Source of the DNA: Mesodorylaimus sp. YZB2_4
Lineage: Eukaryota > Nematoda > Enoplea > Dorylaimida > Dorylaimidae
DNA length: 64,000 nt
Assembly (NCBI GenBank): GCA_030248295.1
Contig: JASANH010001234.1
Coordinates: 558,001-622,000, forward strand
Direction of reading: 5' to 3'
A program made the translations under genes and the position numbers. Positions 1 through 64,000 of the stretch are shown piece after piece. Each line of letters starts with the position of its first letter. Position 1 is the first letter of the stretch. The notes under the pieces are model-generated. The model had not been told where the DNA came from and searched no databases. It saw nothing but the letters and a program-made list of their open reading frames with translations.

Positions 1-1600
1 GTGGGCAAAGCATGGGCAAGGTCGGCTGGGTTAGGGGGGAGTTGAGATCAGATCAGATCGCCTACGCCTGATCTGATTGGGTGTGAGACAGGTCAGGTTT
101 AGGTCGAGTCGAGTGAGTGAGTTGTATGACTGTTTACATAGAGTACTGTAGGCTGGCTGGAGCATTGGCCTTTGCTTGGAGGCCAGGTCTGGGTCCAGCC
201 CCAAACACACAAATTGATCGCGTTTGCTTCCTTCATTTTCTTTCTTGCTGCTGGACCTGAGATAGTCGGGGGGAGGGGGGTTGAGAAAAGGGTTCAATGT
301 CCTGGCCGGCCCAACAGGGGGTTTACCCCCCTCACCCCCTCTTGCCCATACTTTGTGGGGACCCCTTTATTCCAAAAAGAGGCTGGCGCTCCAGCTATAA
401 GATTAAACAATGTGTGGTGCACCAGTAGAGCTAAGTGAACTCTAATATGCATAGCTGAAGCCTAAGTACATCACACACACATTGTTTAATGGATGGGCAT
501 AGGTCAGGTGCGAGAAGGGCGCACGTGATGATAATGAGGCAATTTCTGGGAATGACTGGCAAAAATTCCGGCTATAAGTTTTTAAATGTTGGCCATGGGC
601 TGACCGGAGATGTGCCTAAAGGCCCGTTCAGACTTGAGTGTTTGTGTGATTGTGGAAGTGCGAGAAGTCTTTTCAAACTCCAGGTGTGGTTGTGTTTGTG
701 TGGTGGGTTTCTAGGAGAGTTGTGGTTGTGGAAGTGTGGAAGATGACAGTCACGTGATGTGCTCGACCACACTTCCACAACCCCAACCACACTAGGCGAT
801 GTCTGCTTCTAGCGGGAAGCAAAAAAAACTTCACACCGAAGTCTGAAGGGGCCTTAACGTACCGCGTGTCAAGCTTGTCCATGTTTGACCATGACACACG
901 CTTGTAGAATACTCGCCTGCCCCTCAGTGGGAGGGTGTAAGGCCAGGGTTCCTGTATGCGTAGATCTAATAGGGCACGAGGCAAGCCAGAGACTGTTCTT
1001 GTTACTCGGACTGACACCAACACACACACTTCACGCCTCACGATCAGCAGGAAACAGGTTAGTGCCTATGCAAATAAAGGACTGGTCTGGTTAGGTTTAT
1101 CAATATCACTACACGCTGTTATTACTGTGAACATTACTATATGTATGGCCGAGTCCCAGTGTGGACTGGGGGTTGGTAGTTTGCAGTCCTCTCGTCTGTG
1201 GGTCTGGTTCTCCTAATCGATCCCTTATATGATGCAGTGAATTGACTCGCCTTTGTCGGCGGGGCGGCAGAAGAGGAAGGAACCTCAGGTTGATGCCTTA
1301 GCATTCTACGACTGGTAGGCTTGTTGGGAGTGTTGACACTGCGCTGCAGGCAGCAGGACCACTGTACGGTCATTCAGCCTGTCTCAGGCTTCCCATACAT
1401 CGAAAAAGGGATATGCTAGTTTTGTACAATATTTCTGAGTGCTTTTCGAAGGGGGGCCGAGGACGGACTTTTCTTGCTTGTCCTTGGCCATACTTTAGGC
1501 CTGAATTCGAGTCGAGTCAAGTCATCATGGCTAGGCTAGTTGGCTGTCGACGGCATTGCAACCCTTGATTTTGGTTTTTAGGGTCGTTCAAGACCATTCG
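1..1600. other. Intergenic, no gene recognised
   Basis: I find no coding region with recognisable homology here. The stretch carries G-rich patches and a small foldback element, listed separately. A first exon of the peroxiredoxin gene could lie in the last few hundred bases, but I cannot identify it. Confidence 0.5.
617..857. mobile_element. MITE-like foldback element with terminal inverted repeats
   Basis: About 25-30 bases at each end are imperfect inverted copies of each other: the left end reads AGGCCCGTTCAGACTT and the reverse complement of the right end reads AGGCCCCTTCAGACTT. Subterminal CTTCCACAACC-type motifs are also inverted. At about 240 bases with no coding capacity it looks like a non-autonomous DNA transposon. 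The flanks are TAAA and TTAA, so a TTAA-type target duplication is possible but not clean. The superfamily is undetermined. Confidence 0.6.
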
Positions 1601-1681
1601 CTCGTATTGTCATCACGGGGGTAAGGCATGTTCACTTGGCTGAATGCCGAGTTTGTAACGTTATGCGCTTGTTTGTTTTAG

Positions 1682-3291
1682 GAGAGCATGAAAATCGTTT
1701 GCCTCGTCCTCAGAGTCAAGCCCCGGATTTTAGTGGCAATGCAGTGGTGAATAAACAATTCAAAAAAATTGCATTATCCGATTACAAAGGCAAATGGCTG
1801 GTTTTCTTCTTTTATCCATTTGATTTGTAAGTCTTTGTGAAGGGTGATTATTATGGGTGGGCAGGCAGTGCAGGAGTGTGTTCAGTGTGTTGAAAGTTTG
1901 ATTTCAAAAATGCAAAAAATGAGCGTCTAGCGGGATTCGAACCCGTGCTAACAGGAAATCCGCTGACACCTGGATGTGCAACCCCTTATACATCATATAC
2001 TAGGTTTTACTGGGATCGGGTTATCGTTGCTTATAGAACCTTTTTTCATTTCAGTACGTTCGTATGCCCGACCGAGGTGATTGAATTTAGTGATCGTGCG
2101 GAGGAATTTCGGAGTATTAATTGCGAAATTGTGGCTTGTTCGACGGACTCGCAATTTTCACATTTGGCTTGGGTCAATACGCCGCGCAAGGTGAGTCCTG
2201 CTGGTGTTTGAATTTCAGGTTGACGAGAAGTGTTTGATTTAGGATGGTGGTTTGGGCGATGTGAACATGCCTATTTTGGCCGATTACAATAAAAAGGTCG
2301 CCTGTGACTACGGAGTATTGTTGCCAGGATTGGGTGCTGCGTTGCGGTGAGATGTTTGAGATTGGTCTACTATGTTGGGGGATTAAGTAGAGGGGATAGA
2401 GTTTTTGTTCTGAGTTGTGAGTCCACTGTAATGGCTGGCTTAGGCATGGTCAGTGTTGAGACCTCGTTTTTCCACTCTAATGCTTGGCTGGCACCCCTGG
2501 TTGAAGATTAGAGTGGAAGCACAACCATGTGTTCCCATTCTAGTTAATGGTAGGATGAGTGTGCAGAAGGTTCATGTTGTAAAATCTCTTTTTTAGGGGT
2601 TTGTTCATCATTGATCCGAATGGTGTGATCAAGCACGTGAATTGCAACGATTTGCCAGTGGGTCGGTCAGTGGACGAGGCTCTGCGATTGGTGCAGGCGT
2701 TCCAATTTGTGGATAAGCACGGTGAAGGTATGGTGCATGTTCATGTTGTATCCAAACGCAGGTATGCGTAGGTCGAACACTCGCCCGTGGCTACGCACCT
2801 GGCGAGAAAGGCAGACGCCTAACCCACCAGGCCACGAGTTCAGTTCACTAGGATTAGGGTGGTCTGCGAAAGATACAGTACAGGAGTTTCGCACACTTTA
2901 AATTTTTCTATGCGCTCCAAGCATGCATGTAGGGGGGGGGGGGGGTTTGAGGCGCATAAAAATGGGAATGTAGAGGTTGTAAACATGAGCCCCCAGAGGG
3001 TGCCGAACCCATTCCATCCCCTGATTGTTGTCTTTGCGGTGTCAAATACTGACGCAGGGTCCATCGGTTCCTTCTGGGATTATACCTATGCACAGTGCAG
3101 TCATGTAGACTCGACTTGTGCTTTGAGTGCTTTCAATTCAAGATCGTGCCAAATTTGGAGGGGCTTCGGATTCCCTGGTTTCACTGCTTTTCGTTTTAGT
3201 TTGCCCGGCTAAATGGAAAGGCAAGGATTCGCCGAGTATCAAGCCGGATCCAGTCAAGTCGAAAGAATATTTCCAGAAAGTGAACAAATAA
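1682..3291 (+). CDS. Typical 2-Cys peroxiredoxin (thioredoxin peroxidase)
   Basis: Reduces hydrogen peroxide and organic peroxides with electrons from thioredoxin; probably cytosolic. Five exons are readable: 1682-1826, 2055-2190, 2243-2346, 2597-2727 and 3200-3291, all with GT/AG borders and continuous frame (about 201 codons plus stop). Exon 1 carries the APDF and LSDYKGKW motifs. Exon 2 opens with FVCPTE, which holds the peroxidatic cysteine, followed by [15 protein letters not shown]. Exon 3 starts with GGLG, exon 4 has [10 protein letters not shown] and [19 protein letters not shown], and exon 5 has the resolving cysteine in VCPAKW and a C-terminal EYFQK. The start codon must lie in an upstream exon I could not identify, since the first visible exon opens after TTTTAG with a split codon. 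Family identification is very secure; assignment among PRDX1/2/4 is not. Confidence 0.95.
1922..1990 (-). repeat. tRNA-like SINE head (B-box type) in peroxiredoxin intron
   Basis: On the minus strand it contains GGGTTCGAATCCC, a perfect T-arm with the RNA polymerase III B-box, preceded by degenerate D/anticodon-arm sequence. It is intronic and too degenerate in the acceptor stem to be a working tRNA gene. Similar heads recur in this window. Confidence 0.55.
2758..2840 (-). repeat. tRNA-derived SINE fragment (family with GCGTCTGCCT box A region)
   Basis: On the minus strand a GTGG..TTAGGCGTCTGCC A-box-like region is followed by GGGCGAGTGTTCGACC, a B-box-like region. The same arrangement occurs at about 4206, 5750 and 20995. 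It lies in the peroxiredoxin intron. Confidence 0.6.
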
Positions 3292-3299
3292 GGTGATGA

Positions 3300-3590
3300 G
3301 AGGGTGGGCATGATTTTGTTGTAGTGACTGTAGTGGCTGTTCGTTTTGGATGAGCTAGTGACCGACCATGGTGATGTGCGTAACGTCTGATTGATTATGA
3401 ATAACAGACTATTTAGCAAAAACTTCAAAGTAGAGACGGTAATCATGGGTTTTTGCATGTGGCTCACGGGGGATGAGCCGTTCGGCTAACGATCTGTCGA
3501 CCAGGAGCAGCGCTGTTGTCTTTTTTCCTTCGAAACGACGCCTCTGTTTCTGAGCTGTGCATGATTTCCGCTCACGCACTGCTATAGGCC
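3300..3590. other. Short intergenic stretch, no gene recognised
   Basis: This lies between the peroxiredoxin stop codon and the CSPP1-like tail copy. I see no coding signal or repeat that I recognise. Confidence 0.4.
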
Positions 3591-3594
3591 GTTT

Positions 3595-4008
3595 ACGCCC
3601 GGCGGGTCATCCAGAGCCTACTGAACAGGCATGTACCCCAGCAGACGACCTGAATTGCGAGAGGCCGCAGTCCGCAACGAGCAGGCCATGCGTCAACTGT
3701 CAGCCATGAGGGAACGACTGGTCAAGGAACAAATCAGAGTTCAAAGTGCCATGCGACGAGGGGAGTATGGAATGGACCTGTTCGATGACGTTACTGTGCA
3801 AGGCAGCACGCGCAATAGACTGGCGGACAGTGGGCCAGCAGGCCTTGACGAGGACACTCCCCTGATCAAGCTGATCAAGAAGACTAGAACCCTCGATTCG
3901 GCCAGTCTTCGTCGTCCCCAGTCCGCCTTCCCCCGGAGTCCTAGTGCGGACACTGTCATCGATCGGGTGGTCAGCCAGAGAAGTCATGGCAGACACAACG
4001 TCCGCTGA
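3595..4008 (+). pseudogene. Detached copy of the 3' end of the CSPP1-like gene
   Basis: From the ATG at 3631 this reads as an open 125-codon frame that aligns over its whole length with the last ~130 codons of the CSPP1-like gene at 25647-28452, including the same stop position. Shared blocks include NEQ.MRQLSAMRERL, DLFDD, LIK..RTLDSASLRRP and SAFPRSPS.DTVIDR. Differences are scattered substitutions plus a deletion of about 15 codons in the variable middle. There is no upstream exon of the parent gene here and no intron. It is therefore a partial duplicate, either a pseudogene or a small chimeric gene. The frame has stayed open, which is odd for an old dead copy. Confidence 0.8.
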
Positions 4009-4114
4009 CTGCGAGTTATCAGTGATAAACACATGCACCCTGGGACACACCTGATTGACATTCACTCACAACCTTTTGTGTTTCTCTCTCACCCCCTGTG
4101 TTGGCGTGACGAGT

Positions 4115-4300
4115 AAAACCATGTCATGTCATGCCATGCTTTATCCATAGCCAAGCACTACGGAGCACTCGAGGGATAAGGAGCACATATTCGACAATTA
4201 GTTTATCCCAGGCGGGAGTTGAACCCTCCCCTGCTAGTGCGCACCCAGCGCGACAGGCAGACGCCTTGGCGAAGCGGCAACCGCTTTCTAAGCCACAGAT
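4115..4300 (-). repeat. tRNA-derived SINE
   Basis: The tRNA-like part (4206-4300, minus strand) has a GGCGTCTGCC A-box region and an AGGGTTCAACTCCCGC B-box. The tail region (4120-4205) matches 22365-22465 closely, with shared TATCCATAGCCAAGCAC and GCACTCGAGG words, and looks related to 5672-5760 and 20910-20995. The full element is about 180 bases. Confidence 0.7.
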
Positions 4301-4309
4301 ATAAGCGAC

Positions 4310-5150
4310 CATGACCCGTTAGCAAAGCTACAGTAGCTGTGCGTGGTCGAGGAATAAACAGTACAGTACAGTACAGTACACCAGACGCATTTTGTGTGGG
4401 CACCTGTTTTTCCTTTAGTCAAGATTAGTTTATGCTTTTTTATGCTTTCATTCCTGCCTACATCGCCGGCGCCATAAATCCTGGGCTCATTAGTCATAGC
4501 CTATTCATGGTAGCATAATAGTTTCCTTGAAGCCAATGACCATTTAGCCACGCCCATGATGTCATGTCTATTCCGCGTGTGCACTGTGCATTCATACTGG
4601 AAGTGGATTAGCCACGCCTTTACAGGACTGCGTGAACTTCTGGATATAAGGGCTTGCACTTGTATGGTCTGGGTTCTTTTTGGCTAGCTCAACTTTAAAG
4701 TAAAGACTCCATTAGTTCCACACGTCAGGCCACGATACAACAGTAATTTTCGACGGGACCTGCCTGGAAGAAAGGCTCGATCAGAGCCATTGAGTCACTA
4801 AATTGTGATCGCCAACCATTGACAAGTCGTTGCTAGATCTCCCAGTGGGGAGGGGAAATAGAGGGATGCCTAAATGATACTCGTACCTAAGGCGCAGTCT
4901 GGACCCATCTGACCTGGTTGGAAATCCTGACCTCGCCTTTGCACATTCAGTAACCAAGTCAGAGTAAGGGTCCTGGAACCACATTACTCATATCGGAGGC
5001 GATTTGCGAGGCTCCGCCTTGACTGGCGATTCGTCAGTCAAGGCGGAAGACCTGGTTGTAAACACATTGGGGACCCAGCCTCTAATCAGTCACTGTACCT
5101 GAATGCGAGCGGCGGCTGCTTGACCCGTTCAGCGATCACCTAAAAACGAG
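4310..5150. other. Intergenic, no gene recognised
   Basis: No convincing coding sequence. A GTACA tetramer/pentamer run sits at about 4365-4380, and an inverted GACTGGCGATTCGTCAGTC hairpin at about 5020-5040. Otherwise I see nothing that I can name. Confidence 0.4.
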
Positions 5151-5157
5151 CTGGTCA

Positions 5158-5612
5158 TTACGCACGATCCGCAATTATCCAACGAGCACTGCATACCATT
5201 CGGCGCGCTAGATAGCCCTTCCAAAACGACTGGATTTTCGTGGCAGCAGAGCTTTGCCGTTGCCTTTCTTCTTCCAGAGCCTTGCGTTCGGCTTCCAAAG
5301 CCTTCTTTTCGCCTTCCACGGCCTTTCCTTCTTCTGCCACAGCCTTTCGTTCTTCTTCCATGGCCTATCGTTCAGCTTGCGCAGCCCTCCACAACGACTG
5401 CATCTTGACAGCGGCAATGGCCTGACAATGACGTTCTTCGGCCAAAGCCTAAAGCGATCGAACCATTAACTACACACCAATCACCGACCAATCTACTGTA
5501 CCAGTCTACAGTACTCTACCTTCTGTTCCTGGCAACGCACCAGAATCTGCTTCCACCAAGCAGCGATTCGCTGAGCAGCATTTCTTCGCTGGGTCTCGTT
5601 CTCGACTACGGT
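5158..5612 (-). pseudogene. IQ-motif coiled-coil protein, 3' exons, with in-frame stop
   Basis: Two exons read on the minus strand. Exon 5520-5612 encodes an IQ-like helix (NAAQRIAAWWKQILVRC). Exon 5158-5448 encodes a second (AVKMQSLWRAAQAER), a highly charged E/K/R coiled coil, and a good IQ motif (ATKIQSFWKGYLARRM) before the stop. IQ motifs bind calmodulin or myosin-type light chains. Splice signals are good (TTTTTAG / GTAGAG / CTTTAG), but an in-frame TAG follows AAQAER between the second IQ and the coiled coil. A candidate upstream exon lies at 6405-6511. The exact family is unknown: DRC/IQC-type ciliary proteins and ASPM-type IQ arrays are both possible. It is either a decayed gene or a gene with a sequencing error. 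Confidence 0.6.
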
Positions 5613-5671
5613 CTAAAAACCGAGTCCTACTTGAGGAGTGATTGACGCGCTCAATCAGAAGTTTCCCTGTA

Positions 5672-5828
5672 CATCATGTTTTACCACATCACCAAACGCT
5701 TATGCGCACTCGAGGATGAAGGGACACATTTTACACCAAATGATTTACCGGCCCGCGAGTCGAACACTCGCCCGTAACTGCGCACCTGGCGTGAGAGGCA
5801 GACGCCTAACCACCAGGCCACGAGGCCG
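5672..5828 (-). repeat. tRNA-derived SINE
   Basis: Same family as 4115-4300 and 20910-21065. On the minus strand it has a GTGGTTAGGCGTCTGCC A-box region and a GAGTGTTCGACTCGC B-box, followed by the shared tail with a CTCGAG word. It lies upstream of the IQ exons, probably in their intron. Confidence 0.7.
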
Positions 5829-6404
5829 TTTCCTGCTGTGTTTCCTTCTCCGAGCGACATTCCACCGAATTGCTGTCACGACGGCCATCTTCCACAGCCT
5901 TCAAGCAAATGAGCACTTAAATGCCACCCATTGTTCACCTTGTTCAGCCACAAAGCGTCGGTGATCATTGTGATGCTTGTAAGCAAACTGGGGGCATATT
6001 CAGTAGGGGTCAGGATATGACCGCAATGCTGGTCAAGGCAAACTGGGGGGAGAGTAACCAATTTTTCATCGCCGCGCCTTTTTCAAGAGCAATATAAGTC
6101 GCGACCAGTGGAGACTGCGAACGAAGATGAAAAGGACCAGACTCGAAAAACCCTTATTTTAGAGTTCTGGATTCTTTGAAATTCTGCCCTCGAAAACGCA
6201 TCCTCCCACTAATGTTTTTACGACTGGTGTTCCTGACGAAATCGCTGCTCTGCTGTATCGACCTATAATCCAGAGATCCATACTACCCCTCCCTAAGATT
6301 TCAGGTTCCCTAACAAGCGCTCTGACGTGTTTTGTTCGATAATGGCGCAGGCTGGTTGCCTCTTACTGTAAAACTTGTTTTACAAAATTTATCGTTTCGC
6401 TTAC

Positions 6405-6511
6405 TTCTCCGCAATCGTCGCCTGGGAAGTAGTCGCCAACAGACATCACTGAATCGAGAATGAACGGGTCGCGAAGACTGCTATCCGTGTCGATCACGAC
6501 CTGCTCGAACA
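6405..6511 (-). CDS. Possible exon of unknown protein
   Basis: A short stretch on the minus strand, open from a CAG acceptor to a GTAAGC donor, encodes an acidic peptide with FILDSVMSVGDYFPGDDCGE at its end. I do not recognise it. It may be an upstream exon of the IQ-motif gene at 5158-5612. Confidence 0.3.
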
Positions 6512-6514
6512 CTG

Positions 6515-7160
6515 CTGATTTGTCATCATTCGTAGTAGAAATACCAACTCCGCTCGCCTAAAAAAAAGTGCCCATACGCGCCAAGCCTTTCTCGAGACAG
6601 GTTCATGACCCTGATCGAATGAATACCGTTTTCTAGCTATGCAATGTTTGATTAGGTCTGCAGAAGCCAGAAAGGACTCGACATAGTTGTCACGATCATG
6701 ACTCGTTGTCAGAACCTTCCCCCGTTTCTGCATTGACGTGAGACAACCTGTACACGAGCCCCTTCTCTCACCTCGGCAACCAAGTCCCACTCAGGATCCT
6801 GACTCAATGCGGTTATCTCTTTTTATTTCTGAAAAATTAAAGATTTTACCAAGAACGAACCAATCACACCAGTTCAAGGCCCCTTGCGTGCATTATGTCC
6901 CTCGAACTCGCTTGACACAGCTTGTTGACTGGCTTTGCGTCTGACCATCAGAACATGCTAGTTAGAAAAGAAAAGGGCTCCAAATGAGAAGACTTACAAG
7001 AACTCTTCACATCAAAGCTGCGAAATGGTTTTAGTCCAAATCAAAAAGCGCGTTAGGTGCAGAAAATAAACAAAAAAACATGCGAACGGCATTTCAGAAC
7101 TTTCCTTCATACACGTGATTAAGCCAATCGATTGCTGAAGCTCTTGTCACGTTTTCGTCA
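6515..7160. other. Intergenic, no gene recognised
   Basis: This lies downstream of the ASPM-like stop codon. I see no supported feature. Confidence 0.35.
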
Positions 7161-7164
7161 GGCT

Positions 7165-9000
7165 TCACTTGTCGGGAACGAAGCCGAGGGGTTCGCATTC
7201 CCATGGCCGACGTTGTTTCTTGGCCAACATAACAGCCGCCTTACCCTGCTGCTTCAACATTCTGTAAGAATAAAAAACATGACAAACTTCTACAGACCCC
7301 AGCTACAGGAGTCCAGGACAGGGTGGGCAACCAATACGGAACTCGCTTGAGATTTTTGGTGAAAATTTTTGCTAAGGGGAGAGTATTAAAAATTGGACCC
7401 TGTTTGAAAAACAATGAAACAACATGACCAGGCCTGGATTTTTGCCAGCTCATTTCCCTCCTAACTTTTGCGAACGTTTCAGATACTGCCCAGTTGAGTT
7501 GGAATGACAAAGCGTCTAAAAGGCGCTAACATCAGTTTGTTATTGTTGAAAGCGCCAACAACTCCTGCATTTCACCGCATATAAAAAATTCCTCAACTAT
7601 CTAAGACAAAATCAATCAGTGCAACCTGGACCTGGACTTCCTGACCCTGATTGGTTTATCCTCCAACCCGTTAAACTTACTTTTCTTTTTCCGCAGCTTT
7701 ATGTCGTTGTTTGTGTCTCACTTTTAATGTCCCGTAATTTCTGGAGCGCAATCTTGCTTCCACCAATACTGGCTGCAGCAGCAGGAACATCATATATGAT
7801 GACCAAAATCATCCTAACTTTCGTAAAGACCGCTTTCGAATCGGTTTCCAATCTGCATCTCTGCATGACAGAGACCAGTTTGGTAAACCACTGCTCATCC
7901 TCGCAGATAGACGCCCAAACTGAAATGAAAACTGTAGGTGTGATTTCAACAGTGGCATTTCAACATTTCAAACGCACCTTGGCCGAATCAACAACGCCGA
8001 TATTGCTAATAACGTAATTTCTTGCGACGCGACGCTCTTGTTCATCTGATTGATCAGTTCAAAAAGAACCTGTACGCCCCCGCTTTCCACCAGGTCTGTG
8101 CAACTTTTTGGCGAGAGACGAGTGACCACATCTGCAATAAGACGAAGTAAGTCGCCGAGATAAACCCAGAATGCTAGCTTAGGTCATACCCAATTCCATC
8201 AAACCGCGTCTGATCGTCGTCAAACTCTGGCGATCGAGTAGCCAGCGCAATCCGTTGCGAGTGCGCACGCCCACGGTCTTATCTTCAGTAGCGGCAGTGC
8301 TTGCAATGATCAATCGCTGTAGAACCTGCTCGACAATGGCAGGGAAGTTATTTGGATTGCGACGGAAAAGTTAGCCACGCCGCGCTGCCTGCAAAGCAAT
8401 CGCATTTGCAAGCAAATCGTCCGATGAACACTATGTACTTACCAAAAAACGACCCCATCTCGCAAATCTTGCACCACATTTGCAACGAAGTATGGGGCCT
8501 CATCAACATACGTTTGTTCGTACGAGAACTTGTAATCGATCTGTGCCAGTAGCTCGAAAAGATTGGTATCAACAAGCGCTTCTGTTGTCAACGCCATAAA
8601 AACGTCTTTTGCCGACTGAAAAAAAGAAATTTGTGGAACAGAGGGACAAACATTAAGAAAAGAGATTACCTTGTACTTGCGTTTTTATGAAATAAGCCGG
8701 GATCGTGCTTGATCAACCGAATCATCTTTGCAAAATATGAAGAGACGCATAATAAGGAATCTCGCTGCAGCCTAGTCACCAAGTGCATTACTATTTGTAC
8801 CGTCTTTGCAACGATGAATGACTTGGATATCCCGAATCGTTTCTGCAGATCTGATTCGTTGAATAATCGGTCGCAGCTTGGTCATAGAACGACGGGTGAC
8901 AAACATTTTGAACGTCACTGCTTCCTTGAAAGGAGCACTTGGCACTTCTTCGCTTCGACTAGTTGCAGCTTCATCGTCGCGAAGATATCTTTCGGATCCA
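7165..9000 (-). pseudogene. ASPM-like (abnormal spindle) gene, shortened: CH region plus C-terminal helical repeats
   Basis: ASPM proteins cap microtubule minus ends at spindle poles; they have calponin-homology (CH) domains, many IQ motifs and a C-terminal armadillo-like region. On the minus strand, exon ~8703-8770 contains AKMIRLIKHDPGLF and exon ~8434-8615 contains QTYVDEAPYFVANVVQDLRDGV; both match the first CH domain of ASPM. Then 8165-8380 contains RNPNNFPAIVEQVLQRL..GLRWLL, 8015-8130 contains VVTRLSPKSCTDLVESGGV, 7815-7905 contains VFTK, and 7165-7260 is the last exon. All of these match the ASPM C-terminus in order. The rest of CH1, CH2 and the whole IQ array are missing: only about 50 bases separate the CH exon from the C-terminal part. 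In-frame continuity fails at that junction (a TAA precedes FRRNPNN) and phases disagree at exon 8801-9000. It is a decayed or internally deleted gene. Confidence 0.75.
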
Positions 9001-9159
9001 CTAAAATGAAAAAGTACAGCACAAGGGAAATACTGACAAGGAAGCGAGTACGAGTCGCGGCGTGAGAGCGCGCAGAATTTGTGCAGATTACAATCAGAAG
9101 ACAGCAACATGCTTCACGAAAGGCTGTTCCAGTTGTGCTTGCTAGCATGCCAAGTCTCA

Positions 9160-11440
9160 CTCTCTCGCTTGGCTTATAGCAGGCATGAAAGAGCTAATTC
9201 ACGCAGAAAACATATCATTCCTACATCTTCCTGACTCAGCAAAACGACCTAACGGAATCAGAATTTGGCACTTTTGCCGCTGGTTTCCCAGACAAAGCCT
9301 GCTACAAGGCTGGCTTAAGTCTAATGCATATTGCTATCGCTACTATCTCACAGGAAGCTCGCAAAGCATTTGAACGTCAGGAATGAAGAACCCCTTGCTT
9401 ATTATTGCTGACCAAAACTTTGATTCTGTCGCTTTTCGCATAGAGCAAAGAGCCCCTTGCTTCTTCTTGCTATCTACTTAAATGCGAGAAGCCGAAATCT
9501 GAGCGACAAAGTCAAAGTTTGGATGAAAAAATCGGGAGGTCACTCCCAGGATGGGACAAATCTAAACACATCCTAACTCACGAATTTTCGTCCTCTGCCA
9601 TCTCTGCTCACAAAACCACTTTTCCTGATTCGGCTTTTACGGGTACAGGTCTAATCGTGAGCCCGACATCGACCGATACCAGTCCGGCCGAACCGATCCG
9701 AGGGGTGGATCCGATCAGGATCGGGATCCAGGCCTAGAGTCGGATTTGGTCGATGCTGTGCCTGCTTGACAGGAATTCATGAAAAGGCACTTACCTAACC
9801 GTGGATTGTCCGATTCAAATAGTGTCTCTTTTCTTCTCTCCTCTTTGCGGTGGTTTGTGGAACGACAGGTTGGTCGAATTTGCGCTGTTTGTCGCCGATT
9901 CCATGGGTATAGACGGAGCATAAAAGAAAACCTGACATAAGCATTCATTCGCGCAATCGAGGATGAATGCCTAGCATTTGATCTTTTAACTTCTGCTATG
10001 CTGTACCCTAGTCAGATCATCATAAGAAAAGGGCACTAAAAGAGGGCCAAGAAAAGATATAGCCAATACATCGATCTATCGGTTATCGATGTGGAACATG
10101 GAAAAATTATTTAAAAATGTTGACCATGAATCTACTCTATTTTAAAGTAGATCCATGGTTTCGACTTACCGATCGCCCTGGGTGACGCCCTGCCCGACTG
10201 GCCGGGCCCGAAGCAAACTGATACAATGATACTCTGATACTCTTGCTTGCCGAACCAGCCGCATGCGAGCTCTGATATTTGATTGGTACCCTGAGCGTAA
10301 AATTGAGTTTCAGATTCTCATCGAAAATGAACCAATACATTAAAACCAGTTCCTTGACAAAAAGTCAAGTTTGCTTATTTAGGATGGCCTCATTATTTAT
10401 CTAAGCAGGGCAAACGTTCGCTGGAGACCAGACAGGAAAACTAGAATAGCGACCTAGCAATACGGCGACCCCCGACACCTAGCAACACGCGCTTTTCTTG
10501 GATTCTCTTGGATGAAAAACGGACGACCTCTTCATGCTCATATTCAGGCCGCGGGCGCACGGGCAGAGCATTGTAAATGCAGTTTTCGTTTATGTATTGC
10601 GGACGAATTTGAGGCAGAAAACAAATCTGGATGCCTACTGATGTTTTGGTGCATTATGTGATCGTGAGTTCTAGTGCGTCCTGATTGTGAGCAGCGAGCA
10701 GGCGTCCACATTGCAGCCTGGCAGACATTGAGCACTGACCCAGAGAAGAGCTGAACGGACCATTCAGGTCAACAGACACTCACGATCAGCACGATTAATA
10801 CCAAATCACATATCACTAGGGAGTGTAAAGTGTTCCATTTTTGGGCATTGTGCAGTGGGCGAGACGCCGCTTCCTCCTATAGCGACAGCCGATCAGCTAC
10901 CGAGCTCATCGAGCCAGCCGAAGTGTCGACCGATTTACACCAACGACGGCGACGGCGACGGCTCACATAGGGTAAAAGTAAGTTTCAGGTAAAGTAGCGG
11001 TTTTTGAGCCGTCGACGATTTTGATCGACGGCGGCGGCTGACGATGAGATGTGTTCATATTGCACCGCGGCGTTCACATTGTACACTTCGGCTGGATCAG
11101 CGGCCGAGGTGCAATGTGCCAAGGCTTCTGGAAAAGCCCTGGAAAGCACCAGATTTCGGTGCATGCATGAGATTATTGCAGAATACACCTACAGTATACA
11201 GTGGAATGCTCGGGAAACAAATCCATTGTTTGAATTTCAGAGTAAGAGGCCTCTTACCTGAGGATCTGGCGCGTAATTTAAATCAAGAACAGTTCCGGAA
11301 CGAATACACAGAATGATTCTCTATTCTCCACTGCGGCCCAGTCCGAAGAACAGTTTTCCAGATTAGATCTCGAGCATAGGTTCGGAATAGATGTCGAGAA
11401 TAATTGCAAGTGGGCTCAGTGAGTGGTGGTCTCGATCAGG
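9160..11440. other. Long stretch without a recognised gene
   Basis: Several short open frames occur, but none shows a recognisable motif. A GATC-rich repeat fragment sits at 9640-9770 (listed separately). At 9950-10000 there is a fragment resembling the SINE tail (CGAGGATGAA). Confidence 0.4.
9640..9770. repeat. GATC-rich dispersed repeat fragment
   Basis: This is a run of GATCCGATC/GGTCGATGC words. Related fragments occur at about 35760-35815, 36020-36085, 37485-37515, 37705-37760 and 42045-42080. The recurrent end reads GGTCGATGCTGG or its inverse. It is non-coding and of unknown class. Confidence 0.5.
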
Positions 11441-11648
11441 TCCTATTGATCTCCAGTTCAGAATTAGTAAATATTGTGAGTATGACTATGAAAAGAGATA
11501 ATATAAATATGGATGCGATTTTAATTTCTATATCCCAAAAAGAAATGTATATAGATATCAATGAATGAAATCCGTCGTTGGATATGGGTGATTTTCTCGT
11601 TGATGGTCTCGACTGGACTGAGCCACGTGCAATTTCGCCAACGATGCA

Positions 11649-12184
11649 GTCAACAATGCGGATCCGACCCGCGCACGATTGCAAGATCAGTTTGTTAGTG
11701 GCTTATCAGACAAGTTAATGCAGCAGTATTTGCTTCAACAAGCCGCTTTGACGATCGACAATTGCGTAGTTTTGGCTCAGTCATTTGAATCAGCGGTAAA
11801 GACCACCAATTTGTTAAATCGGAATGGAGCGGATTCAAAAGTAACATCGAAACCACTGGAGGTGAATGCAATGAGGGCGAAACCGAAGGCCAAGGCCAAT
11901 CTCAGCGAGTGGAAGGGCACATGCGGTCACTGTGGTCGAAAAAATCAGCATCCACCACAGGAATGCCGGTTTCGGAATGCGACGTGTTACAAGTGTGGTG
12001 GCAAAGGTCATTTTTTCCCATTGGTGAGAAAGATGAGGAGTTAGACGATGAGCAGCATAATACGGCTCGAGATACAGCAAAGAAAAAGCCGAGTTGTATT
12101 AGAAGGGTGGCAAGGTCACATTCGAGCGATTATGGCCGACGATGGTGTGGAGAGCTGGGGCACTATTGCCTAGTGGGAAAGTGA
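11649..12184 (+). mobile_element. LTR-retrotransposon gag remnant with two zinc knuckles
   Basis: An open frame from about 11649 to 12044 encodes a capsid-C-terminal-like segment (DPTRARLQDQFVSGLSDKL, TIDNCVVLAQSFE) followed by two nucleic-acid-binding zinc knuckles: CGHCGRKNQHPPQEC, which lacks the usual histidine spacing, and CYKCGGKGHF. The frame then shifts, and the last part continues in another frame to 12184. This is typical of Ty3/gypsy- or BEL-like Gag. No protease or reverse transcriptase follows, so it is a dead fragment. Confidence 0.75.
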
Positions 12185-12339
12185 TGTCGATGGGAACAGC
12201 AGTATTGTCTTTTACTGGAAGAATTGGAAGAAGTTTGCTGCCTTTGATCCTGATGATTTTACGGACTAATTTACTTGGTGAAAATTTTGTTCTTAACGAA
12301 ATTCGTTATTTGACATTAGGCGCTGATGATGAGTAGACC

Positions 12340-13350
12340 AGCCATCCTAAGCCCTGGTTATCCGATGTGCGCATCGGCTGGTCTAAAAGTTTTGATTCTG
12401 TCATAACACACTTTTTTGGAAATAATTTAGCCCCAGAACCACTGAGGAGATAATCAATTTTAGCCAGATCTGATCCACCTGGCAATGAAAGAGCAAAGCA
12501 TGGTCACGTGCTAGTTAACAGAATGTTAGCGAGGATTACAGCGAATGAGTGCCTCAGGCTTCAGAAGACTGGAGAAGCAATTGCCTATCTAACTTTCAGT
12601 TACGTCCCCGATTTGCTAGCATCCATCAGCGACGCCCAAACCGCATACAGACTCGGATAGGCACCTGAGCCCTCTGCGACCGCAACTTCACGCCTATGCT
12701 AGCAAACGCGGCCACCTGACTAGAATTCAGTCACCAGACTGTAAAATCATTCTGGAAAAGGCTTCTGGAATACGGAACTTTAGAGTCTCAGTCTCATTTG
12801 TCAAGGCACTAGCCGGGGCTTTGCTGGCGTTATTGTGTAATTACTGAAGGGAGTGACCGGTCGAGCATTTGCACTGCGCCAAAAACCCCAGGGCAGCAAG
12901 TCTTCCTCGGACAATGGCGGGCGGGCTGTGCTAGCAGCGCTCAATAAGTGCTGGTCGACTTTTATTTGTTCGAAGGCCAGGAGAAACTGTCTTCTACCCC
13001 CCCCCCCCCCCTCACAGTCTCGAGGGGCTTGTTCAGCAGAGCAAGGCATGGTCTAATGTCACCTAGACGCCAGAGGCTGAAATTATCGACAATTAACGTT
13101 ATTCAGTGGAACAGCTTAGAAAAATGGAAAAACCCTTCATAAATAGTTACTCTCCAAACTCGAAATTATGGCGGGAAATAAGGTGACAAAGACTGGTGGC
13201 CTTGGCGACCGCACGCACACTTCAGCATACGAAACCTGCATTCGTCCACGGGCGTTCCCTGAGCATTGCCAGTTTTTTGGAATTCGTTTAACCAGCAGGT
13301 CCAAACGTAGGTGCACAACGTAACTCTTCTTGTTCTTTTCGAACGCGTGT
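12340..13350. other. No gene recognised
   Basis: Between the gag remnant and the foldback repeat I see only unmatched short frames and a poly(C) run at about 12997-13011. Confidence 0.4.
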
Positions 13351-13357
13351 TCATAAG

Positions 13358-14505
13358 ATGATGTTGTGTGAATGTGCGACAGACATTCTACGCTTATGTT
13401 CCGGCAGGCTCGAAGCTGATCTCACAAGCAGCAGTCCAAGGTCGACCACTTACTGTATTCAGCTTTTGCCATCTGAGAGCTTGGTCAACTTCTCTCTGGG
13501 CCTTGCATGCCTGGTGGGTGACTCTCCCGTCATCCCTCCGGGGTCGATAAAAAAGAGGCCTTATGGGACAGGAGGCCCTCGAATCTGGTTCCCCTCAAGG
13601 GCCAAACTCTGGGTACGGACATAGCAGAGTAGCGACTAACATGCGCCATTTCCCTACATGCATCCAGGATTGACCATATTCGATGGCAAGATGGGGTCCG
13701 GGTTCGAAGGCAAGCCCCTAAAAAGGGCCGAAAATCGACCCTCCCCTTGGCCGACCAGGATGGGTAAAGAAAAAGAAGTGCATCATTGCACAGAGCAGCT
13801 GCAGGCACCCACAGGCACGACATACAAGTCCGAGAGCTTGTTGTGGGAATCGGGGTCTTAGTGGTCGATACTCGGTAGGATAAACCCCTCTACCAGGCTT
13901 GGGCTGCAGAAGACTTTGGATCGTTCGCTCGTAAGATCAGCCCTGAACCCGCCGGCAGTGAGCGCAGAATATCTGTCGCACATTCAAACGACACCTGAAG
14001 CTATTTGAGCTAATTATATTTTAGCTCTGTAGTCATAAGGCACGCGGACTGATCCTGGTCCGGTTCCAAAACGCCGACCTTGGTTTGGTTCAGTCTGGCG
14101 CAGTCAGAGCTGGCCAACGTAACCAAGCCTAGCAGGCGGAGGAAGGAGGTGGTGGGGGGGGGGGTCAATAATTCCGACTGGAGCAGGTGCCTTGCGACTA
14201 TACCTATGGCTGAAACATCAACCCGAGAGGTTGATATCTCCCAGCCAGGGTAGAGTATCGACTACTCCCTCCCACTGGACATGGCCTAACAGGCGGGGTT
14301 ACACGTGGCTATGACTTCGAGGCGAAGGGTAGTTCTGCTGAACAAGCCTGCTAAGATAGTCGTACAAAGCACCAGCCACTAACACCCTCGATTTTCTCCT
14401 CGAAGTGCTGAGCTCCTGCAGTAATTGCACTTCTTTTATTACTGGCGCATCCGCTGCACAATTTAAATTAAAATCTGAACAATGGAAATAACACGATGAC
14501 TTCAA
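13358..14505 (+). repeat. ~1.1 kb dispersed repeat, copy 1 (inverted relative to copy 2)
   Basis: Most of this block is present in inverse orientation at 23066-24200. Landmarks matched in inverse order include the GAAAAAGAAGTGCATCATTG segment (13770 versus 23790), the AAGTCGTACAAAGC-type segment near 14360 versus 23205, and the AATTTAAATTAAAATCTGAAC segment (14460 versus 23090). No transposase or reverse transcriptase is visible, so it appears to be a non-autonomous element. The sub-block 14115-14310 belongs to a smaller, more widespread family with a palindromic core. Confidence 0.75.
13372..13985. repeat. Internal foldback with ~60-70 base inverted ends
   Basis: The left end, opening GTGCGACAGACATTCT, reappears as an inverted copy at about 13925-13985, whose reverse complement opens GTGCGACAGATATTCT. 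Both continue through a CCGGC..GG..AGCTGATCT-like stretch. This gives the block terminal inverted repeats around a ~480 base centre. A further copy of the same end occurs at about 23590-23650. Confidence 0.6.
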
Positions 14506-14542
14506 AATATATGCGAGTCTTCTCGATCTTTCGGTTTAGGCA

Positions 14543-16171
14543 GCTTTAGAGCGAGAATTGGAAGTGACTCGAGGTGATGAAGAGTTGGAAACTCGTTCGT
14601 GTGCCTATTCTGCAATATATCCCGCCTTATTTTCGAGACAGTCGGAATGGTAAAAAAGTCACAAAATTTAGTCAGATGCCTTGTGAAAATGTTTTGAGTT
14701 TTCAGACCCCAAAACCGAGCTGCGAAGCGCTGTTCAAAAAGCCCAGAACGAGCTGGATCCGTTGGTATAGCCGTCCAAGAAATGCGGCAAAAGCGAGAGA
14801 GGGACACTTTTGCAAGCGTTTTAAACGGCCGTGGTCGAACTTCAATTGGCGTCGCTGCAAGAAAAGTGAAGACTGTCTCGTTGACAGCGGCTTTTTCGAA
14901 GAAAAGAGCCATAATTCTCTGATTTCTACGATTTTGGCTGAATGGATTAATGTCCGAGTTCAAAGCCGCCGGAGAGGGCGAACACGAACTTCTGACGGAC
15001 AAAATCGAGAGAATCAAGGCACAAATTGCCTAGATAGCGTGAGTCTTGTCCAGCCCTCCCGTTGTGTTGTGAATCTAGTCTGAGTCTTGGTTCTAGAAAC
15101 AAGGTGGATATCGAAATATCCGTCGACGATGTTGGAGCAGGTGTAAGGAGAGTCAGGGATCCTGCTTTTTCCAGACACGGCATTTTCATATGAAAGGCAC
15201 TCGGTGGGAAATGGAATGTCGCTTGGCTTTCTTCAACATGTTCCATCCGTCCTTGAATCAGGACAAAAATTGGGGAGACGAAGAACTCAAGGGTCTGGCC
15301 GAGATCGCCGAAAAACACAAGCTACGAAATTGGAGCGCGATCGAGGATGGACTGGGGGTAAGTGTCGGTGCGAGTGGTCGGGAAATTTCGCTGACGCAGT
15401 TCCTATAAACTCGGATTTCAGCCTTGTCGCACTGCCTTCCAGTGTTTCGAGAAGTACCAAACGACTTTGAATCCAGATATGGCCAAGAAGTGAGCGGAGT
15501 GCGCGGCACCCTCGGCCAGACAAGGTAACCGCCCTTGTCTAACTTGCAGGGGATGGGACGCCGCCGAAGACGAGAAGCTGCGCGATGCTGTTCGAGCTTG
15601 TCGCATGGGGGATTACGTGGCTTGGGAACTAGTCACGGGCTACATAGTGCTTGGGGCGCACTCGCGCTCAGTGCCACGCTCGCTGGCTCTGTAAATTGGA
15701 CCCGTCATTGAAAAGCGGTCGTTGGCAAGAAAGCGAGGACGAGGTGTTTGATCACCTTTTTCGGGGACTCGACTGGAATCTGTTCATTTCAGGCACTCAA
15801 ACTGGCGGTGAAAAAGCGCGGTGTGAAAGGCTGGCTCAAAATCGCTCGAGAAGTGCCCCGTCGAGCCGAAGCTCAAATGTCGTGAACGTTGGGCGTCGGC
15901 TTTGCGAGGTGACATCAAAATGGGCGAGTGGAATGATGAAGAAGACAAGGCGTTGATGGAAGGTTTGGGGCGGTACGGCGTTGGAAAGTGGTCGAAAGTG
16001 TGCACGTTGTTGGAGGGTCGTACGGCCTTGGCTTGTAAGATTTGTTATCGTACGCTGATGAAGAGCGGAGGGAAAAAGAGGGGACGCGGAAAGGGACGTG
16101 GGAAAAAGTGGTCGAGGGCGAGACGGCGCAGCAGGAGAAGAAGGGTCGCCGAGGAAGGAAGAAGGGCGTAA
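14543..16171 (+). pseudogene. SNAPC4-like Myb protein (snRNA-activating complex), frameshifted
   Basis: SNAPC4 is the Myb-repeat DNA-binding subunit of SNAPc, which binds snRNA gene promoters. Recognisable blocks occur in the family order. PYFRDSRNG lies at ~14640. A helix with LLTDKIERIKAQIA lies at ~15005. A Myb repeat with LNQDKNWGDEELKGLAEIAE lies at 15255-15356. GWDAAEDEKLRDAVRACRMGDY lies at 15549-15640, LGRTRAQCHARWLCKLDPSLKSG at 15651-15720 and ALKLAVKKRGVKGWLKIAREVP at 15793-15855. GEWNDEEDKALMEGLGRYGVGKW lies at 15920-15995. A basic K/R-rich tail ends at 16171. The reading frame breaks at 15644-15651 and at about 15877 (CAAATGTCG where CAATGTCG would restore QCRERW), and a TAG interrupts the coil at ~15032. 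It is either a pseudogene or a gene with indel errors. The 5' part is uncertain. Confidence 0.75.
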
Positions 16172-16194
16172 AAATGTAATCGCTGACGATCCTT

Positions 16195-16377
16195 TCAATT
16201 CTTTCTGCTTAATAACGTTCCAAGTAACCAAGTTCCTAGAAGCCCCTGTTCCTCGAAGTAGTCGATCGCTCCCTGCGCCTGCGGCGTAACGGTTCTCATT
16301 TGATGACCCTGGACTGCTGCGTATGAGCCAACTGTTATGGCTGCCACGATTTGACTTTTGGTAAATTCCAGAGTCAT
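16195..16377 (-). CDS. Small unrecognised open frame (60 codons)
   Basis: This is an ATG-initiated 60-codon frame with a short hydrophobic patch (IVAAITVGSYAAV) near the N-terminus. I do not recognise it. It sits between the SNAPC4-like tail and a LINE end and may be a chance frame. Confidence 0.2.
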   Translation of the reverse strand: MTLEFTKSQIVAAITVGSYAAVQGHQMRTVTPQAQGAIDYFEEQGLLGTWLLGTLLSRKN

Positions 16378-16599
16378 GTTTTAAACACATACAAGGCCGA
16401 AGAGAAAAAATACTCACTCCCGATTGGGATGATTCTATATTCCGCAAAGTGCTCCTCGCACTCCACAGTGGCTACTCTTTGTCCCATCTAAAGTGCGCTC
16501 GGTCATATTTACGGTTTTTTGCATGAGGTTTTTGATCAGCGGTCTTGCACGCAGTTTTTTGTCGCGCGGTCGTTTGACATGTAACCGCCCGGCAGTATA

Positions 16600-17191
16600 G
16601 GAATGGCTTTGGTCAATGATAAGGGCGCTGCCAAACCAGTTGGGCATGCCATCGAGATGAAATGGTTTCAATTTAAAGTCCTACACCGAATCTTGGCTGC
16701 TCCCTCCAAGCTTGACTTGTGGGAACTGTACGAATCCCTAGAATGCTGGTCGTGTGGAGCTGAATCGGATACAATCAAACATACGTTAGTGCCATGTCCG
16801 AGATCGAGCAAATTTTGGTCTGGGGTTTTACAAAACTTTGTGAGATATGAATTGGCGAGTTTGGTCTGGACAGCTGACCACCTGCTGTTGGACTCGTAAC
16901 TCCCACGGAACTTCCACTTGCGGCTGGGAAAAGTCTTAAATCATTGTCCTTCCAGCAAAATACTTTATTTACTCATAAATATGGTGCCACTTCTGCATGC
17001 TCTCTCCAGTGGGATTCTTGCATGTGTAAAAGTGCTCCTTCTTGTATCAGTGGCATACTGCTAAGTTTAAGCTTATACTGCTAAGCTATTTTATTTTTGT
17101 TTATTGTCTTGATGTCTGGAGTCCATAGAGTGCGCAACAGCGTTTGGCTACCAGTAAAATTGAATTGAAAATTGAATTGAATTGAATTGAA
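16600..17191 (+). mobile_element. LINE 3' end: RT C-terminal zinc-binding region, 3' UTR and (ATTGA)n tail
   Basis: The open frame 16603-16899 encodes FKVLHRILAAPSKLDLW followed by CWSCG and HTLVPCP. This is the C-x2-C...H-x4-C region found after the reverse transcriptase of many non-LTR retrotransposons. About 250 bases later the sequence ends in a pentanucleotide ATTGA tail (17158-17191), typical of LINE 3' termini. The element is 5' truncated, as most LINE copies are. Confidence 0.8.
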
Positions 17192-17199
17192 GTCCCTTT

Positions 17200-17710
17200 G
17201 ACGGTTGCAACAATTTCAAGAAGTGGGGGAAGCGTATTTGTAGTCAGTGCATGCAGCCGTTCTCTGGTCTCCCTTACAGTGTACGCCTTTCTCTCTTCAA
17301 TGTGTCTCAGTATACTGCATGGTCTTTATTTCCCTACTGACTCTTAATATAAAAAATTATAAGAAATGCCGAGGTTGCACTGGACTATGCGTCAACAATG
17401 CCGGTGTGCCTCCCTCTGTGCGTCTCAACTTGTAGCACCTTTACACGAGTGCATGCTGTGCCTGCGCTAATGTCTCAAGCACTCAGCGTGAGAGGCAGGT
17501 GCCAGATGCAGATGATGGGTTGGTCAATTTCGGTTTGAGCACTGAGCATGTTGTTTGCTATTCAGTGTCCAAATGAGTTGTACATTGAACAGTCGTCTTA
17601 CTGGCTTCTACGGGATATCCTTTGAATCACAATGGACTAACGGTTCAGAATTGCTTCGTTGCTTGGTTAATTGAGAATCAGACAAAAGAGGAATGGATCC
17701 CAAAGAAAAG
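17200..17710. other. No gene recognised
   Basis: This lies downstream of the LINE tail. At 17480-17510 a GCGTGAGAGGCAGG fragment resembles part of the tRNA-derived SINE family. I see nothing else that I can name. Confidence 0.35.
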
Positions 17711-17719
17711 CCATTAGTT

Positions 17720-18408
17720 GTCCGGCAACAACCGTTCTCGTCGAGATCCTGCCCTTCTAACACTGCTGGCAAAATTTAAGGGCCTTTCCAAACAGTACCT
17801 GCGATAAGAAGAGTCTGATTCTGAAATCGAGGAGACGTCCGCAACGATGGTGGACGGTACACGGAGGAGGTTTTGTGACCAAACAGCCGAGGAGTACGAA
17901 GAAATGCTTGCTTTCGATGATGAAATGTACGATTTTGATGGAGTTTTGATGAGTGCACAGGACAAGGACAGCCTGGTTTTTTAGCCTGGACGACTTCGAC
18001 TTTGGAGAAATGCAAGAAAAGTTTCTGAGAGCCAAGCAACTCTGTGGAAGACTACTGGGTGTGTTGCTGACTCCATACGCCGTACCGCAAACTGTGTGGT
18101 CAGTTCAGAGCCTGATCGCCGGCCGATCGGACGCCGGGGATGAATATTTGTTGTGCCTGGCAGCTGATTTACTGGTTCTCTATTTGATAATTCCGCACCA
18201 GTACTTCCTTATCTCTCGCATCGGCCACTTTATTTGCGATCGTTTATACCATCAGTCAGTTGTCATCTCCGTCCAAAGTTTTCGATGGCTACGCTTTAAA
18301 GTACTCAAATATTCAAGGCGGTTGCGTTTATTTGTAACGCGTGCCCCTTGGACAAGAAGAAGGGTCATCCTGCAAAGATACAATCTGATTAGGAGGGTCA
18401 GGCAATGA
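17720..18408 (+). pseudogene. Unrecognised degenerate ORF, two halves joined by a frameshift
   Basis: The first part (17720-17980) reads as a charged, acidic protein (SDSEIEETSATM, EEYEEMLAFDDEMYDFDG) interrupted by one TAA. At a T6 run (~17977) the frame must shift to continue into SLDDFDFGEMQEKFLRAKQL and a ~130-codon hydrophobic and arginine-rich part ending at 18408. The match in composition across the shift (DSLVF to SLDDFDF) suggests one broken gene. I do not know the family. An element-encoded or retroposed gene is possible. Confidence 0.4.
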
Positions 18409-18639
18409 GGCACTTTTGTTAAAATGCACCAATTCTGAATGTGACTCCAGTCTTCGCATGCTAGCGGAATCCACTGTAAGGAATTAGCCTCTGCTTTTGT
18501 GACTTTGCATCAGTTATGCTTTTTGTGTGACGATCCTAGCTGTTCCATCCATTAGTTCATTAAACACGTCCAGGTTTTCGCATGCCCAAAAACAACACGT
18601 CACGAACCATGCCATTATGATTTGCGCTTCACACTCGTC

Positions 18640-20421
18640 GTTTTCATCCGGCAACGAAATGAATACGCTGCGGGGCGGTTGGTGGGGTCCTGGCTGCGCG
18701 TCTGGTTCTTTGCCATTGGCATTCGGCGCCACTGCAAGCACTCGCATGGGGCCTTCTTTCCAGAGAAGGCAATCTCTAAAACAGAGGCAAAGTCGAGTCA
18801 GAAAAGCTGACATACTCATTTTGAACAGGTCTTCTTGCAGCTGAATCTGCAGTTTCTGTCACAAGGTTTCGTCCGCCCTCTTTGGATCTTCCCGCAGACC
18901 GCAGCGAGTGCACTTAGCGCACTTCCCTGGGTCCCTAGGGTGCCTAAATGCTTCTTAGTCATATGGACGAGTCTGTTTGTAGTGTGGTAAGCTCTGACAG
19001 AAGTGGTCGTAGTCCTTGGCGGGTATGCGGCACAGGCAGCACGTTTTGGCTCCGCACTGGCAGACATCCTTGCACCTCCAGCGACTAATGGCACTTAAGC
19101 AGTTTCGCACGACAGCGTTGGTCATCATCTCGTCGCCATAATATATCCATCTAGGAAGCATACAAAAGGAAAGTCACTTGCTATTTCCCACAACATCTCA
19201 TCCGAATCGGCCATTCCTTTGCATGTCTTGCTGATGTAACTGTGTCACAAGTTTCGGCACTTGTGAAATCATTGGCGGCAACATTTGTGATTTCTGCACT
19301 CGCATTTTTTTCAGTTGGTCGACTGGGATCTCGATCAGTTCGGTTTACCCGCAGCCGTAGCACATGCAATCGCCTTATCCAAAGGCGTGGACGCCGGGCA
19401 AAAAGTCCAACGTGCACAGATTCGGCAGCTCAGCCCCCCTTAAAAATTCGCTTCAGATCCGCTCTTCGAGACGAGCCGACTGATGGCCAGTCAAAACGTG
19501 CACCATTGTTGCCAGCGGGAACGACTCTCTGCAGCCACTGTCCAAGCACGGGAAGTCGCCTGTGGGACATGGCTGAATAAAAACACTTGTTAGTGATAAA
19601 ATCAGGTCATTAAGGAACGAACGTACATTCCGCTGGACCAACAGAGGGTCATCCATGGATCGATTCAGGCACCCGAGGCAGTACTCGTCTCCCTCGGCGC
19701 ACATCACTTGCTGTTGGAGCATGCAGTCCTCGAATCCGATCACGCACTCCTGCGCGGTCCCTATTTGAATGGCCGCGTCCAGGTTGTTTCGTCGAGCTTC
19801 TTCCGCGTCCAACTTCGACTACAGTTTCTGGCACTTCTACAAAGATTTATGTACTGGCCTGCTCGTAAAAGTACAAGGCTTCTTCGACCAAACGAATCTC
19901 ATTCCTTGGAAGCCAGTGGCGAGCTTTCTGCTTGCTCCAAGTGTCTAGTCTCTCACGACTCGCATCTGATTCTTCCAGTTGGCCATCTGCAAACCATGGC
20001 AGGTTCTGTGCAAGCACTTCTCCAACACTGCTCATCACCTCGACGGATTCGGATGTGGACTAGTGGACTTCCCAATCCTTTCACGTCCTCTTCTCGGTGC
20101 CGATGAGCTGTTCGAGTCCTTCCGCGATCGAGGACATTGCCACTGGGCACGCATACTCGAGGACATTCAGGACTTGACGCAACGAATCCACAGCAAACTA
20201 AAAAAAGGAACAGTTTTCTCTAATTAGAGTGCCTGAAAAAAGCACAATATACCTGCGGGAACTTTTGAGACAGTTTCGTCTTCTCCGAGTCCCACTTGTC
20301 CTCGACCATTCGAAGCCTGATGCACTTTCTCAGCCACTCTTCCTCCAGATGAGGGAACACAGGCCTGAAGGAGAGTTCCATTCCGAGGGCACATTATTGG
20401 TTTATCGGACCAGCTCGGCAA
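18640..20421 (-). pseudogene. RNF216/TRIAD3-like RBR E3 ubiquitin ligase, degenerate
   Basis: RBR ligases pass ubiquitin through a RING-IBR-RING2 unit. On the minus strand the order fits RNF216. An N-terminal segment lies at 20265-20380 (EEEWLRKCIRLRMVEDKWD). Helical segments lie at 20060-20210 and 19850-20035. A RING1-like segment lies at 19630-19760 (CMLQQQVMCAEGDEYCLGCL), continuing at 19456-19575 (PCLDSGCRESFPL). A RING2 segment at 18970-19100 has CKDVCQCGAKTCCLC and YDHFCQ. A cysteine-rich end lies at 18870-18950 (GKCAKCTRCGLREDP). An in-frame TGA directly follows the ADETL that ends this block. The middle (IBR, 19180-19430) reads only in broken frames, and the frame shifts near 20085. 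It looks inactivated. A proline-containing C-terminal piece may lie at 18640-18780. Confidence 0.65.
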
Positions 20422-20499
20422 GTGATCTCGACTCAGCTTGTCATCCAGCTTTTCATTTGACGCCGGATCTTCTTTCGATTTATCGTCTGGTGCACCGTT

Positions 20500-20905
20500 G
20501 AGGTGTTTTTGAGGCGGTTACTCGGGCTGGGGGTGTCTCGCCTAACGATAATTCGTTCAACTAAATAGACTCTTGGCCCAGTTCCCATGGTACCTGTGGT
20601 TCATCCTTCCAAACAGGACCTTGCCCCTGCGACCCTGCACTTACCCGTTCCGAACAGCGCTACTCTCACGATCACTCCTGTATTTCAGCATTTGCGATCG
20701 AATTCGAGGTCTTTAACAGCAGCCGCCGCTCCAGTTGCCGACGGTCCCACTTTCATATGGCCCATTGTGGCATTGGGCAGCCGTTGTCGTCATACTCCAC
20801 GTTCTCTTCCATACGGTCGCTCTTGAATTGCACAGCAGCCAGGCACGACGAGTACAGCTCTGAATCGCTGGTGGATGTCGATGCAGGGGGCGCATGATAG
20901 CCCTG
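20500..20905. other. No gene recognised
   Basis: This is upstream of the RNF216-like fragments. A further 5' exon is possible but I cannot support one. Confidence 0.3.
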
Positions 20906-20909
20906 TTCT

Positions 20910-21065
20910 GTTTTGGTTTACCACATCGCCAAGGACTTACTGTAACAGCGCCCTCGAGAGTGACACATTATGCAAGAATTTATTTACAGCACCGTGAATC
21001 GAACACTCGCCTTAGCTGCGCACCTGGCGTGAGAGGCAGAGGCCTAATTCTCCAAGCCATGGCTC
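20910..21065 (-). repeat. tRNA-derived SINE
   Basis: Same family and orientation as 5672-5828: a TTTACCACATCGCCAA / CCTCGAGAG tail, then the minus-strand B-box (GCGAGTGTTCGATTC) and the GGC.TCTGCCTCTCACGCC A-box region. Confidence 0.7.
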
Positions 21066-21489
21066 TGGCACAACTACTGTATAGCAGAATCTTCTGCTGA
21101 AACCACAATGTGGAAACCCAAAGAAGTAACCCCTGTGCACTCATTTCTGTTCCCCGCGATTGAGGTTGCACATGGCTGCACATGAGCATACTTGGTCAGA
21201 CGCGTGCAAGCCGTGGGCCTGGCACAACATGGCACGGTGAGCACTCTTGGTCAGCCATTTGCAGCGATATTTGCTGGGCACACCGTCATGAGCGGACAAA
21301 AACGTCCCTGTGCTCATCCAACGAGCTTACTGCAGCTAATAGTTTCCGATTTGTGTCTATATACGGCTATCACTGAGTCCATTTTTCACATCCACTTTTT
21401 CATCTCACTCATGGCATGGCTCGAAGCACGACAGAACGCAGCACTTTCAACAGAACACAAGAGGCCAGACCCGATCACAGCATCATCGA

Positions 21490-22123
21490 TCACTCGGCAG
21501 GCGGGGCATCGGCTGGAGGAGCATCGGCCGGCGGAGCATCGGCTGGTGGGGCGGCATCGGCGGCCGGGGGCTCGGCTGGCGGCGCAGCACCGGCTGCTGG
21601 CGGGGCTTCGCCTCCGAAACTGACGGTGAGCTTGTGCGTCTTCGGCGTCTTGATGTTGGCCCAACCTTGGCGCAGCTTCGCTTGGTCATCTCCCGGAGCC
21701 ATGTCGGGGGCCGCTTCGGCGTACTGGATGTAGACTCGGTAGGCCTGCTTGGGGTCCGGGGCGTCCTTGAATCGACCGTGCAGATTGAGTGCAGCGCTTT
21801 GTCCCGCATCAAGCACTCCGAAGACCGGATTCGCCAATATCAGATCGGGGTGCGTGCACTTGACCTGCAAAGGAAATGGACTCATCATCTCATCGACAAA
21901 CAAAAAATCGATCCCTGATCCTCACAATGGATCAGAGAGATCGGGATGGAGATGGGTACCAAACAAAAATCGGTCCATGACGACCCAGAGATGGAAGATC
22001 GAGGCCACTTACCTTGAAGGTGACACGGGCGCTGCCGCCATTCGTCAACGTGTGCGTCGAACGGGCCGCGGCGAACGGGGCGTTGAAGACGGTGTTGGGT
22101 GGGTCCACTTTCAAATCGGCCAT
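21490..22123 (-). CDS. Single-domain MSP (major sperm protein) family protein
   Basis: MSP domains are small immunoglobulin-like folds. In nematode sperm they polymerise to drive crawling; elsewhere they act as adaptors. Two exons, 22013-22123 and 21490-21864, give 161 residues. Residues 1-~117 form the MSP domain: MADLKVDPPNTVFNAP, HTLTNGGSARVTFKVKCTHP, NPVFGVLDAG, then IKTPKTHKLTVSFGGE. Residues ~122-161 are an Ala/Pro tail with a repeated APPAD unit. The splice sites are clean (GTAAGTGG / TTTGCAG) and the frame is intact. Length and form resemble sperm-specific single-MSP proteins rather than the membrane-anchored VAP family, since there is no transmembrane segment. A sperm role is inference. 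Confidence 0.85.
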
Positions 22124-22364
22124 TCCGACCTCGTTCTGCTCTGCTTTCTCCAACGAGACTCGACTTGCAAACCCGACCGCTCGAGCACTCGACGACGACT
22201 CGAATGTTTAGGCTGCCAAGGAGGGGTTTGCATGCCCTGGTAGTGCAAAGCATGCTTTACAATTCCATGCCGTGCGTCTCCCTTGTATGTCATCACACTG
22301 TCCAGCCTGCTCCTAGCGCTCGCTGCCAGGCAGCACTATGCACTTCTTTTTTTGTGCCTGAACG

Positions 22365-22470
22365 TCATGTCATGTCATGTCATAATTATCCATAGCCAAG
22401 CACCATAAGGCGCACTCGAGGGCTAAAGAACACATTTCACAATCATTTTTAACCGAGGCGGGAGTAGCAT
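22365..22470 (-). repeat. SINE tail fragment
   Basis: This matches 4120-4215 closely (TGTCATGTCAT, TATCCATAGCCAAGCAC, GCACTCGAGGG, AGGCGGGAGT) but lacks the tRNA-like head. Confidence 0.6.
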
Positions 22471-22479
22471 GCAGTGCCT

Positions 22480-23060
22480 GAAGCACGGGGCCACACATGC
22501 AGTATGCACACATACATAGTACTGGTACTACACCACAGTGGGGATTCAGGTCTAGAAGAGGGCTTATTCGAGGGTGTGCTCAGCATAAACAAACGGGTGC
22601 TAAATTTTTTCAGAATGGTGAAAGTTCGACCAAATGCGAGTGGTGCATTGGAACGTGATTTCCTTCAACTGGCGAGAATCGGCAGAGCACCGAGAATCGC
22701 GATAGACTCTCACCACCCAAGTAAAGACGACATTGATGGCGCCATTCGGCAAAGGTTTCACGCGCGAAATTATCCTCGGTAGGAAACGTACTCGAAACAA
22801 TATCAACTACGTCAGTCCACTCGGCGAACGGTTAATTAAATTCAAAGGCAATACTGCGATAGGAATGGTGAAATGAACGAGCCAACTTTTGCTTTCAAAC
22901 TTGTCTACTTGGCAGCATTTATGAAATACAACGGATGGCCACGAAGCCAGGCGCGCACAGACGAATCAAGAAGATCGAAGCACCTTCCTACTCGTATGGC
23001 GCAGGGCATTGCCACACGCCCAAGCGAAAAGTGCCGCAGGGGCAAAGAAAACTGATATTT
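22480..23060. other. No gene assigned; one ambiguous coding-like patch
   Basis: Between 22600 and 22800 both strands are open. The minus strand reads NGAINVVFTWVVRVYRDSR and the plus strand reads a charged peptide. I cannot decide whether either is an exon. Confidence 0.3.
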
Positions 23061-23065
23061 TAAAG

Positions 23066-24200
23066 TCATCGTGTTTTTTGCTTTGTTCAGATGACAATTT
23101 TAATTTGAACTGTGCAGCGGGTGCGCCAGTAATAAAAGAAGTGCAATTACTGTAGGAGCCCAGCACTTCGAGGGGAAACTCGAGGGTGTTAGTGGCTGGT
23201 GCTTTGTACGACTATCTTAGCAGGCTTGTTCAGCAGAACTACCCTTCGCCTCGAAGTCATAGCCACGTGTAACCCCCGCCTGGTAGGCCATGGCCAGTGG
23301 GAGGGAGTAGTCGATACTCTCCCCTGGCTGGGAGATATCAACCTCTCGGCTTGATGTTTCAGCCATTGGCATAGTCGCAAGGCACCTGCTCCAGTCGGAG
23401 CTTTGTCCCGCCGATCACCTCCTTCCTACGCCTGCCAGGCTTGGTTACGTTGGCCAGCTCTGACTGCGCCAGACTGAACCAAACCAGGGTCGGCGTTTTG
23501 GAACCGGCCCAGGACCAGGACCAGTCCGCGTGCCTTATGACTACAGAGCTAAAATAGAATTAGCTTAAATAGCTTCAGTTGTCGTTTGAACGTGCGACAG
23601 ATATTCTGCGCTCACTGCCGGCGGGTTCAGGGCTGATCTTACAAGCAAACGATCCAAGGTCTTCTGCAGCCCAAGCCTGATAGAGGGGCTTATCCTACCG
23701 AGTATCGACCACTAAGACCCCGATTCCTACCACAGCCTCTCGGACTTGTATGTCGTGCCTGTGGGTGCCTGCAGCTGCTCTGTGCAATGATGCACTTCTT
23801 TTTCTTTACCCATCCTGGTCGGCCAAGAGGAGGGTCGATTTTTGGCCCTTTTTAGGGGGCTTGCTAGCTGACCCTATCTTGCCATCGAATAGGGTCAATC
23901 CTAGATGCATGTAGAAAAATGGCGAATGTTAGTCGCTACTCTGCGATGTCGGCGATTATCCCATGAGGTAACCGTACCCAGCCCGTGCCCCGTGAGGGGA
24001 CCTGGATTCGAGAGCCTCCTGCTCCGTGAGGCCTCTCCTCTTTTATCGACACCGGAGGGATGACGGGTGAGTCTCCCACCAGGCGCAGAGAGAACTTCAC
24101 CGGCCAGAGTTGAACTCAGGGCTGACCAGTTTCCAGCTCTGCCAAGCAAACTGTGACACGCGCCTTTCACCCGCTGCACCACCCAGGCGGCATGCAATGA
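23066..24200 (-). repeat. ~1.1 kb dispersed repeat, copy 2 (inverted relative to copy 1)
   Basis: This is the inverse of 13358-14505 with many scattered mismatches. It includes the widespread ~190 base palindromic-core block at 23270-23460. No coding function is visible. The two copies lie about 9 kb apart in opposite orientation. Confidence 0.75.
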
Positions 24201-24360
24201 CTAGCCTGGGGGCGGGTCGAATGCGCCTTGTCCTAAGATGCCCGCCTGGCAAACAGTGCCATTGTCGATGGCGCGGTAAAGACTCTAGTCGACACCAGAG
24301 GAGCACAGCAAGGCACGACGATGTCTTAAAAGTCATAGATCTCCCACAGACAAACCAAGT

Positions 24361-24575
24361 ACCCGGTGTAACCCCCCGCCTGGTAGGCCATGGCGAGTGG
24401 GAGAGAGTAATCGATACTCTCCCCTGGCTGTGAAACGTCAACCCCTCGGGTTGATGTTTCAGCCGTAGGTATAGTCGCAAGACTATCCTGCTCCAGTCGG
24501 AGTTTTTGTCCCGTCGACTTCGGTCGGCCGCCTCCCTCCTACGCCTACCAGGCTTGGTTACATTGGCGTCACTAA
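24361..24575 (+). repeat. ~200 base dispersed repeat with palindromic core
   Basis: This matches 23270-23460 and the inverse of 14115-14310. Shared words are GCCTGGTAGGCCATGG, GATACTCTCCCCTGGCTG, GGTTGATGTTTCAGCC and CTACGCCT.CCAGGCTTGG. Other, more diverged copies are at 31024-31205, 31785-31860 and 43090-43240. Confidence 0.75.
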
Positions 24576-24579
24576 CAGG

Positions 24580-25640
24580 ATTCCTGTGCGGGCAGAGCCC
24601 ATGTGATTTCGACTGGAGGCAACTCCTGGACTCTTCTAGTATGAACCAAAGGGGAACGATGACCACAGAGGACCCTTGAGAGTATGCGAATCGAAGTTCC
24701 TGACCCGCACCACAGCCCTGCCAATGGGTTGGACTAATGCGAAGGGTGGCTCGCAAGGAATTTTGAACAATTGGGTGGAAAAGAATCGATCAAGCGAAAG
24801 CAAGGAGAAAGCCTCGATCTCACCCTGCGACCTGCTCTTATACTGCCCTGGCTCCTCCTTGCCGAGCCAGCCGCCATAGCCACACCCCAAGAATTCTAGG
24901 CGCTCTCAAGTGTATAGTCACAGCAATGACAAGTCTCTGCAGAGTATAATGATAGTGCTTTGTTCACGCTCCCTCTTCTCACTGCGTTCCGCACATACGC
25001 AGTCAGCGGCTTTCGGGCAGCAGCAGCACAAGATTTCGGCGCCGACGTGGTTTCAGTGATGTTCAAGCATGCTTCCCGTCTGCTTTTGTTTTGCAGGTTT
25101 TTGCACCATTAGCACTTGAAGTCTGAAATTCCTGCCTTATGACCCTGACGCCTCTGCTGTAAAGTGTGGGCCAACCTGCAGCCTTCAAGTTTGATCTGAT
25201 ATGGTGAAAAATTCTGAAGGAAGGCCCTCAGATTACCTGCTTTCACTGTTTGTCATTTTTGGTCCATGTTTAGGTCGAATTTGCGACTGATATTCTACCG
25301 TGCTGGGGTCCAAGTCAGTGTCTGGTCAATCTGGCTGCCTCGCCCATCTGACCTCCTCGTCACATTGTATGCTCATGTGCCCATTTTAGTGCACAGCTGC
25401 GTTTCGCTGAGGAATAACTCAGATCAGGGGCGGTCCAGCGAGACAGCGTGTTCGTGCGCCATGATCTAGTGCACTTGATGAAGCGCATAATTTTTATTTC
25501 GATCATAAAAAGCGGAAATTTGATATTAGAAGGCTTGACAGCATAAATCTGCATGCATGAGTGTGGAGTGATCACAGGGTGTGTATGGCTGACGGGTCAC
25601 GGGGTGATCACTCGAGGATATGGCAACGGGGTCGAACACA
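24580..25640. other. Intergenic, no gene recognised
   Basis: I see no supported coding region. At about 25272-25310 a short stretch (TTGCGACTGATATTCTACCG) resembles the end of the foldback at 13372. Confidence 0.4.
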
Positions 25641-25646
25641 CTGCGG

Positions 25647-28452
25647 TCAATAGGCGTTGTATCTGCCGTGATTTCTTTGATTGACGAAGCGATCGATGAC
25701 GGTGTCTGGGCTGGGACTGCGGGGGAACGCGGACGGGGGACGACGAAGACTGGCCGAATCGAGGGTTCTGCTGTTCTTGATCAGCTTGACCAGAGGTGGG
25801 TCCTCGTCGTACGTGCTCAGCCTGCTGCCCGCCAATCGACTGTTGGTCCGAGGGGGTGCGGGTTGGCGAGGGTGGGTGGTCCCTGCGCTGCTTCCTCGTT
25901 CGGTGTCGTCGTCGAACAAGTCCTCGCCGTACTCTCTTCTTCGCATGGCACTTCGGACTCTCATTTGCTCCTTGTTCAATCGTTCCCTCATGGCCGACAG
26001 TTGACGCATGATCTGCTCGTTGCGGGCTGCGGCCTCGCGGGGTTCGGGTCGACTGCTGGGCGAGGAGACGCGTCGATCGAGGTGGGGTCTGTTCGGTGTG
26101 GCTCGTCGGGGGACGGCCGGACGATAGGGCGGAGTGGGCGGAGTAGGGGGTGCTCTGCGAATCGATGCCGCCCTCCTGGTCGAGACGTCGTTGGCCGAGT
26201 TGGATCGAGTCATCTGCGGTTGTCGCTCCCACCACTCCAGGCCATCGTCGGGCGGAGTCCTCTTTTTCGGTTCGGTCACGTGGGACTGGGCTTGTTCGGC
26301 CCTTCGTAGTCCACGTTGAGCTTTCTCGTGTTGCTTTCGTCTCTCCTCCTCGATCTCTCTTCGTTGTCGCTCGGCCTCGCGTTCGATCCGCATTCGATCT
26401 CGTTCGTCCTCCAGTCTCTCTTTCTCCTTCTCCAAGTCTCTGAGTCGTTTCTGCTCTTCGATCTGTTTCCTCAGTTCCAGGTGGTAGTAATCCTTTTCGG
26501 TCATGGCGGGTGGGCGGGGCGGGGGCGGGTACGGATGCTGGGCGGGGTTCTCCAGCGAGAGCATGATGGCCTTTCCAGGGTAGGAGGGTATTTCCTGGTT
26601 GGCGTACTCAAACTGGTCCGAGCCGCCATTGTTGTACTCGCGAAGTGCCGAGGCCAAAGTGGATCTGTTCTGACTGGAATCGTGAGGCACGTTCGAGTCG
26701 AGCATGCTATGCCAGGATTTCTGCAGGTGACGACGATCCGTGATCAGTCGACCGTGACGATCTCGGATGGGGGCGCCTGAAAAGAGGGCGCAGGGTGACC
26801 GGCTTATTCAAGCGAGCGGGATGAGGAAGTGGCACGGGCTATTGATGGGACGAGGCGAGATGATGCATAGCGACCAGCTGATGGGATTCAAAGGCCTAGG
26901 GCATAACGACCAGCTGATTAGCCAGTGCTAGGACAAGTAGGAGAGCGGGGAGGGTCTTGGGGAAAAGCGATTCGCCACACAATGGGGAAGCCGAGACAAA
27001 AGGCCGGAGAAATCCCAGGTAATTAGATGCAACTTATGATAAAGCACCCCCCCCGCGTGCGAGAGAACGTGGGTGTGAGATTAGTCGTATTATACAGCTG
27101 TGCAAGGTGAGAGGGATCTCGAGGAAGAATGCCAAAAGAAACTAAGCTGATGAGCTGATAGCTTCTGCCCAGTGCATGATAAGCAGTCGTACGGGCGCTA
27201 GGATAGGCTACCTCGTGTACCGACCGTGAGTCCGAGGCAGGAACACAACTGGTGCCTGGCAAACAGATAATCATAGTAAGTGGTAGGAGGGACGTGTTTG
27301 TCGTACCTGCTCCTCCTTTGCCCCACGGATCATAAATTTCGTCCGGCTCCTCGGCGGAAACCTGCTTTTTCAGCCGTATATTGCGAGCGGACACACCCCT
27401 GCCGTAATTGAGGCTTAATGGGTCGTAAGTGGCGGGGGCATCTTGGAACAGGTTGAGATCGTTGGGCACACTCCGTTCGCGTCTCATGTACGGCTGAGCG
27501 GGTCGGTTAGGCGGATTGGTCTGGGCGAAAGTGGGCGTGTAACCAGACTGCTGACGTGGTCGATAATCGTATTGTTGTTGTTGCTGTTGGAGAGCCACGG
27601 CGTAGTCGCGTTTTTGTTGCAGCTCGGCTGCGCGTAAATATTTGTCGTAATCCGTACCAGCGTGGGACGCGGTGCCTGAACAGTTGGCCAATTATGGCGG
27701 GCAAATGTTGTGGGGACAAGATTTTGGGAAAAGGACCCGAGCACAGTGCAGTGGGTGTGCGAAGATACACTACACCACGCAGTAGATCTAAGTACGGTCC
27801 CCTGGGAGGGTGGCTGACTCGTCCTACCCCTGTGAGATCTGCCCGCACTGCCTACCATTCAGGAGATGTGAGTACGGGTCTGAAGCGGGGAGGGGAAATC
27901 AGTATCAGAACCCTTCTTACCCGAGCCATATCCGATATCGGAGGAATATCCAGTCCGCTGTTGATCCTTGATCAGCTCCTTCTCGTACTCGTGTCCTCCG
28001 AGGGTGATCTCGGTCTTGATCCGCTGCTGCCTCTGCTCCTCGAGCTGTCTCTGCAGGTCGTGCATGTAGGCCTGTCTGTGCTGCCGGTCCTGCTCCCTCA
28101 TTTGTCTCTCGTAATCGTAATAGGATGGATTGTGCCTCTTGCCAGGATTGCCCCCGAACACTGGTTCCACAACCACCGCCTCTTCTCTGGCCAACACGAC
28201 TGGTCTACGCTGCGGGCCAGCGTCTACAGTAGGCCAACCATTCCTCGCCTCCAACGGTACCGAATTGGGCCTGTTCGATTTGGGCTGCGTGTTGGCATAG
28301 GCCGGTGCCAAGGAGATATCGGAGGCCTGGTTCTCTTTGAATACCAAATCGAACAGTTCTCCAACACGACTGTTCGTCGCATTCACTCCGGCATACGTAC
28401 GGACCATGACGATGGTGATACCAAGTTTGAACAACACAATTCCAACACGCAC
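25647..28452 (-). CDS. CSPP1-like centrosome/spindle-pole coiled-coil protein
   Basis: Three exons (27921-28452, 27307-27675, 25647-26776) sum to 677 codons including the stop if the ATG at 28452 is used. A downstream ATG near 28404 (MVRTYAG) is also possible. Features in order: an N-terminal low-complexity part; a basic coil (YYDYERQMREQDRQHRQAYM, LQRQLEEQRQQRIKTEI); a Gln-rich part; YDPWGKGGAGAPIRDRHG, which spans an exon junction; a long E/R coiled coil (KDYYHLELRKQIEEQKRL onward); and a basic Ser/Pro/Arg tail. The repeated pattern of a Tyr-rich coil start, a DPWG..GAP..D..G junction and a second coil is what I associate with CSPP1, a ciliary/spindle protein. That assignment is by pattern, not alignment. 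The stop lies inside a region duplicated at 3595-4008. Confidence 0.7.
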
Positions 28453-28459
28453 TCTACGA

Positions 28460-28920
28460 CAGCACTCGAGCCTGGCTCACTCACTCGCACACTCCGTCCG
28501 CCCTTGCGTGATCAATAGCGTTGCCATAGTTCGTAATCGATGCCCCGTTGCCCCGGGCAACACAACTAAACAAGGCCCCACGTAGCCATATGATCACTTT
28601 CTTCAAACCGCTCTCCTACTGCTTACCAAGGAATGACATCACATAAGAGAAGACACCACCCTCCCATCCTGGAATAAGTCGTACGCCGTTCAAACCTATC
28701 AAATTCCAAAAAATATAACTGCGAACAACACAGCCAGCAAATACGCTACATAATTCTCATGCCTACTGCATATTATCTAAACACTGAATCAGCCATGCGG
28801 ATTGTCTCGCCGACTGGCAACCACCCCTCCGCACAATATTCCTATCTAACATATCTAAACAATAACAGCCATGGCGACTTATTCACCACGAGGAATGCTA
28901 CCATCTTCAAACTCGCTCCC
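28460..28920. promoter_or_regulatory. Spacer between CSPP1-like gene start and V-ATPase B 3' end
   Basis: This ~460 base gap must hold the promoter of the CSPP1-like gene (transcribed leftwards) and the 3' UTR of V-ATPase B. It is AT-richer than the flanks. I recognise no defined promoter motif. Confidence 0.4.
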
Positions 28921-28923
28921 TCC

Positions 28924-33500
<4,577 letters not shown>

Positions 33501-33812
33501 TGTTGTTCAATTAATTAGCTGATTTCCTTACTACTGTAATTGATCAAGTTGTAGCCGAAATAGACCCGAAGAAACTGAATACCAGAAATGCAAGTGGAAG
33601 AACATGTGAGCCATGCATGACCTGGATGCGCACTTTAGTACAGGATTGCAGCTGCCTATACTAAAGAGCGCCAAATTCAAAAATATTTTCCACGCTACAA
33701 CCTTTCCATTCTTATTTGTAACATCCTTTTTTCTAAACTTATTCTTTGAGCTCATGCATCAAAGCTGATGACAAAAACAGTTTTTTCGGTCACAAAAGGG
33801 ACTGATCGCTGC

Positions 33813-36800
33813 TCATTTCAGGGTGGGATATTCGGTTTGCAATAAGCTGTACGATCGGCACTGGGGGCACGTTTTATTCTCTTCGAACCATTGCCTGATG
33901 CACTGAAAAGGAAGCTGCGGATTCCTTCCAACAGGAATGGGACACACGGACGGATACCCGCATCTGAAACTTAATTTTACACCACGTGGAAGGATGTGGC
34001 ACATTGGGTCTCCTACACGCCCCACACCCCCAAAATGCCAAATTCCAACACGAGTGTGTAAAACATAGTTTCCGATAGGGTTTGACAAAGATGCCGGAAT
34101 AATACCTTAGCGTGATAACTATGGCCGCAATCCAAGCGATCGATCTCGTCCATATCCTCCAACATGGGGAATGTACAAATCACGCAACAAGCCACGTCCT
34201 CGCAATGAGCCGACGAGGCGGCAGTCGCGACTTGACTCGGCTGCGTATCCTAAAAAGGCGACACATTGCAGCTGACATAGTCCTGAGTGAGGGTTCAAGT
34301 CCCGCTCAGAACTAATATTTTGTACGTCTCTTTGAGAGCGAGCTGACTGTGGAAAAGGCGTGCTTGCGGGCCCAGTCAGGCCTGTCCACATGCTGACGAG
34401 GGGCCAGCCACGGCGTCCTAACCAGTTGGTAACCTTCCTTTCTCCCAAACATGGTCCCACTGACAAGTACGCCCAAGGCCCAGACGCTTCGGGGAAGAAG
34501 CTAGGGCTAATGTTTTGTAGGTCTCTTTATTGAGAGTGCACTGACTATGCAGAAGGCAGACTTGCGCGCCTAATCAGGCATGTGCCAGTTGGCTATACCA
34601 GTTGGCACGTACCTTTTTCTCCCAAACGTGATCCTACTGATAAGTAAGCCCAAGGCCTGTAGATGCTTGGGGAGTCTGCAATCAGACTTCAAGCATATAT
34701 GGTCCTTTCAATCTCCCTCAGACCAGGGGCATTGACTAGCTATTAGTCAGGGGTGCTCCCTCCCCTACCCCCAACCCGTACAGCCACCAGTCCCCACACT
34801 CGGTGCAGCTTGTCTCTCGCTCTCCGAGAGGTGCTCCCTGCCCCCAAGCCAGTACAGCTCACTGGTATACCCCTAGTCACCACTCACCTGCACCTTGCCA
34901 GACCTGTTGGTCACCTGGAACCTCTGGCACAATTCCTCAACCAGCGTGCTCACAGTGAAACTTCGTAAATCACCAAAAAATTCTCGCAAGCTGATCAAAG
35001 TGGAATCGATTTGCGACCTGAAATCATCAGCATTGACTTACCCCCTCGCCAGCCAGCCACCCCGCCCCTTACCTCGTCACAGTCGGGAATCGACTCCTGA
35101 CCGCGTTGACCACCTGATCGTAGGGCGACAATTTGATACCAGGCGGGGCACCCAAATCCACTTCCATCCTCGATAATCTGCTAAGAAACACTCAAATTTC
35201 ACATACACTGACTCAAAGCACAGAAATCCAGAGGCATCTTATCCAGCCAGTCCCATTCAACCAATACAACTGACTTGTACCAACCGTTTACTCTCACAGC
35301 ACAAGAACCCCTCCAGTACTTACTGTACACGATCACACCAAACACAACCTGCAACTATTCCAGTCCACACTGCACTTGCTGGAAAATTTAGTGCAAACAC
35401 ACAACGCGTCCTGATGATGACTGAATCGAAAAACCAGAGCAAATAAAGCTATACGTTCAATTTTTTGATCGAACCATGCTGCTTCTACTTGCAGATCACA
35501 AAACTAACATAGTCATAGTAATTATGAATTATAGTGGGCCAGATTCTTTTGCTTCTGCACTAATTCCCTGCCGCCAAAATTATGTACATATAGGTAATAG
35601 ACCCTCACGAACACAGATTTGCTAATCACTCTCCTTGCGCCTACTGGCTTTCTTCGGGCGACGTAGAGTCCGAGTTGCCAAAAAGTGAAGGGTCGAATCT
35701 CTAGAATCAATGAAATTTATGCTAGTGCCCATATCGCCTTATAGCCAGCATCAGCCCCAGGCCAGCATCGACCAATCCACCGATCCGATCCGACTGCTGG
35801 ATCGGCCCGATCAGAAACTAAGATTTTTTGCGCTTTATCTGCTAGAAAATGATAAAGTGTTGCATACTATGATGAAAAAATCCAGTTTTTTCTCTCAAAT
35901 CAGCATTTCATCCCACTTTTAGGCGCTGGTTAATTCTTCTGTGTCCCTTGGAGTGGTCTGACAGAAAGTGACAGCGAAGAAGCAGAGCGGGCTGGTGAGG
36001 CACCAAACTTCAATTTTTCAATAGGATCGGTTGGATCAGATCGGGATCGCGCCGATCCAGACCCTGGATCGGGTTGGTCGACGCTATCCCAGGTCGGTTT
36101 ACCATCATTCTAGTCAGGGAGCACAAGGGTTCCCACATCATACATGCCTATCACACTCATACTGCCTCTTGCAACCCAAGTCGTTCCAGCTAATCAGGAG
36201 AAAAATTATGGTGGTCGCAGAACCAAGGCGAGGGGCAGGGGACTTGGCAGGTGTGCAAGCACACGAGGATCACTTTGCATTCCAGACCATCTTTCCTCAC
36301 TAGCCAGAGTGTTCATTGAAGAAAAAGCGGCTTAAGCAGGAAGACCGCAGAAGGACCCACATGCATTCCTGCACTGCACTGCACTGCACACAGACAGACC
36401 AGGCATTAAGTTGCCTGGTAGCTTTCTACGCAAGTGCAGTCCCCAAAGAAGCCCTGTGCACACACACACACTTACGGGACGAGCCATTACCTCGCCCGCT
36501 GGTTGCCCGACGAGTCCTCCGAGCTCTTCGACGCTGCTGGACTGATGGATGGTCACCTGAGAAAAGAAGGCCTTCTTTTGCCGCTTCTTTCGTCGATAAA
36601 GAAGCCAGTCAGGGCAACCACTTACCATCAGACCCGACGACTGAACCGCTAAACACTTTGAGTCTGGATTTCCCGATTCCTTTGTCAAGACTGCCTAAAA
36701 CAGAAGTTAGTTTACACTGAAAAAAAACAGTGGACCTCGTACCTTCAAATGTGCGCTCTCTTTCGGCAATTTTAAAATTTTATCTCCTAGTTCCGCAGTT

Positions 36801-38475
36801 GTTTCTTGTTGTTTCAAAACTACTTCCCGTTGTTCCAAAATTAATTCACGCTGTAAAAGAATCAAATCTCGCTGTAACTGAATTGTTTCCTGTCGTGCCT
36901 GCAACTTTGCCCGTGTCTTCTCGACCATTTCAGACAAATCTTTGATTTGCGCTTCCTTGAAAAAAAACACTGCCATTGTATTATGCGCACAATGCGCCCA
37001 TTCACGCGCGTTATACACAATCCGTTCGCCATTACACATACCCCGTTCGAGCCTCCCGAAAGCAGGGGCTCGATCAGGAATGGGTGCATTAAGCATAGGA
37101 CCCTGGCCGCAAATGCTTCAATAAACGACTTACTTTCCTTTTCAATCTCTTCTTTAGCGACCGCACTTTATCGTATAGGGATGCCGCACTCGATGTTTCC
37201 CCGGCCGTATCTGACTTTGATTCTTTGTCCATTTCATTTTTGATGTTTTCACATTCTTTTTCTTTCGCCTAAAAAATATGGCACTGTTATGCAATTGCGT
37301 AATATCGTATAAGCTACTCGTACAGGAATATCAAACGCGGGAACAGAATGACGCACCCAAAACGCTCCTAGCTGGGGTGAGGACCGCAAACGAACGCTAG
37401 CACAATTGCTGATTCCACAATTGCACGGCCAACAAGAACTTCAGCTGATCGTGAGTGCAGCACTAACCGATCCGACCCTATTGTAGGCTAGGATCCCGAT
37501 TCTAATCCGATCCAGAGTGAGGGATGCCATGTTTTACGTCAAGCCGTCCACTAGCCTGTCCTGTTTCCTCGCTGTAAGGACTCGGGAGAACTAACCAGCG
37601 GCTAAAACAGGATTCAATAATGATTTGGGTGAAAAATGAGACATTCTAATTTTAGTATGCCGCACGTCATTATTTTTTAGCGGATAAAACAACGGAAAAT
37701 TTCTTGTCGATCCGGCAGTCGGATCGGTTCGGTCGATGCTGGTGTAGAGGATCGACTAGCGATCGGTACTCTGCATGGAGCCAGCAGATGGGAGCGTGAC
37801 CCCTTTCGGTGATGTTTCAGTCATGGACTTGCTTGGCTGCCCTGGGTTTATGACGAGGTGCGAAAGCTTCGCTGGTCACTCCCTTTAGTAATACGGACCC
37901 AATAACTGTACCACACCAACTTACCTTCAGGTCCTCGTCCTCGTCCCGAGCACTGTCGTTGACGATTACTTTTCCCTCACAATCAGTCATCCTCCTCTTT
38001 TTGGCTGGACCAGACGACTCCCATTGATCATCGGCTTCGGCGACAGCTTCGTTACTGAAACAGAACATGGATCAAGGGTACTCAAAAACTCCATCACAAC
38101 ACCCACTCACTTATGCTGCTCCATTTCTCTGTATAGTCTCCAAGTTAAAATCCTGCACTTTCGATTCTGTTCCTTCCCAGCGATCAACTTCGATTTCAAA
38201 TCGTCGATAATAGTCTGGCACCTAAAAAACTGGCCAGTGATTCTCTTCGCACCCGCATTCGAACCCTTCAATTTTCAAAAGCCAGCTCAGACTTTGTGGT
38301 CGAGACCACACAGCGGCCGTTTTGTCGGTCACCGCCCGTCCAATCGAGACTGGATTGGTTCAGCGAGCAAGGATAAACTAGATCATCATTGCAAAGCCAC
38401 CCCTGACTGCCCATTCCACAACACACTCACCTCGTTGTTTTTGTCCGTCGCTTCGACTTCGTCGTCAGGAAGGCG
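33813..38475 (-). CDS. TTC3/DZIP3-like coiled-coil and RING-H2 module, copy B (5' end not found)
   Basis: Probable E3 ubiquitin ligase C-terminal half. Exons: 38431-38475, 38111-38221, 37925-38054, 37134-37268, 36743-36955, 36626-36694, 36491-36556, 35073-35180, 34888-35017, 34106-34249 and 33813-33902. In order they encode a coil (CQTIIDDLKSKLIAGKEQNR), an acidic/nuclear-signal-like stretch (PAKKRRM), a long coil (SEMVEKTRAKLQARQETIQL), and a helical pair (PGIKLSPYDQVVNAVRSRFP; LVEELCQRFQV). That pair resembles the segment before the RING in human TTC3. The RING-H2 has CVICTFPML, CGHSYHAK, CIRQWFEENKTCPQC and ends ten residues later. I find no TPR part or start codon upstream before copy A ends at 39109. 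It is either an independent short gene with an unseen first exon or an alternative 3' cassette of copy A. Confidence 0.75.
34305..34690. repeat. Tandem duplication (~190 base units) in intron of copy B
   Basis: Unit 1 (34305-34500) and unit 2 (34505-34690) share TTTTGTA.GTCTCTTT, GAGAG.G..CTGACT, TTTCTCCCAAAC and AAGTA.GCCCAAGGCC in the same order. A T-arm-like AGGGTTCAAGTCCCGC lies just upstream at 34290, on the plus strand, so the unit may be SINE-derived. Confidence 0.65.
35185..36485. other. Intron of copy B with GATC-rich repeats
   Basis: No exon recognised. GATC-rich fragments occur at 35760-35815 and 36020-36085, inverse to each other in part. A (CA)n run at 36460-36472 and a (CTGCA)n run at 36370-36390 are also present. 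Confidence 0.45.
37270..37920. other. Intron of copy B with GATC-rich repeats
   Basis: No exon recognised. GATC-rich fragments at 37485-37515 and 37705-37760 end in GGTCGATGCTGG. A fragment of the palindromic-core family (GGTGATGTTTCAG) follows at 37808. Confidence 0.45.
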
Positions 38476-38479
38476 CTGA

Positions 38480-39105
38480 CTAGAGCCTCAGCCAATGAGA
38501 TGCCAGACGCCTACAATCGTCCACTTCCTTTAACGGAATTCCTCCGACAAAAATTTCTGGTTAAATTTCTTGATCTAAAAATTAAAACTAAAGTCTTATT
38601 ACCTCCTTGCCTTGACGACGGCAGAAAATTTGTAAACCTTCACTCTTTCTTGAAAACAACTTGCCCGCTAATTAATGCTCACACTCGGCTCGACCACTCA
38701 CGATCAGACAGAATTTTAATATGATCAGCTTCGAATCGCAGTATTACCTGCAGATATTCACCAGAAACGGCCTCTAACTCAACACGCACCAGTCAAAACC
38801 AGAAATCCGACAGGTTTCAATCCAGCTAGTCTCGTTAAAACAACCACACCATCTTAAGCAAATTTACTTATTCCCACATTAAGGCCAATATCAAGGCTAC
38901 CATCCATGCACCCCCCTCGTATCATCACACTCTCTTACTCTTCTCCAACGCACCACAGATTCGTCCTCTCGAGAAAGAAAAGGCAATTAAATACGCATCC
39001 CAATGCGAGTTCACACCAACACAAAATACTGATCTGCCCATTTCCTCACTGTACATTATATTAAGCCCCAAAAAAGAGAACCCGATGGTGCTTATTCAAT
39101 CACAA
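38480..39105. other. Gap between TTC3/DZIP3-like copies A and B
   Basis: About 630 bases, rather AT-rich. It should contain the 3' UTR of copy A and, if copy B is a separate gene, its promoter and first exon. I could not identify either. Confidence 0.4.
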
Positions 39106-39108
39106 AGC

Positions 39109-42100
39109 TCACTTTAAACAGACAGGACACGGTTTATGTTGCTCGATCCACGGACGCAGACACTGAAAAAAGAGGAGAATCAATAATGGTCACCCAACTC
39201 ATTCTTTACACAGTACCCAGGGACGCTGATGCTGGTACAGGATGCCCTCGCGTGCAGGTGCTCCTAGTGGAGACGCACAGATGAAAGCTGGTCACCTCAA
39301 GGCCTTGCTTATCATCGTGACTGCGGGCCGGCTGAGCAGAACGGGTTGGAAAAACTGGAGGGGGGGGGGGGGGGAATTAGGGCACACAAAAATTTGCAAA
39401 AACCCATTCTTTACACTGCTTCTTAACATGAGCTGGAAGTCCTATGGTAGCGCACACAACGGCTTCTGAAGACGGCCTTGTTCATTGTCAGTTCAGTCCC
39501 CAGCTGGGCGGCCTATTTTTTGATACTTGTAAGTCAACCCAGTGTTCCGAACTGGTCCACCCATAACCAAGCACGTTCCCATAAAGTCCTGGACAGCATC
39601 CGAAACTTACGCAATTCATACAGGAAGCGAAAAATGCTTTTCCGTGATTTCTCGGACAAAACTTTGGTTTTATCCCTGATTTTATTTACACAATTCCACG
39701 ACTACTAACTAAATTTCAACTGATTTTCATGATCAAAAACTGCGAATCAAGGGCGGGAAATCCAAATTTTGAAACGCCCAAATGCGACTATTCAGTTTTC
39801 CCATTTCCCAGGTTTCAAGACACTATTCAGATTCCCTGATTTCCCTGACTTGACGGAACCCTGCATAGCCGAGCCTTGCGATCGTGCTCCATGCGATTGG
39901 TGTGCGCACGGTTTAGAGGCAGCAATAAGTCAGTGGAGGCCTCACGCGCTCAGGGAGTCCCTGTGGTCCGCCAGGGCCGCAGTCTGGCACTGGAGCTAGG
40001 TCCTAGGATAGAGTTCCATTTTTCCGGCAGAGTGTCTTGGAATTGCATTAGACTCACGTCAACTATGTTCCAGCCAGGGGGCGGGGGGTCTCGACGTGGC
40101 CGAAGTCTAGGGGAGGATCTGGTCGATGGTCAATTTTTCCCAAAATGAGCAGGTATCAGCTCGGGGATTTCACGAGTCCTAAGCTATACCATTGTGATTT
40201 GATCGTCCTAATTTTAGGCTATGTCCTATCTGATTGTGAAATCGGCCTGTGGTCTTGGATCATCAGGCTTCATACAAAACATGGAAAAGACAAGAACACC
40301 TCCAGAAAAGGCAAGAAATCCAAAACTCTCAGTTTCCCCTGATTTTGGCTCAAAAAAACCACACTTTCCCAGGTTTTCCAGCCTTGTATGAACCTTGAAC
40401 TTAGTTGTGGTGGAGCGAATGAAGAATTTTTCAGTGGAAAGGCAAGAATGCGGTATGGAACTCCCATCCGCACCTCATCATCACCCTAGCAATCGACATA
40501 CCTTGTCGTGCGAGGCATGGCCGCACCGCATCTCTCGCCACAACTGATCTTTTTCTGTCATGTTCTCATTGCATATTTGGCAAATAGTATTATCGACCTA
40601 AAAACAAATATCATGATATCAATTGTCAATTTTTTCAATACTTAGATCTGCTAACTATGAAGTAACACCAGAGTCCCCGGCACCTCTTGCCAGCCCCCAG
40701 AAAGGGATCCTCAAATGGTAATCGAGAACTAGACAAAAAACAAAACCCTGCGCGGGAGTCGAACCCGTGCCCCGAGATTCCTACTGCACGCACTGACCAC
40801 CTTCACTATCGTCCGCCAAGCTAAAATGACTTACCTTATTCTTAGCTTGTTCATTTAACATCTGGCACACTCCAGAAATCAGGTCTTCCGATTTTACGCT
40901 ATCGAAACCACCTTTCGTTCGTTTACGTAATTCCAAAATGGCATCGATTATTTGTTTTCTAAATAAAAACCAACCCATCACGGCATCACAGACAGCAGAA
41001 ACCAAACAGGGATCAAACAGACAATCACTAAATCTGATCCAAACCAGGGTCCTCCTGAGCCTGACACTCAGGGGAGATTTTTTAAAAGAAACCAAAAACT
41101 TTATCCTCAGTGGGATTCGAACCCGTTCGAAACTTGCTTACTATAAAGTAGCACCACCCATCAAGATAAAGAGCCGCCGGGAAGTTTTTAGGGGGCTGGA
41201 GCTAGCCCTGGAAGAGAGAGCTAGATCCAGCAAGAGTAGGAGGTAAGAGCTAGCCCCTCAGAAGGTAATCATTTCACCCCTCTCCGACTTTTCAGCTCAA
41301 CATGTAGCACCCAGCCTAGTTAGTACCAGACAACCCAGACAATCCCTATCATCTTACCGTGTCACATTCCGCATTATTTTCGAAATGATCACGACCAACT
41401 GCTCGACATTAGTTTTCTTCTTGGCCTCATTTTTGATCGTCCCGTCCATATTACAATCCTCTTTTGGCGGAATAGGCGATACCAAACCCGGGCTACGCTT
41501 CTCCGTACTCCAGAACCCACCCTAAAACCGATCTCATTATCACGTATCGATCAGATCCCCTCCTCATCAAAATCACTAACCTCACGACCAGACCCTTATC
41601 CCAAACCCGAAGCGAATTCTTACCGTTTCTCCACCAATCGTCCTAAACACCATGGCACTATTCTCGAAACCCGGTGGTGCCGTCATGACTTGATTGACTA
41701 CGGGCGATGCATTCAAACAGCGTTTCACAGGCGACTTCACCGGCTGTTGCCCGACACTAGCACCGCTACGATCCGACCCAATTGACGAAATATTCGACTG
41801 AACCGATGGCGCACGAGACACCTAAATCAATTCAATACAGAAAATTATCCACCATCCACCGACCTAAAGGTTCAGATCGGAGCCAACGTTGTATTGTACC
41901 TATCCTCTTTTGGCGGAATAGGCGATAACAAACCCGGACTACGCTTCTCCGTACTCACGTTCATAACCGACACCCGCAGTCAGGAGGAGGAAAGGGATAT
42001 TTTGGCGGGAATTAAAAATTCAGATCCGACAGACCAACAGTCCTGGGTCTAAACCGATCTAGTCCAGTCCGATCGATGCTGGGACAGTAATTAGAAAACT

Positions 42101-45100
42101 GTTTCTTACCTCTGTCACCAAAACATTTTCGAAAACTGGCTCCTTTGGATCCTCCGGCAATTTGGGCGCATCAATCACGGGTGGTTGACTATTTGGAACA
42201 CCAGATTGAACTTGCCGAATCAAAACGTTGCACTGTTTCTAAAAAAAAGCACGAATTTTTCTGCAAATTTCATAATTAAAATTTCCAAATTACCTTAACA
42301 TCCTTCATATAGCTTTCAATCAACCCTAAATTCGTTTCCAATGCGGTTTTATATTCGATATAGACAGCCTTGCGTTCAGGTAAAGCTCTAAAGAAATTTT
42401 ATACTATCTTCCAGAAAATACAAAAAATTCTTACTTTTCAATGAGATCCGACACACGATTAATTTTTTCTCGCCTTTTCATAGAAGCCAATTCGTAATCA
42501 CGCAAAGCAATATCCCTTTGAAGAGATGCATAAGCCGCATCGGCCACAGCCGTCCGTTGCCTCAATTCCATAGCTTCGCTCTCACACGAGCATTCACTGG
42601 AAAAAAATTCAAAACCACTTACATAAAAACTCAGTCCATAAAATTTGAATAATTTTACTCACTTTGCTTTCTTTAACCGGGCTTCCAATTCTCGATTTTG
42701 TCTTCGAATTTGTAATTTACGCACCTCGGCTCTAAAAAATTGATTTAACGATTAAGGAATCAAAAAATTATCACAAATACTTACTCAGTAATAGCTTCCA
42801 TTGTGTCTTGCAATTGCGATCGCAAATGTTCTCCGAATTCACTAGCTTCTTCCAATTCATTTTTGCAAAGTTTCGCATCCTCAATTGTTTTTTGATAAAT
42901 CACTTTACTTTCTTTCTCTTCTTCCTTAAAATCGTTGTATTCGATTATAATGATCGATATACGAGTGATCGATATCGATATACGAGTGATCGATATCGAT
43001 ATACGAGTGATCGATATCGATATACGAGTGATCGATATCGATATACGAGTGATCGATATCGATATACGAGTGATCGATATCGATAATAAAGAGTAACCAA
43101 GTCTGGCAGGCGAAGGAGAGAATGCGGCCGACTGGAGCAAGGCGAGTCCTGCCTGTGCTTGAAACATCAACCTGACGTGCTGATGTTTCCCAGTCCCTTC
43201 CACTCGCCAGGCCTACCAAGGTTACTCAAGCAAATCAAAACCCACAATACCTCTATAGCATTCTCCAATTGCTCAATATTCGATTTTAGCTCAGCGATAG
43301 CGTCGTTCTGCGATTGTTTGATCGATTCCGTTTTTCGTTGAAATTCGACAAATTTTTCTTTTAATTCTTCCATCTCTTTTTTTAAAGTCTTAATCCCAAA
43401 AACATATGCCAACTGAAAATAGAAAAAACCACCACTTTTACCTTAGCTTTTTCCATTTCTTCATCTAATTTTCGTTTTTTATCTTCTTTTTTCACCAAAT
43501 CGCTAAAAAAATTTAGCGATTAACTCCACCACCCATGTGGAAAATGCATAAAGCATACCTATGTTGCGCATCACGCCTGCATGCGGCTTCCTCTTCATCC
43601 CACGGTAATTCATCATCTAAAAATATACAATTCTCTCAATTACTCTGGTGAGCCCCCCTCCCCTCCAGGCTTTAAATAGTCCCCCATGAGGAAGCCAAGG
43701 GAATCCTGACCACCCGCCCAGACTTGGCATGGCCCCATTAGTCACATTCTCGAAATGAAAAAATATGAGCGAACAGAAAATGTAGAAGAGTCAACTCTTT
43801 GATAGTCAAATATTTGAATTTGCCGCGCGCATTGATGCTCAGGTGCACGAAGCTTATGACAATCGGGAGCGAAGTTTGGCTTGCGCGAAATCTCTTTCAC
43901 TGCGCTTCACAGTTCCGACGCGTCGATATTTAATATTTGAAGTTATATAACCACAAAAACGATGGGGCATAAAAGCGAGCTCCAGTGCCAGCCATACTGC
44001 CAGACTTAAAACTTGTGTCCTTGCTAGAGAACGACACGCCCTGTTTGATGAATGGCTGCCCCCCCCCCCGATTTTCACTTACCTTCATATTCATCCGAAT
44101 CCGAATCAGCCTAAAACACAATTCAATCACCACAATCAGTGCCAATCCTCCCACTGGATCGCCCATACCTCCAACAAGTAAATCCTATCCTCGTCGGCAG
44201 TCAGCGCGTACGGTCCACCGAATTTCTCCAAAAATCCAACGAATCCATTCGAATCCCAAATAAGTGCATTCAATTTACTACTAGCATTACTCAAAATCGA
44301 GCACAATTCATCGTCGCTTATCAACAGGCTCTTCTCGGGTTGATCCCCAACCAATGCACGTAAGACTCTAAGATTAAAAAACCCACCTTTTCCACAATTT
44401 TTATTTAAAAAATATTAACTTACATCAAAAAGTCTTCGATCTCTGAATATTCCATTCCGGATGGAATTTCATTTTGAATATCATTTTCCAACGACATTTC
44501 CCCATCGCTAGCCACTTTATCCATTTCATCGGGCGAATTAGATCGACGTAAATTCAGAAACCTAGGCGTTTCCAAATTGACAATAATCGATTGCACTTTG
44601 TGTTTTTTCACTTTTTTCTTCTTCTCCTATAAAAAACCATCAATTTTTAAACTCTAGGATAATTTTTCAAAATTTTTACTTGTTTTTGTTCTTCAAAATC
44701 ATCAGCTCGACGTAATAGATAAACTGAAAAAACATTAAAACAGCTACCAAAATTCTTTGACTTGGAATCTGAAAAAAATTCCTCACCTTCTCGATCGAGT
44801 AAAATTTCTTCATTTGTCGCCACCGAAACTTCCTCTAAATTTGGAAAATTTTCATAAGATTGTGACGGAGTTCAAACAAGGCGGGGCCCAAAAAATGATT
44901 TTCCCAAATTTTTCCATGTCTTCCAGATAAAAATTTTGATTTTTTTCCTGTTTTTCACTCATTTTGGTGCTAAAATTTGAGAAAACTGGCCTGCTGCCTT
45001 TTCAATTTATATTTTGAATTTCCCGCCTTTTCTATTTTGGGTTTTCCACCTGTTGGACGGCCATCTGGCCAAAGTAAACCATCGTGGTCACCAGTACAAA

Positions 45101-48100
45101 TGATTTCTTACCCACAAGACTAAAGCATATCAGCAACACAACAAATCCAAACGGTGACCACGACGGTTTACTTTGGTCAGATTGCCGTCCAGCAGGTGGA
45201 AAATCCAAAATAGAAAAGGCGGGAAATTCAAAATTTGATTGCAAAATGCAGTTTTCACAGATTTTAGCTCCGAAATTCCAGTTTTTCTAGACTATTAGGA
45301 TACCCTGACTTTCCTGAATTCCCAGCCTTGTGTGAACCCTATTCAACAACACATACCGCGACCAGTTGCCTCGGTACTTCCATCTTCGGCATTCTGCGAC
45401 TTGGTTTCAGAGAAACAACGACTTCTGCCGCGTTCACGACCAACAGCACTCGCATTAAGACGACGCTGTTGACTATACATAGTCTCTTTGCCTTTTCCAA
45501 TTCGTCCACTTTTCGTAAATTCCCTAAAAACGTTTCATTAAAGAAAAAATCCATAATTTCTCCAAAAAGCACTTACTTCTTCGATTTTTCACCACCTTGA
45601 AATCCGAAATTCTTTGCTTCCATATTTTTATCGTATAATTTCCCACTGATAAGCACCCCGTCGCAACTGGGCGTTAAACAAGGCCTCGCCTGATCCTGTA
45701 CAAAAGAATATCTGATAGAGCAGGACACCAAATTTCGGCAGATGTTAAGGTCAATGATTAAATTTCAGGAATTTTTCAAGAATCGTTAGAATCTTGCATA
45801 CAAGTACAAGGAAAATGATTTTCCCTGAGTTTTCCAGAAAAATATAGATTGCCCTTGATCATTTCACGCTGTCCCAGCACTACAGAACAAATTTTAACTG
45901 ACTTATAGTATGATTAGCAGGTCCTCAAAGTCCCTGGAACACGCATTTGCCAAAGAGCGGACCCTGCAATAGTGGGAACAACGCCAAGATGAAGAAGCGG
46001 GTCTTCAAAAAAGGGGAGATTCAAAATTCGTGTCTTCAAAATGCACCTCACGCAGATTTCTTTGATTTTTGCTTCAAATTTCTCATTTTCTCAGGTTTTC
46101 TAGACACTTCTTCGAAATCTTCGACTATTCCAGCATTTACAATGCTGTATACCCTGAATTTTCCCGCGCCGCCCCCCGTTGCTCCACGGGAATTCCCAGC
46201 CCGTTTTGCCTATCCGGCCAGCAGCCGTATGATAAGCGAGCCGCGGTAGCTCATCATCACTTGGGTATGGCGTTGGTCCCGCACCCCTGACCAGGAGTCC
46301 GCTGTTCTATTTGAGATGAGGACGGCAGCTCAGTAACTCTGTCAGGCCTTGCATACCAGACCCTGGGAGACTCATCCGATGCTGTCAAGCGGCGGGCGCC
46401 AAGAACAAGGACCCTCCATTCTCGCCCAGTATCATCCTGGGTGAGGGTGCTGGCACATGAGGTGCTCCCAGTGGAGACACACACAGGGAAGCTGCAGTGA
46501 GAGCTGGTCATGCTGTAATGGGCATGGACTATGCTCTCCGGCCAATTGGTGCACTGGTTCAGGGAGCCGGTCCCTCTCTCCTGAAGTCAGGGCCGGCACG
46601 AGACCGAGATCGAGTGTCCAGTTTGGTTTGCAGGCATGGGTAGAGAGCTGGTCTTGAGTTCCTGGTCTGAACTTGCTCTGTGAGCCCTTGGGTCCCGAGT
46701 CGTCAGAACCACTTTTACGGCCGACACGTTCGGCTGCTCCCCGACCAGTGAGCCTACACGGCCCTTGTGGTGTGGCGAAAGCAAGCTATAGCACAAGGAG
46801 CCTGTGGACTGCGTGGGGTGGTTCCTGCGGCTTGAGCCATCCCCTGGTCAGCCCTAGTCTGTCCTAGGATTTCAATACCCTTGCTCATCATATCATGATT
46901 GCTAGCCGGCTAGAGGCAAAACGGGTTGGAAGTCCTGGGGGGGGGGTGGGGGGGGACTTGGGGCCCAGCCGACAAAAATTTTAGAAAAGCGAGCCCGTGA
47001 GGAGACAAGCTCTCACGGCAGCTTCCCTCTGTGTGTTTCCTCTAGGAGGCACCTCCCCACGAGACGGAAGGACCTTCTCGACTGGTCGAGGACCAGTTTC
47101 CTGACCCTCTACTCTTGACGGTACGAGAGAGCGGGCCATAGATGGGCTGACTTTGTTTCAAGCTGCGATAGAGCTACGGCTTGGTCAGGGTTACTGGCCC
47201 AAGCAATGCGGGACCAAAGCCCAAGCCAACTGAGCCACTGGTTTAGCAGTCACGATATGATAAGCGAGGCCATGGGGGGGGGGGGGGGGGGGGGGGGGTG
47301 GGATATCACGGCAGCTTCCCTCTGTGCAACTCCACCAGGAGCACCTTCACACGAAGGCATCCTGGACTGGACACCGACTTCGGGCGGACTGTGAACCCAA
47401 GTTTGAAGCGCGGAACTTCCTGTGTAAACCTGTCATAAGCTGCTCCTAGCGGGAGATTCAAATTTGACGTTGTTCGAGATCTGTGAAATGGTCTATCAGC
47501 AAGGCTGCAAGAAGACCAGCACACACAGCAGCGTCCCTCCGCGTGTCTCGACTAAGAGCACTTCCAAGCGAGAGCATCCTGAACTGGACGAAGGCGGGTG
47601 GGCTGTAAACCCTATCAGTGTCAAGACTCCTCGTTTGGCTCCTGTCTCTCCACTCACGGCACCGAGTCACCCGCAGCCTGGAGTGCAAGGTCAGCGCGGG
47701 TTTATGGTTCGCAAACTGAGCACTATCTCCAGCCACTCGCTCTCATGCAGCAAGGAGAAACGAATGCCGAACAGGTTTAGAAATCAATAGATAACGTACC
47801 TTTTCATTTCCAGCACGTCGAGTAAAAGCCTTGTAACAAGGCTTGTGAAAAGCGATCTCGCAATCGGCCGAACAACGAACCACATAATAGCCATCGAAAT
47901 TTGGATCCGTACGATAAATTTCGATCCTCGATTGAGTGCATTCACCACGACATCGAGCATCCGGCGGTGGTGGACAATGACAAATATGCAATACTTCATT
48001 CAATTGTTTCTAAAAAAAGAACCATTTTCCATTTTTTATGTCAAATCTAAATTATAATTTACATACTTTAAATTCTTCTGGCTCGAAAAATGGAAGACCC

Positions 48101-49795
48101 GGGGTTAAATTTTTCAATGGCGTAAACTGAAAGTCCGACTTTTCAACAATTTCTTTGGCTCTTTCGCATTCACGCAAACCTTCGTCGTAGCTTAAAAAAG
48201 TTCATAATATTTTGAATTTTTTAGAAAAAATATATTATATATAAGCTTACCGATTCATACGAATGTGTAATTTCGCTCGAATAAACGAACATAAATGCGA
48301 TAAACCTGGAATTTTATTTTCAATTTGTTCAAATAATCCGATTTCTTTTTCGGCTTTTTCTAAATACTAAAATTAAAAAAGCGTGTAAAAGCATTTTTCA
48401 AAATTTTTTTATTTATACTACTCACCACATGCGTTTTACTTTCAATGCAAGCAGCACCGTAGCATAAATTCAAGGCGCATGCACTTTGGTCATCCAACAA
48501 AGGCTTAAAGAAAAATTTCTAATTTTCGTTAGTAACTACGAAAATTAAAAATTAAAAAAATTTAAAATATCAAAATTAAAAATGATCGATTTACCGGATT
48601 TTTATCGTTAATTTCATTTAAGGCAGTTTCGTACAAATCTGCTGCTTTTCCGTATTCTTGACGTTTGTAGAAATCGGAAGCCATTGTCAGATCACGTTTC
48701 AAATTTGTTTGAGCTTGATTATCGACCGATTGCATTTCAGGAGGCGAAGGATTTACTGAAAAAAAGTTTTTACTAACGACGACAACGAGCACTCGTAATT
48801 TTACCTTCATTTGCCTTTTCAGCTTTATTCTTGGCTTTTTTCTTTGATTTGGAATTTTTATTCGAATTCGATCGTTTCAACTCGACTGGTGGCGGTGCTG
48901 GCTCTTTTTTCACGGGAGGACGATTCGGATCGAATTTTGGCGGTTTCGAAATTGAATCGGAAGCAGCGCTTTTTTCCGACACGGAACCGACATCGGATTT
49001 TGCCTGAGTCTTTTCGGCACTGGAAAAATTAAATAGTTTTTGACGCAGGTTTTTTTCGAAATCTGAAAAAGAAGGAACATAAACTAAAGAGAAAAACTCA
49101 GATTTATCAACCTTACAATCAGAAACAGAAGCCAGTGCGTTCGACGGCTCATCAACTGGTTCATCTTTGGTAGCACTGTCTTTGAGTTTTTTGGGATCCG
49201 ACGACAGCGAAGATCCGTCGTTCTCGGATGATCGACACAGCGCTTGTTGTAAGTTCCTGCCAAAATCTAAAACAGAGACTATAAAATCTTGGATTGTTCT
49301 AAACTTATCAAGTACTTATCGGACTTACCATCTCCGCCAGATTTTTTCGTATTTACTGACGATGGCTTGGAAGCTTCTGCTGAACTGTTGGAAGTGGCTA
49401 GATCGCTTTTGGTATCGAAACTTTGATTCTGAAGAGAAAAAATCTGTCCAGCCTGCCAGATGATATCTTTTGCTGGGCACTGAAGCAACAGTCTGCTTTT
49501 TAAGATTTATAAAATTTAAGAAAACGTCAGTTCTTCATTTAATAGGGTAAATTTTGAACATCGTTTTTTGCAACATGCCTGATTTTAAATGAGTCAAATG
49601 CCATTTCATCAGTGCGTTAGTCTATTCGTCTAAAAATCTTACCGACTTTGCAGACGGTGGTTCGCTCTTGGGTTTGCTTCGACACGTGTTGCCACTGATT
49701 TCATCTTCGTCCGATGTGTCCGATCCATCAGTGAGGCCAGGCAGGTCATCGAAATCGGATTCGTTTCCTTGAACATCTTGGTTTTGTTCAGACAT
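39109..49795 (-). CDS. TTC3/DZIP3-like TPR, coiled-coil and RING-H2 E3 ubiquitin ligase, copy A
   Basis: The ATG at 49795 opens MSEQNQDVQGNESDFDD. I read 29 exons whose lengths sum to exactly 1,240 codons including the stop. Order: an acidic Ser-rich N-terminus (exons 49643-49795, 49329-49479, 49117-49266 and 48805-49062, the last ending in a KKKAKNKAEKANEG basic run); TPR-like helices (48595-48755 with ASDFYKRQEYGKAADLYETA, 48426-48503, 48251-48366, 48067-48190); and a cysteine-rich domain (47800-48009: CHCPPPPDARC, DPNFDGYYVVRCSADCEIAFHKPCY; 45577-45695: PSCDGVLISGKLY) matching the TTC3 Zn-type domain. Next come acidic and helical parts (45357-45523 to 44083-44110), coiled coils (43559-43616 to 42294-42387), a Ser/Pro linker (42110-42238, 41624-41821), helical pre-RING segments (41358-41521, 40835-40958) and a RING-H2 split over 40502-40597 (CQICNENMTEKDQLW, CGHASHDK) and 39109-39162 (CLRPWIEQHKPCPVCLK, stop). 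Confidence 0.85.
39240..39390. repeat. Dispersed repeat with poly(G) centre (family C)
   Basis: It shares GGTGCTCCTAGTGGAGAC, AGCTGGTCACCTC, AACGGGTTGGAA and a long poly(G) run (39358-39374) with copies at 46440-47000 and, inverted, 57300-57600. It is intronic in copy A. Confidence 0.65.
40735..40815 (-). repeat. tRNA-like SINE head
   Basis: On the minus strand CACGGGTTCGACTCCCGC forms a T-arm, with an AGTAGGAATCTC anticodon-like part and a GGTGGTCAGTG A-box-like part before it. It is intronic in the TTC3-like gene. A second, poorer copy with GGGTTCGAATCCC lies at 41104-41165. Confidence 0.55.
42950..43085. repeat. 21-base tandem satellite in TTC3-like intron
   Basis: About six nearly perfect copies of the 21-mer ATACGAGTGATCGATATCGAT. 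It starts within about 30 bases of the splice acceptor of exon 42785-42924, so it occupies the usual branch-point/polypyrimidine region. It is followed directly by the palindromic-core repeat fragment 43090-43240. Confidence 0.9.
43090..43240 (-). repeat. Dispersed repeat with palindromic core, minus orientation
   Basis: Inverse member of the 24361-24575 family: GGTTACTC..CCAAG ends and the core GAAACATCAACCTGACGTGCTGATGTTTC, which can fold on itself. It is intronic. Confidence 0.65.
45000..45250. repeat. Long inverted repeat (hairpin) in TTC3-like intron
   Basis: The left arm (about 45010-45098) and right arm (about 45155-45245) are reverse complements with few mismatches. For example, CTATTTTGGGTTTTCCACCTG pairs with CAGGTGGAAAATCCAAAATAG. 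The loop is about 55-60 bases. It is non-coding; it could form an RNA hairpin or be a small foldback transposon. Confidence 0.85.
45700..47795. other. Large repeat-filled intron of TTC3-like gene
   Basis: This 2.1 kb intron separates the two halves of the cysteine-rich domain. It contains several copies of family C (46440-46560, 46900-47110, 47240-47400 and 47420-47620) and the longest poly(G) run of the window (about 26 G, 47274-47299). I see no exon in it. Confidence 0.7.
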
Positions 49796-50158
49796 AATGT
49801 CATTTAAAAAAGGAAGTTGAAACTTTTCTCAAATCTTTTTCAATTTTTCATGAGTAAACACTTTTGCAAAAAGCCAAGTCGACATGCAAAATCAAAAAGT
49901 GTTCAGCGCGCATTTTGCGCAATCTTGTCCAGATTCATTCGTGCGCACAAAAGAAACAGGTACAGCAACTGCCTATAACGATTTTCAAAAATTTTTTGCA
50001 GCTTGCTGTGCGTTTTGGCGCGAACCAGTGTACAGTAACCCGCACGAAGGCGCTGAATGCGGGTGAAGTCATTTTTGTAAAATCAACAAAAAAAGTTTTT
50101 CTGTCACTTCTGTTTGCGTTTTTCTCTCGCGTTTTTTCGAAAAAACGACGACGACAGA
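49796..50158. promoter_or_regulatory. Divergent promoter region between TTC3-like gene and NAA50
   Basis: The two start codons face away from each other only 363 bases apart, so this stretch must serve both promoters and both 5' UTRs. It is AT-rich with GCGCG-containing patches (for example near 49908). I recognise no defined factor site. Confidence 0.6.
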
Positions 50159-51459
50159 ATGAAATTTAAGTGAGTTCGTGAGCTAGTGTGTTTGTGAAAG
50201 ATTTTGCTTGGCCTGTAGGAAACGTCGGGAGGGACAGTGTATACAAAACTTTGTTGTTGTCGTCCCTTACCGTGATGTTAGTACCCTTCATGCTGTACCT
50301 TCCTGTTTTGTCATATGATGAGGTAGTAATGCCAAAACTGGGCTTCGGCAAGAATGTCGGATGAGATCTGATAGAAAATCCATGAACAGTCTAGATTTTT
50401 CTGGTTGTCTCGTGTGCTGTGAGATACGTTTAGCCTGTCGTCAAAGGGGTGCTCAAGTGCGGTTAACCAAAATTTTTTTGGGGAGCTAGAAAGGCAGACC
50501 TACCGTGTATTACAAAAAATTTGGACTCGAAGTTTTTACTCGTTTTAGATCGCGCATGGAATTAGGTGACGTTACCCACCATAATATCAAGCAATTAAAA
50601 CGATTAAATCAAGTCATATTTCCGGTCAATTACAACGAACGCTTTTATAAAGACGTTTTAGAAGCGGGAGAATTAGCGAAACTAGGTTTGTCAATCTTTG
50701 CACATTTCCCAAAATAACATACCCAACTGTGTTTTTTTTAGTTTACTTCAGCGATATTGTGGTTGGCGCTGTTTGCTGCCGTATCGAAACATCGCCCGAA
50801 GGAAATGCACCCATTGCGGGGGCTAAACGGAGGCTTTACATCATGACTTTGGGATGCTTGCCAGCGTATCGTCGACTCGGATTGGGTAAGTACAGTCGCA
50901 ACCGGGCACTCAAACTGGGTCTAAACTGACGAGGCTGAGCTGATGTGCACAATGGCAGCTGGTGTGCACGACTCACAGTCAGAAGCAGTAATCAAGTGCC
51001 GGGGTTCGAACCAGGGACCTTCCAATCAGCAAGATGACGCTGTAAAACTAAGCCACTCCCTGCCCTTGTTTAACTTTTCTACTGTAATAATCTGTATTCT
51101 AGGCACGCTAATGTTAGAGCACGTTTTCAAATTGTGCGATCGCGATGGCAATATCGACAGCATTTACTTGTAAGTTTGTTTTTTTCATTTTTTAAAGGCT
51201 CTACTATGCTTGTTTCAGGCATGTTCAAGTAAATAACGAAGACGCGTTGGCCTTTTACAAAAAATTTGGATTCGAAGTAGTCGAATTAACCAAGAATTAC
51301 TACAAACGCATTGAGCCAGCCGACGCTTATTTGGTGGAAAAACCCATGAAAGGTCAAACAATTACTCCACTCCCACCCGGCCAATTGACTGGCCACGAAG
51401 GCAAGGAGAACGAAAACGCTCAATCGGCTGCTGTGAATGGAGAGAAGACTCAGAACTAA
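50159..51459 (+). CDS. NAA50: N-alpha-acetyltransferase 50 (NAA50)
   Basis: GNAT-fold enzyme that acetylates N-terminal Met-starting peptides as part of the NatE complex; it also supports sister-chromatid cohesion. Five exons, 50159-50169, 50549-50685, 50742-50885, 51103-51169 and 51219-51459, total exactly 200 codons with the stop (199 residues; human about 169). The tiny 11-base first exon supplies MKFK and joins to SRMELGDVTHHNIKQLKRLN. Conserved blocks: QVIFPVNYNERFYKDVLE, GAVCCRIE, the acetyl-CoA loop YRRLGLGTLML, DSIYLHVQVNNEDALAFYKKF and KNYYKRIEPADAYL. The C-terminus is a longer, low-complexity tail. Intron 3 (50886-51102) holds a tRNA-like B-box (GGTTCGAACC). Confidence 0.95.
50985..51060 (-). 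repeat. tRNA-like SINE head in NAA50 intron
   Basis: On the minus strand GGTCCCTGGTTCGAACC marks a T-arm/B-box and GGGAGTGGCTTAGTTTTACAG an A-box region. The anticodon arm is degenerate. Confidence 0.55.
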
Positions 51460-51558
51460 TCGTCCAATCTTGTCTCGGCATATACAGTAATAGCGAACTT
51501 TTTCCATACAGCAATTGCCCAATACTAAAAACGATTTGTTTAGAAAAAGTTTAAACTT

Positions 51559-53708
51559 TTATTCGTATTGTCCCGCCGTCCACTTGTAATATTCTTCTTC
51601 TTCAGCCTTCTTCACGTTTGTAAGCGACATCAATTTCTCCTCGAAACCATTCGATCTATTCACGCCATCCCATCGATATCCAGGCGCAATATTATATCGG
51701 TTTGATGGCCATGGGCCTTTGTACGCTGGCTTCACGACTAAAATGATAAAAACTATAAGAACATTAAAAACCAAGCAAAAAAATTAGTCATACCAGCTCC
51801 AGTTTCTTTTTGTTTCTTATCTCGCATGTACTGCAGCATAGGATCGTCCTGATACTCGATACGTTTCAAATGATCCTCCAAATCTTCGTCTCCAACATGT
51901 CGAGCGAATGGTTTGGATGCTTCGGCCACCAGCTCGGATAACTTTTCTTCACGTTCTTGCACTTGTTTTTGCCTAAAATTAAGAAATGACCACTCGATGC
52001 CTTAGCCTTTTTTAGCCGACTGAGGTTCGACCACAACCTAACTTACCCCTTATTCCACACAGCGTATTTCTTAGCCATTTCTTCCGCTCGTTTCTTTTGT
52101 TCTTCTGTCGGTTCCTTCTTTTTATTTCTTATATTTCGTCTCACGATCGCAGGCTCGGCAACTGCGCGCGACGATTCACCGCCATCAGCACTGCGGCGAC
52201 GTGGTGGACTGTCGTTGCCTGAATCGTGACGTCGACGAATAGGCGACTGGTTCTTCCTTGAATCTCGAGGTTGACGCGGTGGACTTTGATCGGTGGATCC
52301 CCGTTTCTGGCGTCGACGTGGTGGACTTTCATCGCCACTCGAATCATGCCGTGGGCGTCGAGCTGGATTAGAATCGCTGCCGGAATCGTTTCTTTGTCGC
52401 GATTTGGGACTGGAATCATGACGTTTTCGACGAGGTGGACTTGCGCCGTTGGAATCGTGACGACGACGTCGCGGTGGGCTTCGATCGTTTGAATCTCGGC
52501 GCTTTCGATCTCGACTTGAATCTGATTTGAAATTCTGTCCTTGACGTCGCGGTGGACTCGCATCAATCGATTTCTCATGTCCACGATTTGTATCGCGACC
52601 TCGACGAGGTGGACTTTCGTCCGAGTCGTGTCGTTGCCTTTGCCGAGGTGGACTTTGATCAGAATCGCGACGTTTCCGAGGCGGGCTTTCATCCGAATCA
52701 TATCGTCGTCTCTGTCGCGATGGACTCTGATCATCTGATCGATCGACTTGACTACGACGAGCACGAGGCGGACTTCGATCGTCGGAATCGTGGCGCAAAC
52801 GAGTCGATGTGGTTGCAGCGTTAACTAAAAATAAAGCATTTTCAGCTAAAGATGACGTCGCAACGTGTCATTTTTTAACTTTCCAAGATGAGCGAGGGGG
52901 GGGGGGGGTAAATTTTAAAAGCAATTTGCCGCCATTATTTAAATTGGAACTTTCTGATCCCCGATATGTGTGTTTGCCATCTTAGGGCATGGGGAATAAT
53001 ACTCATGCATGAGACTCCAGTCCATGCCCTCCTCACTCATTCAGGCACCTAATCACTTTTCTCCTGAAACAAAAAATGAAGAAAACGAAAAACGTACTTT
53101 CTTCCTGAATTGACTGCCAATTAGTCGTCTGAAATTTTCCCAACAATTTTAATTCGTCCGTTTCATTATTGACCAAAGCGACAACTGGCTTGATATCGTC
53201 CTCGTCCGATTCCAGATCCTCGATTTTCTCTCCTTCCGCTTTCGGTGCCAAATATGGAAGGTCAATATCGTCTTCAACGATTTTGAACCTAACATTTTTC
53301 GATGTTAAAAACAATTTTTTTATACAAACCCAATTTGTTATCAAGCGACTCATGCCATACAAAAATTATACGAAGTAACACTGACTCAACTTTCTGAAAA
53401 TTTTGTGGGGAGTTAGAACTGTTACGCACAAATAGAGCCAAGGAACAGATTTAAAAAAATTCACCAGAATTTGTCATAATTCAAAAGCGTAATGTTCTAG
53501 AAAACTTAAATTCTCTAAAAATTGATTTTAGAACCCAATTTTTAAAACTTTCGTCGAATTTTTTTCGAACTTTTTCGATGAAATTTACATTCACTACATC
53601 TTACCTTGATTCCGGCACTTTCTTTTTTATTCGCTTCTTCTTTGTCTTTTTCTCTTCTTGAACATCGCCCGACATGTATCGTTTCAAATATTCTTGACGA
53701 GAAATCAT
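51559..53708 (-). CDS. BUD13: BUD13 homolog (RES complex splicing factor)
   Basis: BUD13 is the core of the pre-mRNA retention and splicing complex on the activated spliceosome. Five exons, 53605-53708, 53098-53288, 52047-52824, 51794-51972 and 51559-51737, total exactly 477 codons with the stop (476 residues). The N-terminus MISRQEYLKRYMSGD, followed by a KKKRIKKK basic run and VEDDIDLP, matches the BUD13 start. The large third exon is an array of about 17-20 imperfect RHDS.(D)ESPPRRR units. The C-terminal domain runs from EEQKKRAEEMAKKYAVWNKG to NRYNIAPGYRWDGVNRSNGF, the family signature. It converges tail-to-tail with NAA50, with 99 bases between stop codons. Confidence 0.96.
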
Positions 53709-53709
53709 C

Positions 53710-56100
53710 TTTTTTGCGCAAAATTCCGAAAAACCAATAAATTCGAAATTTTTGGGTTTTCACACATGAGGCATTACCGTAATTTTTTGCGCACACTCGC
53801 ACAAGGACTAGACTACTTATGACAAGAGCCACCAAATTTAAAAACTAAATTTGGGCCGAATAGGAATTTTTTAGAATTTTAGTTTTTCGTGAGTAAACAT
53901 TGATGAAAAATTGGGTCGAATGACCGAATTCTGGCTTCGGTTTTCGATCATGGGTTGCCTCAAATATAGAGCACGCTCATTGACGCACACCTACTAAGAG
54001 CAATTGGCTCATTATCTAACCGGTAATTACCGTATTTATTATGTTCTATTTGACTGATTTCTTTCTTCTAATCGTCAAAGACAGCTACAGTAGATGATAC
54101 AATCTCAGTGACATTTAAATTTCGCGCTGCACCTGAGCATCACATCCTATACCTAAAAGCGGTAAATTCAAATTTGCTAGTGTTTCTAACCATGCATAAT
54201 TTTCGTCATCATTTCATCACACATAAACGCACGTCGTACGTCTGTTTTAGTAATAGTTGCGCGCGTGTTACGTTAGATTTTCGTCTTTTCAACAAAGTTA
54301 GCATAATTTGATGTACGTACGTTGAGTGTAACTGGTTTTTTAAGTCAGTCATATAGTGCCTAGTCATGGTTGCTTGTCAGCCATTAGCACGCCTAAGATA
54401 GGCGACACGCCTCGTCTTTGGAGGATTAGTCATAGACTCGTTTGTCATGGGGGCGAGTTTTGTCGAGTAGCAGCTGGCAGCCCGATGAACTCATCGGTTC
54501 GTTGGAACTTTGCGCGTGTGCCCGCCAACCACGTCAATAAAGGGAGGCGACTGAGTCAGCCCTTGGACGGGTATATAAGGAGGGAGACGGGCGCGGACAA
54601 GCGCAGTGTCGACGAGTGCGAGTGCTGGTGCGGCTGGCAGTGAATGGAGGACGGCGGTGGGAATTTCGTCATGCCATTGGAGTGGAGTGGGAGAGGTAAG
54701 GCAGTGCTAGGCTCCCCTATCGTGGCTTTTTGTACTGCGACCATGGTGCTGGGTTGATGATGAAATGCCCAGCATGTGGCCAGTGCAAGCATGCACGATT
54801 GGTCGCTCGTCCTGTGTCCATGCGTGCCAGTGGTGGTGATGGGATCGCTTACAATTTTTGTACTTCATCAGGTGGTAGACGATGCTGAGCACGTGAATGA
54901 GTCTAGCACCTTATGGAGTATAATAAGTGTAAGTGAACGAGTCGACGAGACCACCGTGACAGCTATCGATTGACGATGATACGCGCACTGCGTGTGCTAA
55001 CATCACGTCCTATCCCCTAGCAACACGCACGTACACTCGGCCAAACATTGCGCAAGACATGTGACTCACCTGGCGACCAGACACGTGACCACACTCGTGT
55101 CATGCCAGTCTCAATGGACACGTGGTGACGTCAATACGGGGGCGATCCCACCTTCAACGGGGTGTTTTATGAGCAAATTGAAAATGGATGGGCGGACGTA
55201 AGTACAACCAGCTTGGACACATGCCAGAACCATATACGAGTGCGACGTGGGCAGGTCCTGGTGCGAATGATGAACATGCAAGTATGACAGTCGCCCTGCT
55301 CAGACCACTTCACGATGCGCAACAGATGGACAGCACGTCATGTCAGCCAGTAGGGTGCTACCTGTGACTGACCCCTGTCCACTTCACTCCCTGTGCGCCT
55401 GATAGCACACACTCACTGCGTGCCCACACACGACTTACAGCATACCTCCACGAGGCATCCCTCGCCAGACTATCCGCTGACCACTGCCCACTCTCCTCCA
55501 CTTCCTCCGCGCCTGACACCAGCTTCTTCCCTGCACACACTATGTCCCCACCAGACCAGACTCTAAGCTGACCACTGTCCACTCCATTCCCTCCACAGCA
55601 CACTTTCACTGTGACACCAAAGTGCCTTCACGTGGTTGGCTGACCATGCATACCACACACTCTGTCCCCACCTGACCAGACTCCACTGACCACTGTCCAC
55701 CCCCCACTTCCGCTCACACACACACTTCCAACAGCACATCTGGCGAGCCATCTGCGACAAACAGTCCTGACTCACCAGCAGAACATTCACTGCAAAAAAC
55801 TCAAAGCATGCTGAGCGGAAGCGTCTGAGTCAAGATGCCAGACCCCGTCGAATCATTTTAGCAAAGATGAAGCTGTAAGAAAGTGTGTCACTGCTGTTTT
55901 CTGGTCTCTATGGTTTCCAGGCCAGTGTGATTCACTTGACACTCGAGTCCCCCGCGGTGATTATTCACAAGCGGATGAATCTACGAAAAAGGCAAACAAA
56001 GCCTATGACGCATACGGATGGTCTATTCGAGACACAGTCAATACGACTGGCCATAAAAGGTAAAAAGGGAACATAAGTAAAAATATATCACAGACAATGC
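53710..56100. other. Intergenic, no gene recognised
   Basis: About 2.4 kb between the BUD13 start and the DGCR6 stop. A minisatellite-like stretch occupies 55365-55765 (below). Several open frames at 54350-54980 lack motifs. The proximal part must hold the BUD13 promoter. Confidence 0.45.
55365..55765. repeat. Degenerate minisatellite (TGACCACTGTCCACT units)
   Basis: Diverged units of about 90-110 bases contain CTGACCACTGTCCACT (near 55368, 55475, 55570 and 55688), ACCAGACTC and CACACACACTTCC. It is low-complexity, purine/pyrimidine-biased and non-coding. Confidence 0.6.
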
Positions 56101-56103
56101 ACC

Positions 56104-59037
56104 TCACGTCCCATTCGACACTCGCTTCTCCGACAGACCAATAATAAAGATCAATAATTGCATTTGCACTTGGATTTCTTGCGGGTTCGAGGTCACGAAA
56201 AATCCAGGCACACCCGCTTTCTCCAACGTGCTCTGAAACGAAACACAAACTAGTCGATGGCCAGACCATCCTGTTAGCACTGATCAGACGTGTTGCGGCC
56301 ATTCCCAGTCCAGTGTGTGGCTAGCTACACAAGCAACCCCGGGCCCAGGTCCGATCCCCATCCATGTTTCACCTACTGCGTGGCAAAGCTACCTTCCCCG
56401 CTAAGGATGCCTGTAAAGCCTTCTTATGGTTCAAGTAAACTTGGTCTTCACAAGAAAGTGATAACCCATCGATTGATTCTCTAATTTACAAAATTGGTGC
56501 TGCTAGTAGCTACTCCTGCTCAATTTATTTTCCTATACAAGAGCAATGTTTTATAAACTAAAGAACTTTTAACTCACCCACTTCCTATCCTATACTTTCT
56601 TCTGCTTTTGCTGACTTTTTGAAATGGAGTTCCCTGTTTTCCAAAAAGTTTTATATCCACGTCATGTCACACTTTATGCACAGCCAAGCACCACTGTTGT
56701 ACACTACCAGTTTGACCAAGAAGAACTTCCACAACAACTGGCCTATAGAAAAAGCAGGACAGCTCTCAGCAATGCTGCACTTTCCTGGTCTTCTAGTCCT
56801 GTCTTTTTTTAACCCTCTAATGGCTGACTCCTTTCTCCAAGCACTAACGTCGAAGGCACAACAAGCAACACAAGCTCCTACCCTGTTCAGGTTCATCCAC
56901 TCATATGGAAATCGATGCCCCCGGTTTTTCCAGGTTTCTCAAAAAAGTGTCAAGAACCTTTGCGTAAACCCCGGCTGGAATGAAAACCCATCCTGCGCTT
57001 ACAATGTGCTCACCTGCTGTTGTACAACCAGCTGGTCCAACTCGGCTATGATCCTCCGATCCGCCTTGTCCAAGTTACTCGCAGCGGCTTCATCGTGTTC
57101 CTGCAAGTAGAGCAGATTAAGCCAGCTATTTCGCTGTGAGGCTTGACTTTTTGGAAAGGTTTTTGGAGGTGCATGATTTAGGAGGTGTGAGATGTGTGTG
57201 AACGGAAGTGGTGGGGCGGACACTGGTCATTGTAGTCTGGTCTGGTGGGGACAGAGTGCTCGCATCAGAATAAAAAAGATCCATACAGCATGCACTGTAT
57301 GAATATTTTTCTAAAATTTTTTGGGATGGGTCCCTTGCCGCCTTAATTCCCCGTTGGACTTCCAACTCGTTTTGCCTGCAGTATAGCTGGCCAGCAGTCA
57401 TGTTACGATAAGCGAGGTGACCGGCTCTCGCGGCAGCTTTCTTGTGTGTGTCTCCACTAGGAGCACCTCCACACGAGGGCATGTTGCGCCAGCACCAAGG
57501 GCCAGAAGGGAGATCCTTGCCTTGATGTGTTCGAGGACCAGTTTCCTGATTTTCTGCTCGTTCGGTACTTGGGGGGGGGGGGGGGAATTCGCCTAGAGCC
57601 AGGTGTGCAAGGGCAGCGACGGGCTTACTAAACTGCCTTTCTCAGCCGGAACTGAATACGGCCTCCCTGTCAGGGTTGCTGGCACAACCAATGCGGTACC
57701 AACGACTTCGCCGACTAAGCCATCGCGGCTCCGCTGACATTGATCGTGACTGCCTACCACTGCAATGCTCAGGCTATTTCTAGCCACGTCCTTCCGGCCG
57801 TGCCTGACAGTCCATTTGAGCACACCTGACAGCCTCAAGACACGCCCTGCAAGTGACTTCGTTGAGATTACGATCCCTGATCCCTCTCCCAGTCAACAGG
57901 CCGGAGCTCTCTGCATAACCATCCCTCGTCACCTGACTGCCAACAGTAACTCATCCCCGCCATCCCTTTATTGGGGCAACGTCCACACATCGAAGGACCA
58001 TTAACCAGGAATCTCAAAAGACTAGGCTTCTCGCTGGAGGTTGAAACATCAACCTAACAGGTTTGAGCCACTGCGGCTCTACTGCATGGATTTTCCAGCA
58101 TGCCTGTTTTGGATCACATTCTTCCGCAGCCTTACCCTGGTGCACGGATACAATAGTGGATCCTACCAATAAGCAAATACCCGACTGAATGACAGCTCAC
58201 CTTCAACTCTCGTTCATTCTCCCGTTGTATCAAGGGCAGTCGATGCGGGGCGGCCTGGTTGCTTTGCAACTGATCCCGATGTCTTCGCTGTTTCTCCACT
58301 CGCTCGTTCAACTGCTGCTGCACTAGCTTGCTCCGAGATTCGCTCAGCGTCTTTTCCGTCATTTGCTGTATTTCCTGAAATGGAGACGGGCCTGACATCC
58401 AGCTGATCCAAGCTTAAGGAAACTTCAATCTGAAACCTTAGTTTACACTTGTGTGCAAGAATGTGTAAAGACGCGCCTGCTTGCATCAGAATACAGAGCC
58501 ATTCTCCGCCTTGAATCTGGAAAGGATAACTTAGCAATCAGCAGTGGAAACACGCACAAAAACTTATCCTCGAGTGGGATTCGAACCCACGCCTCTGGGA
58601 TTCCAGCCAGAGTGCAAGCCACACACACATTAGTCACCGCGACATCTTTGGTCGACAGGTATGAGCGGACCATGCACTGATGGGACAGCGCTACGTCGTT
58701 TTCTAAACCGGATTCCCAGAAGCGGGGGTTCGAACCACACTTAAGGCAAAGCTTTTGTTAATTTTCTGATTTTTTAATTCCCTCAATAAGCCTCTTTCCA
58801 GACCGTTTACAGCCTGACCTGCCGAACCAAATTCTCCCGCCACCCTTGTCCTACCTGCAATCCAGCCACAATATCAAATACAGTCTCATCCAACAAAGCG
58901 TTAGCCAAATTCGACAAGACTTCGAGCGGTAATCGCTGTTGAATCTGAACGGGCAGCGTCGAAGCCATGGCCTGCAATTCTTGCAAGTACTCGTAATGCC
59001 GACGCTGCTGCCTCACAGACCCATTTTCCTGATCCAT
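56104..59037 (-). CDS. DGCR6: DGCR6-like protein
   Basis: DGCR6 is a small conserved coiled-coil protein related to Drosophila gonadal; its biochemical role is not well defined. Four exons, 58855-59037, 58201-58374, 57014-57100 and 56104-56232, total exactly 191 codons with the stop (190 residues; human 220). Exon 1: MDQENGSVRQQRRHYEYLQE, then LPLEVLSNLANALLDETVFD. Exon 2: EIQQMTEKTLSESRSKLVQQ, then APHRLPLIQRENERELK. Exon 3: DKADRRIIAELDQLVVQQQ. Exon 4: STLEKAGVPGFFVTSNPQEI. Each matches the human protein in order. The introns carry a tRNA-like SINE and a family C repeat. Its start lies 235 bases downstream of the ULK3 stop on the same strand. Confidence 0.95.
57300..57600. repeat. Dispersed repeat with poly(G), family C, inverted
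   Basis: It lies in the third intron of the four from the 3' side of DGCR6. Shared words with 39240-39390 and 46900-47400: CCAACTCGTTTTGCCTGCA (as inverse of the AACGGGTTGGAA type), GATAAGCGAGGTGACC, CTCGCGGCAGCTTTC, CACTAGGAGCACCTCCACACGAGG, and a poly(G) run at 57571-57585 ending in GAATTC. Confidence 0.65.
58560..58650 (-). repeat. tRNA-Ser-like SINE head or tRNA pseudogene
   Basis: On the minus strand GTCGCGGTGACTAATG resembles a serine-tRNA acceptor/D region, CTCTGG-CTGGAATC-CCAGAG forms an anticodon-like stem-loop, and GTGGGTTCGAATCCCAC is a perfect T-arm. The D-arm/A-box is degraded and the acceptor stem does not close well, so a functional tRNA is unlikely. Confidence 0.5.
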
Positions 59038-59271
59038 GTCCTAAAATGGAAGTCAAGCACACTGACCATAGCCCAAATGACAAAACCAGTATTCGGATCC
59101 AAGCCGAGCCTTGGCAAGAACCCAATCCACCCTGTAAGCTGTACTCTTAGACAGGCCATAGGCAGACACACAAGGAAGCCCGTAGCGGACACTAGCACTA
59201 GAGTAGCATCAGAGGCCACAGCCATTTCCAAGACCTACAACCGAATCACATTGAAAAGGAATGAGCACAGT

Positions 59272-60872
59272 TTACTGCAATTTACACATTCGATCTTGCG
59301 CCAGCTTCTCCGTATTCTCTTCCAAACTGACCATGGCAGCTTCGCGTTCTTCAATTTTAGACAAATTTAATTTCCTAATTTCCACATATTCTTTCAATTC
59401 TTTCGCTCGATCAAGCCATCGATCGATAAATCGTCGCAGCATATCTCGACGTTGATTCTTGGCTTCAGTACTCAAAAGTTTCAAAGTAGTCTCAATAGCT
59501 AGAGTATACTTTTCCAAAGCTTCTTCATATTTCTCATCGCTAATGTTCAAAACCTCCTCGGCGCCAGTGACCACAGTCAAAGCGGCAGTCACTTCTGGAA
59601 CATCGGACCAAGCCTCTTTCAAAGCCATGACATCCTGCGATTGATCCAAGCCCACGTCCAACATCGATGCAGTGGCTTGGACGAAACTGGCCGGACCATG
59701 GTCCATGGTTTCACTGGCGACCACGCTTCGTCGTTTGGGCATCAACGATCGTTTCAATGTCTCGGCTCGTCGAAGATATTGACGTACTTTGGCTCGTATG
59801 ATCTCCTTAGCCTCAGGATCCTCTTCGTATTGAATAGCTGGCATAAAATAGGCCAAAGCTCGGCAATAAAGACGAATAGCTTCGGCAATACGACCAGCTT
59901 CGTCGGCACGAATAGCGTCTTTGATCAAAATTGTAGCTTTGTTCAAACATTCTTCCGAAGGAGCGTATTCCAAATCGATAAAAGAATGTGCGAAGAATTC
60001 ATCGAAACTTAGTCGACGATACGGATCTCGTTGAAGTAAGCCGATCAATAAATTCTTACATTCGTCAGAGATCGATGGACGATCGGGAATATCGATTGGA
60101 GAATCGGATTTGATTTGTTCCATAAGTTCTTCCATTGACGAGCAAGCGAATGGTGCTTTGCCGAATATGCACTCGTATAAAATCACACCGATCGACCACA
60201 AATCGACACCGGCATCGTACGTTCTCCGAGTGAACATTTCGGGCGCCATGTACCTGCGAAAAAAAGTGTAAAGGGACATAAAACCCGAATAAGAGTGACT
60301 TACAAAGGTGAACCACGTAACGAACTGGCATCGTCCGTTGAACGCATGTACATAGCGAAACCGAAATCGGCCAATTTCAATACGGGACGACGATTTAGAC
60401 CGATCGAAGATGTGTAGGAGACGAGAATATTTTGCGGTTTCAAATCCATATGACTAATGTTATGAGACCGGAGATATTTCATGGCGGTAGCCAATTGTTG
60501 AAGGAATTTTCTGGCCACTGGTTCTGGTAAACATCGTTGACGGCGAATAAAAGCCGATAAATCACCACCGCTACAATATTCTGTAATTAAATATATATAA
60601 TTTTTATCCCATTGAAAATCTTTCATTTGAACAATATGCGGATGTCGAAGAGTTTTCAAAAGACGGATTTCTCGAATTAAATTATCTTGCGCCGCTTGTG
60701 TTGAACAAATACGATTTTTGAAAATGCACTTGATTGCTACTACTTCGCGAGTCCCGCTCGAAGAGCAGCCGTTCGAAATTGCTTTGAAAACGACGGCGTA
60801 CGAACCACGACCGATACGTTCATTGAGGGTATAGCCCTGAACAATAGGAGTCGGAATCGGTTGTTCGGCCAT
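59272..60872 (-). CDS. ULK3: Serine/threonine kinase ULK3
   Basis: ULK3 regulates Hedgehog/GLI signalling, autophagy and the ESCRT-III abscission checkpoint. Two exons, 60304-60872 and 59272-60253, total exactly 517 codons with the stop (516 residues; human about 472). The kinase domain is at ~12-275: the glycine loop [19 protein letters not shown] with the ATP lysine, catalytic loop [15 protein letters not shown] in [10 protein letters not shown], and [20 protein letters not shown]. As in human ULK3 the catalytic HRD arginine is replaced (HMD). The C-terminal part has two helical MIT-type segments ([40 protein letters not shown]), which bind ESCRT-III tails. The open frames are clean and codon use is ordinary for the region. 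Confidence 0.96.
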
Positions 60873-61505
60873 TGAAAAATCTAAAAATAAACATTTGGAG
60901 ATCACTAGCAATCGATCAGTTCAGGGAGGGGACCTAGGTCGCCCTGTGTAGCCTGTCTAAATTTTGGAAGATCAATGTATGATCGTTTTTATAAATCTAT
61001 CGATCGATCGATCACCCTCAGTTAGTGCGATCGTAGATTATCTCATCGCCGGCTTGAAAAAATGCGCGAAAACTGAATCAGAAAAGAGTGATCAGAAAAA
61101 AAGGCGTGATAATAATACGTAAAGTCTAAAAATCATACGCATGCGCAAAAAACGGAATCAGAAAAAAGTGAGAGTACAACTTACTATCTCAAGTTACAAT
61201 CATTTCAAGTCGTCGTCCGAATCATGAAATTTCACGCCTGCTCACAAAAAATAACATAACTTTTGTTTTCAAATTTGAACTTTAAAAACTTTTTCGGGCC
61301 AGCTGGCTGGTTTTAGCGTCGGTACAATTAAGATTCAGATAGAGGCTAGCGGTTGAAAATCCGAAGCCCTATTTTACCGTGTCGCACTAGCCTACTGTAA
61401 CGCGGTTTGATGAAAAAGAATTTTCTAGAATTATCTCGAAAATAGATAAAATTTTGTTGATTTTTAACAGAAAAAGTTACTTTTCGATGATATTCGCAAT
61501 TCAAG
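60873..61505. promoter_or_regulatory. Divergent promoter region between ULK3 and EDRF1
   Basis: A 633-base gap between two diverging start codons. It is AT-rich and contains a (ATCG)n run (60995-61012, TCGATCGATCGATC). Two GAATCAGAAAA.AGTG segments at 61074 and 61153 are a short direct repeat. No known core promoter element is certain. Confidence 0.55.
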
Positions 61506-63661
61506 ATGACTGATATTAAATCGACAGCTGTTGTCAAGTACAGTGCCACCAAAGAACCCGAACCGTATTGCGAATTAGCGTTGAATACGAATTTGAATTC
61601 TCCACCTGAGAAATGGCTGCAAGGGCGATTCGGCGAAAAAGAACCTTTCGTTCCTGGCAAATCATCGACTATGGCCGGCAAAGAATTAAACAGGTTTGAG
61701 AATTTTCAAATTAAAAAAATGAGAGAAAAACCGGTATTTTTCGTTTAGTTTCATGATGGCAAATAGTTTCATCGAATATGTTGGAAGCGTGGATGCGATC
61801 ACGGATGCTGAGGTAAGGCTGCGTACGGGTTCTCGAGTTCGGCGAGATCTGATGGTGAAAATCTGGGCTCTAATGGCTAGAATCGCCAAAAATCGTGCGG
61901 GAATTTAGATTCTCCACCTGAGAAATGGCTGCAAGGGCGATTCTGCGAAAAAGAACCTTTTTCACGACTTGTTTTTTTTTCAGAACGTCAAGAAACTATT
62001 GAAAATGCCGTACAGTAAATCGAGTATCAGTATGATGGTACATCGAGTCGGCAAGACGCTACTGATCGATCAATTCGATATTTACAAGCACGTTCTGATG
62101 GCTCAGCAAGTAAGACCATCGACAAAATCTCCGCGCAGGATTTATGAGTTTTTTTTTCTATTTAGCAAGAATGGCATTGGTTGAGGGAATTTATTATTGA
62201 TACTTTGATGGAAAACGGCTCGTCGCAGGTACGTTTGATTTTTATTTTGTCCTACAAATTGACACTTACAGTATTTTTTAGGCTCTTATTCCCGCGCATG
62301 GCAAAGGCTGTGGACGGAAAGAAATTCAAGAAAAACTGATGCTGTCGAAATTTTTATACTACAGGTTTGTGGATGTATGATTCGTTGATGGGATAGAATT
62401 GGTTGTTTTTTTTCAGTTTGGGTAGCGGCGAGTTGGCGAGTGTGGACAGCGATGCCGATGTAGGGGTACCGCCGAAATCTGAAAGTTCATTGGTTCCTGA
62501 TCCGTTAAGAAATGAAGTAAGATAAATCTTTTTTTGAATTTGAATATGATTGAAATGTGTTTTTTAGGAAAACCCTAGTCTGCCTCAACAATCGAATTTG
62601 TACGAGCGGAATGTATTGTGGAGATTGGAAGATATTCGAATGTTGGTGGGCAATAATATGCCCATTTTCGGTGGCGGAACTCATCCGTGTGTCAGTTTAC
62701 GACTAAGGTATGAAAAATATTTGTGTTGTGAATTGACGCATTTTTGGAACAAATCGAAATCAGACCACAAAAATTGACGCCTTCTGGTCATTTTTGGAAC
62801 CTCAAAGAATTGAGCGGGAAAATCGATTTTTTCTCACCTAAAAAATTGAAAACCGCTTAAACTTAAAGCATGAAAAAATAAGGGCAACAGTACTCTTTTA
62901 AAATCACAAAAAGTCTTAGTCTAAAACAGTCAACTTCATTTTTTCTGAAATCATCAGAAAATTTGGACGAAATGACAACTTTTCGACAAAATTTATGATA
63001 ATTCCTGAATTGTGTAGGATTCGACTTTGAGATTTTGACTCGCATGGATGGAATGGCAGTATATTTTGATTTCAGAGACATGAAGAAACCGATCAACGTG
63101 TTGACTGGTATCGATTATTGGTTGGATCAGTTAATGTGCAACGTGCCCGAAGTGGTCATGTGTTATCATTTGAATGGTATCGTTCAGGTATGTCTCCTGT
63201 TTTCATGGGTTTTAATGGGTCTGTGTCAAAAACTTGACCATGTTGGTGGTGGGTCCTGTGGCCGAAAAAGGACACTTTTCACAGGGTTCATGCAAAGCTA
63301 GGGAAAACCAAGGGCGCATTTTGGGATTTCAAATTTTCAAATCACCCGCCCTTTTCTGTGCATCTGCTCGTCATAATGAAAATTAAAGAACCCCTATCGG
63401 GCCTCTGGGTTGACTAGAAAAGGCACATTTTCCAGTCGATTGGGTCGAGTCTCATGCAGGAATGCAAGGAACTTATGCATATTTTCCTGGAAAAACGAGC
63501 TTTTTTGTTTTAGAAATACGAAGTTATAAAAACGGAAGATTTACCAAATTTGCCGGATTGTAAATTTAATCCAGAAATTGTGCGAGACGTGGCGCAAAAT
63601 ATTCTTTCATTTCTGAAAAGTAATGCCACGAAAGAAGGACATACGTATTGGTTATTTAAAG
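61506..63661 (+). CDS. EDRF1: EDRF1 homolog, N-terminal part (runs off the window)
   Basis: EDRF1 (erythroid differentiation-related factor 1 in mammals) is a large TPR-containing protein of unclear molecular function. Nine exons are present: 61506-61693, 61749-61812, 61984-62109, 62166-62228, 62282-62364, 62417-62516, 62568-62707, 63076-63187 and 63514-63661. Matches in order: STAVVKYSATKEP, NVKKLLKMPYSKSSISMMVH, EWHWLREF, LMLSKFLYYS, NVLWRLEDIRMLVGNNMPIF, KPINVLTGIDYWLDQLMCNV, GIVQKYEVIKTEDLPNL, AQNILSFLKSNATKEGHTYW. The final exon ends LFK with a GTATG donor. The C-terminal TPR half lies beyond 64000. Intron 2 carries a copy of part of exon 1. Confidence 0.96.
61905..61965 (+). repeat. Intronic echo of EDRF1 exon 1
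   Basis: About 55 bases match 61597-61655 of exon 1 with very few differences: both contain TCTCCACCTGAGAAATGGCT and GAAAAAGAACCTTT. The copy is in the same orientation in intron 2, with a substitution changing FGEKEPF to FCEKEPF. Confidence 0.9.
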
Positions 63662-64000
63662 GTATGTCGAACTTCTAAATGTTATAAGCAGCGCGTACAC
63701 GAGCGAGAAAAGGCGCGAATTCGAATTTTTGATTGTAAACTAGCGTCCTGGCGTGTATGCACTGGGTATTGTGCATAAATAGGGCAAAAGCACGCGAGGC
63801 GAGAAAGTACTTACTGTTTATCGTAGCCTGTAGCTGCTCAAGGGGTGAGGGAAAGGTGGCATGGCTTATCTACTCTATGTGTGCAGTCTGTGTCGCAGTT
63901 TTATAAAGCTGTACGAGTGAAAAGTGTACTTCTGGGAGAATCCTGATCCCGGCCCAATGGTAGTCAGCGCAGCAGGTAGCTCATCGTCAGTCCAAAGATA
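63662..64000. other. EDRF1 intron, right edge of window
   Basis: No exon recognised. The next EDRF1 exon must lie beyond the window. Confidence 0.5.

Follow-up and report, generated by a model that had tools for sequence, protein, structure and literature searches.

Short exon copies in the genome of a dorylaimid nematode look like local DNA repair scars

A 64,000-nucleotide stretch of the genome of Mesodorylaimus sp. YZB2_4 (the whole stretch analysed, hereafter the window) raises the question of whether genes in this animal repeatedly acquire pieces of their own exons. The initial annotation had reported that EDRF1, a TTC3-like gene, and NAA50 each carry a short same-strand copy of their own coding sequence in an intron, had added V-ATPase B with its repeated donor regions as a fourth case, and had suggested a possible genome-wide process, with polymerase slippage, template switching, or RNA-templated patch repair as speculative mechanisms. 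We found the copies in the first three genes to be real, and they look like ordinary local DNA repair scars rather than a new process.

The EDRF1 gene, identified by the Pfam domain EDRF1_N on the joined exons (2.3e-30), contains a source segment at 61589..61648 (plus strand) inside exon 61471-61693. Its same-strand copy at 61901..61960 (plus strand), 312 bp away, is identical at 57 of 60 nucleotides; the intron that contains it (61813-61983, 171 nt) is the second one after the source exon in the downstream direction. One EDRF1 stretch searched against phages gave no lead. The TTC3-like pair is on the minus strand, with the source at 41456..41510 inside exon 41358-41521 and the copy at 41902..41956 in intron 41822-42109 (boundaries set by eye), upstream of the source; the two are 446 bp apart, in the same orientation, and identical at 53 of 55 nucleotides. 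The name of this gene comes from a TTC3_DZIP3 domain (1.3e-17) encoded roughly 6 kb off on the same strand by an ORF at 47743-48009, and we infer that this ORF and the exons of the pair form one gene. For NAA50 (E=1e-69), the source at 51255..51278 (plus strand) in the last exon (51219-51459) is matched at 23 of 24 nucleotides, on the same strand and 745 bp away, by a copy at 50510..50533 (plus strand). This copy lies 15 nt upstream of the acceptor 50548/50549, in intron 1 or the 5' UTR. The acceptor belongs to the first recognised coding exon, the exon upstream of it was not located, and the copy claimed as intronic may instead sit inside the 5' UTR. Runs of five T end both the EDRF1 and NAA50 copies and precede splice acceptors. 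For any copy made within 1 kb of an exon, placement in the gene's own intron would be nearly automatic.

As a chance control, we counted same-strand pairs within 1 kb in 150 dinucleotide-preserving shuffles of the window. The shuffles gave 1.94, 0.65, 0.21, and 0.12 pairs per 64 kb at scores of 13, 14, 15, and 16, respectively, and no such local pair scored 17 or more in any of the 150. The EDRF1, TTC3-like, and NAA50 pairs scored 51, 49, and 21, and chance similarity was rejected. The real window held 37 local same-strand pairs scoring at least 16; those besides the three were mostly microsatellites, the V-ATPase array, coding repeats, and repeat elements. In the 145-Mb genome, the EDRF1 60-mer, a TTC3 76-mer, and the NAA50 24-mer were each found at two places, both within their own gene; the only second place found for the NAA50 24-mer was its copy at 50510-50533. 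This search scored the best candidates only and skipped very common words; for the NAA50 24-mer up to two further mismatches were allowed, and the reversed-pattern control returned zero. With two places found for each, a dispersed repeat was rejected as the origin of the window copies. The NAA50 pattern had 16 matches in viral contigs, none of them a relative. Similarity did not continue beyond the copies in the three window pairs, where flank scores were compared with 300 shuffles each. The exception was the EDRF1 left flank (reached by 2 of 300 shuffles), whose alignment had another spacing. We rejected the idea that each window pair is the remnant of a larger tandem duplication that has decayed.

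The V-ATPase B gene is a different case. Tandem units in its intron at 29915..30402 (minus strand) form an array in which the end of the exon and the splice donor recur. The true exon/intron boundary, comprising 13 nt of exon and GTAAG, is at 30398..30415 (minus strand); the array contains an exact copy of it at 30264..30281 and a third copy with two mismatches at 30116..30133 (both minus strand). Three occurrences of this 18-mer at up to three mismatches (two exact, one being the true boundary) compare with 0.02 expected, so the repeated donor regions themselves are confirmed. Here an exon-intron boundary has undergone ordinary tandem amplification, a different class from the three isolated copies, and we rejected counting it as a fourth case of the same process.

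Recurrence outside the window was evaluated in an unselected sample of 28 stretches of 10 kb (280 kb) drawn from the 28 longest contigs at preset positions, using as criterion an isolated exon-to-noncoding pair scoring at least 20 within 1.5 kb. Multi-copy and low-complexity pairs were excluded. Two of the 28 stretches had a qualifying pair: a TPH-like gene (35 nt), with the copy in the next intron of its own gene, and a hAT transposase (43 nt), with the copy downstream of the transposase ORF. Before counting, a called 'exon' equal to the TTC3 copy itself was reset to noncoding, the TPH exon was manually lengthened to reach its splice sites, and a pair at L030 2605-2638, first taken as exon-to-noncoding, was reset to coding, with both arms encoding the same Gly/Ser-rich repeat. 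The TPH and hAT sequences were likewise each found at two places genome-wide in the best-candidate search. The estimated frequency is roughly 0.9-26 per Mb. Recurrence outside the window is supported by the sample, but at a lower density than the window suggests (3 in 64 kb versus 2 in 280 kb; P about 0.011 with the sample rate taken as exact), as expected because the window was picked for looking odd. Unmerged haplotypes or gap filling in the assembly are a very unlikely source of these pairs: the copies are 91-96% identical to their sources (4-9% divergence), the window pairs have unrelated flanks, neither the window nor the first 20 sample stretches contain N, and the cases are spread over three contigs (C31, C15, and C25).

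A perfect inverted repeat of 16 nt encloses the TPH copy (L017 5576-5610), a result reached in 0 of 500 shuffles. Such a boundary might indicate exon-fragment capture by transposons, as in Pack-type elements, but this origin is the most improbable of those considered. The 16-mer is perfect only at its two arms, a single locus in 145 Mb, with eight one-mismatch sites elsewhere. Within 30 nt of the other four copies, flank repeats, whether inverted or direct, did not exceed those in shuffles (a test that also covered the later dropped L030 pair, coding in both arms), the searches found no fragment at more than two places, and terminal repeats common to a repeat family, as in Pack-type elements, were not seen. 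The TPH repeat fits strand switching instead of a transposon.

We consider it probable (roughly 70%) that the copies are short local duplications arising from break repair or template switching templated by neighbouring DNA. Location, identity, orientation, the unrelated flanks in the window, and recurrence are direct observations, and no third genomic place was found. That repair was involved, and which way the sequence was copied, are inferred, since an empty site was not available for comparison. Where a break or a stalled fork occurred in the non-coding DNA of a gene, a patch of 24-60 nt would be synthesised on a template some hundreds of bases off. Synthesis-dependent strand annealing or template switching would do this, possibly within polymerase-theta-type end joining. 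An exon would serve as donor by chance; the copy would be retained as introns tolerate insertions, and it would stay recognisable since its donor is under coding constraint. Of the mechanisms first proposed, template switching or repair synthesis fits best.

Start-to-start distances in the five pairs are 312, 446, 745, 367, and 571 bp, so all donors lie within 5 kb and more than 50 bp away, as in repair-mediated duplications. The human set of these, ascribed to synthesis-dependent strand annealing, is described as having a minimum length of 50 and a median of 147 bp, with 824 of 1,136 donors no farther than 5 kb and a few exons and partial exons among them (Pace et al., 2009, PMC2671141). The nematode pairs likewise have a single, local donor. 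The human duplications as described there had to be inserted into a transposable element and to measure at least 50 bp, and empty sites were examined (PMC2671141). The nematode pairs, in contrast, are known from one genome without an empty site, all five are sense, and only two reach 50 nt (EDRF1, 60; TTC3, 55), the others being shorter (NAA50, 24; TPH, 35; hAT, 43). Several points count against the repair reading: sizes in or under the lowest part of the human range, five of five sense copies against an antisense whole-exon example, ACSBG2, in the human account (PMC2671141), four of five copies without flank repeats beyond shuffles within 30 nt, and pairs noncoding on both sides (3 of 8) fewer than the coding share predicts.

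In C. elegans germ cells, error-prone break repair by polymerase theta is described as leaving inserts identical to near-break sequence (PMC4490562), sometimes as patchworks (PMC4490562, PMC8654963). The nematode setting and the copying of nearby sequence are shared with our pairs; the theta inserts described there, however, accompany observed deletions (PMC4490562, PMC8654963), and our pairs would be templated 312-745 bp away. An inverted flank copy, of the kind that templating by the break flanks might leave, was found in one of five copies (TPH), with none within 30 nt in the other four. Typical theta inserts are templated from closer than 312-745 bp, a further point against the repair reading, and the copies here are probably longer than such inserts. 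The 'doublets' of Thomas et al. 2004 are reportedly 25-100 bp, local, mostly same-strand, and also present in C. elegans, and are said to be defined as exact matches. Our pairs are 91-96% identical, and the NAA50 copy is only 24 nt. Tandem exon duplication also acts within one gene and on one strand, but duplicates a whole exon with its splice sites, unlike the five copies here, all parts of exons without splice sites. Short paired duplications or doublets are also discussed in PMC2671141. Judged by eye, the copies lack the marks of retrocopies, with no exon-exon junction crossed and no A tail seen.

Another reading, which we regard as quite unlikely, is that exons were duplicated in part and the duplicates retained as alternative, poison, or alternative-3'-splice exons. 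In place of the TTTGAAT of its source, the EDRF1 copy has TTTAGAT, which gives a TTTAG with a frame open into the next exon (ORF 61909-62184), and the TTC3 copy scores as coding at 41878-41973. The copies, however, lack the splice sites of their sources, the EDRF1 frame differs from that of the source, open runs of 25 codons often arise by chance, and TTTAG has no pyrimidine tract before it. Simple splice choices for the TTC3 copy lose the frame (judged by eye), and it was rejected as an alternative exon.

Exon-to-noncoding matches scoring at least 20 within 1.5 kb numbered four on the same strand and none on the opposite strand. They become five on adding TPH, absent from the four since the exon caller had cut its exon short. 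Seven such matches lay farther off, in about 120 times more search space; of these, two were at 3.3 and 4.7 kb within one stretch. Near matches are thus enriched over far ones, after 13 matches that were multi-copy or of low complexity had been dropped. All five exon-derived copies are sense (one-sided 0.031). Within 5 kb and with the V-ATPase array omitted, same- and opposite-strand counts were 7/0 for exon-noncoding pairs versus 7/14 for noncoding pairs (p=0.003), and 4/0 versus 6/10 in the sample alone (p=0.043). Exons contributed five of eight pairs (P=0.046), falling to two of five with the window left out (P=0.44), and the shortfall of both-noncoding pairs (direct, isolated, at least 90% identity) also lost significance without the window. 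These figures give no more than a hint that exon donors and the sense orientation are preferred.

Such a preference would follow if a gene's own transcript templated the repair of a break, giving sense exon copies, an idea we hold to be unlikely. The same low standing applies to its broader form, in which breaks in transcribed genes would be patched with their own sense exon pieces, perhaps transcript-templated, with exons as preferred donors and hundreds to a few thousand echoes genome-wide. Human cells are reported to carry out RNA-templated repair (PMC12065846), the strand counts above lean this way, and all copied segments lie wholly within exons, with probability 0.39 under mRNA and 0.19 under DNA templating (exon ends partly by eye). 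The resulting likelihood ratio of only about 2 does not separate the two, and RNA templating is not needed. An exon-exon junction is spanned by none of the five copies, intron sequence is part of the V-ATPase units, selection against antisense exon copies could also yield a sense bias, and the strand contrast within 1.5 kb fades at score cut-offs of 18 (p=0.16) and 16 (p=0.23).

If the sense-exon bias holds genome-wide, introns would form a fossil record of break repair in genes, and RNA-templated repair could be tested with them in the germline of an animal. If it does not, the cases still show that local templated duplication, described for vertebrates (PMC2671141), is readily visible in a nematode and can give rise to new splice-like sites. 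In favour of the repair reading, the genome has a POLQ-like gene, with domains of both the helicase side and the polymerase, at C13:145-153 kb, with profile matches to HTH_61 (8.9e-4), POLQ_helical, and DNA_pol_A at C13:145379-152837. A second POLQ_helical locus at C117, without a DNA_pol_A match, may be HELQ; HELQ loss raising patchwork inserts is therefore unsupported. Weaker pairs with a coding arm (scores 15-19) were seen on the same strand in L029, L020, and L016 and on the opposite strand in L014, and two exon-noncoding pairs at 1.5-5 kb were also present.

Same-strand exon copies were confirmed in three of the genes for which the initial annotation had proposed intragenic exon echoing. 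In EDRF1 (EDRF1_N Pfam match, 2.3e-30), the exon segment at 61589-61648 recurs at 61901-61960 in the second intron downstream (57/60 identical); in the minus-strand TTC3-like gene, 41456-41510 recurs at 41902-41956 in an upstream intron (53/55); and in NAA50, named from a match at 1e-69, 51255-51278 recurs at 50510-50533 (23/24), close 5' of the acceptor that opens the first recognised coding exon. With match +1 and mismatch -2 these pairs score 51, 49, and 21, above all shuffles: no same-strand local pair (up to 1 kb apart) reached 17 in 150 shuffles that preserved dinucleotides in 200-bp blocks. Of the other pairs among the 37 in the window that score at least 16, most fall within repetitive coding sequence, tandem arrays, or repeat elements. 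Throughout the assembly (145,146,385 bases in 1067 contigs; the window is C31:558001-622000), each of the three sequences was found at two places only, the exon and its neighbouring copy. Taken alone, the NAA50 pair would be marginal (BLAST E=0.24 within the window), and it was this genome search, with just two places, that settled the short match.

In none of these three pairs does the similarity continue into the flanking DNA; we thus rejected decayed larger duplications and regard the copies as patches. The claim that they lie in introns holds for EDRF1 and the TTC3-like gene. A search for an exon upstream of the first recognised coding exon of NAA50 found none, so that copy may be in intron 1 or the 5' UTR. 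Location in the gene's own intron would be nearly automatic, because the noncoding sequence up to 1 kb from an exon is mostly intron of the same gene. The EDRF1 intron copy also has a TTTAG that is absent from the source, a possible new 3' splice site from which the frame stays open into the next exon, giving 25 extra codons in another frame (61909-61983).

The TTC3-like gene takes its name from a TTC3_DZIP3 domain (1.3e-17) encoded by an ORF some 6 kb away from the pair; no Pfam family was found for 556 aa of other joined pieces of the gene or for a 56-aa piece. One of its introns holds a perfect 21-nt tandem repeat at 42953-43085 (6.3 copies, 100%). A foldback element in the gene region (45011-45234; 82-nt arms, 94% complementary, 60 nt between) had no further place within the 344 kb examined.

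The repeated donor regions noted for the V-ATPase gene (ATP-synt_ab match on its exons, 6.6e-53; presumably subunit B) were borne out. The intron at 29915-30402 holds a tandem array with units that carry 13 exonic nt together with the donor; there are three such exon/donor boundaries, two of them identical. Since intron bases are copied too, it looks like tandem amplification of DNA.

Recurrence beyond the window is real. From the 28 longest contigs we sampled 280 kb as 28 stretches of 10 kb each, set at fixed positions; one, L020, encodes a protein with a nematode cuticle-collagen N-terminal domain (E=4.3e-19), which suggests that the DNA is from a nematode. A model trained on long ORFs called 28% of the 344 kb of sample and window coding, some calls being false. 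The sample held two isolated exon-derived pairs with scores of at least 20 and no more than 1.5 kb apart, each found at two places only in the genome. One leads from a tryptophan-hydroxylase-like exon (TPH2, 1.8e-8; Biopterin_H, 8.2e-6) to the next intron (L017, 5943-5977 to 5576-5610; 35 nt, 94%), and the other from a hAT transposase ORF to DNA downstream of it (L027, 6547-6589 to 5976-6018; 43 nt, 91%). At this rate, 2 in 280 kb with a 95% interval from 0.9 to 26 per Mb, the genome would hold hundreds to a few thousand exon-derived pairs. More cases than expected had been claimed, and the window rate of 3 per 64 kb does exceed the sample rate (P ~0.011, taking the latter as exact), but in a window chosen non-randomly for its unusual look.

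The TPH copy is flanked by a perfect 16-nt inverted repeat that was matched in 0 of 500 shuffles. A transposon origin is argued against by this 16-mer, which has no further perfect match in the genome (eight sites have one mismatch). Copy and arms (L017, 5556-5632) lie beside the tryptophan-hydroxylase-like exon, with the copy as the loop of the 16-bp inverted repeat, an arrangement that we label a hairpin-like templated insertion. A polymerase could have copied the exon, then switched back and copied its own flank, creating the inverted repeat. Of the two mechanisms proposed initially, template switching thus fits the TPH repeat; no such inverted flank occurs within 30 nt of the other four copies. 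RNA-templated repair, reported in human cells (PMC12065846), is favoured by only about 2:1, from the containment of the present cases within exons.

The exon copies belong to a class already known. Human repair-mediated duplications (PMC2671141) have a similar layout, with a single donor usually within 5 kb and a few partial exons among donors, but are longer; chimeric inserts occur in 20 cases. For C. elegans, two reports describe inserts made by polymerase theta whose sequence exactly matches DNA close to the break (PMC4490562) and an increase in patchwork inserts without HELQ (PMC8654963). The present genome has a POLQ-like gene on contig C13 and a second POLQ_helical locus on C117, which may be HELQ.

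A preference for exons or the sense strand among donors is a lead and not a result, because the contrast varies with cut-off, distance, and sample. At scores of at least 20 and up to 1.5 kb, isolated exon-noncoding pairs in sample plus window were 5 same-strand and 0 opposite, versus 6 and 11 for noncoding pairs (Fisher 0.018; V-ATPase array removed), but several of the opposite-strand noncoding pairs resemble hairpins or foldback elements and make a poor control. The same/opposite contrast weakened to 5/1 versus 11/11 (p=0.16) when the cut-off was lowered to 18 and to 6/2 versus 18/16 (p=0.23) when it was lowered to 16; in the sample alone it was likewise weaker, 2/0 versus 5/9 (p=0.18). Extending the distance to 5 kb gave a stronger contrast, 7/0 versus 7/14 (p=0.003), or 4/0 versus 6/10 in the sample alone (p=0.043), the added pairs being uninspected in both. 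Exons supplied 5/8 of direct isolated pairs with at least 90% identity, against 28% coding (P=0.046; pairs coding in both excluded); the value is P=0.24 if slower decay of coding donors is allowed for (assumed share 44%), and P=0.44 in the sample alone (2/5). A possible sense-exon donor bias merits a proper genome-wide count.

Other repeats were seen in the window. A long coding stretch, by eye a putative coiled-coil, occurs at 3637-4012 and, inverted, at 25643-26060 (73% identical, about 22 kb apart), and a 1-kb inverted duplication, perhaps a mobile element, lies at 13509-14510 and 23055-24084 (88.6% identical). Short repeats at 1913-1944, 41093-41124, and 58557-58588, of which at least the second and third contain the motif GGATTCGAACCC, resemble tRNA-derived SINE remnants.
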